Under the pieces are notes generated by a model that made no database searches, was not told where the DNA came from, and worked only from the letters and a program-made list of their open reading frames with translations. The position numbers and the translations under genes were made by a program. Shown in pieces: positions 1 through 64,000 of a stretch of DNA of 64,000 nt. This stretch comes from Cryphonectria parasitica EP155 (taxonomy: Eukaryota > Ascomycota > Sordariomycetes > Diaporthales > Cryphonectriaceae), in NCBI RefSeq assembly GCF_011745365.1, contig NW_024468910.1:1392068-1456067 (forward strand), given 5' to 3'. Numbering within the stretch: the first letter of the stretch is position 1; each line of letters starts with the position of its first letter.

Positions 1-2949
1 GGCTTTCACTATTGCTATGAGTTTCTGATTAGGAATCCCGTAGTTGATTTCCGAGCTATTCAACTTCTTTGAGAAGTTGCTTACAATCCTTAGATGCTCT
101 TGATCGTCTCGTTAGCTAAGTTATCCTCCAAGTGCATATTCTGATACATTAGTCTCAACTTCAAAGGATTTGTAAGAATCTGCTTCATACAGAACTAGCT
201 CTGAGATAACGTGCTTAATAATCTCATTGAAAGCTCCTTATGCTTTGGAGGTTTATTCGAAGAGCTGCTCTCTTTTGATAAGATTTGTAAGAGGATATAT
301 GATTCAGCTGTAGTTTTTAATGAACTGCTTATAGAAATTAACGTATTTAAGAAAAGACTTAACATTTCTGATATTCCTGGGAATTGGCTAGTTTCTGATA
401 GCTTTCATCTTATTCTTCTGTAGCTTAATGCATCCTAGCTTGATTGTGAATCTGAGATAGTTGACTTTTTGTATGTAAAAGTAGCTCTTTGCAGATTTCA
501 CAAGAAGTTTTGCATCTTGAAGCATTTGCAATACTGTTTCTACATACTTCTTGTATTCCTCCAGTATTCGAGAGTAAATAAGGATATTGTTGAGATAGAT
601 AATGATGAACTGATTCAGATGCTTGCATAGAATATAATTGATTATTTCCTAGAATAAAGCTAGAGCATTTATTAAACCGAAGAGCATAATCAAATATTCG
701 TAGTGCTCATAGCATATTCTGAAAGCAGTTTTTCATTCTTCTCCTTTCTTTACTCTAATCAGATTATAAGCTCTCTTTAGATTCAGAACTGTGAATCATT
801 ATACTTCTTATAATCTATCTTGTAGTTTCTTGATGAGTAGTAACAAGTATCGGTTCTTGATTGTAATATCGTTGAATTGCTTATAATCAACATACAGCCT
901 GAGCTTGCTGTTCTTCTTGGGTATAAACAGAATGAGATATCCTGCTAGTGAGTAGAATGATTATATATATTCCTTTTTGAGATTCTCATCGAGATACTCC
1001 CTAAGTATCTCTAATCATGCCTTGTCTAGCCTGTAGATAAGGAAGAATTTGAGCTGTTTTCCTTCTTGTAGCGGGATTTCGTAGTTGTATGAGCTATATT
1101 CGGATAATCCTGTATTCAATTCTTCTTGGAATAGTTTCTTAAACTTGTAGTATTCTCGTAGTATGTTCGCGAGTATTGGTTCTGGTTCTTGTGCTGTTTC
1201 TGCTATCTGGAGGAACAGTAGGTACTGTTGAGCGTGCTTCTTTTCTGATGGCGTTTTCGGGAGCTTTGAGCGTTCGCTCCGGGCCGAACCGAGCGCTCGA
1301 GAGCCTGTTTTCAAGGTTTTTCCCGTATGATTCTACAATCCACATTCTGAAGCTTTTCCTTGTTGCTCTGGGGCGGACTAACTTGCTGAGGATTTTGCTT
1401 CTATTATTTTGCTAATCTGTTAGCGCTCTAGCACTATCTGAATTCGCTTATCACTAGATCCTTCTCCTTAAACTGCTAGCTCTGCTAACTTGAAGATATG
1501 TATGAAGTCATCCAAAGCTTCTTTTCCCGAGTATTCTTTGATAACTAGCTTTGATTCTGCGCTATTAATTGCGACTATCTCCTTGGATACAGCTTGTTCT
1601 CATAAGATCTGGCTAGTAGTTCAATCGATTCGAGAATTATACTTCTTAAGCTATAAAAGCTTCATAATCAGCTTATGCTGTGCTATATTCATAATATCAA
1701 AGGAAGCTCTGATTATGCATTCTTGAATCAAAACAGATAGATAATCAGTTTTCTTATCAATTATTCCTTGATTATATACAACAGATTGTTCTTCTACAGT
1801 ATTGAGAATGTATGAACATCTCTTTCATCTCTATTGTAGTTGTGCCTGATTAATGATATATGGAAATATAAAGTTTCTCTGAGCACTACTATTCAATAGT
1901 GCGCTATATTTGTATTCTTGAATATATATATCGAACTTGATATAAGCATAATTTGTTCTAGAAGCTTTATATAGAAATCATTCTGATTTAATCATCTGCA
2001 GTCCCTTTATAAGCGATCCTGTTCTTTTGAGTTTATTAAGAACTGTTTGTTCTTTTGAGCTTGCTTTGCTGCTTCTTAAGCGAGCCTCTTAGCTTGCTTT
2101 TGCCTGTATCATTATTATTCCTAATCTTTCTTCTATTAATGCTAGTTGCAAACCTTATCATTGATATGAATTATACAGAGCATTATTCTATACTGCTACC
2201 ACTCTATCTTTTTATCTATACATTGCATGAAATAATTATCCAGTAGCTCGATATATGCATTGTAGTGTTGCCTGTTGAGAATCTCTCTGAAGCGGAATTT
2301 CTATTCTTCAACAGCTTAAAGGATTTATTCTAATTCTCTAACAGAGAACTATTCGTATTGTATCTTATTTGAGAAATGCATTCTGCAGCTATAATAAGTG
2401 CAGAAGATCCAAGCTAGTTCGTAATATAGATTGTGAAGTGAACTAATCCGAGGATCTTCATCTTGTTGTGCCTTGATATCTTGCAAGGGAATGCAGATGA
2501 AGAGCTTCTCTAGCTCTATCTTATAAACGAGATATTCAACTTATATTATTTCCTTGTTCCATCCAATGCTGAAGGGAAACCTTCCTTTAGGTTTGTTGAA
2601 TACGTTGTTTACAGGAGACTTTGATGAATCGCTGGGTTGTTCGCTCTAGCTTAATCCTTCTGTTGCCTGAAAGGCGTTTTCAGTATTATTCATATATTTA
2701 TACCAGTAATCAAGAGAGTATCACTCTTTATCCATATTCCTGATTATAGTGCTTAGCATAAGCAATGAAGAATATTGAAGAGTATTATTACTAAGCTCTT
2801 CTTTCAACGCTTAAATGCTTTATTCCGCAATATTAGAGCAGTCCGAGTTGCTACTCGTAGAGATGCTAAGCATGCACTCTCATTCTGCTGTTGCTATTTG
2901 TCTGCAGTGCTAAGATTTCTAAGGAAACCATCCTGAATCTTCCTTATTC
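1..2949 (-). pseudogene. pol: G1-a pol (protease, RT, start of RNase H)
   Basis: Aspartic protease lies at about 2030-1845: the active-site region reads ALLNSSAQRNFI, where an intact enzyme would have DSGA. About 1345-1040 is a less mutated, GC-richer linker leading into RT (a frame open at 1314-1015 carries the pre-RT region). RT spans about 1010-290; its YxDD box near 583 reads YLNN, so both catalytic Asp are lost. RNase H runs from about 250 off the left edge. Nonfunctional. The 2040-2940 stretch between knuckle and protease shows no recognisable domain. Confidence 0.85.
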
Positions 2950-4115
2950 GAGAGATATATTAAGCAGTTGTTATTATAGCAGAATATCCAGCTGAGACTT
3001 CTGTGATTAATAGAATCCAATACTTGCTCTGAGAGAGTATTTTTGCTCAGTTGATTGGATTTCTGTTGCTAAGCGATATTTACTTAGTATTCTTTCTGAA
3101 CTAGTTGCTATTTGTTCTTTCGAAGCTAATAGCAATTGCATGCTATATATCCCTGTTTATTGCAATTATAGCAAGTAATGCTATTCTTCTTGCTATACTG
3201 CTTGTTAGCTATATCGAGCTCTATAGGACTAGCATATATGATGCTGCTCTAAGCTGTACTGCTATATCAACCGCTATTCTTGTTTTGAAGTTTCTTGCTT
3301 GTATTAGCTAAAAATCTCCAAATCTAGCTTTCTCCTTTCTTGGATTTCTTCACTCATTATTCATACAAATAGTTATTAATGCAGATAGCTTGATTAGAAA
3401 ACATCGCGAAGTTCTCCAGCTAATTCTGCTTAGAGATTTCATCTTTAATATCGTTCTTGAGTCTCTTGTAATAGTATTTCATGAGATTCTTGTTCTCCTA
3501 CAAAAGTCTTGCTGAAAGCTGCTTGAACCTGATTGTATAAACAGAAGCTGACTTAGTCTGTCTGAGATTCATAAGCTGCTAAGCTGTAATGCATTCTTCA
3601 TTGGAATTACTAAAGATCTCTTTGAAAGCTTTTTCAAAGCTTTCAAAAGAATTAAACATATTCTTAGTATCCTGGGTTTATACATCGGGATTATTCTGAT
3701 GCTCCAAGTGATTGTATAGAGAAGGCTTGTATCAGATGAGAGCATTCTTCTCGAGACAAGTTTCTGCAAGGATAACCTTCTCAGATTTCTTGATAAACTG
3801 AGTCTCGTGATGCAGGAAATATGCTCTGCAGTGGATGAGGAATCCATGCAGCGTCTTTTGATTGCTATCATACATAGCGAGCTTATTCATCTTGTATGCT
3901 TTTCCAGCGCTACTGGTGATTGCAGAGATAGATTGCGCCTGCTGAGCCTGTTGGGCTAGCTGAGTCTGTTGGTTGGCGATGGTAGCGCTCTGGGCCTGCT
4001 GTTGTTCGCGCAGGTTCTGGATATGCTGAATGAGCTGGTACATCTGGTTGACCAGTTCTTTCTGAGTAGGGGCGCGCGAGGACGAAGGGGTTTCTGGAGG
4101 AGCTATTGTGTTCCG
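2950..4115 (-). pseudogene. gag: G1-a gag (capsid plus CCHC zinc knuckle)
   Basis: Gag forms the particle and packages the element RNA. Reading down from about 4115, the frame begins with a Pro/Ser/Thr-rich leader, then a Gln/Ala-rich segment (open at 4043-3732), then the capsid core with the family motif GFLIHCRAYF. Further gag core lies at about 3730-3430. A knuckle at about 3172-3128 reads CYNCNKQGYIACNC, a C-x2-C-x4-H-x4-C motif whose His is now Tyr (a CAY to TAY change). Stops interrupt the frame. The initiator is uncertain: an ATA codon near 4115 may be a mutated ATG. The gag/pol border is not resolved. Confidence 0.8.
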
Positions 4116-4155
4116 TATTGCTTAAGAGGGTAATACTGAACCGTTCTTGAATAAG

Positions 4156-4166
4156 AGTTGTCAAAA
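4156..4166 (-). other. G1-a primer-binding site, probable self-priming
   Basis: Immediately inside the 5' LTR the minus strand reads TTTTGACAACT. It lacks the TGG expected for tRNA priming. Nine bases are complementary to AGTTGTCAA inside the LTR just downstream of the sense TATA box (clearest in G1-c), as in self-priming Tf1/sushi-type elements. Confidence 0.55.
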
Positions 4167-4623
4167 TGTAATGAGCACTGCAGCAATCCGAAGATTCCAA
4201 AGTACACAAGAGGTTTATGCTAACAAGAGCAGTGCTAAATACAGGCCTTGAATACGGAATACAACTGAGTAACTGTGCAAGTATTCACTGCTTTTAGAGT
4301 TATTAGAATAAGAGAATAATCTGATACTTAGATTAACAATTGAAGAGTTATATACGAGATCTATCTAATGGGAATGAACATATCCTTATATATCCAGCTC
4401 TTCAGTTCTGTTGGTAGTATTGGTTGTTGAATCCCTTGAATCATCTGGATGATCCAACTGATCCGGATTACCATGGATCAGCCACCGATCCATCCTGATC
4501 CTGTAATCTTAACCCTTGCTTATGTAAGCCTTAGTTCTTGAGATGTTGAATCCTTCCCTGTCTTTCCGGACAGTTGTTCCGGGTGTCTTAGCTGGTGACC
4601 TGCATGTTGGATGGGTCATAACA
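4167..4623 (-). repeat. G1-a 5' LTR (457 bp, U3 cassette type I)
   Basis: The LTR begins TGTAATGAGCAC and ends GGGTCATAACA on the plus strand; the same borders recur at every G1 LTR. The U3 cassette at about 4436-4502 is GATCC-rich with inverted repeats of the GGATCA...TGATCC kind, as in G1-e. The 3' third (about 4510-4600) is unlike other copies and includes a TTCCGGACAGTTGTTCCGG stretch. Confidence 0.9.
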
Positions 4624-6119
4624 GAAAAGAATCTAGCGATAGGCGAACTCAAACAGTGTCAGAGTGCTAACAGGTTAGCAAAACAACGGAAGCGAGGCTC
4701 TCAGCAAGTCGGTCCGCCCCGGAGCAACAAAGAAAAGCTTTAGAAAGTGAATTGTGAATCCATACGAGAAAAACCTCGAAACCAAGCCTTCGAGCGCTCG
4801 GTCCAGCCCGGAGCGAACGCTCAAGGCTCCCAAAAACATTACCAAAAACAACGAATGAAAAGAAGCACGCTCAACAGTACCTACTGTTCCTTCAAATAGC
4901 AGAAACAGCATATAAATCGGAACCAATACTCGCAAGCATACTACGAGAATACTATAAGTTCAAAAAACTATTTCAGAAAGAACTGGATACAAGACTGCTA
5001 GAACACAGCTCATACGATTACAAGATTCCACTACAAGAAGGGAAGCAGCTCAAATTCTTCCCTATCTACAGACTAAACAAGGCACAATTAGAAGCACTCA
5101 AGGAATATCTTGATAAGAATCTCAAAAAGGGATATATACGATCATTGCAATTATCAGCAGAATATCCTATTCTGTTTATACTCAAAAAGAATAGCAAACT
5201 CAGATTATATATTGATTATAGATAACTTAATAATATTATAATCAAGAACTGATATCCGTTATTATTAATTAAGAAACTACAAGATAAGCTATAAAGAGCA
5301 TAGTGGTTTATAGTTTTAAATCTAAAAGAAGCTTATAATCTGATCAGAATAAAGAAAGAAGAAGAATGGAAAACTGCTTTTAGAATATGCTACAAATACT
5401 ATGAATATTTGATTATGCTCTTTGATTTAATGAATGCTCTAGCTTCATTCTAAGAAATGATTAATTATATTCTATGCAAGTATCTGAATCAGTTCATTAT
5501 TGCCTATCTCGATAATATCCTTATTTACTCTTGAATACTGGAAGAGTATAAGAAATATGTGGAAATAGTATTGCAAATACTTCAAAATGCAAAACTCCTT
5601 ATAGAATCTGCAAAGAATCACTTTTACATACGAAAGATTAATTATCTCGGATTTATAATTAAGCTAGAATGTATCAAGCTATAGAAAGATAAGATAGAAG
5701 CTATTAGAAACTAGCTAATTCTTAAGAATATTAGAAATATTAAATCTTTTCTCAAATATATTAACTTCTATAAGCAGTTTATTAGGAACTATAGCTGAAT
5801 TGCACATTTTCTTACAAACCTTACTAAGAAAGAACAGCTCTTCAAATGAACTTTCAAGATGCAAGAAGCTTTCAATGAGATTATTAAGCATATCATCTTA
5901 GAGCTAATTCTGTATAAAGCAGATCTCTATAAACCTTTTGAAGTTGAGACTAATGCATCAGGATATATATTCGGAGAATAACTTGATTAGCAAGATAATC
6001 AAGAGTATCTAAGGATTATAAGCAACTTTTCGAAGAAGCTGAACAGCTCAGAAATCAACTACGAGATCTCTGATCAGGAACTTATAGCAATAGTAAAAGC
6101 TTTTGAGGAGTAGCAATAC
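4624..6119 (+). pseudogene. pol: G1-x: older plus-strand G1 pol fragment, part 1
   Basis: This stretch is the reverse complement of the protease-RT linker, RT and RNase H of the other G1 copies. The GC-rich linker is at about 4770-4850, RT at about 5090-5840, and RNase H from 5840. The RT box near 5503 reads AYLDNIL, keeping the first Asp. RNase H is interrupted after 6119 by element N1 and continues at 8654. The left end is cut by G1-a, and the missing left part should lie beyond G1-a outside the window. Confidence 0.88.
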
Positions 6120-6333
6120 TGTCAGGGCCGATTGTGCCAGCAAGGCTCAGGGCCAGCTAAGCCAGCTGGATTACGGATGACTAAGCAATATGCGGCTATA
6201 AAGCGGCTTTCTAGCCACGTCAGCACTGCTGAGCAGAACTTAGCTCCTTAGGCCTCAATGTTATTCTGGTTGTATGCCCCTGAAAGAGAGAAAAGACCTC
6301 GCCACATTGCCTTTGCAACCTTTCCACCTGACA
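6120..6333 (+). repeat. N1 5' LTR (214 bp)
   Basis: It begins TGTCAGGGCCGATTG and ends TTTCCACCTGACA. It is nearly identical to 8435-8648 and to the solo copy at 12991-13203. I see no TGG-type primer-binding site immediately downstream. Confidence 0.9.
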
Positions 6334-6463
6334 GTTTGAGGCCTGGCCCTTTTAAAGGAGGCAATCCAGCGAGGCTTTCTATCTTTTTTTTCTTCCCTAG
6401 GAGCAGCGCTAACACTGAGCAGGAGCAGAGCAAACGATCAGACCACTATTCTTTTCGAACCTT

Positions 6464-6540
6464 CGAGCCTTTGACCTTCGAGCCTTTAACCTTCGAGCCT
6501 TTAACCTTCGAGCCTTCGATTTTCGAGCTTTCGAGCCTTG
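6464..6540 (+). repeat. 15-bp tandem repeats in N1
   Basis: About four to five copies of a TTCGAGCCTTTAACC-like unit. Read on plus this gives a TFEPL peptide repeat, probably by chance. Confidence 0.8.
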
Positions 6541-6553
6541 AATACAGCGAGCA

Positions 6554-7127
6554 AGCAGTATTGAGCAAGCAGTATGCAAGCAGCGTGCGAGAAGCGTTCA
6601 GAAGAGATTCAGAGCATTCGAGTCGCTAAGCTAAAGCAAACAGCGAGCAAGCAGTATACAAGCAGCGTGCGAGAAGCGTTCAGAAGAGATTCAGAGCATT
6701 CGAGTCGCTAAGCTAGAGCAAACAGCGAGCAAGCAGTATGCAAGCAGCGTGCGAGAAGCGTTCAGAAGAGATTCAGAGCATTCGAGTTGCTAAGCTAGAG
6801 CAAACAGCGAGCAAGCAGTATGCAAGCAGCGTGCGAGAAGCGTTCAGAAGAGATTCAGAGCATTCGAGTTGCTAAGCTAGAGCAAACAGCGAGCAAGCAG
6901 TATGCAAGCAGCGTGCAAGAAGCGTTCAGAAGAGATTCAGAGCATTCGAGTCGCTAAGCTAGAGCAAACAGCGAGCAAGCAGTGTGCAAGCAGCGTGCGA
7001 GAAGCGTTCAGAAGAGATTCAGAGCATTCGAGTTGCTAAGCTAGAGCAAACAGCGAGCAAGCAGTATGCAAGCAGCGTACAAGAAGCATTCAGAAGAGAT
7101 TCAGAGCATTCGAGTTGCTAAGCTAGA
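6554..7127 (+). repeat. 82-bp tandem array, about 7 copies, in N1
   Basis: Unit starts GCAAACAGCGAGCAAGCAG recur at 6636, 6718, 6800, 6882, 6964 and 7046, exactly 82 bp apart, with a variant first copy before 6636. Copies differ by a few substitutions. 82 is not a multiple of three, so coding is unlikely. Confidence 0.92.
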
Positions 7128-7130
7128 ACA

Positions 7131-7545
7131 AAGTATGCTCTTCGCTATTCGAGCGAGAGAGCAGAGTGAGCAAGCAGTAGATCTGAGTATCTTCTGTTTT
7201 CAAGAGTGTATTCTTTGCTATTCGAGCGAGAGAGCAGAGTGAGCAAGCAGTAGATCTGAGTATCTTCTGTTTTCGAGAGTGTGTTCTTCGCTATTCGAGC
7301 GAGAGAGCAGAGTGAGCAAGCAGTAGATCTGAGTATCTTCTGTTTTCGAGAGTGTATTCTTCGCTATTCGAGCGAGAGAGCAGAGTGAGCAAGCAGTAGA
7401 TCTGAGTATCTTCTGTTTTCGAGAGTGTGTTCTTCGCTATTCGAGCGAGAGAGCAGAGTAAGCAAGCAGTAGATCTGAGTATCTTCTGTTTTCGAGAGTA
7501 TGCTCTTTGCTATTCAAGCGAGAGCGCAGAGCTGAAGCGGAGTGT
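7131..7545 (+). repeat. 73-bp tandem array, 5-6 copies, in N1
   Basis: CTATTCGAGCGAGAGAGCAG recurs at 7145, 7218, 7291, 7364 and 7437, with a diverged copy at 7510, so the period is 73 bp. Each unit contains AGATCTGAGTATCTTCTG. Confidence 0.92.
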
Positions 7546-7939
7546 CTGCTTGGCAACTGAAGTTGCTTGGATATTAGGTTGCAAACTAATTACCCTTCTG
7601 CACCTAGCGGTGGAGCGAAGCGTGGCAACAGCTTCAGAGTTGCTAGAGAGCAACTCTCAAGACGGAAAGCTGTAATTATCCGTTATAGCTGCAGGGACGC
7701 TATCCTGAATGCTGGGCTCCTTAGCTGCAAACCAAGTCCCTGGTGGAAAGCTTGCAATCTATATCAAACAGCTTTAAGTTCTGAAGAGTGCCTGGATAAA
7801 GCGCTGAGAGAGCAGCGACTGAGCAGCGTATATAGCGCGGGTATTGCACTCGGAAGACTTACGTCTGGAATGTGATTAAAAAGAGATTTTTTTTTTCACA
7901 GGCTTCGGGGACGAAGCTAGAAGAGAAGGAGGGAGATGG
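7546..7939 (+). other. Unique segment of N1 interior
   Basis: Non-repetitive, moderate GC. I find no recognisable protein or RNA gene. A T tract lies at about 7887-7896. Confidence 0.6.
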
Positions 7940-8275
7940 TGGAGAGGCCTGAGGCACTGAGAGACCTTGAGAGGCCTTGAGGAACCTGAGGCACTGAGAG
8001 ATCTTGAGAAGCCTTGAGAAGCCTGAGGCACTGAGAGACCTTGAGAGGCCTTGAGAAGCCTGAAGCACTGAGAGATCTTGAGAGGCCTTGAGGAACCTGA
8101 GGCACTGAGAGATCTTGAGAGGCCTTGAGAGGCCTGAGGCACTGAGAGACCTTGAGAGGCCTTGAGAAGCCTGAGGCACTGAGAGATCTTGAGAAGCTTT
8201 GAGAAACCTGAGGCACTGAGGGATCTTGAGAAGCTTTGAGAAGCCTGAAGCACTGAGAGATCTTAAGAGCCTGAA
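7940..8275 (+). repeat. 36-37-bp tandem array in N1
   Basis: GGCACTGAGAGA recurs at 7953, 7990 and 8027 and onwards, a 37-bp period early in the array. Because 37 is not divisible by three, the same repeated peptide appears in all three minus frames, producing three long overlapping open frames that are not genes. Confidence 0.88.
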
Positions 8276-8279
8276 GCAT

Positions 8280-8400
8280 TGAGAAGGCGTAGGAGCAGCT
8301 AGGAAGCAGCGAAAGCCTGGAAGCAACGGAAGCTTGGGAGCAACGGAAGCTTGGGAGCAACGGAAGCCTGGAAGCAACGAAAGCTCGGAAGCCTCAAAGG
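8280..8400 (+). repeat. About 19-bp tandem repeats in N1
   Basis: Copies of GAAGCAACGGAAGCTTGG-like units precede the polypurine tract. Confidence 0.75.
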
Positions 8401-8420
8401 CCTTGAGGACAAGGCCTGAT

Positions 8421-8434
8421 AAGGGGGGACAATC
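8421..8434 (+). other. N1 polypurine tract
   Basis: AAGGGGGGACAATC directly abuts the right LTR, the expected place for the plus-strand primer in reverse transcription. Confidence 0.75.
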
Positions 8435-8648
8435 TGTCAGAGCCGATTGTGCCAGCAAGGCTCAGGGCCAGCTAAGCCAGCTGGATTACGGATGACTAAG
8501 CAATATGCGGCTATAAAGCGGCTTTCTAGCCACGTCAGCACTGCTGAGCAGAACTTAGCTCCTTAGGCCTCAATGTTATTCTGGTTGTATGCCCCTGAAA
8601 GAGAGAAAAGACCTCGCCACATTGCCTTTGCAACCTTTCCACCTGACA
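8435..8648 (+). repeat. N1 3' LTR (214 bp)
   Basis: Near-identical to 6120-6333 (it starts TGTCAGAG instead of TGTCAGGG) and is followed by the AATAC duplication. Confidence 0.9.
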
Positions 8649-8653
8649 AATAC

Positions 8654-8914
8654 TATCTTATTAGCACACAGCATTTAATTATAATCTACTCAGATTACAA
8701 GAATCTAATCACGTTTATAACAATTAAAGTTCTGAACAAGCAATAAGTTAGATGAGCAGAATTTCTTTTATAATTCGATTTCAGAATTATATACTGCAAA
8801 AGCTCAGAAAACGGACGAGCAGATGCTCTTAGCAGATGATTAAATCATCGAAATGCAGATTTCTCAAACATGCAGAATATCTTTGTCCAAAACGAGTCAG
8901 GAAATCTCATCAAT
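8654..8914 (+). pseudogene. pol: G1-x pol fragment, part 2 (end of RNase H)
   Basis: Removing N1 and one copy of its AATAC duplication joins this to part 1. It reads the end of RNase H (motif IIIYSDYKNLITF) and the start of the integrase zinc-binding region. The G1-b LTR cuts it at 8915. The rest of this fragment is absent from the window, which fits a deletion at the S310 junction (12331-12640). Confidence 0.85.
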
Positions 8915-9323
8915 TGTAATGAGCACTGCAGCAATCCGAAGATTCCTAAGTACACGAAGGGGTTTATGCTAATAAGAGCGATGTCGAAGTGTTAAGTTCT
9001 TGAATACGGAACTGTACAAGTCTTAATAAGCGATGCAAGTATTCACTGCTTTTGAAGCTACTCAGTGTATAAGACTGAATACTTAGATTGACAACTGAAG
9101 AGCTATATACCGAATCTATCTAATGATAATGAACGTTTGCTTATATATCCAGCTCTTCAGTGTGGCTCGTTGGGATTGCTGGCGAGCCCAGCAATCCTCC
9201 CTCCTTTACAACTCTAATCCTGAGTTATATAATCAATGTTTCGTTAGAGCGTTGGATTCTTGATATCTGGTTCTTGTTACTTGTAACCTATTTTGTGATC
9301 TGCATGTTGGATGAATCATAACA
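8915..9323 (-). repeat. G1-b 3' LTR (409 bp, U3 cassette type III)
   Basis: Standard G1 borders (TGTAATGAGCAC...CATAACA). The leader hairpin is the CTCAGT/ACTGAATAC variant shared with G1-e. A plus-directed TATATAA lies near 9224. Confidence 0.9.
9173..9197. promoter_or_regulatory. Type III U3 inverted repeat in G1-b
   Basis: GGATTGCT-N9-AGCAATCC is a perfect 8+8 inverted repeat in a 25-bp span. Relative to GGATCGCT/AGCGATCC in G1-f, both arms changed symmetrically. Proposed operator for the antisense-encoded protein (inference). Confidence 0.5.
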
Positions 9324-9336
9324 TCATCTCCCTTCT
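9324..9336 (-). other. G1-b polypurine tract
   Basis: The minus strand reads AGAAGGGAGATGA immediately before the 3' LTR. The equivalents abut the 3' LTR in G1-c, G1-d, G1-e and G1-f. Confidence 0.8.
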
Positions 9337-9414
9337 ATCAGTTGTTGTTCTTAACAGTCTTCTGTAAGTATTCTAGCAAGTTTTCGTATTTATAATCCTG
9401 CCTTCCTAATCGAG

Positions 9415-10041
9415 ATGTTAAACAGGATTAACAAAGTTGCAAAACTGAAATCTTCAAATCCTCATTTCAACAAAAAGAGATAGAAAGACTTCCTTCTTCA
9501 ATCCATTCTCTTAAACAGTTTTAATATGCATTCCTATTCTTATTGCAATAATCAAAGCCTGTAATCGTATATCGTTTCTTCTTATGATTCGTTCCGTTGC
9601 TCGGAATGCATTTCCCAGAATCGTGCTAAGTGCAACGTTCTGGAACCGATGAATGCTGCTAAACTCTTTTTTACCTCTACTCAACATTGAAAGCTGAAGA
9701 ATGAGATAGAAGAGTTGGAGTTAAAATTGCTTCGATTGCATTAATAAAAGAAGATGTGGTATGAAAGGATGTTTCGAGCTATTCGTTGAAGCCTTACGAA
9801 TCTCGAAGAGCTTGAGAAAGAGGAAGCTGAGAAGGCTGAGGCTGAGAGGGTGCGTATTGCTGCTGAAGTGCAGGCTGTAGTAGCTGAGAAGTCTGCTGTT
9901 GCAGCTGAGGATTCTTCTTTTGAGAGTTTTGATTGGAATTCTGTGAACTTGGAGAATTCCGTGATTGACTGGTTGAGTTTCCTGGAGAATGAGATCTCCG
10001 AAGCTCCTGGATCTCGGTTCGGGGCGGAGCAATCATCCTAA
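9415..10041 (+). pseudogene. Antisense Zn-cluster/coiled-coil gene, allele alpha (G1-b)
   Basis: A 209-codon frame runs opposite to pol from ATG at 9415 (MLNRINK) to TAA at 10041, interrupted only by a handful of RIP-type stops. The N-terminal third holds a Cys cluster, partly ruined here by Cys-to-Tyr changes, ending RCSEC...KCNV. A Glu/Lys-rich coiled coil follows (NEIEELELKLL), then the motif NLEELEKEEAE and a conserved acidic tail ending FLENEISEAPGSRFGAEQSS. It starts about 90 bp inside the LTR, so LTR-driven antisense transcription is likely. The spacing resembles Zn2Cys6 regulators; function is unproven. Confidence 0.75.
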
Positions 10042-12330
10042 GCGCTAGCTTTCCTTTTCCAATCTTCAGCTATCTTTTCTTAAGCGTTTTTAACATTCTT
10101 TTGTGATTTCCACGAGTTTTCGCTTGCTGAGTAACTTTTCCACTTGATAAGGTATTTCCTTATACTATCTGTGCTTCTATACTTGAGGATTTTTTCTATC
10201 TTATATTCTGGCTCATTGTTCTCTACTTCTGCTGTATTATCCGTAAGTATTTCCTGTGCTGCTAGTTCCAACAGTGAAATATGGAAAACCGGATATATCC
10301 TTATCTCATAAGATAATGCTAATTCGTAGTTGATTAAGAAGATCTGTTGCAAGATCTTGAATAGTTCCAATTTCTTATAATCGAGTTTGTTGCTAGATCT
10401 GATTATTTTAATGTTTTTTCGAAGTAGATAGATCTTATCTCCCTTCTATAGAATTGGTTCTCTAATCCTTTTGGAGTTTGTATATTGCATTATTCGTTTC
10501 TGAACGAATTATAGTTCTAACTGAAATTCTTCCTAAGCCTTCTTAATTTTCTTAATTCTTTTGTCTGCAGCTTCTGCATCTGCTTCTAGCAGTATCTCGT
10601 AGTAAGCTATTGGATTGTATCTGTAGAGTACAAAGAATAGTGATTTCTTTGTTATACTTATATCTGCGCTATTATAAGCAAACTATATAAGAAGCAACAG
10701 ATCAACTTAGTTATTCTGTTTCTAATTAATATAGTATTGAAGATACTATTCGATAATCTGATTTATTCTTTCTATCTATTCATCTATTTGCAGATAAAAT
10801 GCTATAGATATTCTATAGTATATTCCGAGCTATTTTATAAGTAAAGTTCAAAACTTCGAGTTAAACTTTCTATTCTTATTGAAAATCACTTCTTCTAATA
10901 TGCTATGATTAGCAATAATCATTCTGAGAAATGTATATGCAAGTTCTTCTGCTATACTGCTTTCCTTGTAGGGAAGAAAATAAGCATACTTGCTCAGTTT
11001 GCAAACCATTACTAGAATGCTATTATATTGCATTCTAATTAAGAATTCTCATAAGAGAGATAGCTTAATAATGAAGTTTAGACTAATGGATTGCTAAATA
11101 GTTGTAAATACTAGTAAGAGATATAGTAGTTTGTAAGGCTTGTATCTTTCTGCTTTATTCTTCTTGCAGCTATTGCATTGTTATAGGATATTTCTAATTC
11201 TTTTCCTAAAGCTTGGTAGATTTCAGTATTTTTTGATATATTCGTAGGTTGCTCTGACTCTCTGATATCTGTATGCTAATGCACTATATATCTTCTTAAT
11301 ATAGTTATCTTGTTTATTTGGAGTTATTAATTCTGAATTCTTTTCTGAGAATCCGATTCTGAAGATAGCATTCAGCTTTCTATATGCATTAACAAGATTT
11401 CCTGACTCATCTTGAGTAAAGATGTTCTATATATCCAAGGAATTTGTATCTTAATAATCTAACTATTTGCTAAGAGCATCTGCTTATCCATTTTCCAAGC
11501 CTTTGCAGTATACAATCTTGAAATCAAACTATAAGAGGAATTCTGCTCATCTAACTTATTGCTTGTTCAAGACTTTGATCATCATGAATATAGTTAGATT
11601 CTTGTAATCCGAGTGAACTATGATCGGATACTGTGCACTGATGAAATAGTATTGCTATTCTTCAAAGGCTTTCACTATTGCTATAAGCTTCTGATCAGGG
11701 ATTCTGTAGTTGATTTCTGAGCTGTTCAGTTTCTTCGAAAAGTTGCTTACAATCCTTAGATGCTCTTGATCATCTCGCTAATCAAGTTGTTCTCCAAGTG
11801 CATATCCCGATGCATCGGTTTCAACTTCAAAAGATTTATAGGAGTCTGCTTCATACAGAATCAGCTCTGAGATGATATGCTTGATGATTTCATTAAAGGC
11901 TTCTTGTGCCTTGAGGATTTATTTGAAAGGTTGATTCTTTTTGGTAAGATTTGTAAGAGGGTATGCGATCCAGCTGTAGTTCTTAATGAACTGCTTATAG
12001 AAGTTGATATATCCGAGGAAAAACCTAATATCCCTGATGTTTCTGAGAATTGGCTAATTTCTGATAGCTTCTACTTTATCTTTCTGTAGCTTGATGCATT
12101 CTAGCTCGATTATAAATCTGAGGTAGTTGATTTTTTGTATGTAAAAGTAACTCTTTGCAGGTTTTACAAGAAGTTTTGCATCTTGGAGCGTTTACAATAC
12201 TATCTTCATATGTTTCTTATATTTTTCCAGTATTCGAGAGAAAATGAGGATGTTATTGAGATATGCAATGACGAACTGATCCAGATGCTTGCATAGAATG
12301 TAATTGATCATTTCCTGAAACGAAGCTAGG
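10038..12330 (-). pseudogene. pol: G1-b pol (RT part, RNase H, integrase, chromodomain)
   Basis: The chromodomain frame (10370-10080) reads EYKIEKILKYRS...YLIKWKSYSASENSW, a good match to chromodomains that tether integrase to H3K9-methylated chromatin. Integrase core is at about 11100-10600; the open piece 11033-10848 carries NSILVMVCKLSKYAYF. The first catalytic Asp near 11075 is Asn (SLNFIIKL). RNase H lies at about 11880-11470 and partial RT at 11900-12330 with a YLNN box. The pol stop (complement of 10038-10040) overlaps the antisense stop. Confidence 0.88.
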
Positions 12331-12640
12331 TGTCAGGGTAAAAAGGGCACACAAGTGAGGTGAAGGGGTGTGAGCTGCTCCCAAGCCGCTCTGTTGATGC
12401 TTCCATTCAAAGGGACTACTGAACCTATCTCCCTCCTCCTCTTTTTCGCTGCTGGACCTGTTGTTCCCCTTTCCCTTATGTACACAATTGGCCTGGACTA
12501 GATGGGATGACAATGGCCTGATGGCCACGCGGCATCGTACGAGAGCGCTGCTTCGGAGCGAAGCCCTCGCAGCAGCCCTGGACCGCCACCAGGGGTCGCA
12601 AGGGCCACCTATTTCCTTTGTGCGCATACAAGCCCTGACA
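12331..12640. repeat. S310 repeat copy 1, at a recombination junction
   Basis: A 310-bp GC-richer repeat with TGTCAGGG...CCCTGACA ends; the second copy is at 41710-42019 in reverse. Left DNA is G1 RT, right DNA is G1 integrase, and the flanking 5-mers (CTAGG, CTTTT) do not match. This copy therefore marks a crossover between two S310 insertions in different G1 elements. It is a solo LTR or a short TIR element; the TG...CA ends and 5-bp TSD of copy 2 favour a solo LTR. Confidence 0.75.
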
Positions 12641-12990
12641 CTTTTTCTAGCATGCTATAATTAGCAATAATTATTCTGAGAAATGTATATACGAGTTCTT
12701 CTGCTATACTGCTTTTCTTGTAAAGAAGAAAGTAAGTATACTTGCTTAATCTGCAAATTATTATTAAAATGCTATTATATTGCATCTTAGTTAAGAATTC
12801 TTATAAGAGAAATAGCTTGATAATAAAGTTTAAACTAATGAATTGCTAAATAATTATAAGTATTAGTAAGGAATATAATAGTTTATAAAGCTTATATCTT
12901 TCTGCTTTATTTTTCTTGCAGCTATTATATTATTATAAGATATTCTTAATTCTTTTTCTTAAGCTTAATAGATTTCAGTATCTTCTAATG
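12641..12990 (-). pseudogene. G1-h integrase fragment, first segment
   Basis: The minus strand matches the G1 integrase core and upstream zinc-binding region (equivalent to 30824-31180 in G1-c). The first catalytic Asp is Asn. This is the left surviving end of an old copy later split by the N1 solo LTR, G2-a, G1-c and G2-b. Confidence 0.85.
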
Positions 12991-13203
12991 TGTCAGGGCC
13001 GATTGTGCCAGCAAGGCTCAGGGCCAGCTAAGCCAGCTGGATTACGGATGACTAAGCAATATGCGGCTATAAAGCGGCTTTCTAGCCACGTCAGCACTGC
13101 TGAGCAGAACTTAGCTCCTTAGGCCTCAATGTTATTCTGGTTGTATGCCCCTGAAAGAGAGAAAGACCTCGCCACATTGCCTTTGCAACCTTTCCACCTG
13201 ACA
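12991..13203 (+). repeat. Solo LTR of N1
   Basis: A 213-bp copy of the N1 LTR flanked by TAATG on both sides (12986-12990 and 13204-13208), a clean 5-bp TSD inside the G1-h integrase. It is almost free of RIP although the DNA around it is heavily mutated. Confidence 0.9.
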
Positions 13204-13252
13204 TAATGCATTTATAAATTGCTCTAACTCTCTAGTATTCATACGCTAGTAT
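13204..13252 (-). pseudogene. G1-h integrase sliver between insertions
   Basis: 49 bp of G1 integrase-upstream sequence between the solo LTR and G2-a. It continues at 25573 once G2-a is removed. Confidence 0.8.
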
Positions 13253-13577
13253 TGAACCAGAACTAGGGCGCCGTCGCTCTCGAAAGAAAAAAAAAAAGGG
13301 ACAAACAGCTGCCGAAGCAATGAGCAAGGGCTCGTGCAACCCAAGCGTGCCTGTACAGATGAGAACAGCAAACTAAGGCCTCACGGGCACAAGAACAGGA
13401 TGAAAAACCTGTCTTAGACCTGTCCAAAGGGTTCAAAATTGAAAAGAAGAGAAAGGATGCTTGATTGTTGCTTATAGCTAAAGAATTTGAAAAGTGAATG
13501 GTGTTCTTTATATGTATAAGAACCCTTGACCCACTGTACTCCACGTCCCACGGACTACCACCCTAGCTACTACAACA
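13253..13577 (-). repeat. G2-a 3' LTR (325 bp)
   Basis: The plus strand begins TGAACCAGAACTAGGGCGCC and ends in ACAACA. It differs from 25248-25572 by about a dozen transitions and is far less mutated than the interior. The minus frame 13544-13263 within it is not a gene. Confidence 0.9.
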
Positions 13578-13590
13578 GTCCTCCCCCAGC
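13578..13590 (-). other. G2-a polypurine tract
   Basis: The minus strand reads GCTGGGGGAGGAC right before the 3' LTR. Confidence 0.8.
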
Positions 13591-13699
13591 AACTTTCTTC
13601 CAAAGTTGCAACAAGTCCAATGATATACCAGATCTGATCAGAGGGAGATGAAGTAAAGAAATAAAGAATTTATTGCAAACTGCTAAAGGAAATACTACA

Positions 13700-16600
13700 A
13701 ATCAAACTATTCTCTTCCATTTAATTCTTATGCTTCTCTCTATTGCTTGAGCTATTATACAAATCAATGCAGAAGTATTAGTATTCATCTTCAATCTATT
13801 TGTAATACGGATACAATCTGAACAGATCCTAATGCTGATCTTTTCTCTATTTCCGTCTGCTCTCAAACTCTGCTCGAGCAGCAGCAGCAGCAGCAGTTCT
13901 CTTCTAATTCTGCATTCTTATTCAACGGATTCTTTTGCAGTCCGCTTCATATATATCTATCTTGATAGCATGATCGAACTCTATTCAGTTTGGAGAATCT
14001 ACTGAGAGCTTGATAGAGTTAAAGCTATGAAGCTTATTTTATAGAAGCATACAAAGCTTCTGAGATTTATTAGGAAAACTGGAAGATATAATGTTGCTGC
14101 TTCTCAGTTTCTGATGCAATGGAGCTTTAGTAGCACGTTCAAGCTTAGCTATTTGCTGCATTAATAGGTTGATTATTAGTTCTGAACTAATAGATATTTC
14201 TCAAGATAAAGAGGAGTAAGGATTAGTAAGAGTTTCGAATAGGAGTTGACTTAACTCTAAGCTGATACTATATTCTCTTGATAAATATAAGATCGGGCTA
14301 GCTGAAGCTATGCTCTCTTGGAACTATTATCTTAACAGAACTAGGCTGGATGTTCTACTCGCTCTGAAATCCTCTAGAGCAAAGGCTGATATATTCTTTC
14401 TCATTCTGTTGAGATCGCTTTTAATAGATAATTCAAGCAAGTCTACAACTCTTCTTATAAAGAAGATAATATTCAGCTTATAGATTATATTTAGTACTCT
14501 ATTAGCTTCTACTTATACAGCTTTGTATTCTTGAAGTAAAGCATTCCTTCTTAATAGCTAATCAGAATATTGTATATAGTTGCTATATCTCAGCTTATAA
14601 AAGAAAGCTTAGCAGTGCAAGCTTATTATAGCCATCTCTGCATCTTATTCTTTCACATTTTGTACAATCTCTCTATAATTAAGATAGAGAGCTTGCTTTC
14701 AGTCTGAATAGCTACTAGATAATTAATAGAAATCAGTAGATTTCAGGATTCGAAGGCGAAATAGTTTGATTATATAGAGCAGAGCTGCATTCGAATCATT
14801 ATCTAGCAGCATAGTTGGAATATTCTTGAAATTCTAATCCTAATTAGCTCTAGTACTTCTGAGCTGATTGTTCAAATAGTGCTTGCTTATATAAGCTAGT
14901 AGAATATCGCTGAATTTGTATATAGCAATATAAAATCCTTTTTCAGTCTTTATATTAAGCTAAGATAGAGCATAAGCTGAAATTGCTGTATTGACTGAGA
15001 GAAGAATCTATAAGCGCTTCTATCTAGCTTTATATCTAAGCAGATCCTGCTTATTAAGAATATCAGAAAAGCTAAATGAATAAGCTATTAATAGAATACA
15101 AAGATATCTCATCAAGAATACATCTTATTAATTATACTAAGCATAATAATAAAAAATAGCTATAGCATACTACAAACTAATATCTTAAAAAACTTCTGCA
15201 TCTAAGAATCCAATCAGATTATAAATATTGAAAAGATATCTAAAAGAATTAGTGCTGAAGATTGTAAGCAAGTATAACTTACAAGAAAGCAACTCTGGAA
15301 AGTACTTCTCAACAAATTCTGCTACTAGATGATTTTCTTCATTTCTTAAACTAAAGTAAAGCGAACAACTCTTAATTACTTCAGTTGGATATAGCGCTCT
15401 GAGAAAGATAGTTTGAAAGCAGTAAGCTTTAGTTATTCAGTTTTCTCAGCTATGCTGAACAAATAGAAATAGAGAGTATTTGAATTCAGCTATTGCTGCT
15501 GAGTTGAAAGAAAAGTGAAAAGGAAAGAACAGCTTTATCGAAAGATAAGCAATTGCAAGAAGCGTTTGCAAAGATATAAAGTTAAGAGACTGAGAAAGTA
15601 TTAACTAAGGAAGAAAGATAGAGAAGAATATAGCTTCAGCTAGAAAATCTATTAAGGAAGATAATATTATATAAGCAGAGCAGTTAATAATTTGCTTTAT
15701 TATTAGTATATAGATCTGAAGCAGTATTAATAAGAAAGAAAAAGAGTATATATATACTTAAGAAAGATAATTATAAAGAAGTTAAAGAAGGAGAAAGAAT
15801 AGCTAGCTGCAAGTGTAAATAAAATAGCTAATTTATCTTATTTAGCAATTATTCAAGTAATTCACTGCTTTCCGTTTATTATAAAGCAAATAGCTTTACT
15901 CTTAGCTAGATAGAAGCTATTCAGCAACAAACTAGATAGAAAGTATAATAACTCAGTTAAGTATATTTATTATTTATTACTATCTTATCAATCTTTAGCA
16001 AACTATTTAATAATCTCTCTCTTAGTTCATCTTGCCTTTCAATTCATTCTTTGTATAATAATTTCTCCTTCTATTAATCTTCTCTTATCCAGCTCTGTAA
16101 TATACTTAAGATATTTCAAATCATTACTAATACTGTTTTCTCTTTGCAGATAAATACTGCTCTTCAAGAGGTTAATAAGATCTGAATCTGATTTTCTTCT
16201 TCAGTTTCTTCTTCTCAGAGCAGCAATTACTATTAGCTCAAGAATATTCATATTAATTTCCTTAATATTATGGATTTCAATACTATTAAGAGAAATCTTA
16301 GCTTAATATACGCTTCTTGAAATATCTAAAGCGATATTATATTTTGGAATAACTTACTGCTAAGCTCTAGCTTTGCTACTTATTTTGCAAAGCTGAACAA
16401 TAAGAATTCTATCAAACTGAATCCTATTATAATATATAAAGCTGATTGAAAGCTCTTTAGCGAGTATCTTATCTGCATCTTCTCCTGCTCTAAGCAAGTA
16501 AATTCTCTTCTTATTCAGTTCTATAATCAGTATAATCTAGTTTTTTGCAATTGCTGCTTCCATTGATACGCTACTGCTTGCATATTTATATAAAAATAGC

Positions 16601-17345
16601 AGATTAATATTAACTAGCTTTTTCTAGAATGCATTTCAATAAAGAGCTTCTTTAATAGGAAATGTAGCAATTGCATTTATTATGCAGAGTCTGAATATAA
16701 TTATACTAAAGATTTTTCTTATATCAAAGAATATAATATATAAATAAGATTTCCATTCTAATATCTTTAATCAGATTTGAATATATACTAATTATTATTC
16801 TTCTTGCAATATTAGTACTCGTTTTATTAATTCAGCTTTTAATGTATAATTAAGATAGATTCTTAAATTAATTCCAATGCTAATATTGAGCGTATTATCA
16901 AAGCTCAATATAAGCTTATACGAAATAAAAGTATTATATATAATCAGATTAAATAGATTCCTCTTATGCTAAGAAAGTAGTATTTACAAGATATTGTAAG
17001 TTTTATAATCAATTATAATTGCAATGCTTAAAAAGATTATTGCTAATTTTATCTATACAGATTAGCAAGAAGAATACTGCTTCTTCTACTTCCAAAAAGA
17101 AAATATCTGGATCTGAGCAGGCAGCTCTACAATCTATATCTCGTAGCAAGAATAAAGGCAAGAGCAAAGCTGTAGTAGGATCTTGTATTGAGAAACAAGC
17201 TAAGTTCGTTCAATCTCAAGATTCTTTCTCTGTTTTTAATAACGATTCTTCAGCAGATAATACAGATAATATAGATCTGAATAGGATGAAGAAAGAGCTA
17301 TTGAATGATATTTATAAGTATTCCAATAATGAGAATAATATATAA
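13700..17345 (+). pseudogene. Antisense multi-exon gene of G2-a, unknown function
   Basis: A plus-strand gene remnant opposite to G2 pol. Support: a Gln run (six CAG codons) near 13878; a Cys-rich stretch at about 16555-16690 with FCNCC, then ATAC, LEC and KCSNC, similar to the fungal DUF3716-type Cys domain (tentative); and a 65-nt intron at 16996-17060. Splicing joins YLQDI to ISKKNTASS in frame, and the last exon is then open for about 94 codons to TAA at 17345. That exon is Ser/Lys-rich then acidic. Upstream exons carry many RIP stops; their borders and the start are not resolved. A second copy sits in G2-b. Confidence 0.5.
16996..17060 (+). other. Spliceosomal intron in the G2-a antisense gene
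   Basis: GTAAGT donor, TTGCTAAT branch-like site at 17040-17047, TATACAG acceptor; 65 nt. The G2-b copy (56322-56386) has the same length with a better branch site (GCTAAC), but its donor is mutated from GT to AT. Confidence 0.7.
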
Positions 17346-18100
17346 AAGTAAGGAATTTCTATAAGTTGCAGTATTTCTTTAACGCTTTGCATTTTTCATG
17401 TATTGCATTCCAATATACTGCAATTTTTAAATAACAAAAATAGCTTTAGAGCTAGTTAACATGCTCTGTATTGAGTGCTTTGAAATTTTTAGATAGGTTT
17501 ATAGTATTCTGTAGCGAGTAGTAGCAAACAATACTTCATTCCTCCTCTTTCAGCAAAATATACAAGATAGAATAGAAAAGATGAAAAGAAAACGTATTTT
17601 GCAAATAAAAAGGAAATATGAATAGAAAGAAATCAATCTTCTCTATAAGCTAGGAATGCTGATTTAGTTAGAATTGGTATAAATATCTTATTTCTATCTG
17701 CTTTCTCCTATTCTTATTTCTTCTTCTTCGCTGCTTATATAAAATGTTCATTATTACTAACTCCATTTCTATTCTTAGCATTATTATCTGCTTTAGTTGC
17801 TAAATTAATAATCTCTGAATTAGAACTGGTTTAGCTAAGCATAAGATTATGCTTAATAATATCTAGAATTCAGAATATAGCATTATTGCTTGAATCTATT
17901 TTCTAAACTTTAAGGATATTATTATTTAGTTCTTCTTATCAGAGAGCTCTTATCGAATTCAGCTTTTCTGCTAATAATTAGCTAGATTGAAGCTTAATAT
18001 CTTCTTCTCAAAGTATAAGTATCTTGGATTTCCAAATGCTATCCATATTCTATACAAACTTTTTGAGATTAGTAGCTAAATATATATCTTTTAGCAGAAC
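17346..18100. other. AT-rich stretch of G2-a without a recognisable gene
   Basis: Lies between the end of the antisense gene and the integrase C-terminus. It holds no long frame. The same stretch is present in G2-b (56672-57440), so it belongs to the element. Confidence 0.5.
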
Positions 18101-19400
18101 TCTATCTATAATCTTAAGCTTATAAGTATATTTATCTAGAATCTAAGCAATTAGATATGAACTCTTTCATTTATAAGAGATCTTAGTATTATACAAATAG
18201 CTTATTTTCCGAATATAATTATAGATAAGCATGAGATTTCCGATATTCAGTTGAGATTTTCATATCAGACTCTGCATTTGATTTTTAGCTATAATCTTTT
18301 AATAATATATCTGAATAGCTTTAATTGCCTTCTGCATATCATCTTTCTTAGCTGCAATTATTCTTAACTGCATTTCAAATGCTTTCTAAGGAGATTAGTT
18401 TTCAGTTTATATAAGAACTCTTTATATCAGGATTTCAGTTTTAATTGGAATAAGCAGCTTTTAATCGAAAATCAAATAGAAGGAGCTGTATTCATGCAAC
18501 TAATAAATTATAATCCTTTTAGCAAAGAGTACAAGTTTTAAATACTGCTTTCATCTCTAGAGTTAAGTATTAGCTAGCTTAGCAAGAGCACTTGCTAAGA
18601 AAAGATAATCAGCTTTTATTTATTCTTAAGCATAAGAATTATAACTAGAGATTTGAATAAGCAGGATCTCAAGAGCTCTAATAATCTTAGCTATTTCAGC
18701 CTTATTTTCTGATTCTCTATCAATAATAATTTTGAAAGAGCATTCGAATATAAGAATAATCTTCTCTAAAATAAACTTTCTTATTTTCGCAGCTATAGCT
18801 TTCTTAAGAGATCTTGCAAGCATATAGCTAGTTAGATTATAGCAAGCTTCTGCAAGATATCTATAACTGCTATTCTCAGCTATATATTGAATATTAATGC
18901 TGATTCTTATAAAGAATTGATTTGAAAGAATCGGAATTATTCCTTTCTTTTACATCTTTGAATCAAACTTTGCATACTTCTTGCAATCCGAGATAGCATT
19001 AGCTATATCTATTCAAAGATCTTTTCAATAGTAGAATTGCTTAATATAAGCTACTGTAAAATCTTAGCTTCAGTATTCAAATTTAGTATAATATTCTCTA
19101 ATAATTCAGCAATAAAGATCAGAATTATCTACTATCTATTAGCATAGGAGTTTCGCATTAGCGCAGCGCTATAGAGCCTGATTAAGTACTTGATACTTTA
19201 ATGCCTTTACTATAAAATTCTTGCAATTTCTCTTGAAAAGTTTTAGTAAAATAATTCTGTAATATAAGAACTCTGCATACTATTTTAACTATTCCGTTTA
19301 CTAAAGAGTTAAATTTAGCAGTAATACTAGATTAGCTTCATCTAAATTCATACTATTAAGCTGAGCATTATACCAGTTCTCAATATTGCTATCTTCATCT
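18100..19400 (-). pseudogene. G2-a integrase
   Basis: The open piece 18823-18626 reads ARSLKKAIAAKIRKFILEK, then FKIIIDRESENKAEI, then IQISSYNSYA. These match the second catalytic Asp (VDGGPENK-like) and the following SAYHPQA-like motif of Gypsy integrases. Flanking parts are fragmented by stops. I could not see a chromodomain. Confidence 0.75.
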
Positions 19401-19429
19401 TCCTTAAATAGTATTAAATATAGAGATTG

Positions 19430-20720
19430 AAAAAAAGCATTAGCTATAGAATTCTTTAATCTAAGAATATATTTAATAATAAAATCGAATATCTTAATTA
19501 CTGCTATTTATCTATTCAGAAAAGCACTAGATATATTATTCATTTCTTTATTGAATTAGTTTATTAGAATATAAGTATTAATTTCCAGAATAAAATAGTA
19601 ATTATAAAGATACTGCTAAAGAGATTATAAAGTATAGAGAATAGTGCAATACTCTCTCTTAATAGCATCATACTTCTATGCTGCAACTATTCAGATTCTG
19701 CTAACGAAATATGCTAGCTTTCATTTATTCTCTACTATCTGCATCAGTATAGCATCTCAGCTTAACAAGCTTATATTTACTATAAGAACAATCTTTCCAG
19801 CATTAGTACTGTAATCAATTGAAATAATAATTGAACGAGATATGAGTATTCGGATAAGTATAGCAACAGCTTCTTTCTATTCCTTCTCCTATCTTCATAT
19901 AGCATCTTTCTTGAAAAGATTATAAAGTAATCAAGCAATAATTATAAAGTTCTAAATCCAAGCTGCATAATAAATAACTAATCCAATAAAAGAGCGAATA
20001 TTCTTAATATTCTTGCATTCTATCCAGATCAGAAGCTTTTCTATCTTTCTATTCTGAGATTATCATTTGCTGAAATCAATGATATAACTAATCATATCAA
20101 CTTTCACTTAGCATTATTCTAACTTGAATGCTGAGATTATAGCTTCAGCTAGCTCTGCATTTATAAGAATCTTATTAAGGTTTCCGATATGCTCAGCAAT
20201 GTATCTATGCACTCCAAGAAGGCTTGAAACCTCTTCATCCCTATAGATTATTGTGAAATTATAAACAGAAATGTTATTAAGGAAAAGCTAGCATATATAA
20301 GAAATAAGATTATATAGAAATCTAATCATTATCCTTATAAACTAAGCAACAGAGTTAGTAGCACTCTGAAATAGAATATACATTCTAAACAAGCTTAAGA
20401 GCATTGAGAAAATCATTATATCCCTGCTGTTAGAATGCAATTGCACTTAATCATATTTAGAAAAGAAGTTAAACAATAAAAGAATCTTGTATATAGCAAA
20501 CTCTTCCGAGAATTCATCTAAGGCAAGCAGCATGAAAGCATTCTTGAAGCTATGCTTATTATACTTTTAAGCATTATTAATCAGATATAAGCTATTATTC
20601 TTTTTGATAATAAGAAATCAGTTATTTCTGTATAATGCATAGCATTTCTTAATAATCTCTTATCTGATATATTATTTCAGAAGCTTTATTAACTTTAGCT
20701 TAAGAGTATTAGGGATTGAA
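19430..20720 (-). pseudogene. G2-a RT and RNase H
   Basis: RT lies at about 20720-19960. Compared with the cleaner G2-b copy (59911-59441) it has the YSFKNAFMLPASDEF region, NSVAQFMRIIVR and a catalytic box FLNNI where intact relatives have FLDD. RNase H spans about 19960-19430, with motifs equivalent to RYESG, KRE and a tail like TRWLAWIRLFDF-VRHVPG. Many TAA/TAG stops. Confidence 0.8.
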
Positions 20721-20729
20721 ATGTGCTTC

Positions 20730-23700
20730 GTTTGAAAAACCTTGTAAGATACAGTTCTGATTTCTTGCAAGAGAGCTACTTTCTCAATAATCTTTCCAAT
20801 CTCAGTAAAGTTCTATACAAGAGCTTTGATTCTATTTCTCAACATATATTTGAACATTTCCTTTTCAGTCTTAGAAAACCCTTTATAGTTTTTCTCTTGC
20901 ATAGCAGCTTACTAATCAGATCTCAGATGCTAATTAGAATTCAGATTGCTAAACTTGGATTCAATTCACTTATTATACTTAGTAAGCTTTGTAAATTGCT
21001 AAGCTCATCTTATCTTCTCAATCTTAGCAAGCTTTCATCTAATCATCTCTTCTAGTACTGAATCATTAAGCTGAGAATCATTAATTAGCTTAATCTTCTT
21101 ATCTTTAAGCTTATAAAAAGTATTAACTAAGCTTAAAATATTTTTTCTTTCCTTTCTCATACAATATAGCTAGCATGAATAGCGCTAGCTACTATGCATT
21201 TCATACAAGCAAAACCCTCAGATCGCTTCTTCCTTATTTACTATAAAGCAACCCTCCTTCAACTTCCTCTCTATCAGTTCTACCATTAACTTGTTTACAA
21301 CAGCTGCAATATTTCGTTCAGATATAAACATTACAGCTGTATCTCCCTCCTCCAACAACACTCACTCTGGAACAACTTCTCCGCTAACAGCTCTGCATCC
21401 CTCAGAATAGCTGCTAATACTCAGTTTTTTAATATAATTCTGTATAAACCCTTCCCTTTAAGAAGGTTTTAACTGCTAATTATAATAATCAGTTATACTC
21501 CTTCAAAGGCGAAGCTTGTATAAAGAAATCCAAGAATGAAGTAATCAAAGAAAAGCTTAGTTTACATTACAAACAGCATTTCTAATAGCATAGAATGATT
21601 TAGCAATATTAATCTGTTATTAATAATATAGAATATTATCTATTTAGAGAAGCTGCTATAGAAAATATTAATTTCAAGAACTCCAATAAGCACTATATCT
21701 GATTTATTGTATATGTATAAGATAATATTCGATATTAGTACATAAGATAAGCGCATGCTTGAATACAAAGAGAAAGCTATCAAGCTCATTTTAGCACTTG
21801 TATTCAGCATTGCTTATACAGATTTATTCTCTTTACTTCTCAGCTGCAGAAGAATATATGCTACTGAAGCGATGCTTCTATTCCGAATGCTGCTGAGAGC
21901 AGTTATAAAAGCTATTATAGAAGGAAATAAGAATTTATTGAAAGCTCGAATCATATTAATAGTAAGCTTGATATAGCTAGATTTAGCAATAAAAAACAAA
22001 GCTTGAACTGCAAGTAATTGAGCTAGTTTTGAAAGATATTCAGTAATATTCCGAATATTAATAATCTGATTATTAATAAGCTCTTCAGATTAAGAAAGCG
22101 TTGAGATTCCGGATTTATGCTACAATGAATTAACTAATCTAGCAGTATCTGCCTTATACAGATCCAAGCTAATTTGATTATCGAAATCAACAACTTTTCG
22201 AGCTTCAGAGCTAATTCCTTAAAAAATGTAAATTAGACAAGCTTCCTATTCTAGTAACATAACTATCATCTTCTGGCTTAAGATCTTCAATAAGTAATCT
22301 AGAAACTGATTCAGGAGCTTATTACTAATAGCTTGAATTATTAGCTCTTTGTTCAGACTGTTGAATTACTTGTTAGATTTCTTCAGTTTAATATTCCCGA
22401 AATATATAGAAATCTCAATAGTTCTCATACTTGCATTTTCTCCAATCTTACTATTATCATACTCAGCTTTTCCAATACAGCGCTTCTTTGCTTTACTCGC
22501 GTTTATCTAAGCTTAAACAGGCTCAATATCTACAGCATTGATACTAAGAAGCTTTAATAAATATAGTTCAGCTTGAGCTAGAATAAGATATAACTTCTCT
22601 ACTTGAATTTTACTAGCATTGCTAAGAATCTCAATATTATTAGTTCTATACTAATTATTATATCTGGGAATAGAATCAGTTTCTTTTCATAATATCTTAT
22701 TCTTAGCTATCTTAGAATTTCCATATTATTTCTTATTCTCTTGAATCAAGCTAATATATCAAGAAATCCAAGAATTCTCAATATTCTTCAGCTGCTAATC
22801 CTTACAGAAATCAAGAATCAGACAGATTATACTGTCTTTAGAATTATCTCGAGCAAATATAATCTAGCTATATAATACTAGTTTTAATCTAAAGTTTAGA
22901 AATTCCAAGCAATTGCTAAGATACTATTCTAGCTTTGCTAATATTAAAGCATAGCAAATACTATAGTTTATAATAGTACAGAGTTTTACGCACTCATAAG
23001 CTTTATAAGATTTCAATCTACAGCTATAGCATCTGCGCAGAGTTTCGTTCTTCTTCAGAATTTCATTGATCTTCGCTTGCTATACTTCAGAATACTGCTT
23101 TCCTTCGTTCTTCAGACTTGTATAGATAATATTCATTTACAAGAAATTTGCATTTCTCTAAAGAGAATTTCTTGCAGAAACAGTTTGGGAATGCCTGATT
23201 AGTTATAAGATCTTCTATAGAGCTTTGATTTGATTATATAAGATATTCTGTATCTGTTTGAAAGCATTAGTTTGCAGCTTTAAGAATTTTGCTATTGCAA
23301 TTTAGTTAATATAGAATTGCTTTATTATTGAAGCTAATTAATTGTATTTTTAGTTGCTTTTCTAAGCAGATTTAGCTTTTAAAATCTGCTTAATTAGTTT
23401 AAGCTGAGCTTGCTAATTATAAATTGATTATTGAAGCAATTGATAGTATAATAGCTTTATTGCTTATTCTAATAGATTTATTAGTTAACTAGGAGTATTA
23501 TATATCGGATGTAGAATAGAAATAAGCTGTATCTGGTTAAGAATTGGTTAAGATAGAGATATAGGAGGATCTTGGAATTAAGCTTATTGATAAAGTTGAA
23601 AGTTGGTAGTACTAGAAGCAAGTTAATCTTAAGTTTCTTTCTGAAGCGCTTTATAATGAACCTTTAACAGCTTTTCCATAAGGTAAGGCTACTTCTTATT

Positions 23701-24190
23701 ACTAATGCTTTCAGCAGTAATATCATAATTAGCTCGAAAGCGCTTAATTTAGATTGAAAGAAGCTTTATTTATACTTCTGCTACAGATTAACTGTTTCTA
23801 ATCTTAAGATGAGTAAAAGCATTATCATAGTTCATAATAAATAATCAGAAGCTAGCAGCATCAGTAATAAAATAGTTATTAATGATATTCAAGCACTTCT
23901 GCTCAGGAATATATACCTAGAGATAGTTTCAAGAGCAATAAGCAACTAATAATTACTTCTTCTATTCATTTCAAGTTTTAGCGCTTATAATGAATCTCTT
24001 TACTTCTCTAGCAATGATTATATCTATATAGAAGCTTTTTATAAAGTTGAATGCTTGAATATTATTAATCCCTTTGATCTAATGCTATCAGTTGAATTGC
24101 TTTAGCTACAAGAAAACTTCTACATAAGCAAACAATATTAACTCACTACTAGCAAGCTCACTGTAAGAAGGGAATCTGAAGTTCTAACTA
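20730..24190 (-). other. G2-a gag/protease region, not resolved
   Basis: By position this should hold gag C-terminus, protease and the RT lead-in. RIP has destroyed the frames: open pieces such as 21999-21814 minus, 20723-21055 plus and 21755-21976 plus show no recognisable domain and are mostly shadows. It is not duplicated elsewhere in the window, since G2-b is cut at the equivalent of about 20690. Confidence 0.5.
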
Positions 24191-24430
24191 TAGTGATTAT
24201 TAGCTAGATGGTTAGCTGAACTGAGTATCTGATTGGAAGAGCTCTTAGACGTGAAGGCTATCTTCCCTCTTGGTTGTTGCTTCCTCCGATGTTTCTTTGT
24301 CTTCCTGATTCGAGATCCTTGAGTTGAGAGCGCTATAGCCGGAATGCTTTCCGTATTCTGCGGAAAACAATACTGTGAAGATTGAGAGGGTTCAGATGCT
24401 TGAGGGAGATTCAGTCTGTGAATAGAGCGT
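24190..24430 (-). pseudogene. Little-mutated N-terminal gag-like fragment of G2-a
   Basis: The minus strand from about 24425 to 24190 is open for roughly 70 codons, Ser/Gln-rich then basic (RKTKKHRRKQQPRGK), with many unmutated CpA sites, then falls into RIP-degraded sequence. By position it is probably the start of gag. No database family is visible. Confidence 0.4.
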
Positions 24431-24949
24431 ATATAAGATTTGTTTTATAATAAATAACAAGAGATTGAATTAGCTATTCTATATTATATTGAGATTTTCT
24501 TTATTAATAATTCTGCTAATTAATAAAGGCATTTCTGATTAGATATAAGGCATTAATTAAAGTTTAATATTAGATAATGTTATTATAATTCTCGATCTCT
24601 ATTCCTTGTATATACTAATAATTTCTTATCTTTATCTTCTTATATTCTTCGCTTTTGGAATAATATAACTAGCAAGCTTTTGATTTAAAGAATTAATATA
24701 GCTAGACGTATTCAGGTAAAGCGTGCTAATTAAACTATTGCAAGAAGCATAGATCTTATTAACTATATTACTTTTCTCTACAGAATACTATTTACTAAAA
24801 GCATCTCACTCTGTAATTTAATTATAAACTCATATTCAACATAATTAAACTTTCCGCTGCAGCTTATACAAATCTAAGCTATTTTAGCTTCTATATAGGA
24901 TTATTGATTGATATAGAAAATATTAGAAAAAGGAATTCGTTTCTTCGTA
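24431..24949. other. AT-rich RIP-degraded stretch of G2-a
   Basis: No frame of note; part of the 5' leader region of the element. Confidence 0.5.
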
Positions 24950-25247
24950 ATATTGGCCTGCGAGCTCAATGCATTGTTCACTAGCCTACAATCAGAACTC
25001 ATACCACTCCTCCTCTATCCACCCATCTTCTCTCTACAAGAGATCTTAGGCATAACCCAGAGTCCAGATATAATGCACAGCCTATTGTATAAGCATGATA
25101 GATAAAGGAAATAAAAGAGCTCAGCAGGGAAAAAGAGTGCGCCCGTCCATAGGGTAAACTTGCTGCTCTTACTGATTCTCACGAACTGTGATGCAAACAG
25201 CTCTGAGCTACCAGCCTGAACAGCTAAGTCCATACTCACCGCACCAT
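24950..25247 (-). other. G2-a 5' leader with primer-binding site
   Basis: GC-normal sequence next to the 5' LTR. One base inside the LTR the minus strand reads TGGTGCGGTGAG (about 25246-25235), starting with the TGG expected for a tRNA-primed site. The open frame 25239-25015 has no family resemblance and is likely leader. Confidence 0.55.
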
Positions 25248-25572
25248 TGAACCAGAACTAGGGCGCCGTCGCCCTCGAAAGAAAAAAAAAAAGGGACAAA
25301 CAGCTGCCGAAGCAATGAGCAAGGGCTCGTGCAACCCAAGCATGCCTGTACAGATGAGGACAGCAAACTAAGGCCTCATGGGCACAAGAACAGGGTGAAA
25401 AACCTGTCTTAGACCTGTCCAAAGGGTTCAAAATTGAAAAGAAGAGAAAGGATGCTTGATTGTTGCTTATAGCTAAAGAATTTGAAAAGTGGGTGGTGTT
25501 CTTTATATGTATGAGAACCCTTGACCCACTGTACTCCACGTTCCACGGACTACCACCCTGGCCACCACAACA
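25248..25572 (-). repeat. G2-a 5' LTR (325 bp)
   Basis: Pairs with 13253-13577. The next bases resume the G1-h integrase. Confidence 0.9.
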
Positions 25573-28500
25573 GTATATTATATATATTCTTGATATAATT
25601 ATCTTGTTTATCTGAAGTTATTGATTCTGAATTCTTTTCTAAAGATTCAATTCTGAAAGCAGCATTCAGCTCTCTATATGCATTAATAAGATTTCTCAAC
25701 TCATTTTGAATAAAGATATTCTGTATATCTGAGGAATCTGCATTTCAATAATCTGATTTTCTGCTAAGAGCATCTGCTTATTTATTTTCTAAGCTTTTGC
25801 AATATATAATTCTAAAGTTGAATTATAAGAAGAATTTTACTTATTTAACTTATTGCTTATTCAAAATCTTAGTTATTATGAATATAATTAGATTCTTATA
25901 ATTCAAGTAAACTATAATTGAATACTATATGTTAATAAAATAATATTGCTATTTCTCAAAAGCTTTTACTATTGCTATAAGTTTCTAATTAGAGATTCTA
26001 TAATTGATTTCTGAGCTATTCAACTTTTTTGAAAAGTTGCTTACAATCTTTAGATGCTCTTGATCATCTTGCTAACCAAGTTATTCCCCAAGTGCATATT
26101 CCAATGTATTAGTTTCAATTTCAAAAGGTTTGTAAAGATTTGCTTTATACAGAATTGGTTCTAAGATAATATATCTAATGATCTTATTAAAAGCTTTTTA
26201 TGCTCTAGAGATTTATTTGAAAAGCTGCTTCTTCTTAGTAAGATTTGTAAAAGAATATACAATTCAGCTATAGTTCTTAATAAACTGTTTATAGAAATTT
26301 ATATATTTGAGAAAAGATTTAATATCTCTAATATTCCTAGGAATTAGCTAATTTCTAATAGCTTTTATCTTATTTTTCTATAGCTTAATACATTCTAGTT
26401 TGATTGTAAATCCAAGATAGTTAATCTTTTGTATATAAAAGTAATTCTTTGCAGATTTTATAAGAAGTTTCGCATCTTAAAGCATTTGCAATACTGTTTT
26501 CATATATTTCTTATATTCCTTCAATATTCGAGAATAAATAAGAATATTATTAAAATATGCAATAATAAACTGATTCAGATATTTGTATAGAATATAATTG
26601 ATTATTTCTTGAAATAAGGCTGGAATATTCGTTAAACTGAAAAGTATAATCAAATATTCGTAGTATTTGTAGCATATTCTGAAAGCAGTTTTCCATTCTT
26701 CTTCTTTCTTTACTCTGATTAGATTGTAAGCTTCTTTCAGATTCAGAGCTATAAACTACTATACTTCTTACAGTTTATCTCATAATTCCTTAATAAGTAG
26801 CAACAGATATCAGTTCTTAATTATAATATTATTGAATTGCTTATAATCAATATATAGCTTAAGCTTGCTGTTTTTCTTGAGTATAAATAGAATGAAATAT
26901 TCTGCTAATAATTGCAATAATTGTATATATCTCTTTTTGAGATTCTCGTTGAGATACTTCTTAAGTATCTCTAGTTATGCTTTATTTAGTCTATAAATAG
27001 GAAAGAATTTGAGCTGTTTTTCTTTTTGTAGCAGAATTTCATAATTGTATGAGCTGTATTCTAGCAATTCCGTATCTAATTCTTTCTGAAATAATTTTTT
27101 GAACTTATAATATTCTTATAATATGCTTGCGAGTATTAGTTCTGGTTTCTGTGCTGTTTCTGCTATCTGGAGAAACAGTAGGTATTGTTGAGCGTGCTTC
27201 TTTTCGTCCGCAGTTTTTGGTAGCGTTTTTGGAAGCCTTGAGCGTCTGCTTCAGGCTGAACTAACTGCTTAAGAGCCTGGTTTCGAGGTTTTTCTTGTGT
27301 GGGTTTACAATTCACATTCTGAAGCTTTTCCTTATTGCTCCGAAGCGAACTGACTTACTGAGAGTCTCGCTTCCGTTATTTTGCTAATCTGTTGGCATCC
27401 TAGCACTGCTTGAGTTCGCTATTCACTAGATTCTTCTCCTTAAACTGCTAGCCTTGCTAGTTTGAAGGTATGTTTGAAGTTGTTTGAAGCTTCTTTCCTC
27501 GAGTATTCTTCAGTAACTAACTTTCATTCTGCGCTATTAATTGCAACTATCTCTCTGAGTATAGCTTATTCTTATGAGATCTGGCTAGTAGTTCAATCAA
27601 TTCGAGAATTATGCTTCTTAAGCTATGAAAGTTCTATAATCAGCTTATGCTATGCTATATTCATAATATTAAAGAAAACTCTGATTATATATTCTTGAAT
27701 CAAAATAAATAAATAATCAGTCTTCTTATTAATTACTTCTTGATTATATGCAATAGATTATTCTTTTATAATACTAAAAATATATAGCTACTTCTTCTAT
27801 TTTCATTATAGTTATGCCTGATTAACAATATATAAGAATATAAAGTTTCTCTAAGCGCTACTATTTAATAGTACGCTATACTTGTATTCTTGAATATATA
27901 TATTAAGCTTAATATAAGCATAATCTACTTTAAAAGCTTTATATAGGAACTATTCTAATCTGATTATCTGCAGTTCTTTTACAAGCAATTCTATTCTTTT
28001 GAGATTATTAAGAGCTGCTTATTCTTCCTTTAAGCTTGCTTTGCTACTTCTTAAGCAAGCTTCTTAGCTTGCTTTTGCTTATATCATTATTATTCCTAAT
28101 CTTTCCTCTATTAATGCTAGTTACAAATCTTATTATTAATGTGAATTGTATAAAGTATTATTCTACATTGCTACTATTCTATTTTCTTGTTTATGCATTG
28201 TTTGGAGCAGTTGTTTGATAGCTTGATATATATATTATTGTGCTATTTGTTGAGAACTTCTCTGAAGCAAAGCTCTTGCTTCTTAATAGCTTAAAGAATT
28301 TATTCTAATTCTCTAATAGAAAACTATTTGTATTGTATCTTTTCTGAGAAATGCATTCTGCAGCTATAATAAGTATAGGAGATTTATGCTAGCTTATAGT
28401 ATAGATTGTGAAATAAGCTGATTTGAGAATTCTTGCTTTATTATATCTTGATGTTTTGCAAGGAGATGCTAGTAAAGAGTTTCTTCAGCTCTATCTCATA

Positions 28501-28814
28501 GATAAGATGTTCAATCTATGTTGTTTCCTTATTCTATCTAATGCTGGAGGGAAACCTTTCTTTCCGAACTTCTGTAGAGTTGTTAAGCTCGATATTCATG
28601 GAAGATTCTGGCAGATCGCTGAATCATTTGGCCTAGCTTGATCTTTCTATTGCCTGAGAAGTATTTTCAGTATTATCTAGATATTTGTACCAATAGCTAA
28701 GAGGATATCATTCCTTATTCATATTTCTAGTTATAATGCTTAGTATAGATAATAAGGAATAATAAAGAATATTATTGCTAAATTCTTTCTTCAATGCTTG
28801 AATGCTTTGTTTAG
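25573..28814 (-). pseudogene. pol: G1-h pol, main segment
   Basis: It continues the integrase from 13252 once G2-a is removed. RNase H is at about 26240-25760, RT at 26990-26250, the RT lead-in with the less mutated GC patch at about 27200-27330, and protease near 28010-27820. This is one of the most heavily mutated G1 copies. G1-c cuts it at 28814; it resumes at 36238 after one TTTAG duplicate. The stretch 28010-28814 shows no recognisable domain. Confidence 0.85.
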
Positions 28815-29271
28815 TGTAATGAGCACTGCAGCAATCCGAAGATTCCCAAGTACACAAAGGGGTTTATGCTAACAAGAGCGGTGTCAAAGTGCCAAGTCCT
28901 TGAATACGGAACCGTACAAGTCTTAATAAGCGATGCAAGTATTCACTGCCTTTGGAGCTATCAGAGTAAGAGAGTAATCTGATACTTAGATTGACAACTG
29001 AAGAGCTATGTTCTGAATCTATCTAATGATAATAACCGTGTTCTTATATATTCAGCTCTTTAGTATGAATATGTTGAATAGCAACATATCCAAGTTATCC
29101 TGCTAGCTTTGAATAGCACATATCCGAAGCTATTCTTCCTGATTAGCCGTGCCCATAACCCTAACCCTGAGTTATATAATCAATGCTTTTGTTAGAACAT
29201 TGGATTCTTAACACCTGATCCTTGTTACTTGTAACCTGTTTTGTAACCTGCATGTTGGATGGATTATAACA
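28815..29271 (-). repeat. G1-c 3' LTR (457 bp, U3 type II)
   Basis: Matches 35776-36232, differing mainly by transitions. It contains TAACCCTAACCCT at 29156-29168 and a plus-directed TATATAA at 29173-29179, about 185 nt upstream of the antisense ATG. Confidence 0.93.
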
Positions 29272-29285
29272 TTATCTTCCTCCTA
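29272..29285 (-). other. G1-c polypurine tract
   Basis: The minus strand reads AGGAGGAAGATAA directly before the 3' LTR. Confidence 0.8.
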
Positions 29286-29363
29286 TCAGTTATTATTCCC
29301 AACGATCTTTCGTAAGTATTCTGGCAAGTCTTCCGTATACATGATCTTGCCTTCCTAATTGAG

Positions 29364-29981
29364 ATGTTGAATAGAATTAACAAATCTCGTTCTTATGCTA
29401 AAAAGACTAAACAAAAGGATTCTCTTCTTTCCTTGGTTCTTCAAAATGCTATCACCATGCCTTTCTGTTCCTTTTGCAAGGGTTGTAGTATTCAGTCTTG
29501 TTAAGTCTCCGTTGAGAATTCCTCTCGTTGCGCTGAATGTATTCGCCTGAGTCGCTCTCGGTGCGATATTCAAAGCTTGAGCGCAGCGGAAATTCGTTGG
29601 ATAAGCGTTCAATACCAACGCCTGGAGGACCAGCTTGAGAGTGCTGAGGAGCGGCTGCGCGATGCTGCTGCGGAGGTAGGATGCTTGCGAAAGCAGAAGC
29701 ATCTGTAGTTTGAGAGAATGATAAAGGCCATCCGTTGAAGCTTTTCCAGTGTGGAGGAGTTGGAACATAAGGAAGCTGAGAAGGAGCGGGCTTGCATTGC
29801 TGCTGGGATTCGTTCCGTAATTGTAGAGGAATCTGCTGTGGTTGCTGGAGATTCTTCTTTCGAGGGTTTTAACTGGAATTCTGCAGATTTGGAGAATTCT
29901 GTAATTAACTGATCGGATTTTCTAGAGAATGAAATCTCTGAAGCTCCTGGATCTCGGTTCGGGGCGGAGCGATCATCTTAG
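29364..29981 (+). pseudogene. Antisense Zn-cluster/coiled-coil gene, allele beta (G1-c)
   Basis: 206 codons from ATG (MLNRINKSRS) to TAG. Only four internal stops, each explained by one RIP transition (CAA, TGG, CGA, TGG). The Cys cluster starts CSFCKGCSIQSC and continues SSRCAECIRLSRSRCD: C-x2-C-x7-C-x9-C-x2-C-x7-C, close to Zn2Cys6 spacing. Next come a coiled coil (YQRLEDQLESAEERLRDAAA), a basic FERMIKAIR segment, SSVEELEHKEAE and an acidic tail. The body is GC-normal in an AT-rich element. Proposed DNA-binding regulator; role inferred. Confidence 0.78.
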
Positions 29982-32900
29982 GTGCTGATTCTTTCTTTTC
30001 CAATATTTAGCTACCTTTTTCTGAGAGTTTTCAACGTTTTTCCGTGATTTCTACGAATTCTCGCTCGCTAAGTATTCTTTTCATTTGATAAGGTATTCCC
30101 TCATATTATCTATGCTTCTATGCTTAAGGATTTTTTCCATCTCATATTCTAATTCATTGTTTTCCACTTCTGCTGTATTATCCATTAGTATTTCCTATAC
30201 TGCTAGTTCCAACAATAAGATATGAAAAACTGAATATATTCTCATTCTATAAGATAATGCTAATGCATAATTAACTGGGGAAATTTGTTGCAAGATTTTG
30301 AATAATTCTAACTTTTTATAATCGAGTTTATTGCTAGATCTAATTATTTTAATGTTTTTCCAAAGTAGATAAATCTTATCTCCTTTCTGTAGAATTAGTT
30401 TCTCAATTCTTTTGGAATTTGCATATTGTATTATTCGTTTCTGAACGAACTGTAATTCTGATTAGAGTTCCTTCTGAACTTTCCTGATCTTCTTAATTCT
30501 TTTATCTGCAGCTTCTGCATCTGCTTCTAGCAGTGCTTTGTAATAAGCTGTTGAATTATATCTGTAGAATATGAAGAATAATAATTTATTTATTATGCTT
30601 ATATTTGCACTATTATAAGCAAACTGTACAAGAAGCAACAGATTAACTCAGTTATTCTGTTCCTAGTTGATATAGTGCTAAAGATACTATTTAATAACTT
30701 AGTTCATTCTTTCTATCTATTTATCTATTTGCAAGTAAAATGCTATAAATATTCTGTAGTATATTCCGAGCTGCTTTATAAGCGAAGTTCAAAACTTCGA
30801 GTTAAACTTCCTATCTCTGTTAGAGATCACTTTCTCTAGCATGCTGTAGTTAGCAATAATCATTCTGAGGAATACATACGCAAGTTCTTCTGCTGTACTG
30901 CTTTTCTTATAAAAGAGAAAGTAAGCATACTTGCTCAGTCTGCAAACTACTACTAGAATGCTATTATATTGCATCTTAATTAAGAATTCTTATAAGAAAG
31001 ATAGCTTAGTAATGAAGTTTAGACTAATGGATTGCTAAATAGTTATAAATATTAATAAGAAATGCAGTAATTTATAAAGCTTGTATCTTTCTGCTTTGTT
31101 CTTCTTGCAGCTATTACATTATCATAGAATGTTCTTAATCTTTTTCCTAAGATTTAAGAGATTTCAGTATCTTTTGATATATTCATAAATTGCTCTAACT
31201 TTCTAGTATTCATGCGCTAGTACACTGTATATATCCTTGATATAGTTATCTTGTTCGTCTGGAGTTATTGATCCTGAATTCTTTTTCGAAGATTCAATTC
31301 TGAAGGCAGCATTCAGTTCTCTATATACATTAATGAGATTTCCTAGCTCATCCTAAGCAAAGATGTTCTGTATATCTAAGAAGTTTGCATCTCAATAGTC
31401 TAATCGTCTGCTAAGAGCGTTTGCTTGTTCATTCTCTGAGCCTTTGTAGTATACAATTTTGAAATTAAATTGTAAGAGAAATTCTGCTTATCTAACTTAT
31501 TGCTTGTTCAAAACCTTAGTTATTATGAATGTAATCAGATTCTTGTAATTCAAGTGAACTATAATCGGATGCTGTATGCTGATGAGATAGTATTGCTATT
31601 CTTCAAAAGCTTTTACTATCGCTATAAGCTTCTGATTAGGGATTCCATAGTTGATTTCTAGCTTATTCAGCTTCTTCGAAAAATTGCTTATAATCCTTAG
31701 ATGCCCTTGATCGTCTCGCTAACCAAGTTGTCCTTCGAGTGTATATCCCGATGCATCGATCTCAACTTCAAAGGATTTGTAGAGATCTGCTTTATACAGA
31801 ATCAGCTCTGAGATAATATGCTTGATAATCTTATCAAAAGCTTCTTGTATCTTGAAGATTCATTCGAAGAGCTGCTCTTTCTTAGTAAGATTTGTAAGAG
31901 AGTATGCAATTCAGCTGTAGTTCTTGATAAACTGCTTATAGAAGTTGATATATTCGAGAAAAAATCTAACATCCCTAACATTCCTGGGAATTAGCTAGTT
32001 CTTAACAGCTTTCATCTTATCTTTCTGTAGCTTAATGCATTCTAGCTTAATCGTAAATCCGAAGTAGTTAACCTTTTGTATATAAAAGTAACTCTTTGCG
32101 GGTTTTACAAGGAGTTTCGCATTCTGAAGCATTTGCAATACTATCTCCACATATTTTTTGTATTCTTTCAGCATTCGAAAGAAAATAAGAATATTATTGA
32201 GATATGCAATGATAAACTGATCTAAGTGCTTGTATAGAATATAATTGATTATTTTCTGAAATGAAGCTGAAGTATTTGTTAAACTGAAGAGCATAATTAA
32301 ATATTCGTAGTATTCATAGCATGTTCTGAAAGCAGTTTTCTATTCTTCTTCTTTCTTTACTCTAATCAGATTATAAGCTCTCTTTAGATTCAAAACTGTA
32401 AACTACTATACTTCTTACAGTTTATTTCGTAATTTCTTGATAAGTAGCAACGAATATTAGTTCTTAATCGTGATATTGTTGAATTGCCTGTAATCAATGC
32501 ATAGCCTGAGCTTGCTATTTTTCTTGAGTATGAACAGAATAGGGTATCCTGCTAGTAATTGCAATGATTATATGTATTCCTTCTTGAGATTTTCGTTAAG
32601 ATATTCCCTGAGTGTCTCTAGCTATACTTTATCTAGTCTGTAGATAAGGAAGAATCTGGATTATTTCTCTTCTTATAGTGGGATCTCGTAGTTGTATAAG
32701 CTGTATTCTGGTAATTTTATATTCAATTCTTCCTGAAATAGTTTCTTGAATCTGTAGTATTTTCATAGTATACTTGCAAGTGTTGGTTCTGGTTTATGTA
32801 CTGTTTCTGCTATCTGAAGGAATAGTAGGTACTGCTGAGCGTGCTTCTTTTCTAATAGCGTTTTTGAGAGCCTTAAGCGTTCGCTCCGGGCCGGACCGAG

Positions 32901-33650
32901 CGCTCGAGGGCCTGGTTTCGAGGTTTTTCCTGTGTGGGTTCATAATCCACATTCTGAAGCTTTTTCTTATTGCTCTGGAGCGGACTAACTTGCTGAGAGT
33001 CTTGCTTCCGTTGTTTTGCTAACCTGTTAGCGCTCTAGCATTGTTTGGGTTCGCTTGTTACTAGATTCTTCTTCTTGAACTGCTAGCCCTGCTGACTTGG
33101 AAATATGTGTGAAGTTGTATAAAGCTTCTTTTTCTGAGTATTTTTCAATTACTAGCTTCGATCCTGCGTTGTTGATTATAACTATCTTCCTGGGTACAGC
33201 TTGTTCTCATGAAATCTGGCTAGTAGTCCAATTGATTCGAGGATTGTGCTTCTTAAGCTATGGGAGTCTCATGATTAGCTCATGCTGTGCTGTATTCATG
33301 ATGTTAAAAGAAATCTTAGCTATATGCTCTTGGATTAAGATAGGTAGGTGATCAGTCTTCTTGTTAATTACTCCTTGGTTGTATGCAACAGATTGTTCTT
33401 CTATAGTGCTGAGGATGTAGGAATGCTTCTTTCATTTCCATTGTAGTTGTGCTTGATTAATAATATGTGGGAATATAAAGTTTCTCTGAGCGCCACTGTT
33501 CAATAGTGCGCTGTATTTGTGTTCTTGAATGTATATATCGAACTTGATATGAGCGTAATCTATTCTGAAAGCTTTATATAGGAACTGCTCTGGTCTGATT
33601 ATCTGTAGTTTCTTTATAAGCAATCCTGTTCTTTTGAGATTGTTGAGAGC
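29973..33650 (-). pseudogene. pol: G1-c pol (protease, RT, RNase H, integrase, chromodomain)
   Basis: Protease (33623-33432) carries ALLNSGAQRNFI, an active-site Asp-to-Asn change. RT spans about 32640-31890; the open piece 32294-31995 contains SLTNTSASFQKIINYIL and YLNNILIF, so the YxDD box is inactive. RNase H is at about 31880-31405 and integrase at about 31400-30200 (30974-30789: NSILVVVCRLSKYAYF...NRDRKFNSKF; the first catalytic Asp is Asn). The chromodomain is at about 30195-30000. A conserved, less mutated GC patch lies at 32870-32930 ahead of RT. Confidence 0.9.
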
Positions 33651-34559
33651 TGCTTATTCTTTCTTCGAGCCTGCTTCGCAGCTTCTTAAGCAAGCTTCTT
33701 AGCTTGCTTTTGCTCATATCATCATTATTTCTAATCTTTTTTCTGTTAATACTAGTTGCAGATCTTGTTATTAATATAAATCATGCAGAATATCGTCTTG
33801 CACTGCTATCATTTTATCTTCTTATCTATACATTGCATAGAACAGTTATCTGGTAGTTCGATGTATGCATTGTAGTGCTGTCTGTTAAGAACTTCTCTGA
33901 AGCGAAGCTCTAGCTTCTTAACAGCTTGAAGGATTTATCCTGGTTCTCTGACGGAGAACCATTCGTATTATACCTTCTCCGAGAAATGCGTTCTGCAGCT
34001 GTGATAGATGCAGGAAATTCATATTAGTTCGTGGTATAGGTTGTGAAGTAAGCTGATTCAAGAGTCTTCGCCTTGTTATACTTCGATATCTTGTAAGGGA
34101 ATGCAGGTAAAGAGTTTCTCTAGCTCTATTCTATAGATGAGATATTCAATTCATATTGTTTCTTTGTTTCATTCAATGCTGAAGGAAAATCTTTCTTTAG
34201 GCTTGTTGGGTACGTTGTTCGCGGGGAGCCTCTGCAGGCTGCTAAGTTGTTTGCTCTGGCTTAATCCTTTTGTTGCTTGGAAAGCGTTCTCGATGTTGTT
34301 TAGATGTTCGTATCAGTAGCTAAGAGAGTACCATCTCTTATCTATATCCCTGGTTATAGTGCTTGGTGTAAGCGATAAAGAATGTTAAAGAGTATCGTTG
34401 CTAAGCGCTTCTTCCAACCCCTGAATGCTCTGTTCCGCGATATCAGAGCAGTTCGAGTTGCTACTCGTGAGGATGCTGAGCGTGCCCTCTCGCCCTGCTG
34501 TTGCTATTTATCTGCAGCGCCTAGATTTCTGAGAGAACTATCCTGAACCTTTCTTACTC

Positions 34560-35725
34560 GAGAAGTGAGTTAAGCAGTTGTTATTATAGCAGAATGTTCA
34601 GCTGAAACTTCCATAATTAACAGAGTTCAATACTTGCTTTAAGAGGATGTTTTTGCTTAGTTGATTGGGTTTCTATTGCTGAGCAATGTTTATCTGGCAT
34701 TCTTTCTGAACTAGCTGCTATTTGTTTCTCCGGAGTTGATAGCAGTTGCATGCAATGTATTTCTATTTATTATAATTGTAGCAAGTAATGCTGTTCTTCT
34801 TGCTATACTGCCTGTTAGCTATATCGAGCTCTATAGGATCAGCGTATGTAGTGCTGCTCTAGGCTGTACTGCTATATTAACTGCTATTTTTGTTTTGAAG
34901 TTTCTTGCTTATGTTAGCTGGAAATCTTCAAGTCTAGCTTCTTCCTTTCTTAGATTTTTCCATTCGTTGTTCGTATAAACAGTTATTAATACAGATTACT
35001 TGATTAGAGAATATTGCAAAGTTCTCTAGCTAATTCTATTTAAAGATTTCATTCTTAATATCATCCTTAAGTTCCTTATAATAATACTTTATAAGATTCT
35101 TATTCTTCTACAAAAGTCTTGCTGAGAGCTGTTTGAATCTAACTATATAAGCAGAAGCTAACTTAGTCTACTTAAGATTCATAAGCTGCTGAGCTATAGT
35201 GCATTTCTTATTGGGATTACTAAAGATTTTCTTAAGAGCTTTCTTAAAGCTTTCAAAGAAATCGAATATATTCTTAGTATTCTGAGTATGCACATCGAGA
35301 TTATTCTGATGCTCCAAGTAGTTGCATAGAAAAGGCTTGTATTAGATAAGAGCATTCTTTTCGAAGCGAATCCCTGCAAGGATAACTTTCTCAGGTTTCA
35401 TAATGAACTAAGTTGTATAGTATAAGAAGTATGCTCTGCAGTGAGTAAGGAATTCATGCAGCATCTTCTGGTTGCTATCATACATAGCGAGCTTATTCAT
35501 CTTGTATGCCTTTCCAGCGCTACTGGTAACTACAGAGGTAAACTGCGCCTGCTAAGCCTGCTGAGCCAGCTGAGCCTGTTGATTAGCAATGATAGCGCTC
35601 TAAGCCTGCTGTTGTTTGCACAGATCCTGGATATGCTGGGTAAGCTAGTATACCTGATTAATTAGTTCTTCCTGAGTAGGAATGCACAAGAACGAAGGGA
35701 TTCCTGAAGAAGCTATTGTATTCCG
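34560..35725 (-). pseudogene. gag: G1-c gag
   Basis: Same layout as in G1-a: Gln/Ala-rich leader at about 35650-35540, capsid core to about 35000, and a knuckle at about 34790-34742 whose second Cys and His are now Tyr. The stretch 33651-34560 between knuckle and protease shows no domain. Confidence 0.75.
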
Positions 35726-35764
35726 TATTGCTCAAGGGATAACACTGAACTGTTCTTGAATAAG

Positions 35765-35775
35765 AGTTGTCAAAA
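35765..35775 (-). other. G1-c primer-binding site, probable self-priming
   Basis: The minus strand TTTTGACAACT abuts the LTR. TTGACAACT pairs with AGTTGTCAA of the LTR (minus strand, 35960 downward), about 45 nt after the sense TATA box. Confidence 0.6.
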
Positions 35776-36003
35776 TGTAATAAGCACTGCAGCAATCCGA
35801 AGATTCCCAAGTATACAAAGGGGTTTATGCTAATAAGAGCGGTATCAAAGTACTAAGTTCTTGAATACGGAACTGTACAAGTCTTAATAAGCGATGCAAG
35901 TGTTCACTGCCTTTGGGGCTATCAGAGTAAGAGAGTAATCTGATACTTAGATTGACAACTGAAGAGCTATATCCTGAATCTATCTAATGGTAATGATCGT
36001 GTT

Positions 36004-36013
36004 CTTATATATT
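36004..36013 (-). promoter_or_regulatory. Sense TATA box of G1-c
   Basis: The minus strand reads AATATATAAG, conserved in all G1 LTRs and placed about 45-50 nt upstream of the proposed RNA 5' end. Confidence 0.55.
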
Positions 36014-36036
36014 CAGCTCTTTAGTATGAATATGTT

Positions 36037-36096
36037 GGATAGCAACATATTCAAGTTATCTTGCTAGCTTTGGATAGCACATATCCGAAGCTATCC
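36037..36096. promoter_or_regulatory. Type II U3 cassette: two 25-bp inverted repeats
   Basis: GGATAGC-N11-GCTATCC is intact at 36072-36096. A tandem copy with two transitions in one arm is at 36037-36061. The pair sits just upstream of the sense TATA and, in the 3' LTR, upstream of the antisense TATA. Proposed operators. Confidence 0.5.
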
Positions 36097-36232
36097 TTCC
36101 TGATTGGCCGTGCCCATAACCCTAACCCTGGGTTACGTAATCAATGCTTTTGTCAGAACATTGGATTCTTGACACCTGGTCCTTGTTACTCGTAACCTGT
36201 TTTGTAACCTGCATGTTGAATGAGTTATAACA

Positions 36233-37392
36233 TTTAGTAATATTGAAGCAGTTTGAATTATTGCTGCTTGTAGTTATGCTAGATGCATATACTCGCTCTT
36301 CTATTGCTATCTGTCTATAGCATTTAGATTTCTGAGAAAACTATTCTAAGCTTTTCTTACTCGAGAAATGTATTAAGCAGTTATTATTATAGCAGAATAT
36401 TCAGCTGAGATTTCCATAATCAATAGAGTTTGATATTTGCTTCAAGAGAATATTTTTGCTTAGTTGATTAAGTTTCTATTGCTAAGTAATATTCATCTAG
36501 TATTCTTTCTGAACTAGTTGCTATTTGTTCTTTCGGAATTAATAGCAATTGTATGCTATGTATTTCTATTTATTGCAATTATAGCAAGTAATGCTATTCT
36601 TCTTGCTGTATTGCTTATTAGCTGTATTAAGTTTTATAAGATTAGTATATATAGTGCTGCTTTGAGCTATACTGCTCTGTTGATCGCTATTCTTATATTA
36701 AAGTTTCTTGCTTGTATTAGCTGGAAATCTTCAAGTCTAGCTTTCTCCCTTCTTAAACTTCTCTACCTATTGTTCGTATAGATAGTTATCAATGCAGATT
36801 GCTTAATTAGAAAATATTATAAAGTTCTCTAGCTAATTCTGCTTAGAGATTTCATTCTTAATATTATTCTTAAGTTCTTTGTAATAGTATTTCATAAGAT
36901 TCTTATTTTCTTATAGAAGTCTTGCTAAGAGCTATTTGAATCTAATTATATAAGCAGAAGCTAACTTAGTTTGCTTGAGATTTAAGAGCTGCTGAGCTGT
37001 AATGCATTCTTTATTAGGATTGCTGAAGATTTTCTTAAGAGCTTTTTCGAAGTTTGCAAAGAAATCAAATTTATTCTTGATACTCTGGATATATATATTG
37101 GGATTATTCTGATGCTTTAAGTAATTATATAGAAAGAGCTTGTATTAGATAAGAGCATTCTTTTCAAAACAAATCTCTGCAAGAATAATCTTCTTAGATT
37201 CTTTAGTAAACTAAGCTATATAGTGCAAAAAGTATGCTTTGCAGTAAATAAGAAATTCATACAGTATCTTTTGATTGCTATTATATATAGCAGATTTATT
37301 CATCTTATATATCTTTCTAGCATCACTGGTAATTGCAGAGATAGATTGTGCTTATTGAGCTTGTTAAGCTAGCTGAGCTTATTAATTAGCGA
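36233..37392 (-). pseudogene. gag: G1-h gag segment
   Basis: After one TTTAG duplicate the G1-h copy resumes. The knuckle at about 36592-36544 reads CYNC...YIAYNC. Capsid core lies at about 37320-36800. It is cut at 37392 by the G2-b LTR within the Gln-rich leader. Confidence 0.82.
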
Positions 37393-37712
37393 TGAACCAG
37401 AACTAGGGCGCCGTCGCCCTCGAAAGAAAAAGGGACAAACAGCTGCTGAAGCAATGGGCAAGGGCTCGTGCAACCCAAGCATGCCTGTACAGATAAGGAC
37501 AGCAAACTAAGGCCACACGGGCACAAGAACAGGGTGAAAAACCTGTCTTAGACCTGTCCAAAGGGTTCAAAATTGAAAAGAAGAGAAAAGGATACTTCCT
37601 TGTTGCTTATAGCTAAAGAATTTGAAAAGTGGGTGGTATTCTTTATATGTATGAGGACTCTTGATCCACTGTATTCCACGTCCTATGGACTACTACTCTG
37701 GCCACTACAACA
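37393..37712 (-). repeat. G2-b 3' LTR (320 bp)
   Basis: A third copy of the G2 LTR, with a shorter A run. Adjacent polypurine tract at 37713-37725 (minus GCTGGGGAAGGAC). This is the left end of G2-b, whose interior continues at 37713-38712, 46439-48837 and 56294-60019. Confidence 0.9.
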
Positions 37713-37849
37713 GTCCTTCCCCAGCAACTTTCTTCCAAAGTTGCGATAAGTCTAATGGTATACTAGATCTGATTAGAGGAAGATGAAGTAAAGAAATAAA
37801 GAATTTATTGCAAACTGCTAAAGGAAATACTGCAAATCAAACTATTCTT

Positions 37850-38712
37850 CTAATTCAACTCTCATACTTCTTCCTATTGCTTGAGCTATTATTTAAATCA
37901 ATACAGGAGTATTAGTATTCATCTTCAGTTTATTTGTAATATAAGCACGATCTGAATAGATTCTAATGCTAATTTCTTCTCTATTCCCGTCTGCTCTTAA
38001 ACTCTGCTCGAATAGCAGTAGCAGCAGCAGTTCTCTTCTAATTCTGCATTCTTACTCAACGGATCCTTTTGCAGTCTGCTTTATATATATCTATCTTAAT
38101 AGCATAATCAAATCCTATTCAGTTCGGAGAATCCACTGAGAGCTTGATAGAGTTAAAGCTATGAAGCTCATTCTATAGAAGCATATAAAGCTTCTGAAGT
38201 CTATTAGGAAAACTGAAAAGCATGATATTGCTGCTTTTCAATCTCTGATGCAATAAGGCTTTAGTAGCATATTCAGGCTTAGCTGTTTGCTGCATTGATA
38301 GATTGATTATTGGTTCTGAATTGATAAGCATTTCTCGAGATGAAGAGGAGTAAGGATTAATAGGAATTCCGGATAGGAATTAACTTAATTCTGAGCTAAT
38401 ACTACATTCTCTTAATAAATGCAAGATCAGGCTAGCTGGAGCTATGCTCTCTTGGAACTGTTATCTTGATGAAACTAAGCTAAATGCTCTACTCGCTCTG
38501 AAATCCTTCAGAGCAAAGGCTGATATATCTCTTCTTATCCTGTTGAGATTGCTTTTAATAGATAATTCAGGCAAGTCTGCAACTCTTCTTATAAAGAAGA
38601 TAATATTCAGCTTGTAGATTATGTTTAGTATCCTACTAGCTTCTACTTATATAGCTTTGTATTCTTGAAGTGAGATACTTCTTCTTAATAGCTGATCAGG
38701 ATATTGCATATA
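37850..38712 (+). pseudogene. G2-b antisense gene, segment 1
   Basis: Plus-strand equivalent of about 13725-14580 in G2-a. A long readable stretch (38420-38570: RLAGAMLSWNCYLDETKLNA, then LLALKSFRAKADIS) has fewer stops than the opposite strand. It is interrupted by G1-d after 38712. Confidence 0.4.
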
Positions 38713-39158
38713 TGTAATGAGCACTGCAGCAATCCGAAGATTCCTAAGTATACGAAGAGTTTATGCTAACAAGAGCGGTGCTAAGTATAGGCCTTGAATA
38801 CGGAAACACAACTGTAGTAACTGTACAAGTGTTCACTGCCTTTGGGGCTATCAGAGTAAGAAAGTAATCTGATACTTAGATTGACAACTGAAGAGCTATG
38901 TACTGAATCTGTCTAATGGTAATGAACGTGTCCTTATATATCCAGCTCTTCAGTATGAATATGTCAGATAGCAACATATCCAAGCTATTCTGCTAGCTCT
39001 GAATAGCACATATCCGAAGCTATCCTTCCTGATTGGTCGTGCTGATAACCCTAACCCTGGATTATGTAATCACTGCTTTGTTAGAACGTTGGGTTCTTAA
39101 CATCTGATTCTTATTGCGTGACCTGTTTTGTAACCTGCATGTTGGATGAATCATAACA
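38713..39158 (-). repeat. G1-d 3' LTR (446 bp, U3 type II)
   Basis: Standard borders; telomere-like TAACCCTAACCCT at 39046-39058. The U5 module (TATAGGCCTTGAATACGGAAACACAAC type) is shared with G1-a rather than G1-c. The polypurine tract follows at 39159-39172 (minus AGAAGGGGGATAA). Confidence 0.92.
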
Positions 39159-39250
39159 TTATCCCCCTTCTATCAGTTGTTGTTCCCAACAATCTTCTGT
39201 AAGTATTCTAGCAAGTCTTCCGTATGTATGATCTTGCCTTCCTAACCGAG

Positions 39251-39868
39251 ATGTCGAACAGAGTCAACAAATCTCAGTCTCGTGCTGAAAAGACAAAACA
39301 AAAGGATTCTCTTCTTTCCTTAATCCTTACAAACGCTATTATCATGCCTTCCTGTTCTTTCTGCGAGAGTTGTGATATTCAGTTTTGTTAAGTCTCTGCT
39401 GAGGATTCCTCTCGTTGCGCTGAATGTATTCGCCTGGGTTGCTCCCGATGCGATGTTTAAGGGTTGAGTGCAGCGGAAATTCGTTGGATAGGCGTTCAAT
39501 ACCAGCGTCTGGAGGATCAACTCGAGAGTGCTGAGGAGCGGCTGCGTGATGCTGCTGCGGAGGTGGAATGTTTGCGGAAGCAGAAACGTTTGTAGTTTGA
39601 GAGGATGATGAAGGCTGTTCGCCGAGGCTTTTCCAGCGTGGAGGAGCTAGAGCATGAGGAGGCTGAGGAGGAGCGAGCTCGCATCGCTGCTGGGATTCGT
39701 TCCGTGATTGCAGAGAAGTCTGCTATTGTTGCTGAAGATTCTTCTTTTAGGGGTTTCGACTGGAATTCCGTGGATGTAAGGAATTCAGTGATAGATTGAT
39801 CAGATTTCCTGGAGAGTGAGATTCCTGAAGCTTCTGGGTTTCGGTTCGGGGCGGAGCGATCATTCTAG
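39251..39868 (+). pseudogene. Antisense Zn-cluster/coiled-coil gene, allele beta (G1-d)
   Basis: 206 codons, MSNRVNKSQSRAEKTK to TAG, colinear with the G1-c gene and cleaner in its C-terminal half (39605-39799 open). Cys cluster CSFCESCDIQFC...SSRCAECIRLGCSRCD; coiled coil LEDQLESAEERLRDAAAEVE; then RRGFSSVEELEHEEAEEERA. Four internal stops, all single RIP steps from CAA/CAG or TGG. Its last two bases overlap the pol stop. Confidence 0.78.
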
Positions 39869-42800
39869 GTGCTGGTTTCCTTCTTTTTCCAATACTCAGT
39901 TACTTTTTCCTGAGCATTCTTAACGTTTTTCCGTGGTTCCCATGAATTTTCGCTTGCTAAGTAATCTTTCTACTTGATAAGGTATTCCCTCGTATTGTCT
40001 GTGCTTCTATGCTTAAGAATTTTCTTTACTTTATACTCCAGTTCATTGTTTTCTACCTCCACTGTATTGTTCGTTAGTATTTCCCGTGCTGCTGATTTCA
40101 ACAGTAAAACGTGGAAAACCGGGTATATCCTCATCCTATGAGGTAATACTAACTCGTAGTTAACTAGAGAAATCTATTGCAAGATTTTGAATAGTTCTAA
40201 TTTCTTGTAATCAAGTTTGTTGCTTAGCCTGATTGTTTTGATGTTTTTCCGAAGTAGCTAAGCTTTATCTTCCTTCTATAGAATTGATTTCTCAATTCTT
40301 TTGGAATTTGCATACTGCATTATTCATTCTTGAATGAATTATAATTCTGATCGGAATTCTTCTTAAACTTTCTTAATCTTCTTAATTCTTTTTTCTGCAG
40401 CTTCTGCATCTACTTTCAGCAGTATCTTGTAATAAGCTGTTAGATTATATCTGTAGAATATAAAGAATGATAATTTCTTTATTATACTTGTATCTGCGCT
40501 ATTATAAGCAAACTATGCAAGAGATAATAAATTAACTTAGTTATTCTGTTTCTGATTAATATAGTATTGAAGATATTATTCAATAATCTGATTTATTCTT
40601 TCTGTTTGTTTATTTGTTTGCAGATGAAATGCTATAGATATTCTGTAATATGTTTCAAGCTGTTTTATAAGTAAAGTTCAAAATTTTGAATTAAACTTTC
40701 TATTTCTATCGGAGATTACTTCTTCTAGCATGCTATGATTAGCAATAATCGTTCTAAGAAATGCATATATAAGTTCTTCTGCTATACTGCTTTCCTTATA
40801 AAAGAGAAAATAAGCATACTTGCTTAGTCTGCAAACTATTACTAGAATACTATTATATTACACTTTAATTAAGAGTTCTTATAAGAAAAATAGCTTAATA
40901 ATAAAATCTAAACTAATGAATTGCTAAATAGTTGTAAATACTGATAAGGAATGCAGCAGTTTATAAAGCTTATATCTTTCTGCTCTATTCTTCTTGCAGC
41001 TATTGCATTGTTATAGGATGCTCTTAATTCTCTTTCTAAAGCCTGATAAATTCTAGTATCTTTTAATACATTCATAGATTGCTCTAACTCTCTGATATCC
41101 GTATACGGATATACCATGTATAACCTTGATATAGTTGTCTTGTTTGTTTAGAATCATTAATTCTGAATTCTTTTCTGAAGATTCAATTCTGAAGGCAGCG
41201 TTTAGTTCTCTATAAGCATTGATAAGATTTCCTGATTTGTTTTGAGCGAAGATATTCTGTATATCTAAGGAGTCTGTATCTCGGTAATCTAATCATCTGC
41301 TAAGAGCATCTGCTTGTTCGTTCTCTGAGCCTTTGCAGTATATAATTTTGAAGTTGAATTGTAAGAGGAATTCTGCTCATCTAACTTATTGCTTATTCAA
41401 GACTTTGATTGTTATGAATATAGTTAGATTCTTATAATCTGAGTGAACTATGATCGGGTGCTGTACGCTAATAAGATAATGTTGCTATTCTTTAAAAGCT
41501 TTCACTATTGCTATAAGCTTCTGATCAGGGATTCTGTAGTTGATTTCTGATTTGTTTAGCTTCTTTGAAAAGTTGCTTATAATTCTTAAATATTCTTAGT
41601 TATCTTGCTGACTAAGTTGTTCTCCGAGTGTATATTCCGATGCATCGGTCTTAATTTCAAAGGGTTTGTAGAGATCTGCTTCATACAGAATCAGCTCTGA
41701 GATAATATGTGTTAGGGCTTGTATGCGCACAAAGGAAATAGGTGGCCCTTGCGACCCCTGGTAGCGGTTCAGGGCTGCTGCGAGAGCTTCGCTCCGAAGC
41801 AGCGCTCTCGTACGATGCTGCGTAGCCATTAAGCCATTGTCATCCCATCTAGTTCAAGCCAATTGTGTACATAAGGGAAAGGGGAACAACAGGTTCAGTA
41901 GCGAAAAAGAGGAGGAGGGAGATAGGTTCAGTAGTTCCTTTGAATGAAAGCGTCAACAGAGCGGCTTGAGAGCAGCTCACACCCCTTCACCTCACTTGTG
42001 TGCTCTTTTTACCCTGACAATATGCTTAATAATCTCATCAAAAGCTTCTTATATCTTGGAAATCTATTCGAAGGGCTGATCCTTCTTGGTGAGATTCGTA
42101 AGAAGATGTGCAATCCAGCTATAGTTCTTAATAAACTGCTTGTAGAAGTTAATGTATCCAAGGAAAAACCTAACATCCCTAACATTCCTGAGAATTAGCT
42201 AATTCCTAACAGCTTCTATCTTATCTTTCTGTAGCTTGATACATCTCAGCTTGATTATGAATCCGAGATAGTCAACTTTTTGTATGTAAAAGTAACTTTT
42301 TGCAGATTCCATAAGGAGTTTTGCATTCTGAAGCGTCTGCAATACTGTTTTCACATATTCCTTGTATTCTTCTAGTATTCAAGAGAAAATAAGAATGTTA
42401 TCAAGGTATGCAATAATGAACTGATTTAGATGCTTGTATAGGATATGATTAATTATTTCCTAGAATGAAGCTGGGATATTTATTAAACTGAAGAGCATAA
42501 TTAGATACTTGTAATATTCATAGTATATTCTGAAAACAGTTTTCCATTCTTCTTCTTTCTTTATTCTGATTAGATTATAAGCTTTTTTTAGATTCAGAAT
42601 TATAAATCACTATGCTTCTTGCAGCTTATCTCATAATTCTTTGATAAATAGTAACAGATATTGATTCTTAATTATAATATTATTGAATTGCTTATAATCA
42701 ATATATAGCCTAAGCTTGCTATTCTTCTTGAATATAAATAGAATAGAATATTCTGCTAATAATCGCAATAATCGTATATATTTCTTTTTAAGATTCTTAT

Positions 42801-43870
42801 TGAGATATTCTCTGAGTACTTTTAGTTATACTTCATCTAGTCTGTAGATAGGGAAGAATTTGAGCTGTTTCTCTTTTTGTAGTGGGATCTTGTAGTTGTA
42901 TGAGCTGTATTCTAGCAACTCTGTATTCAATTCTTTCTGGAATAATTTCTTGAATTTGTAATATTCTTGTAGTATGTTTGCAAGTATTAGTTCTGATTTA
43001 TGTGCTGTTTCTGCTATCTGGAGGAACAGTAGGTACTATTGAGCATACTTCTTCTCGTTTGTTGTTTTTGGTGACGTTTTTGAAAGCTTTGAGCGTTCGC
43101 TCCGGGCTGAACCGAGCGCTCGAGGGCCTGGTTTCGAGGTTCTTCTTGTGTGAACTCACAATCCACTTTCTGAAGCTTTTCCTTATCGCTCCGGAGCGAA
43201 CCAACTTGCTGAGAGCCTCGCTTCCGTTATTTTGCTAACCTGCTAGCGCCCTAGCACTGTTTGGATTCGCCTGTTGCTAGATCCTTCTCCTTGAACTGCC
43301 AGTTCTGCTGACTTAAAGGTATGTGTGAAGTTGTCCGAAGCTTCTTTTCCCGAGTGTTCTTTGATAACTAGCTTCGATCCTGCGCTGTTGATTGCAACTA
43401 TCTCCCTGAATATAGCTTGCTTCCATGAGATCTGGCCAGTAGTCCAATCAATTCGAGGATTATGCTCTTTGAGCTATGAAAATTCTATAATCAGCTCATG
43501 CTGTGCTGTATCCATGATATCAAAAGAAATCCTGATTATATATTCTTAGATCAAGATAGATAGATGATTAGTCTTCTTATTAATTACTCCTTGGTTATAT
43601 ATAACAGATTATTCTTTCATAATACTAAGGATATAGGAATGCTTCTTTCATTTCCATTGTAGTTATGCCTGATTGATAATATATAGAAATATAAAGTTTC
43701 CCTAAGCATTATTATTTAATAGTACGCTGTATCTGTATTCTTAAATATATATATTAAACTTAATATGAGCATATTCTGTTCTAGAAGCTTTATATAGGAA
43801 CTGTTTCAGTCTAATCGTCTGCAGTCTCTTTACAAGCGATCTTAGTCTTTTGGGATTATTAAGAACTATT
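39865..43870 (-). pseudogene. pol: G1-d pol
   Basis: Chromodomain at about 40060-39890; integrase at about 41280-40080. The first catalytic Asp survives here (SLDFIIKL near 40905), unlike the other visible copies. RNase H at about 41700-41290 (LILYEADLYKPFEIKTDASEY) continues across S310 at 42025-42080. RT spans about 42840-42080 with a YLDN box, protease about 43860-43670. The pol stop overlaps the antisense stop at 39865-39868. The less mutated GC patch ahead of RT is at 43080-43140. Confidence 0.88.
41710..42019. repeat. S310 repeat copy 2 (310 bp), clean insertion
   Basis: Reverse orientation to 12331-12640, differing by roughly a dozen transitions. Flanked by ATATG on both sides (41705-41709 and 42020-42024), interrupting G1-d RNase H. 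The start reads TGTTAGGG and the end CCCTGACA. No gene; frames inside are incidental. Confidence 0.88.
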
Positions 43871-44779
43871 TGTCCTTCTGAGCCTGCTTTGCTGCTTCTC
43901 GAGCAAGCTTCTTAGCTTGTTTCTATTTGTATTATTGTTATTCCTAGTCTTTCTTCTGTTAATGCTAGTTACGAACTTTATTATTAATATAAATCGTACA
44001 GAGCATTATCTTACACTGCTACTACTTTATTTTCTTATTTATGCATTGTATAGAACAGTTATCTAGTAGCTCGATATATGCATTGTGATATTATCTGTTG
44101 AGAATCTCTCTGAAGCGGAGCTTCTGTTCTTCAACAGCCTGAAGGATTTGTTCTGATTCTCTGCTGGAGAACTATTCGTATTGTACTTTTTCCGAGAAAT
44201 GCATTCTGCAGCTATAATAGATGCAGGAAATCCATGCTAGTTCGTAGTATAGATTATGAAGTAAGCTGATTCAAGAGTTCTTATCTTGTTATACTTTGAT
44301 ATCTTGCAAGGAAATGCAGGTAAAGAGCTCTTCTAGCTCTATCCTATAGATAAGATATTTAATTCATATTATTTCCTTGTTCTACCCAATGCTGAAGGAA
44401 ACTCTTTCTATAAGCTCTTTGAGTTTATTGTTTACGAGGAATTCTAGCGAACTGCTGAATCGTTTGTTCTAGCTTGATTCTTTTATTGCTTGAAAAGCTT
44501 TTTCAGTGTTATTTAAGTATTTGTACTAATAGCTAAGAGGGTATCATTCCTTATTCACATCCTTAGTTATAGTACTTGGCGTAAGCAACAAGGAATGGTG
44601 AAGAGTATTGTTGCTAAGCCCTTTCTCCAACGCTTGAATACTTTGTTCAGTAATGCTAGAGCAGTTCGAGTTATTGCTGCTCATGATTATGCTGAGCGTA
44701 TACTCTCGCTCTCCTATCGCTATCTGCCTATAGCGCTTAGATTTCTGAGGAAACTATTCTGAGCCTTCCTTGCTCGAAA

Positions 44780-45945
44780 AGTATGTTAAGCAGTTATTGT
44801 TATAGCAGAATGTTCAGCTGAGACTTCCGTAATTAATAGAATCTGATACTTGCTTCGAGAGAATATTTTTGCTTAATTGATTAGATTTCTATTATCGAGC
44901 AATATTCATCTAGTATTCTTTCTGAATCAGTTGCTATTTATTCTTTCGGAATTGATAGCAATTATATGCTATATATCCCTATTTATTGCAGTTATAGCAA
45001 ATAATGCTATTCCTCTTGCTATACTGCTTGTTAGCAGCATTAAGCTTCATAAGACTAGCATGCATAATGCTGCTCTGAGCTGTACTGCTCTATTAACTGC
45101 TATTCTTGTATTGGAATTTCTTGCTTGTATTAGCTGAAAATCTCCAAGTCTAGCTTTCTCCCTTTTTGAACTTCTTTATTCATTATTCATACAGATAATT
45201 ATTAATGCAGATTGCTTGATTAAAGAATATTGCAAAGTTCTCTAGCTAATTCTGCTTGGAAATCTCATTCTTAATATTATTCTTAAGTTCCTTATAATAG
45301 TATTCTATAAGATTTTTATCTTCTTATAGAAGTTTTGCTAAAAGCTGTTTAAATCTAATTATATAAATAGAAGCTAATTTGATCTGCTTAAGATTTATAA
45401 GCTACTAAGCTGTAATGCATTCTTTATTGAGATTGCTAAAGATTTTCTTAAGAGCTTTTTCGAAGCTTTCAAAGAAGTTGAACATATCCTTAGTATCCTG
45501 GATATGCGCATCGGGATTATTCTGATGCTCCAAGTAGTTGTATAGAGAAAGCTTATATTAGATAAGAATATTCTTTTCGAAACGAATCTTTGCAAGAATA
45601 ATCTTTTCAGATTCCATAGTAAACTGAGTTGCATAATGCAGAAAGTATGCTCTGCAGTAGATAAGGAATCTATATAGCATCTTCTGATTGCTATTATACA
45701 TAGCAAGCTTGTTCATCTTGTACGCTTTTCTAGCACTACTGGTGACTGTAGAAGTGAACTGTGCCTGCTGAGCTTGTTGAGCTAGCTGAGCCTGCTGGTT
45801 AGCAATGGTGGCGCTCTAGGCCTGCTGTTGGTTGCGCAGGTCCTGGATACGCTGAATGAGCTGATATATCTGATTAATCAGTTCTTCCTGAGTAGAGGCA
45901 CGCAAGGATGAAGGGATTCCTGGAGAAGCTATTGTATTCCGTATT
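44780..45945 (-). pseudogene. gag: G1-d gag
   Basis: Gln/Ala-rich leader at about 45880-45760, capsid core below it, knuckle CYNC...GYIAYNC at about 45005-44957. The 43870-44780 interval has no clear domain. Confidence 0.75.
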
Positions 45946-45981
45946 GCTCAAGGGGATAATACTGAACTGTTCTTGAACAAG

Positions 45982-45992
45982 AGTTGTTAAAA
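45982..45992 (-). other. G1-d primer-binding site
   Basis: Minus TTTTAACAACT, one transition from the G1 consensus. Confidence 0.5.
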
Positions 45993-46438
45993 TGTAATAA
46001 GCACTGCAGCAATCCGAAGATTCCTAAGTATACAAAGAGTTTATGCTAACAAGAGCGGTGCCAAGTATAGGCCTTGAATACGGAAATACAACTGTAGTAA
46101 CTGTGCAAGTATTCACTGCTTTTGGGGCTATCAGAGTAAGAAAGTAATCTGATATTTAGATTAACAACTGAAGAGCTATGTACTGAATCTGTCTAATGGT
46201 AATGAACGTGTTCTTATATATTCAGCTCTTCAGTATGGATATGTTAGATAGCAACATATTCAAGCTATCCTGCTAGCTCTGGATAGCACATATCCGAAGC
46301 TATCCTTTCTGATTAGTCGTGCTGATAACCCTAACCCTGGGTTATGTGATCACTGCTTTGTCAGAACGTTGGGTTCTTAACACCTGGTTCTTGTTGCGTG
46401 ACCTGTTTTGTAACCTGCATGTTGGATGGGTCATAACA
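45993..46438 (-). repeat. G1-d 5' LTR (446 bp)
   Basis: Pairs with 38713-39158. Intact GGATAGC-N11-GCTATCC at 46281-46305; telomere-like motif at 46326-46338. Confidence 0.92.
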
Positions 46439-48837
46439 ATATAGTTGCTGTATCCTAGCTTATAGGAGAAGGCCTGGTAGTGCAAGCTTGTTATAGCCAT
46501 CTTCGCATTCCATTCTTTCACATTTTGTACAATCTCTCTATAATTAAGATAAAGAGCTTACTTCCAGTCTGAACAGCTACTAGATAATTGGTAGAAATCA
46601 ATAGATTTCAGGATTTAAAAGCGAAATAGTTTGATTGTATAAAGCAGAGCTGCATTCGAATCATTATTTAGCAGCATAGTTGGAATATTCTCGAAATCTC
46701 AATCCTGATTAGCTTCAGCACTTCTGAGCTAATTATTCAGATAGTGCTTGCTTGCATAAGCTAGTAGGATATCGCCGGATTTGTACATAGCGATATAAAA
46801 TCCTTTTTCAGTCTTTATATCAAGCTAAGATAGAATATAAGCTGAAGTTGCTATATTAACTGAAAGAAGAACTTATAAGCGCTTCTATCTAGCTTTATAT
46901 CTAAGCAGATCCTGCTTATTAAGAATATCAGAAGAGCTAGATAGATAAGCTATTAATAAAATACAAAGATATCTTATCAAGAATACATTTTATTGATTAT
47001 ACTGAGCATAATGATAAAAAGCAGCTATAGCATGCTATAAATTAATATCTTAAGAAACTTCTGCATCTAAGAATCTAATCAGATCATAGATATTGAGAAA
47101 ATATCTGAAAGGATTAGTGCTAAAGATTGTAAGCAAGTATAACTTGCAAGGAAATAACTCTAGAAAGTACTTCTCAATGAGTTCTGCTGCTAGATGATTT
47201 TCTTCATCCCTTAAACTGAAATAAAGCGGATAACTCTTGATTACTTCAGTTGAATATAGCGCTCTGGGAAAAACAGTTCGAAAGCAGTAAGTTTTAATTA
47301 TTCAGTTTTCTCAGCTATGCTGAATAGATGGGAATAGAGAGTACTTGAATTTGGCTATTACTGCTAAGTTGAAAGAAAAGTAAAAAGAGAAGAACAGCTT
47401 TATTGGAAGATAAGCAATTGTAAGAAGGATTTGCAAAGATATAAAGTTAAGGAACTGAGAGAGTATTGACTGAAGAAGAAAGATAGAGAAGAATGTAGCT
47501 TCAGCTAAAGGATCTATTGAAAAAGATAATGTTATATAAGCAGAGCAGTTGATAATTTGCTCTGATGTTAGTATACAGATTTGGAGCAGCGTTGATAAGG
47601 AAGAAAAAGGATGTATATATGCTCGAGAAAGATGATTGTAAAAAGATTAAAGGAGAAGAAAGAATAGCTGGCTGCAAGTATGAATGAAATAGCTGATTTA
47701 TCTTATCTAGCAACTATTTAAGTAATTCACTGCTTTTCGTTTATTATAAAGCAAACAGCTTTATTCTTAGCTAAATAGAAGCTATTTAGTAACAAACTGA
47801 ATAAAAGATATAATAACTCAGTTGAATGTATTTATTATTCATTACTATCTTATCAATCTTCAGCAAACTGTTCAACAATCTCTCTCTCAGTTTATTTTGC
47901 TTTTTAATTTATTCTTTGCATAACAACTTCTTCTTCTATCAATCTTCCCTTGTTTAGCTCTGCAATATACTTAAAATGTTTCGAATTATTATTAATGCTA
48001 TTTTCTCTTTGCAGATAAATACTGCTTTTCAAGAGATTAATAAGGTCTGAATCTAGTTTTCTTCTTCGATTCCTTCTCTTTAGAGCAGCAACTATTATTA
48101 GCTCAAGAATATTCATATTAACTTTCTTAATATTACAGACTTTAATACTATCAAGAAAAACCTTAGCTTGATATATACTTCTTGAAATATTCAAAGCGAT
48201 ATTATGTTTTGAAACAACTTACTGCTAAGCTCTAGCTTTGCTGCTCATTTCGCAAGACTGAATAATAAGAATTCTATTAAGCTAAATCCTATTATAGTAT
48301 ATAAAGCTGGTTAGAAGCTCTTTAACAAGTATCTTATCTGCATCTTCTCCTGCTCTAAGCAAGTAAATTCCCTTCTTATTCAGTTCTATAATTAGCATAA
48401 TCTAGTTCCTTGCAATTGCTGCTCTCATTAATATGCTACTGCTTGCATACTTATATAGGAGCAGCAGATTAATATTAACTAGCTTTTTCTAGAATGCATT
48501 TCAATAAAGAGCTTCTTCAATGAGAAATGCAGCAACTGCATTTATTATATAGAATCTAGATATAATTATACTAAAAACTTCTCTTGTATCAAAGAGCGCA
48601 GTATATGAATAAGATTTCTATTCTAATGTTTTTAACTAGGTTTGAGTATATACTAATTATTATTCTTCTTGCAGTATTAATACTTGTTTTATCAACTCAG
48701 CTTTCAATGTATAATTGAGATAGATTCTCAAGTTAACTCTAATGCTAATATTAAGCATATTATTAAAGCTTAATATAAGCTTATACGGAATAAAGATATT
48801 ATATATAATTAGATTAAATGAATTCTTCTTATACTAA
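46439..48837 (+). pseudogene. G2-b antisense gene, segment 2
   Basis: Plus-strand equivalent of about 14570-16970 in G2-a. The Cys-rich stretch (about 48410-48550) keeps PCNCC, ATAC, LEC and KCSNC spaced as in G2-a. Interrupted by G1-e. The minus frames here (47713-47501, 48194-47904) look like shadows. Confidence 0.4.
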
Positions 48838-49299
48838 TGTAATGAGCACTGCAGCAATCCGAAGATTCCTAAGTATACGAAGGGGTTTATGCTAACAAGA
48901 GCGATGTTAAAGTGTCAAGTCCTTGAATACGGAACCGTACAAGTCTTAATAAGCGATGCAAGTGTTCACTGCCTTTGGAGCTACTCAGTGTATGAGACTG
49001 AATACTTAGATTGACAACTGAAGAGCTATGTATCATGATCTATCCAGTTGGTAATGAACGTGTTCTTTTATATTCAGCTCTTTATTGTATTGGTAGTGTT
49101 GGTTTTGTTGGATCATTTGGATTACTTGGGTGATCCAACTGATCCGGATTATCATGGATCAGCTACTGATCCATTCTGATTCTGTAATTCTAACTCTTGC
49201 TTATATAATTCTGTGTGGTTATCCGATGTTGGGTTATAATATCTGGTTCCTTGTTAGCGGGGCCTGTTTCGTAATCTGCATGTTGAATGGGTTATAATA
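48838..49299 (-). repeat. G1-e 3' LTR (462 bp, U3 type I)
   Basis: The inner end is mutated to TATAATA. Plus TATATAA near 49203 precedes the antisense gene. The polypurine tract is at 49300-49312 (minus AGAAGGAAGATGA). Confidence 0.9.
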
Positions 49300-49391
49300 T
49301 CATCTTCCTTCTATCAGTTATTGTTTCCAACGATCTTCTGTAAGTATCCTAGCAAGTCTTTCGTATGCATAATCTTGCCTTTCTAATTGAG

Positions 49392-50043
49392 ATGTTGAAT
49401 AGAATTAACAAATCTTGTACCTTCACTCATTCAGTGAAGACTCAAGAGTGCTATTATCTTGCTGAGCTTATTTCTGTTTTTAGCATTAAAATGCCTGCTT
49501 GTGCTCACTGTTGGAAAACGGGAGCTTTCTGCTGCTTTGCTGAAAATTCTTCTTGTTATGGGAAGTGTATTTCTCTGAGTCAAAGTTGTGATACTAGCTG
49601 TTTTTCGGCTTCTGCTGGTTAGTCTTTTATTCCTGAATGCTTTTCGTGGTTACTGACTTCCTTTTTCAGCGGAATGCTTGATTCGTGAAAAGCGCAAGGT
49701 TTTGAATGAGAAGGCTGAGGCAGAGTTAGCAAACGCTGCTGCCTTGCAAGCCTTACTGGCATTGCAAGCTTGCCTTGATCGCGTGCGGAAATAGCGAAGG
49801 TTGCTGGAGGAGCGGGCTGTGGAAATGATTCGTCGTGGTTTCAATTCCTTGGAGGGTTTTGCTGATGAGGAGGATTGCAGTCTTCGTGAAGAGGAAACTC
49901 GCTTGATATTCCAAGGACATCTTGAGGTTATTGACTGGAATTTCTTAGCCCTTGATCCTAGCGTGTCTGGTTGGCCTTCCCTTTTGGAGAGCGAGATTCC
50001 CGAAGCTTCTGAGTTTCGGTCCGGGGCGGAGCGATCATCCTAG
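49392..50043 (+). pseudogene. Antisense Zn-cluster/coiled-coil gene, allele gamma, with intron (G1-e)
   Basis: Exon 1 (49392-49617) starts MLNRINKSCTFTH and holds the Cys cluster CAHCWKTGAFCC...CYGKC...SCD. Removing 49618-49669 joins it in frame to exon 2, giving 199 residues with a single internal stop (TAG for CAG). Exon 2 has a Glu/Ala-rich coiled coil (NEKAEAELANAAALQALLA), VEMIRRGFNSLEGF and the shared tail LLESEIPEASEFRSGAERSS. Ends are homologous to alleles alpha and beta; the middle is not. Stop TAG at 50041-50043 shares CTAG with the pol stop. Nearly free of RIP. Confidence 0.78.
49618..49669 (+). other. Spliceosomal intron in antisense allele gamma
   Basis: 52 nt: GTTAGT donor, TTACTGAC branch-like site, CTTTTTCAG acceptor. 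Without removal the frame hits stops at once; removal restores one continuous frame with exactly 200 codons including the stop. Confidence 0.72.
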
Positions 50044-53000
50044 ATGCTGGCTTCCTTCCTTTTCCAATACTCAGCTACCTTTTTCTGAGCATTTTTAATG
50101 TTTTTCTGTAGTTCCTATGAATTTTCGCTTGCTGGATAACTTTTCTACTTAATGAGGTATTTCTTTGTATTATCTGTGCCTCTGTGCTTGAGAATCTTCT
50201 CTACCTTATATTCTGATTCATTGTTTTCCACTTCTGCTATATTATCTATTGGTATTTTCTGTGCTGCTAGCTCCAGCAATAAGATGTAAAATACTGGATA
50301 TACTCTTATTCTATGCAGTAATGCTAACTTGTAGTTAATCGGGGAGATTTGTTGTAAGATTTTGAATGATTCCAACTTCTTATAATCAAGTTTGTTGCTG
50401 AATTTAGTTGTTTTAATGTTTTTCCGAAGTAAGTAGATCTTATCTCCCTTCTGCAGGATTGATTCTTCAATCCTTTTGGAGTTTGCATATTGTACTATTT
50501 GTTCCTGTACGAATTGTAATTCTGATTGGAGTTCTTTCTAAACTTTCTTAATCTTCTTAATTCTTTTATTTGCAGCTTCTGCATCTGCTTCTAGCAGTAC
50601 TTTGTAATAAGCTGTTGGATTATATCTATAGAGTATAAAGAATAGTAATTTCTTTGTTATGCTTGTATTTGCGCTATTATAAGCGAATTGTATAAGAAGC
50701 AATAAATCAATCTAGTTATTCTATTCCTGATTAATATAGTATTGAAGATACTATTTAATAATCTGATTCATTCTTTCTATCTATTTATCTATTTGTAAGT
50801 AGAATGCTATGAATATTCTATAGTATATTCCGAGTTGTTTTATAAGCAAAGTTTAAAACTTTGAATTAAACTTTCTATTTTTATTAGAAATTACTTCTTC
50901 TAGTATGCTGTAATTAGCGATAATCATTCTGAGAAATGCATATGCAAGTTCCTCTGCTATACTGCTTTTCTTATAGAGAAGAAAGTAAGTATACTTGCTT
51001 AGTTTGTAAATTATTACTAGAATGCTATTATATTGCACTTTAGTTAAGAGTTCTTGTAAGAAAGATAGCTTGATAATGAAATTTAGACTAATGGATTGCT
51101 AAACAGTTATAAGTACTAGTAAGGAATGCAATAGTTTATAAGGCTTGTATCTTTCTGCTTTGTTCTTTTTGCAGCTGTTGCATTGTTGTAGGATGTTCTT
51201 AATTCTTTTTTTAAGGCTTGGTGGATTTCAGTATTTTTTGATGCATTCGTAGATTATTCTAACTCCTTGGTGTTTATATGCTGGTGCGCTGTATATATTC
51301 TTGATGTAGTTGTTTTGTTTGTTTGGAGTTATTGATTCTGGATTCTTTTCCGAAGGTTCAATTCTGAAGGCTGCATTCAGTTCTCTGTGTATATTGATAA
51401 GGTTTCCTAATTTGTTTTGAGCAAAGATGTTCTGTATATTCAAGGAATCCGTATTTCGATGATCTGCTTTCCTACTAAGAGCGTCTGCTTGTTCGTTTTC
51501 TGAGCTTTTGCAGTATATAATCTTGAAGTTAAACTGTAAGAGGAATTCTGCTTATCTGACTTGTTGCTTGTTTAAGATCTTAGTTGTTATAAATATGATT
51601 AGATTCTTATAATCCGAGTGAATTATAATTGAATACTGTATGCTAATGAAGTAGTATTGTTATTCCTCGAAGGCTTTTACTATTGCTATGAGCTTCTGAT
51701 CAGGGATTCCATAGTTGATTTCTGAGCTATTCAACTTCTTTAAGAAGTTGCTTACAATCTTTAGACGTTCTTGATTATTCTGCTAACTAAGTTGTTCTCT
51801 GAGTGCATATTCCGATGCATTGGTTTCAACTTCGAAGGGTTTGTGAGGATCTGCTTTATACAGAATCAGCTCTAAAGTGATATGCTTGATAATCTTATTG
51901 AAAGCTTCTTGTGCCTTGGAGGTTCATTCGAAGGATTGTTCTTTCTTGGTAAGATTTGTAAGAGAGTATGCAATCTAGCTATAGTTCTTAATGAACTGCT
52001 TATAGAAGTTGATGTATCTGAGAAAGGATTTAATATCTCTGATGTTCTTAGGGATTAGCTAGTTTCTGATAGCTTCTATCTTATCTTTCTGTAGCTTGAT
52101 ATATTCTGGCTTAATTGTAAATCCGAGATAGTTGACTTTTTGTATGTGAAAGTAGCTTTTTGCGGGTTTCATAAGAAGTTTCGCATTCTGAAGCGTTTGT
52201 AGCACTATTTCCACATGTTTCTCGTGCTCTTCTAATATTCGAGAGTAAATAAGAATGTTATTGAGGTAGGCAATGATGAACTGATCCAAATGCTTGCATA
52301 GGATATAATTAATTATTTCCTGGAATAAAGCTAGAATGTTTATTAAGCTGAAGAGTATGATTAAATATTCGTAGTATTCATAGTATGTTCTGAAAGCAGT
52401 TTTCTATTCTTCTTCTTTCTTTACTCTGATTAGATTGTAAGCTTCTTTTAGATTTAAAGCTATAAATCATTATGCTTCTTATAGCTTATCTCGTAATTTC
52501 TTAATAAATAGCAACAGATATTAGTTCTTAATTGTAATATTATTGAATTGCTTGTAATCAATATATAGCTTAAGCTTGCTATTCTTCTTAAATATAAACA
52601 GAATAGAGTATTCTGCTAGTAATTGCAATGATTGTATATATTCTTTCTTGAGGTTCTCATTAAGATATTCCCTAAGTACTTCTAGCTATGCTTCATCTAG
52701 TCCGTAGATAAGGAAGAACTTGGGCTGTTTTCCTTCTTGTAGTAGGATCTCGTAATTGTACGGGCTATATTCTGGTAATTCTGTATCCAATTCTTCCTGG
52801 AATAGTTTTCTGAACTTGTAGTATTCGCGTAGTATGCTTGCAAGTGTTGGTTCTGATCTATATACTGTTTCTGCTACTTGAAGGAACAGTAGATACTGTT
52901 GAGTATGCTTCTTTTCTAATGGCGTTTTCGAGAGCTTTGAGCGTTTGCTCCGGGCCAGATCGAGCGCTTGAGAGCTTAGTTTCGAGGTTTTCGTATGAAC

Positions 53001-53700
53001 CTACAATTCACATTCTGAAGCTTTTCTTTGTTGCTCCGGAGCGAACCGACTTACTGGGAATCTCGCTTCCGTTATTTTGCTAATCTGTTAGCGCTCTGGT
53101 ACTGTTTGGGTTCGCCTGTTACTAAGTTCTTCTCTCTGAACTGCTAGTCTTGCTAACTTGGAAATATATGTGAAGTTGTCTGAAGCTTCTTTTCTCGAGT
53201 ATTCTTCAATAACTAGCTTCGATCCTGCGCTGTTAATTGCGATTATCTCTCTGAGTACAGCTTGTTCTTATGAGATCTGGCTAGTAGTTCAATTGATTCG
53301 AGGATTATGCTTCTTGAGCTATGAAAGTTCTATAATTAGCTTATGCTATGCTGTATTCGTAATATCAAAAGAAATCTTAGTTATATATTCTTGGATTAAG
53401 ATAGGTAAATGATTAGTCTTCTTATTGATTACTTCTTGATTGTATGCAATAGGTTGTTCTTCTACAGTGCTGAGGGTATAGGAGTGCTTCTTTCATTTCC
53501 ATTATAGTTGTGCCTGATTGATAATATATGGGAATATGAAGTTTCCTTAAGCGCCACTGTTCAATAGTGCGCTGTACTTGTATTCTTGAATGTATATATC
53601 GAATTTGATGTAAGTATAGTTTGCTTTAAAAGCTTTATATAGGGATCGTTCCGATCTAATCATCTGCAGTCCCTTTACAAGCAATTCTGTTCTTTTGGGA
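50040..53700 (-). pseudogene. pol: G1-e pol
   Basis: The C-terminus reads KNAQKKVAEYWKRKEASI then TAG at 50042-50040. Chromodomain 50260-50080 (VEKILKHRGTDNTKKYLIK), integrase about 51460-50270 (51038-50853), RNase H about 51960-51470, RT about 52700-51960 (52289-52059: IIAYLNNILIYSRILEEHEK), protease about 53700-53510. The less mutated GC patch is at 52930-52975. RT Asp residues and the first integrase Asp are lost. Confidence 0.9.
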
Positions 53701-54629
53701 TTGTTAAGAACTGCTTGTTCTTCTGAGCCTGCTTCGCTGCTTTTCGAGCAAGCTTCTTAGCTTACTTTTGCTTATATTATCATTATTCCTAGTTTTTCTT
53801 CTATTAATGCTAATTGCAAATCTTATTATTGATATAAATCGTATAGAGCATTATCTTGCACTGCTACCATTCTGTTCTCTTGTTTATACATTGCATGAAG
53901 CAGTTATCTGGTAATCCGATATATGCGTTATAATGCTGCCTGTTAAGAACTTTTCTGAAGCGGAGTTTCTGTTTCTTAATAGCCTGAAGGATTTGTTCTA
54001 GTTCTCTGATGGAGAACTATTCGTGTTGTACTTTCTTCGAGAAATGCATTCTGCAGCTATAATAGATATAGGAGATCCATGCTAGCTCGTGGTGTAAATT
54101 GTGAAGTAGGCTAATCCGAGAATCTTCATTTTCTTGTGCTTTGATGTTCTGCAAGGGGATGCAGGTGAAGAGCTCTTCCAGCTCTATTTCATAGATGAGA
54201 TATTCAATCTATGTTGCTTTCTTGTTCCATCTGATGCTCAAGGGGAATCTTTTTGTGAGCTTCTTGAGTTCATTGGAAGACTCTGATAGATTGCTAGATT
54301 GTTCGTTTTAGCCTGATTCTTCGGTTGCTTAAGAAGCGTTTTCGATGTTGTTTAGATATTCATACTAATAGCTAAAAGAATATTATCCCTTATTCATATC
54401 TCTGATTATGATGCTTAGCGTAAGTAATGAAGAATGTTGAAGAGTATTGCTGCTAAGCTCTTTCTTCAATGCTTGAATGCTATATTCAGTAACATCGGAG
54501 CAGTTCGAGTTGTTACTGCTTGTAGTTATGCTGAGCGTATATACTCGTTCTGCTGTTGCTATCTGCCTGCAGCGCCTAGATTTCTGAGAAAACTATTCTG
54601 AGCCTTTCTTACTCAAGAGATGTATTAAG

Positions 54630-55790
54630 TAGTTGTTATTATAGCAGAATGTTCAGCTGAAACTTCCGTGATTAACAGAGTTCGATACTTGCTTCAAAGG
54701 GATGTTTTTGCTTAATTGATTGAGTTTCTGTTGCTAAGCAATATTCATCTAGCATTCTTCTTAAACTAACTGCTATTTGTTCTTTTATAATTGATAGCAG
54801 TTGCATGCAATATATTTCTATTTGTTACAGTTGTAGCAAGTAATACTGTTTCTCTTGCTATACTGCCTGTTAGCAGCGTTGAGTTTCATGGGACCGGCGT
54901 GTATAGTGCTGCTCTGAGCTGTGCTGCTATATTAACTATTATTCTTGTTTTGGAGTTTCTTGCTTGTATTAGCTGAAAATCTTCAAGTCTGGCTTCTTCC
55001 CTTTTTAAACTTCTCTATTCATTATTTGTACAGATAGTTGTTAATGCAGATTGCTTGATTAGAGAATATTGCGAAGTTCTCTAGCTAATCCTGCTTAGAA
55101 ATTTCATTCTTAATATTATTCTTAAGTTTCTTGTAGTAATATTCTATAAGATTCTTATCTTTCTATGAAAGTTGCGCTGAAAGTTGCTTGAATCTGATTG
55201 TATAAGCAGAAGCTAACTTGGTTTGCTTGAGGTTTATGAGTTGCTGCGCTGTAGTGCATTTCTCGTTGGGATTATCAAAGGTTTTCTTAAGAGCTTTTTC
55301 GAAGCTTTCAAAAGAATCAAACATATTCTTAGTATCCTGAGTGCGCATGTTAGGATTGTTCTGATGCTCCAAGTGGTTGCGCAGAGAAGGTTTGTATTAA
55401 ATAAGAGTATTCTTTTCGAGACGAGTTTCTGCAAGAATAATCTTCTTGGATTTCATAGTAAACTGAGTTGTATAGTGCAAGAAGTATGCCTTATAGTGGG
55501 TGAGAAATCTATATAGCATCTTCTGATTGCTATTATATATAGCGAGCTTGTTCATTTTATATGCTTTTCCGGCATCACTAGTAGCTGCAGAGGTGAACTG
55601 CGCCTGCTGAGCCTGCTGAGCTAGCTGGGCCTGCTAGTTAGCGATGGTGGCGCTCTGAGCCTGCTGTTGTTCGCGCAGATTCTGAATATGCTGAGTAAGC
55701 TGATATATCTAGTTAATCAGTTCTTCCTAAGTGAGAGTGCATGAGAACGAAGAGATTTCTGGAGGAGCTATTGTATTCTGTATTGCTCAA
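54630..55790 (-). pseudogene. gag: G1-e gag
   Basis: The open piece 55372-55163 reads MEHQNNPNMRTQDTKNMFDS, then FESFEKALKKTFDNPNEKC and a TRF-like IRFKQLSAQLS end, the best-preserved capsid core in the window. Knuckle at 54846-54797: CYNC...YIACNC with His to Tyr. Gln-rich leader at about 55690-55590. The stretch 53700-54630 has no clear domain. Confidence 0.8.
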
Positions 55791-55820
55791 GAGGGTAATA
55801 CTGAACTGTTCTTGAACAAG

Positions 55821-55831
55821 AATTGTCAAAA
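55821..55831 (-). other. G1-e primer-binding site
   Basis: Minus TTTTGACAATT, one transition from the G1 consensus. Confidence 0.5.
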
Positions 55832-56293
55832 TATAATGAGCACTGCAGCAATTCGAAGATTCCTAAGTATACAAAAGAGTTTATGCTAATAAGAGCGATA
55901 TTAAAGTATCAAGTTCTTGAATACAGAACTGTACAAGTTTTAATAAGCGATGCAAGTATTCACTGCCTTTGGGGCTACTCAGTATATAAGACTGAATACT
56001 TAGATTGATAACTGAAGAGCTATATACCATGATCTATCCAGTTGGTAATGAACGTATCCTTTTATATTCAGCTCTTCATCGTGTTGGTAGTGTTGGTTTT
56101 GTTGGATCATTTGGATCACTTGGGTGATCCAACTGATCCGGATCACCATGGATCAGCCACTGATCCATCCTGATCCTGTAACCCTAACCCTTGCTTATGT
56201 AATCCTGTGTGGTTGTCCAACGTTGGGTCATGACACCTGGTTCCTTGTTGGCGGGGCCTGTTTCGTGACCTGCATATTGAATGAGTCATAACA
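55832..56293 (-). repeat. G1-e 5' LTR (462 bp)
   Basis: Pairs with 48838-49299; starts TATAATGAG (mutated TG). Telomere-like TAACCCTAACCCT at 56179-56191. Confidence 0.92.
56111..56166. promoter_or_regulatory. Type I U3 cassette of G1-e
   Basis: TTGGATCAC-N4-GTGATCCAA at 56111-56132 and GGATCAG-N3-CTGATCC at 56150-56166, with the palindrome GATCCGGATC between. Proposed operators for allele gamma. Confidence 0.5.
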
Positions 56294-56671
56294 ACTAAGG
56301 AAATAATACTTACAGGATATTATAAGTCTTATAATCAACTATAGTTGCAATGCTTAAGAAGATTACTGCTAACTTTATCTGCATAGATTAGCAAGAAGAG
56401 TACTGCTCCTTCTGCTTTCAAGAAGAGAATATCTGAATCTGGGTAGGCAGCTCTACAATCTGTATCTTGCAGCAAGAATAAAGGCAAGAGCAAGGCTGTA
56501 GTAGAATCTTGTATTGAGAAACGAGCTAAATCTGTTCAGTTTCAAGATTCTTTCTCTATTTTTAATAATGATTCTTCAGCGAATAATATAAATAATATGA
56601 ATCTAGATAGAATAAGAAGAAAGCTATTGAATAATATTTATGAATATTCCGATAATAAGGATAATGTATAA
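56294..56671 (+). pseudogene. G2-b antisense gene, last exons
   Basis: The intron at 56322-56386 (65 nt; donor AT instead of GT) precedes a final exon colinear with G2-a (ISKKSTAPSAFKKRISESG, one TAG), ending NKDNV then TAA at 56669-56671. The conserved frame and stop in both copies support a true coding exon. Confidence 0.5.
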
Positions 56672-57449
56672 AAGTAAGAGAGTTTTTATAGATTGCAGTA
56701 TTTCTTCAGCACTCTGCATTTTTCATGCATTGTATTTCAATATACTGCAATTTTTGAATAACGAAAATAGCTTCAGAGCTAATTAACATGCTCTGTGCTG
56801 AATGCTTTGAAATTTTAAAATAGATTTACAGTATTCTGTAGCAAGTAATAGCAAACAATACTTCATCCCTCCTCTCTCAGCAAAACATATAAGATGGAAT
56901 AGAAAGAATGAAAAGAAAATGTATTTTGCAAATAAAAAGAAAATATGAACAGAAAGAAATCAATCTTCCCTACAAGCTAGGAATGCTGATTTAGTTGAAA
57001 TTAGTATAAACATTCTACTTCTATCTGCTTTCTTCTATTCTTATTTCTCCTTCTCCGCTATTCATATGAAATATTCATTATTACTAACTCCATTTCTATT
57101 CTTAGCATTATTATCTGCTTTAGTTGCTAGATTAATAATCTCTGAATTAGAACTAATCTAGCTAGATATAAGATTATGCTTAATAATATCTAAAATTCAG
57201 AATATAGTATTATTGCTTGAATCTGCTTCCTGAACTTCAAGAATATTGTTATCTGATTCTTCTTGCTAGAGAGTTCTTATTGAATCCAGCTTTTCTATTA
57301 ATAATTAGCTAGATTGAAGCTCAATATCTTCTTTTCAGAGCATAAGCATCTCGGATTCCCAAATGCTATTTATATTCTATACAAACTTTTTGAGATTAGT
57401 AGCTGAATATATGCTTTTTAGCAGAACTCCATCTATAGTCTTGAGCTTA
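56672..57449. other. G2-b AT-rich stretch without a recognisable gene
   Basis: Equivalent to 17346-18100 in G2-a. Confidence 0.5.
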
Positions 57450-60019
57450 TAAGCATGTTTATTTAGAATCTGAGCAATCAGATATGAATTCTTCTATTTA
57501 TAAGAGATCTTAGTATTGTATAAGTAGCTTATTTTCCGAATATAGTTATAAATAAGCATAAGATTTCTAATATTCAGTTGAGATTTTCGTATCAGATTCT
57601 GTATTTAACTTTTAGCTGTAATCTTTTGATAATATATCTGAATAGCTTTAATTGCTTTCTATATATTATTTTCCTTAGCTGCAATTATTCTTAATTGCAT
57701 TTCAAATGCTTTCTGAAGGGATTAGTCTTCGGTTTATGTAAGAACTCTCTATATTAGGATTTCAGTTTCAATTGGAATAAGCAGCTTTTAACCGAAAATC
57801 AAATAGAAGAAGCTATATCCATGCAACTAGCGGATTGTAGTTCTTTCAGCAAAGAGTGTAAGTTTCAAATACTGCTTTTATCTTCAGGATTAAGCATTAG
57901 CTAGCTTAGTAAGAGTACTTGCTAAGAAAAGATAATTAGCTTCTACTTGTTCTTAAGTATGGAAATTGTAACTGAAAATCTGAATAAGCAGGATCTCAAA
58001 AGCTCTGATAGTCTTAGCTATTTCAGCCTTATTTTCTGATTTTCTGTTAACAGTGATTTTGAGAGAGCATTTGAATATAAGAATAATTTCTTTCAAAATA
58101 AACTTTCTTATTTCTGCAGCTATAGCTTTCTTGAAAAATCTTGCAAGTATATAGCTAGTTAAATCACAGCAAGCCTCTGCAAGATATCTGTAATTGCTAT
58201 TCTTAGCTATATATTGAATATTGATGCTGATTCTTGTAAAGGATTAACTTAAAAGGATTGGGATTACTTCTTTCTTTCATATCTTTGGATTGAACTTTAC
58301 ATACTTCTTGCAATCCAAAATAGTATTAGCTATATTTGTTCAGAGATCTCTTTAATAATAGAGTTGCTTGATATAAGCTACTATAGAATCTCAGCTTTAA
58401 TATTCAAACTTAGCATAATATTCTCTAATAATTCAGCAATGAAGATCAGGATTATTTACTATTCATCAGCATAGGAGTTTCGTATCAGTACAGTGCTACA
58501 GAGCCTGATTAAGTACTTGATGCTTTAATGCTTTCATTATGAAGTTCTTGCAATTCCTCTTGAAGAGTTTTGATAGAATAATCCTATAGCATAAGAACTC
58601 TGCATACTGTTTCAACTATTCCGTTCACTGAAGAGTTGGATTTAGCAGTAATACTAGATCAGCTCTATCTAAGTTTATGCTATTAAGCTGAGCATTATAC
58701 TAGTTCTCAATATTATTATTTTTATTTTTCTTAAATAGCATTAAGTATAAAGATTGAGAAAAAGCATTAGCTATAGAATTCTTTGATTCGGGAATATATT
58801 TAATAATAAAGTTGAATATCTTGATTACTGCTACTTATCTATTCAGGAAAGCACTAGATATATTGTTTATTCCTTTATTGAATTGATTTATCAGAATGCG
58901 AGTATTAGTTTTCAGAATAAAATAGCAACTATAGAGATGCTGCTAAAGAAACTATAGAGCACAGAGAATAGCGCAATACTTCCTCTTAGTAGCATTATAT
59001 TTCTGTATTGCAACTATTCAGATTCCGCTAACGAAATATGCTAGCTTTTGTTTATTCTTTACTACTTACATCAGTACAGCATTTCAGCTTAACAGGCTTG
59101 CATCTATTATAAGAATAATCTTTCCAGCATTAGTGCTATAATTAATTGAAATAATAACTGAACAAGATATAAGTATTCAGATAAGTATAATAACAGCTTC
59201 TTTCTATTCCTTCTCCCATCTTTATATAGTATCTTTCTTGAGAAGATTGTAGAGTAGTTAAGCAATAATTGCAAAGTTTTAAATTCAAGCTGCATAATAG
59301 ATAATCAGTTTAATAAAGAAGCGAATATTCTTGATATTCTTATATTCTATTCAAGCTAAAAGCTTTTCTATTTTTCTATTCTAAAGTTATTATTTGCTGA
59401 AACTGATAATATAATCAACTATATTAACTTTTACTCAGTACTATTCTAATTTAAATGCTAAGATTATAGCTTTAGCTAGCTCTGTATTTATAAGAATCTT
59501 ATTAAGATTTCCGATATACTTAGCAATATATCTATGCATTCCGAGAAGGCTTGGAATCTCTTCATCTTTATAGATTGTTATAAAACTATAAACAGGAATG
59601 TTATTGAGAAAAAGCTGGTATATATAAAGAATAAGATTATACAGAAATCTAACTATTATTCTCATAAACTGAGCAACAGAGTTAATAGCACTCTGGAATA
59701 AAGTATACATTCTGAATAAGCTTAAGAGCATTGAAAAGATTATTATATCCCTGCTATTAGGATGCAGTTGCACTTGATTGTATTCAGAAAAGAAGTTGAG
59801 CAGTAAAAGAATCTTGTATATAGCGAACTTCTTCAAGAATTCATCTGAAGCAGGCAGCATGAAAGCATTCTTGAAGCTGTACTTATTATACTTTTGAGCA
59901 TTATTAATCAAGCATAAGCTATTATTCTTTTTGATAATAAGAAACTAGTTATTTCTATATAATATATAGCTTTTCTTAATAATCTCTCGCTTGATACATT
60001 GTTTCAGAAGCTTTATCAG
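57450..60019 (-). pseudogene. G2-b integrase, RNase H and RT (truncated)
   Basis: The open piece 59911-59441 is the best RT segment of the family: INNAQKYNKYSFKNAFMLP, NQVQLHPNSRD, NSVAQFMRIIVRFLYNLI and the box LFLNNIPVY, where FLDD is expected. The end region GMHRYIAKYIGNLNKIL is typical of this Gypsy RT type. RNase H lies at about 59300-58760 (LAYFVSGI, ATKRKYCAIL, SAFLNR, YIPESKNSIANAFS). Integrase spans about 58720-57450. G1-f cuts RT at 60020. Confidence 0.85.
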
Positions 60020-60473
60020 TGTAATGAGCACTGCAGCAATCCGAAGATTCCTAAGTACATGAAGGGGTTTATGCTAACAAGAGCGATGTCAAAGTGTCAA
60101 GTCCTTAAATACGGAACCGTACAAGTCCTGATAAGCGATGCAAGTGTTCACTGCCTTTGGAGCTATCAGAGTAGAGAGTAATCTGATACTTAGATTAACA
60201 ACTGAAGAGCTATGTACTGAATCTATCTAATGGTAATGAACGTTTGCTTATATATCCAGCTCTTCAGTATGGCTCGATGGGATCGCTGGCGAGCTTAGCG
60301 ATCCAAAGTGTGAAGCTCGTTGGGATCGCTAGCGAGCCCAGCGATCCTTTCTCCTTTATAACCCTAACTCTGAATTATATAATCAATATTTCATCAGAAC
60401 GTTGGATTCTTAATACCTAGTTCTTATTACTTGTAACTTATTTTGTAATCTGCATATTGAATAGATTATAACA
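60020..60473 (-). repeat. G1-f 3' LTR (454 bp, U3 type III, cassette doubled)
   Basis: Standard borders. Plus TATATAA near 60374. Polypurine tract at 60474-60486 (minus AGAAGAGAGATGA). Confidence 0.92.
60280..60347. promoter_or_regulatory. Type III U3 cassette, two 25-bp inverted repeats
   Basis: GGATCGCT-N9-AGCGATCC at 60280-60304 and again at 60323-60347, both perfect. G1-b has only one. Confidence 0.55.
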
Positions 60474-60564
60474 TCATCTCTCTTCTATTAGTCGTTATTC
60501 TTAACAATCTTCTATAAGTATTCTAGCAAGTTTCTATATTCATAATCTTGCTTTTCTAATCGAG

Positions 60565-61191
60565 ATGTTGAATAGAATTAATAAAGTTGTAAAACTGAAA
60601 TCTTCGAATCCTTATTTCGATAAGAAGAGATAGAAAGATTTCCTTCTTCAATCCATTCTCTCAAACGGTTTCAACATGCATCCCTGTTCTTATTGCAACA
60701 GCTGGAGCCTGCAATCGTGTATTGTTTCTCTTTATGATTTGTTCCGTTGCTCGGAGTACGTTTCCCAGAATCGCGCTAAGTGCAACGTTCTGAAGCTGAT
60801 GAATGCTGCTAAACTTCTTCTTATCTCTATTCAACATTGAAAGTTGGAGAATGAGATAGAAGAGTTGGAGTTAAAGTTGCTTTGATTGCGTTAACAAAAG
60901 AAGATATAGCATAAAAGGATGTCTCAAGCTATTTGTTGAAGCTTTACAAATCTCGAAGAGCTTGAGAAAGAGGAGGCTGAGGAAGCTGAAGCTGAGAGGG
61001 TGCGTATTGCTGCTGAAGTGCAGGCTGTAGTAGCTGAGGAATCTGCTGTTATAGCTAAGGATTCTTCTTTTGAGAGTTTTGATTGGAATTCTGTGGATTT
61101 GGGGAATTCCGTGGTTAACTGGTCGGGTTTTCTGGAGAATGAGATCTCCGAAGCTCCTGAATCTCGGTTCGGGATAGAGCAGTTATCTTAA
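60565..61191 (+). pseudogene. Antisense Zn-cluster/coiled-coil gene, allele alpha (G1-f)
   Basis: 209 codons, colinear with the G1-b gene. The Cys cluster is better kept: HPCSYCNSWSLQSC, nine residues, RCSEYVSQNRAKCNV, giving C-x2-C-x7-C-x9-C-x2-(Y)-x7-C with one Cys to Tyr. Coiled coil NEIEELELKLL, then NLEELEKEEAEEAEAERVRI and an uninterrupted C-terminal frame from 61000. TAA at 61189-61191 overlaps the pol stop (complement of 61188-61190). Confidence 0.75.
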
Positions 61192-64000
61192 GTGCTGGTT
61201 TTCTTTTCCCAATATTCAGCTACTCTCTTCTGAGCGTTTTTAACGTTTTCCTGTAATTCTCATGAATTTTCGCTTGCTGAGTAGCCTTTTTACTTAATGA
61301 GGTATTTCCTTGTGTTATCTGTGCTTCTGTGCTTGAGAATCTTTTCCACCTTATACTCTGATTTATTATTTTCTACTTCTGCTGTATTGTTCGTTAGTAT
61401 TTTCTATGCTGCTAGCTCCAGCAGTAAGATATGGAAAACCGAGTATATTCTTATTCCATGAGATAATACTAACTCGTAGTTAACCGAGGAGATTTGTTAT
61501 AAGATTTTGAATAATTCCAACTTCTTATAATTGAGTTTGTTGCTAGATTTAATTGTTTTAATATTTTTCCGAAATAGATAGATTTTATCTTCCTTCTATA
61601 GAATTGGTTTCTCAATTCTTTTGGAGTTTGCATACTATATTATCCATTTCTGAATGAATTGTAATTCTGATTAGAATTCTTTCTGAATTTTCTTAATCTT
61701 CTTAACTCTTTTATCTGCAGCTTCTGCATCTGCTTTTAGCAGTACTTTATAATAAGCTGTTGAATTATATTTATAAAGTATGAAGAATAGTAACTTCTTT
61801 ATTATGCTTGTATCTGCATTATTATAAGCAAACTATATAAGAAGCAATAAATTAATCTAGTTATTCTATTCTTGATTAATATAGTATTAAAGATATTATT
61901 CAATGATTTGATTCATTCTTTCTGTTTATTTATCTATTTGCAGGTAGAATGCTGTGAATATTCTATAATATATTCCAAGCTATTTTATAAGCGAAGTTTA
62001 AAACTTTGAATTAAATTTTCTATTTCTATTAGAGATTACTTCTTCTGATATGCTATGATTAGCAATGATTATTCTAAGGAATGCATATGCGAGTTTCTCT
62101 GCTATACTGCTTTTCTTATAAAGGAGAAAGTAAGTATACTTGCTTAGTTTGCAAATCATTACTAGAATGCTATTGTATTGCATTTTAGTTAAGAGTTTTC
62201 ATAAGAGAAGTAGCTTAGTAATAAAGTTTAGACTGATGAATTGCTAAACAGTTGTAAATATTAGTAAGAAATGCAGTAATCTATAAAGCTTATATCTTTC
62301 TACTTTATTCTTCTTGCAGCTATTATATTATTATAGAATGTTCTTAATTCTTTTTCTAAGATTTAATGGATTTCAGTATCTTTTGATGCATTTGTAAGTT
62401 GCTCTGATTTTCTGATATCTATATACTGGTGCGCTATATATATTCTTGATATAATTGTTCTATTCATTTGGAGTTATTAATTCTGGATTCTTCTCTGAGA
62501 GTTCAATTCTGAAAGCAGTATTCAGCTCTCTATATATATTAATGAGATTTTCTGATTTATTTTGAGCAAAGATGTTCTATATATCCAAGGAATCTGCATC
62601 TCGATAGTCTGATCTTTTGCTGAGAGCATCTGCTTATTCGTTTTCTGAGCTTTTGCAGTGCATAATTCTGAAATTAAATTATAAGAGGAATTCTGCTTAT
62701 CTAATTTGTTATTTATTCAAAATCTTGGTTGTTATAAATGTAATCAGATTCTTATGATCCGAGTGAACTATAATTGAGTGCTGTGCGCTAATAAGGTAGT
62801 ATTGCTATTCCTCGAAGGCTTTTACTATTGCTATGAGCTTCTGATTAGAGATTCTGTAGTTGATTTCTGAGCTATTTAACTTCTTCGAAAAGTTGCTTAC
62901 AATCCTTAGATATTCTTAGTTATCTCGCTAATCAAGTTGTTCCCTGAGTATATATTCTGATGCATTAGTTTCTATTTCAAATGGTTTATAAAGGTTTGCT
63001 TTATACAGAATTGATTCTGAGGTAATGTATTTAATAATCTTATTGAAAGCTTCCTGTTCCTTGAAGATTCATTCGAAAAGCTGCTCCTTTTTGGTAAGAC
63101 TTGTAAGAGAATATACAATCCAGCTGTAATTCTTGATGAACTGCTTGTAGAAGTTAATATATTCGAGAAAAGACTTAATATTTCTAATGTTTTTAGGAAT
63201 TGATCAATTTCTGATAGCTTCTATCTTATTTTTCTATAGCTTAATGCATTCTAGCTTGATTGTGAATCTGAAGTAGTTAACTTTCTGTATATGAAAGTAA
63301 TTCTTTGCTAGTTCTATAAGAAGCTTCGTATCTTAAAGTATTTGCAATACTGTTTTCATATATTTTTTGTATTCTTCCAGTATTCAAGAATAAATAAGAA
63401 TATTATCGAGATATGCAATAATAAACTGATTCAGATGCTTATATAGAATATAATTAATCATTTTCTGAAATGAAGCTGGGATATTTGTTAAATCAAAGAG
63501 CATAACTAGATATTCGTAGTATTTATAGCATATTCTGAAAGCAGTTTTCCATTCTTCTTCTTTCTTTACTCTGATTAGATTGTAAGCTTCTTTTAAGTTT
63601 AGAATTATAAATTACTATGCTTCTTGCAATCTATCTTATAATTCTTTAATAAGTAGCAGCGAATATTAGTTCTTAATTATAATATTATTAAATTACTTAT
63701 AATTAATATATAGCTTAAGCTTGCTATTCTTCTTGAGTATAAATAGAATAGGATATTCTGCTGAGGATTGCAATAGTTATATATATTCCTTCTTGAGATT
63801 CTTATTAAGATACTCTCTAAGTGCTTCTAGCTATATCTTGTTTAATCCGTAGATAAGGAAGAATTTGAGCTGTTTCCCTTCTTGTAGCAGAATCTCGTGA
63901 TTATATGAGCTATATTCTAGCAATCCTGTATCCAATTCTTTCTGAAATAGTTTCTTGAACTTGTAATATTCTCGTAGTATGCTTGCAAGTATTAGTTCTG
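61188..64000 (-). pseudogene. pol: G1-f pol (chromodomain to RT)
   Basis: Chromodomain about 61400-61220, integrase about 62600-61420 (62183-61998: NSILVMICKLSKYTYF; first Asp is Asn), RNase H about 63090-62610, RT about 63860-63100 with a YLDN box near 63405. Frames are broken throughout. Confidence 0.88.

Follow-up and report, generated by a model that had tools for sequence, protein, structure and literature searches.

The window analysed here, a 64-kb stretch of the Cryphonectria parasitica EP155 genome, contains decayed Ty3/gypsy elements of ~7.4 kb with a minus-strand pol, and it raises the question of why the palindromes in the U3 region of these elements come in types that match the alleles of a gene located between pol and the 3' LTR. 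The minus-strand pol pieces feature matches to RVT_1 (E 9e-9) and to a Tf2-1-like SH3 domain (E 3.5e-10), and a chromodomain match is below its cut-off (E 0.011). The gene is on the plus strand and thus antisense to pol, as the sequence-only reading of this DNA had stated. No ATG ORF of 150 amino acids is present in the whole 64 kb, so the window copies are broken, and an open alpha ORF of 206 amino acids is present elsewhere in the genome. The features are collected in Table 1.

Table 1. Elements, cassettes and antisense genes in the 64-kb window (positions within the window, except where a contig is named)
Feature	Position	Strand	Remarks
Element G1-a (gamma), 5' part	1-4531	-	self-comparison
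Antisense gene and 3' LTR of G1-a, beyond the left window edge	G000:C2:1389239-1390466		79% match to gamma query; located by match alone
Element G1-b (alpha), truncated to part of pol, the antisense gene and the 3' LTR	8912-12330	-	self-comparison
Element G1-c (beta)	28815-36234	-	3' LTR 28815-29273; 5' LTR 35776-36234; self-comparison, pol pieces
Element G1-d (beta)	38712-46442	-	3' LTR 38712-39162; 5' LTR 45992-46442; self-comparison
Element G1-e (gamma)	48836-56294	-	3' LTR 48836-49297; 5' LTR 55830-56294; self-comparison
Element G1-f (alpha), 3' part, continues past window end	60018-64000	-	self-comparison
Gamma-type inverted repeat, G1-a 5' LTR	4475-4501		
Alpha cassette, G1-b	9173-9197		single 25-bp palindrome left
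Beta cassette, G1-c 5' LTR	36037-36096		36072-36096 and a decayed 36037-36061, each a 25-bp inverted repeat
Beta cassette, G1-d 5' LTR	46246-46305		second 25-mer 46281-46305
Gamma cassette, G1-e 3' LTR	49110-49172		includes 49156-49172
Gamma cassette, G1-e 5' LTR	56104-56176		nested GGATCA half-sites; includes 56113-56130, 56150-56166
Alpha cassette, G1-f	60280-60347		two 25-bp palindromes, 60280-60304 and 60323-60347
TATA-like box of gag-pol promoter, G1-f	60248-60257	-	about 20 bp from alpha cassette
Middle (cassette-to-antisense-gene stretch)	39041-39262		2 informative transversion sites, both fixed alpha vs beta
Antisense (brtn-like) gene, alpha, G1-b	9415-10041	+	broken; start set from the G1-f alignment
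Antisense gene, beta, G1-c	29364-29981	+	broken; ends set from the G1-d alignment
Antisense gene, beta, G1-d	39251-39868	+	broken
Antisense gene, gamma, G1-e	49392-50043	+	broken; contains a GT...AG stretch that resembles an intron (by eye) near 49620-49668
Antisense gene, alpha, G1-f	60565-61191	+	broken frame

Types and decay of the U3 cassettes

The three cassette types that the sequence-only reading had described in the window, alpha, beta, and gamma, were all found, and each pattern had a mean of 0 matches in 100 window shuffles. Chance was rejected as the origin of the palindromes on this expectation of 0; longest-arm tests on single copies were only modest, the observed palindrome being reached by 23/300 shuffles for beta, 13/300 for delta, and 8/300 for theta. 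When 97 LTRs were typed without supervision, nine cassette clusters emerged, so that the matched pairs of the earlier reading exist but are not limited to its three types. A TATAYR motif lies within 45 bp of the cassette, on the gag-pol TATA side, in 94 of the 97 LTRs. Two tandem 25-bp inverted repeats are usual in alpha and beta LTRs, as determined with R/Y patterns (35 of 39 alpha-labelled LTRs and all 33 beta LTRs), and the outer half-sites of alpha, beta, delta, and epsilon span 25 bp end to end. This geometry is not universal, as the zeta palindrome spans 27 bp and the gamma repeats 17, 18, and 27 bp. The GGAT...ATCC frame had been regarded as common to all cassettes, however, epsilon (GACTATG...CATAGTC) and iota (AACTGCAA...TTGCAGTT) are outside it. 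The half-sites of alpha and gamma are similar and their genes are unlike, a point that speaks against a cognate pair.

The symmetric change in both arms of the G1-b palindrome, which had been taken as meaningful, looks like ordinary decay, and an adaptive reading of it was rejected. Among 74 alpha 25-mers, 45 retain both CpGs, 19 are changed in one arm, nine feature the G1-b pattern, and one has an asymmetric double change. These changes are mostly transitions at the TpCpG in each arm, and the palindrome makes them symmetric.

Concordance and linkage of cassette and gene

Cassette clusters and gene clusters, both obtained by unsupervised methods, agree in 44 of 45 pairs of 3' LTR and gene. The sole discordant pair, L001, features a gamma LTR followed by a solo beta LTR and then a gamma gene, a mismatch that results from a later nested solo-LTR insertion. 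The co-segregation of cassette and allele that the sequence-only reading had proposed is thus seen in these pairs, and free combination of the two was not found among them. Genes that were located by protein similarity alone revealed new cassettes that are constant per allele, with the delta cassette present in 8 of 8 delta copies (the best 8 of 23 rows at at least 60% identity). Eight P0003-like loci (rows 1-7 and 13 of 150) comprise five with the epsilon cassette, two with zeta, and one, L053, that has no LTR and is uninformative. Over the first 100 residues the zeta genes are alike with P0003 at 61-62 of 99 positions, the two zeta genes with each other at 82 of 98, and two epsilon proteins at 95 of 100. 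Epsilon and alpha genes are inseparable by identity to P0003 alone because their rows overlap; the epsilon assignment is based on P0003 itself (L050) and on the first ~40 coding bases, judged by eye to be common to L050-L052, L056, and L057. In a letter-free check of 35 gene rows, in which matches to the allele lists were judged by eye, three isolated alpha-pattern places on C1 that are not LTR-like were omitted, and genes later than C2:450260, where the beta list ends, could not score beta, a listed alpha, beta, or epsilon cassette was found at the right distance in 20 rows and two types in none.

Linkage along the element was mapped with alpha and beta copies retrieved as good matches to queries that contain both LTR and gene, a sample in which mosaics would be under-represented. 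Neither the alpha set (L009-L028, the 20 top-ranking alpha matches located beyond the window) nor the beta set (L029-L041, the final 13 entries of the beta list) is a random draw. Of 43 copies, 42 were used for divergence and 40 for linkage, L001 being dropped from the linkage map. In the 40 copies, cassette and gene are linked with a median r2 of 1, and r2 exceeds 0.9 at 34 of 36 cassette sites and 70 of 86 gene sites; several of the 16 gene sites with r2 of 0.9 or less are near the 3' end of the gene. The backbone on either side recombines. The left LTR, 34-221 bp left of the cassette, has a median r2 of 0.01 (12 sites), and the stretch that begins 80 bp before the gene end and continues into pol has a median r2 of 0.03 over 108 sites, with all four combinations at 98 of them (this bin starts at 39790, and ten or so of its sites are within the last 80 bp of the gene). 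Transversion divergence between alpha and beta is 0.45 and 0.26 in the cassette, 0.11-0.28 in most of the gene, and 0.002-0.023 between them, and in U5/R (to 38911) and pol it is about the mean of the within-type values. The allele label changes once on the gene tree and 10 times on each of the U5/R and pol trees, compared with a mean of 13.2 in shuffles, and a faint trace of the allele is present in the flanks, since only 14/300 and 13/300 shuffles reach the observed 10 changes.

The gamma type, for which six copies have both parts read, shows exchange inside the block. Transversions between G1-e and the five other copies number 1/95 in the cassette, 10-13 of 74-75 in the middle, and 1-2/227 at the gene start, and the stretch between cassette and gene was therefore exchanged while both partners were kept. 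Between alpha and beta the middle holds no polymorphism that proves exchange within the block, and gamma alone shows it. Fourfold-site transversions between gene alleles (9/40, 11/57, and 12/42) are above the all-site flank values of 0.003-0.10, with which they are not like for like, and the alleles thus look older than the shared backbone. The linked pair, the unlinked flanks, and the exchanged gamma middle together suggest that cassette and gene seem to be kept together against recombination, as expected for a regulator and its operator.

The antisense gene and its predicted product

The antisense gene is a homologue of the brtn gene that Boty-like elements carry in antisense orientation in Botrytis cinerea (Zhao et al. 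2011 Virology, through its citation in PMC8365987, PMC7264820, and PMC4227169); a passage of PMC5987419 names the product BRTN. Like brtn in Boty, it belongs to a chromodomain-bearing Ty3/gypsy element, in which it separates pol from the 3' LTR, and it encodes a homologous protein. P0052, annotated as 'Putative BRTN' in one source, was matched in a profile search with E 9e-40. No allele series matched to U3 palindromes was found in the literature searched, and passages of PMC4182546 contain nothing on this element. The original 2011 brtn paper may report LTR or allele variants.

In the predicted product, six cysteines are spaced in a Zn2Cys6-like manner and are accompanied by a coiled coil and an acidic tail. 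A six-cysteine pattern slightly wider than the Zn2Cys6 pattern, CX2CX6CX5-12CX2CX6-8C, is present in 108 of 121 relatives and in 0 of 2420 shuffles; the single commonest spacing (37/108) has 7 residues in the first cysteine loop, and the other spacings mostly have 6. The six cysteines are invariant in an alignment of 55 sequences, which were chosen by hand from the 121 with most fragments omitted. Zn_clus (PF00172) is the commonest Pfam match (17 of the 55 at E<=1, best E 0.021), and its gathering score was not reached, with 10-14 bits, where scores were given, compared with the 21 required. The AF2 model of a relative, P0002, built from 13 sequences, has a pLDDT of 69-79 around the cluster and a pTM of 0.40, and all six PDB matches of this model in Foldseek at E<=10 are Zn2Cys6 domains, each of them weak (E 0.83-4.1). 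A PDB profile search matched PUT3 with E 0.13, behind eight others that are mostly coiled-coil. The last 60 residues of P0003 and P0005 contain 12 acidic, 2-3 basic, and 5 aromatic residues, and this tail is kept across alleles. An open frame that is merely a shadow of pol was rejected on the basis of the conserved cysteines, the relatives in other fungi, and the codon-position pattern of alpha-beta transversions (25/11/27).

Zn2Cys6 factors usually bind CGG half-sites. The product resembles fungal factors of this kind (Gal4, Leu3, Ppr1, and Put3) in its six-cysteine cluster, linker, coiled coil, acidic tail, and putative palindromic sites, and it differs from them in its weak Pfam scores and in cassettes that lack the usual CGG half-sites.

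Possible functions of the pair

Each element type probably carries a cognate regulator-operator pair, with regulation of either sign. The antisense gene would encode a small dimeric DNA-binding protein of the Zn2Cys6 type and the brtn family, for which the element's own U3 palindromes would be the sites. With U3 copied into both LTRs at each transposition, the 5' LTR would have a site beside the gag-pol TATA box and the 3' LTR one upstream of the antisense gene, and the protein may bind only its own cassette and set the output of its own LTRs. Activation by a putative private transactivator is slightly favoured as the mode because the acidic, aromatic tail is kept in the alleles. Under free recombination among elements, mismatched pairs would not work and would be lost, so that only the pair stays linked, and new specificities may be favoured as a new pair would escape titration and misdirection by the hundreds of dead copies that bear old sites. 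The linkage map, the cassettes found through the protein, the gamma exchange, and the likeness to Zn2Cys6, which has weak scores, strengthen the proposal of the sequence-only reading that each lineage has its own putative DNA-binding regulator. As to the effect proposed there (self-repression, copy control or exclusion), the acidic, aromatic tail points rather to activation.

Two explanations dispense with regulation. Plain descent, with cassette and gene inherited as one block that has no functional tie, would suit partners within about 1 kb of each other and the two fixed alpha/beta sites between them; however, sites in the left LTR and from the gene end into pol are unlinked to the allele, so that linkage does not track distance, gamma swapped the intervening piece and kept both partners, and the apparent age of the alleles by fourfold transversions exceeds that of the backbone, which together make descent alone improbable. 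It is highly improbable that the palindromes are RNA hairpins or pairing signals in packaged RNA with the antisense gene hitch-hiking, as this leaves the change of the cysteine-cluster and coiled-coil part of the gene along with the palindrome unexplained, and the 5' end of the RNA does not include a cassette upstream of the TATA box, although inverted repeats can fold as RNA and the 3' end of the sense RNA holds U3.

Other explanations keep the pair and change what it does. In lambdoid phages, with their mosaic genomes, the regulator and operators of the immunity region are exchanged together as a matched module, and such swapped modules in recombining elements are a hallmark of phage immunity. 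The present pair is similar in that regulator and candidate operator are linked while the flanks recombine, and differs in being part of a eukaryotic LTR element with regulation of either sign, the phage regulator being a repressor. Self-repression or exclusion, in the manner of heteroimmune phages or plasmid incompatibility, would have the protein shut its own LTR as well as same-type copies that arrive; the location of the sites, with the gag-pol TATA box about 20 bp downstream of them, fits this, but the conserved tail resembles an activation region, and this mode is considered rather unlikely. VANC proteins of Arabidopsis VANDAL elements are TE-encoded and sequence-specific, and their evolution goes hand in hand with that of repeated non-coding targets (passages of PMC5735166 and PMC10398659). 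An anti-silencing factor of this kind would bind its own motifs and remove silent marks. The present elements likewise have protein parts that vary and others that stay constant, repeated sites, and a protein that diverges together with the cassette, its putative target. However, VANDAL is a DNA transposon with related families, and its VANC effect is a loss of DNA methylation, whereas here the alleles are on one recombining backbone of an LTR element with RT. The different element class, and a compact promoter-proximal site that fits a transcription factor, make an anti-silencing role unlikely.

The cognate pair, if present, also has a likeness among retroviruses. HBZ of HTLV-1 is a transcription factor (bZIP) encoded by an antisense gene that is driven from the 3' LTR. 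Both genes are antisense on the 3'-LTR side, and the present product is a predicted transcription factor of a type other than bZIP. To our knowledge no allelic operator series exists for HBZ. The antisense promoter in the HTLV 3' LTR is mentioned in a passage of PMC7264820, in which the function of antisense ORFs like that of brtn is given as not known. Genes with this antisense placement next to the 3' LTR have been on record for years with no function assigned (PMC7264820), and the linked palindromes offer a testable one. The types may perhaps constitute 'immunity groups', a tentative reading in which one recombining LTR population in one genome would hold up to nine or more specificities, kept apart by selection against mismatches, probably with titration escape, and antisense genes of fungal, perhaps also plant, elements would be regulators. 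If true, an LTR element keeps multi-allelic control of self versus other in one genome, like phage immunity or plasmid incompatibility. Additionally, the alleles form a natural series of paired putative DNA-binding specificities on one scaffold, which would be useful for determining the recognition rules of Zn2Cys6-type proteins.

Elements and cassettes

Copies of this Ty3/gypsy element carry two matched sets of alleles, the inverted-repeat cassette in U3 of the LTR and the brtn-like antisense gene, which are linked to each other within a recombining backbone, and the encoded protein has homologs in Ascomycota. The window (G000:C2:1392068-1456067, from a genome of 43.8 Mb) is a nest of decayed repeats in which self-comparison reveals copies of one ~7.4-kb LTR element (table). 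No ATG ORF of at least 150 amino acids is present in the whole window. Stop-to-stop minus-strand pieces match RVT_1 and a Tf2-1-like SH3 domain, and a chromodomain match is below cut-off. Since pol is on the minus strand, each copy has its 3' LTR on the left, and the plus-strand gene adjoining it is antisense, placed between pol and that LTR.

Features of the window
Feature	Position	Description	Basis
G1-c	28815-36234	pol minus strand	self-comparison
G1-d	38712-46442	pol minus strand	self-comparison
G1-e	48836-56294	pol minus strand	self-comparison
G1-a, G1-b, G1-f		partial copies	self-comparison
Telomere-like TAACCCTAACCC	36117-36128; 60358-60371	directly adjoins cassette	
Intron-like GT...AG break	49620-49668	gamma antisense gene, antisense orientation	
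~311-bp insert	12331-12641; 41709-42019	opposite orientations, 94.5% alike	
Tandem arrays	6549-7531; 7942-8392	GC-richer; units 82, 73, 37 and 17 bp	
~215-bp repeats	6114-6333; 8430-8648; 12987-13203	~99% alike	

The two element copies that host the ~311-bp insert are only ~80% alike, and the insert is thus a younger mobile piece. Two of the three ~215-bp repeats, which are perhaps LTRs of a young element, flank the tandem arrays; a similar array is located upstream of the antisense gene at locus L053.

The cassettes named in the sequence-only reading are present in the window, with zero expected in shuffled sequence. The cassette lies in U3, ~20 bp from a TATA-like box of the gag-pol promoter, and TATAYR is found within 45 bp on the gag-pol promoter side in 94 of 97 LTRs. 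Paired 25-bp inverted repeats are seen in 35 of 39 alpha-labelled and 33 of 33 beta-labelled LTRs. Genome-wide, one 31-mer of the LTR end has 678 matches (up to 3 mismatches), and R/Y-degenerate 25-mers of alpha, beta and epsilon have 256, 369 and 240 forward matches versus 2, 15 and 45 for their controls. The telomere-like sequence beside the cassette is often decayed and occurs at the equivalent site in most of the allele types whose LTRs were read. Decay of the alpha cassette (74 alpha 25-mers in the loci read) is C-to-T, chiefly at TpCpG, with TG 18 and CA 0 in the left arm and CA 19 and TG 2 in the right arm; across the window, CpG o/e is 0.56.

Co-segregation and linkage of cassette and gene

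Typing covered 33 stretches of 8 kb, 8 of 3 kb and 20 short loci. Unsupervised clustering of the readable cassettes in 97 LTRs gave nine clusters (39, 33, 10, 5, 3, 3, 2, 1 and 1); the delta loci L042-L049, which have a different left flank, are outside the 97 and their cassettes were read by eye. For 45 of the 97, which are 3' LTRs, the gene side could be read as well, and the match of antisense alleles to cassettes proposed from the window extends to these genome copies, as 44 of the 45 pairs agree (23 alpha, 17 beta, 2 gamma, 1 delta and 1 iota). The only odd pair, locus L001, is a solo-LTR insertion, in which a beta LTR separates an LTR and a gene that are both gamma. LTR pairs spaced 6.9–7.35 kb have a single cassette type in 26 of 26 cases, in line with what reverse transcription demands.

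New alleles were found from the protein alone. Among the relatives of the open alpha ORF at L025 are P0003 and P0005, two C. parasitica proteins that resemble neither alpha nor beta; their genome copies were located by protein similarity only before the upstream letters were read. All 8 P0005-like copies have a single new cassette, delta, upstream, and the 8 P0003-like copies have epsilon (GACTATG-N11-CATAGTC, present twice) in 5, zeta in 2 and no LTR in 1 (L053). Within the first 100 residues, the zeta genes, read after their cassettes, are like P0003 at 61 and 62 of 99 positions, compared with 82/98 for zeta versus zeta and 95/100 for P0003 versus P0039, both epsilon proteins. Further copies from the gamma list have gamma cassette and gamma gene together in 4 of 4. 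A letter-free check found one listed cassette type (alpha, beta or epsilon) 344–406 bp from the gene in 20 of 35 gene rows, and two listed types in none of the 35. By eye, 5 alpha-cassette and 6 beta-cassette rows fall in the alpha and beta match lists, and 9 epsilon-type rows are absent from the alpha, beta and gamma lists; the 15 rows without any of the three listed cassettes include 4 delta rows.

The limits of the linked blocks were mapped with 42 aligned 3' parts (divergence) and 40 alpha/beta copies (r2). Alpha-beta transversions reach 0.45 and 0.26 within the cassette and 0.28 within the gene, are 0.002–0.023 across the 200 bp separating them, and for U5/R (to 38911) and pol are close to the average of the within-type values. 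An r2 with the allele above 0.9 is found at 34 of 36 cassette sites and 70 of 86 gene sites. The LTR sites 34–221 bp left of the cassette have a median r2 of 0.01, with all four combinations at 9 of 12 informative sites, and from the gene's final 80 bp onward into pol r2 is below 0.2 at 108 of 108 sites, 98 of which have all four combinations. The gene tail comes in two kinds, each found among alpha genes (L025 versus others) as well as among beta genes (L003, L008 and L031 versus others). On trees the allele label changes once in the gene and 10 times each in U5/R and pol (shuffled-label mean 13.2), values reached in 0, 14 and 13 of 300 shuffles, respectively; the flanks therefore retain a faint allele trace, no more.

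In gamma, G1-e differs from five other copies by 1/95 transversions in the cassette and 1–2/227 at the gene start, but by 10–13 in 74–75 across the ~80 bp between them, so this intervening piece was replaced while both partners stayed. The same ~80 bp of G1-e has 3–7 transversions in 77–79 versus epsilon, theta and iota LTRs and 8 in 76 versus alpha G1-f; L058, the other gamma LTR tested, has 10–13 versus each of these epsilon, theta, iota and alpha LTRs.

The antisense protein and its proposed role

A profile search, with the 7995 best candidates scored, found at least 153 relatives in Ascomycota and metagenomes; the 120 listed include proteins of Pyricularia, Botrytis ('Putative BRTN'), Monilinia, Sclerotinia, Fusarium and Aspergillus. 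A Zn2Cys6-like spacing of six cysteines is present in 108 of 121 proteins versus 0 of 2420 shuffles, and UniProt gives the name Zn(2)-C6 to two of the relatives. Scores with the Pfam zinc-cluster model are weak (17 of 55 match at E ≤ 1, best E 0.021), and in a sequence profile search eight other sequences, most of them coiled-coil, rank above PUT3. The AF2 model of P0002 (overall pTM 0.40) features two short helices at the cysteine cluster (pLDDT 69–79) and a long coiled-coil helix, mostly with pLDDT >90. Foldseek with this model against 350,542 PDB chains gave six matches at E ≤ 10, each weak, all of which are Leu3, Gal4, Ppr1 or Hap1 DNA-binding domains. The tail common to the alleles is acidic and aromatic. 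Counted by codon position, the alleles differ by 25/11/27, 36/23/45 and 24/10/33 transversions, the pattern of a protein gene under purifying selection. The gamma gene has an intron-like break; inspection by eye showed no such break in the alpha and beta genes.

The half-sites of alpha, beta, delta and epsilon differ and the 25-bp geometry is constant, with zeta (27 bp) and gamma (17, 18 and 27 bp) as exceptions. Constant geometry with changing half-sites is what one dimer scaffold of changing specificity would need, and we infer that the protein binds, as a dimer, the palindromes of its own cassette. The bound protein would then control the LTR of its own element, most likely as an activator. 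The many types may be explained, as a guess, by freedom from dead copies: the hundreds of decayed copies would hold old sites and broken proteins, and a new pair would be free of both.

The gene class already bears the names brtn and antisense aORF, with no function assigned to it (PMC7264820, PMC8365987). TE-encoded proteins that diverge together with their targets have been described for VANC (PMC5735166, PMC10398659). In the portions of the literature searched, the scope of which excludes Zhao et al. 2011, no LTR element with such a matched series of alleles was met. A more distant brtn-like protein of the same genome, P0010 (G000 C6), is 42% identical to alpha over 55%, which may indicate another family of elements built on the same architecture.
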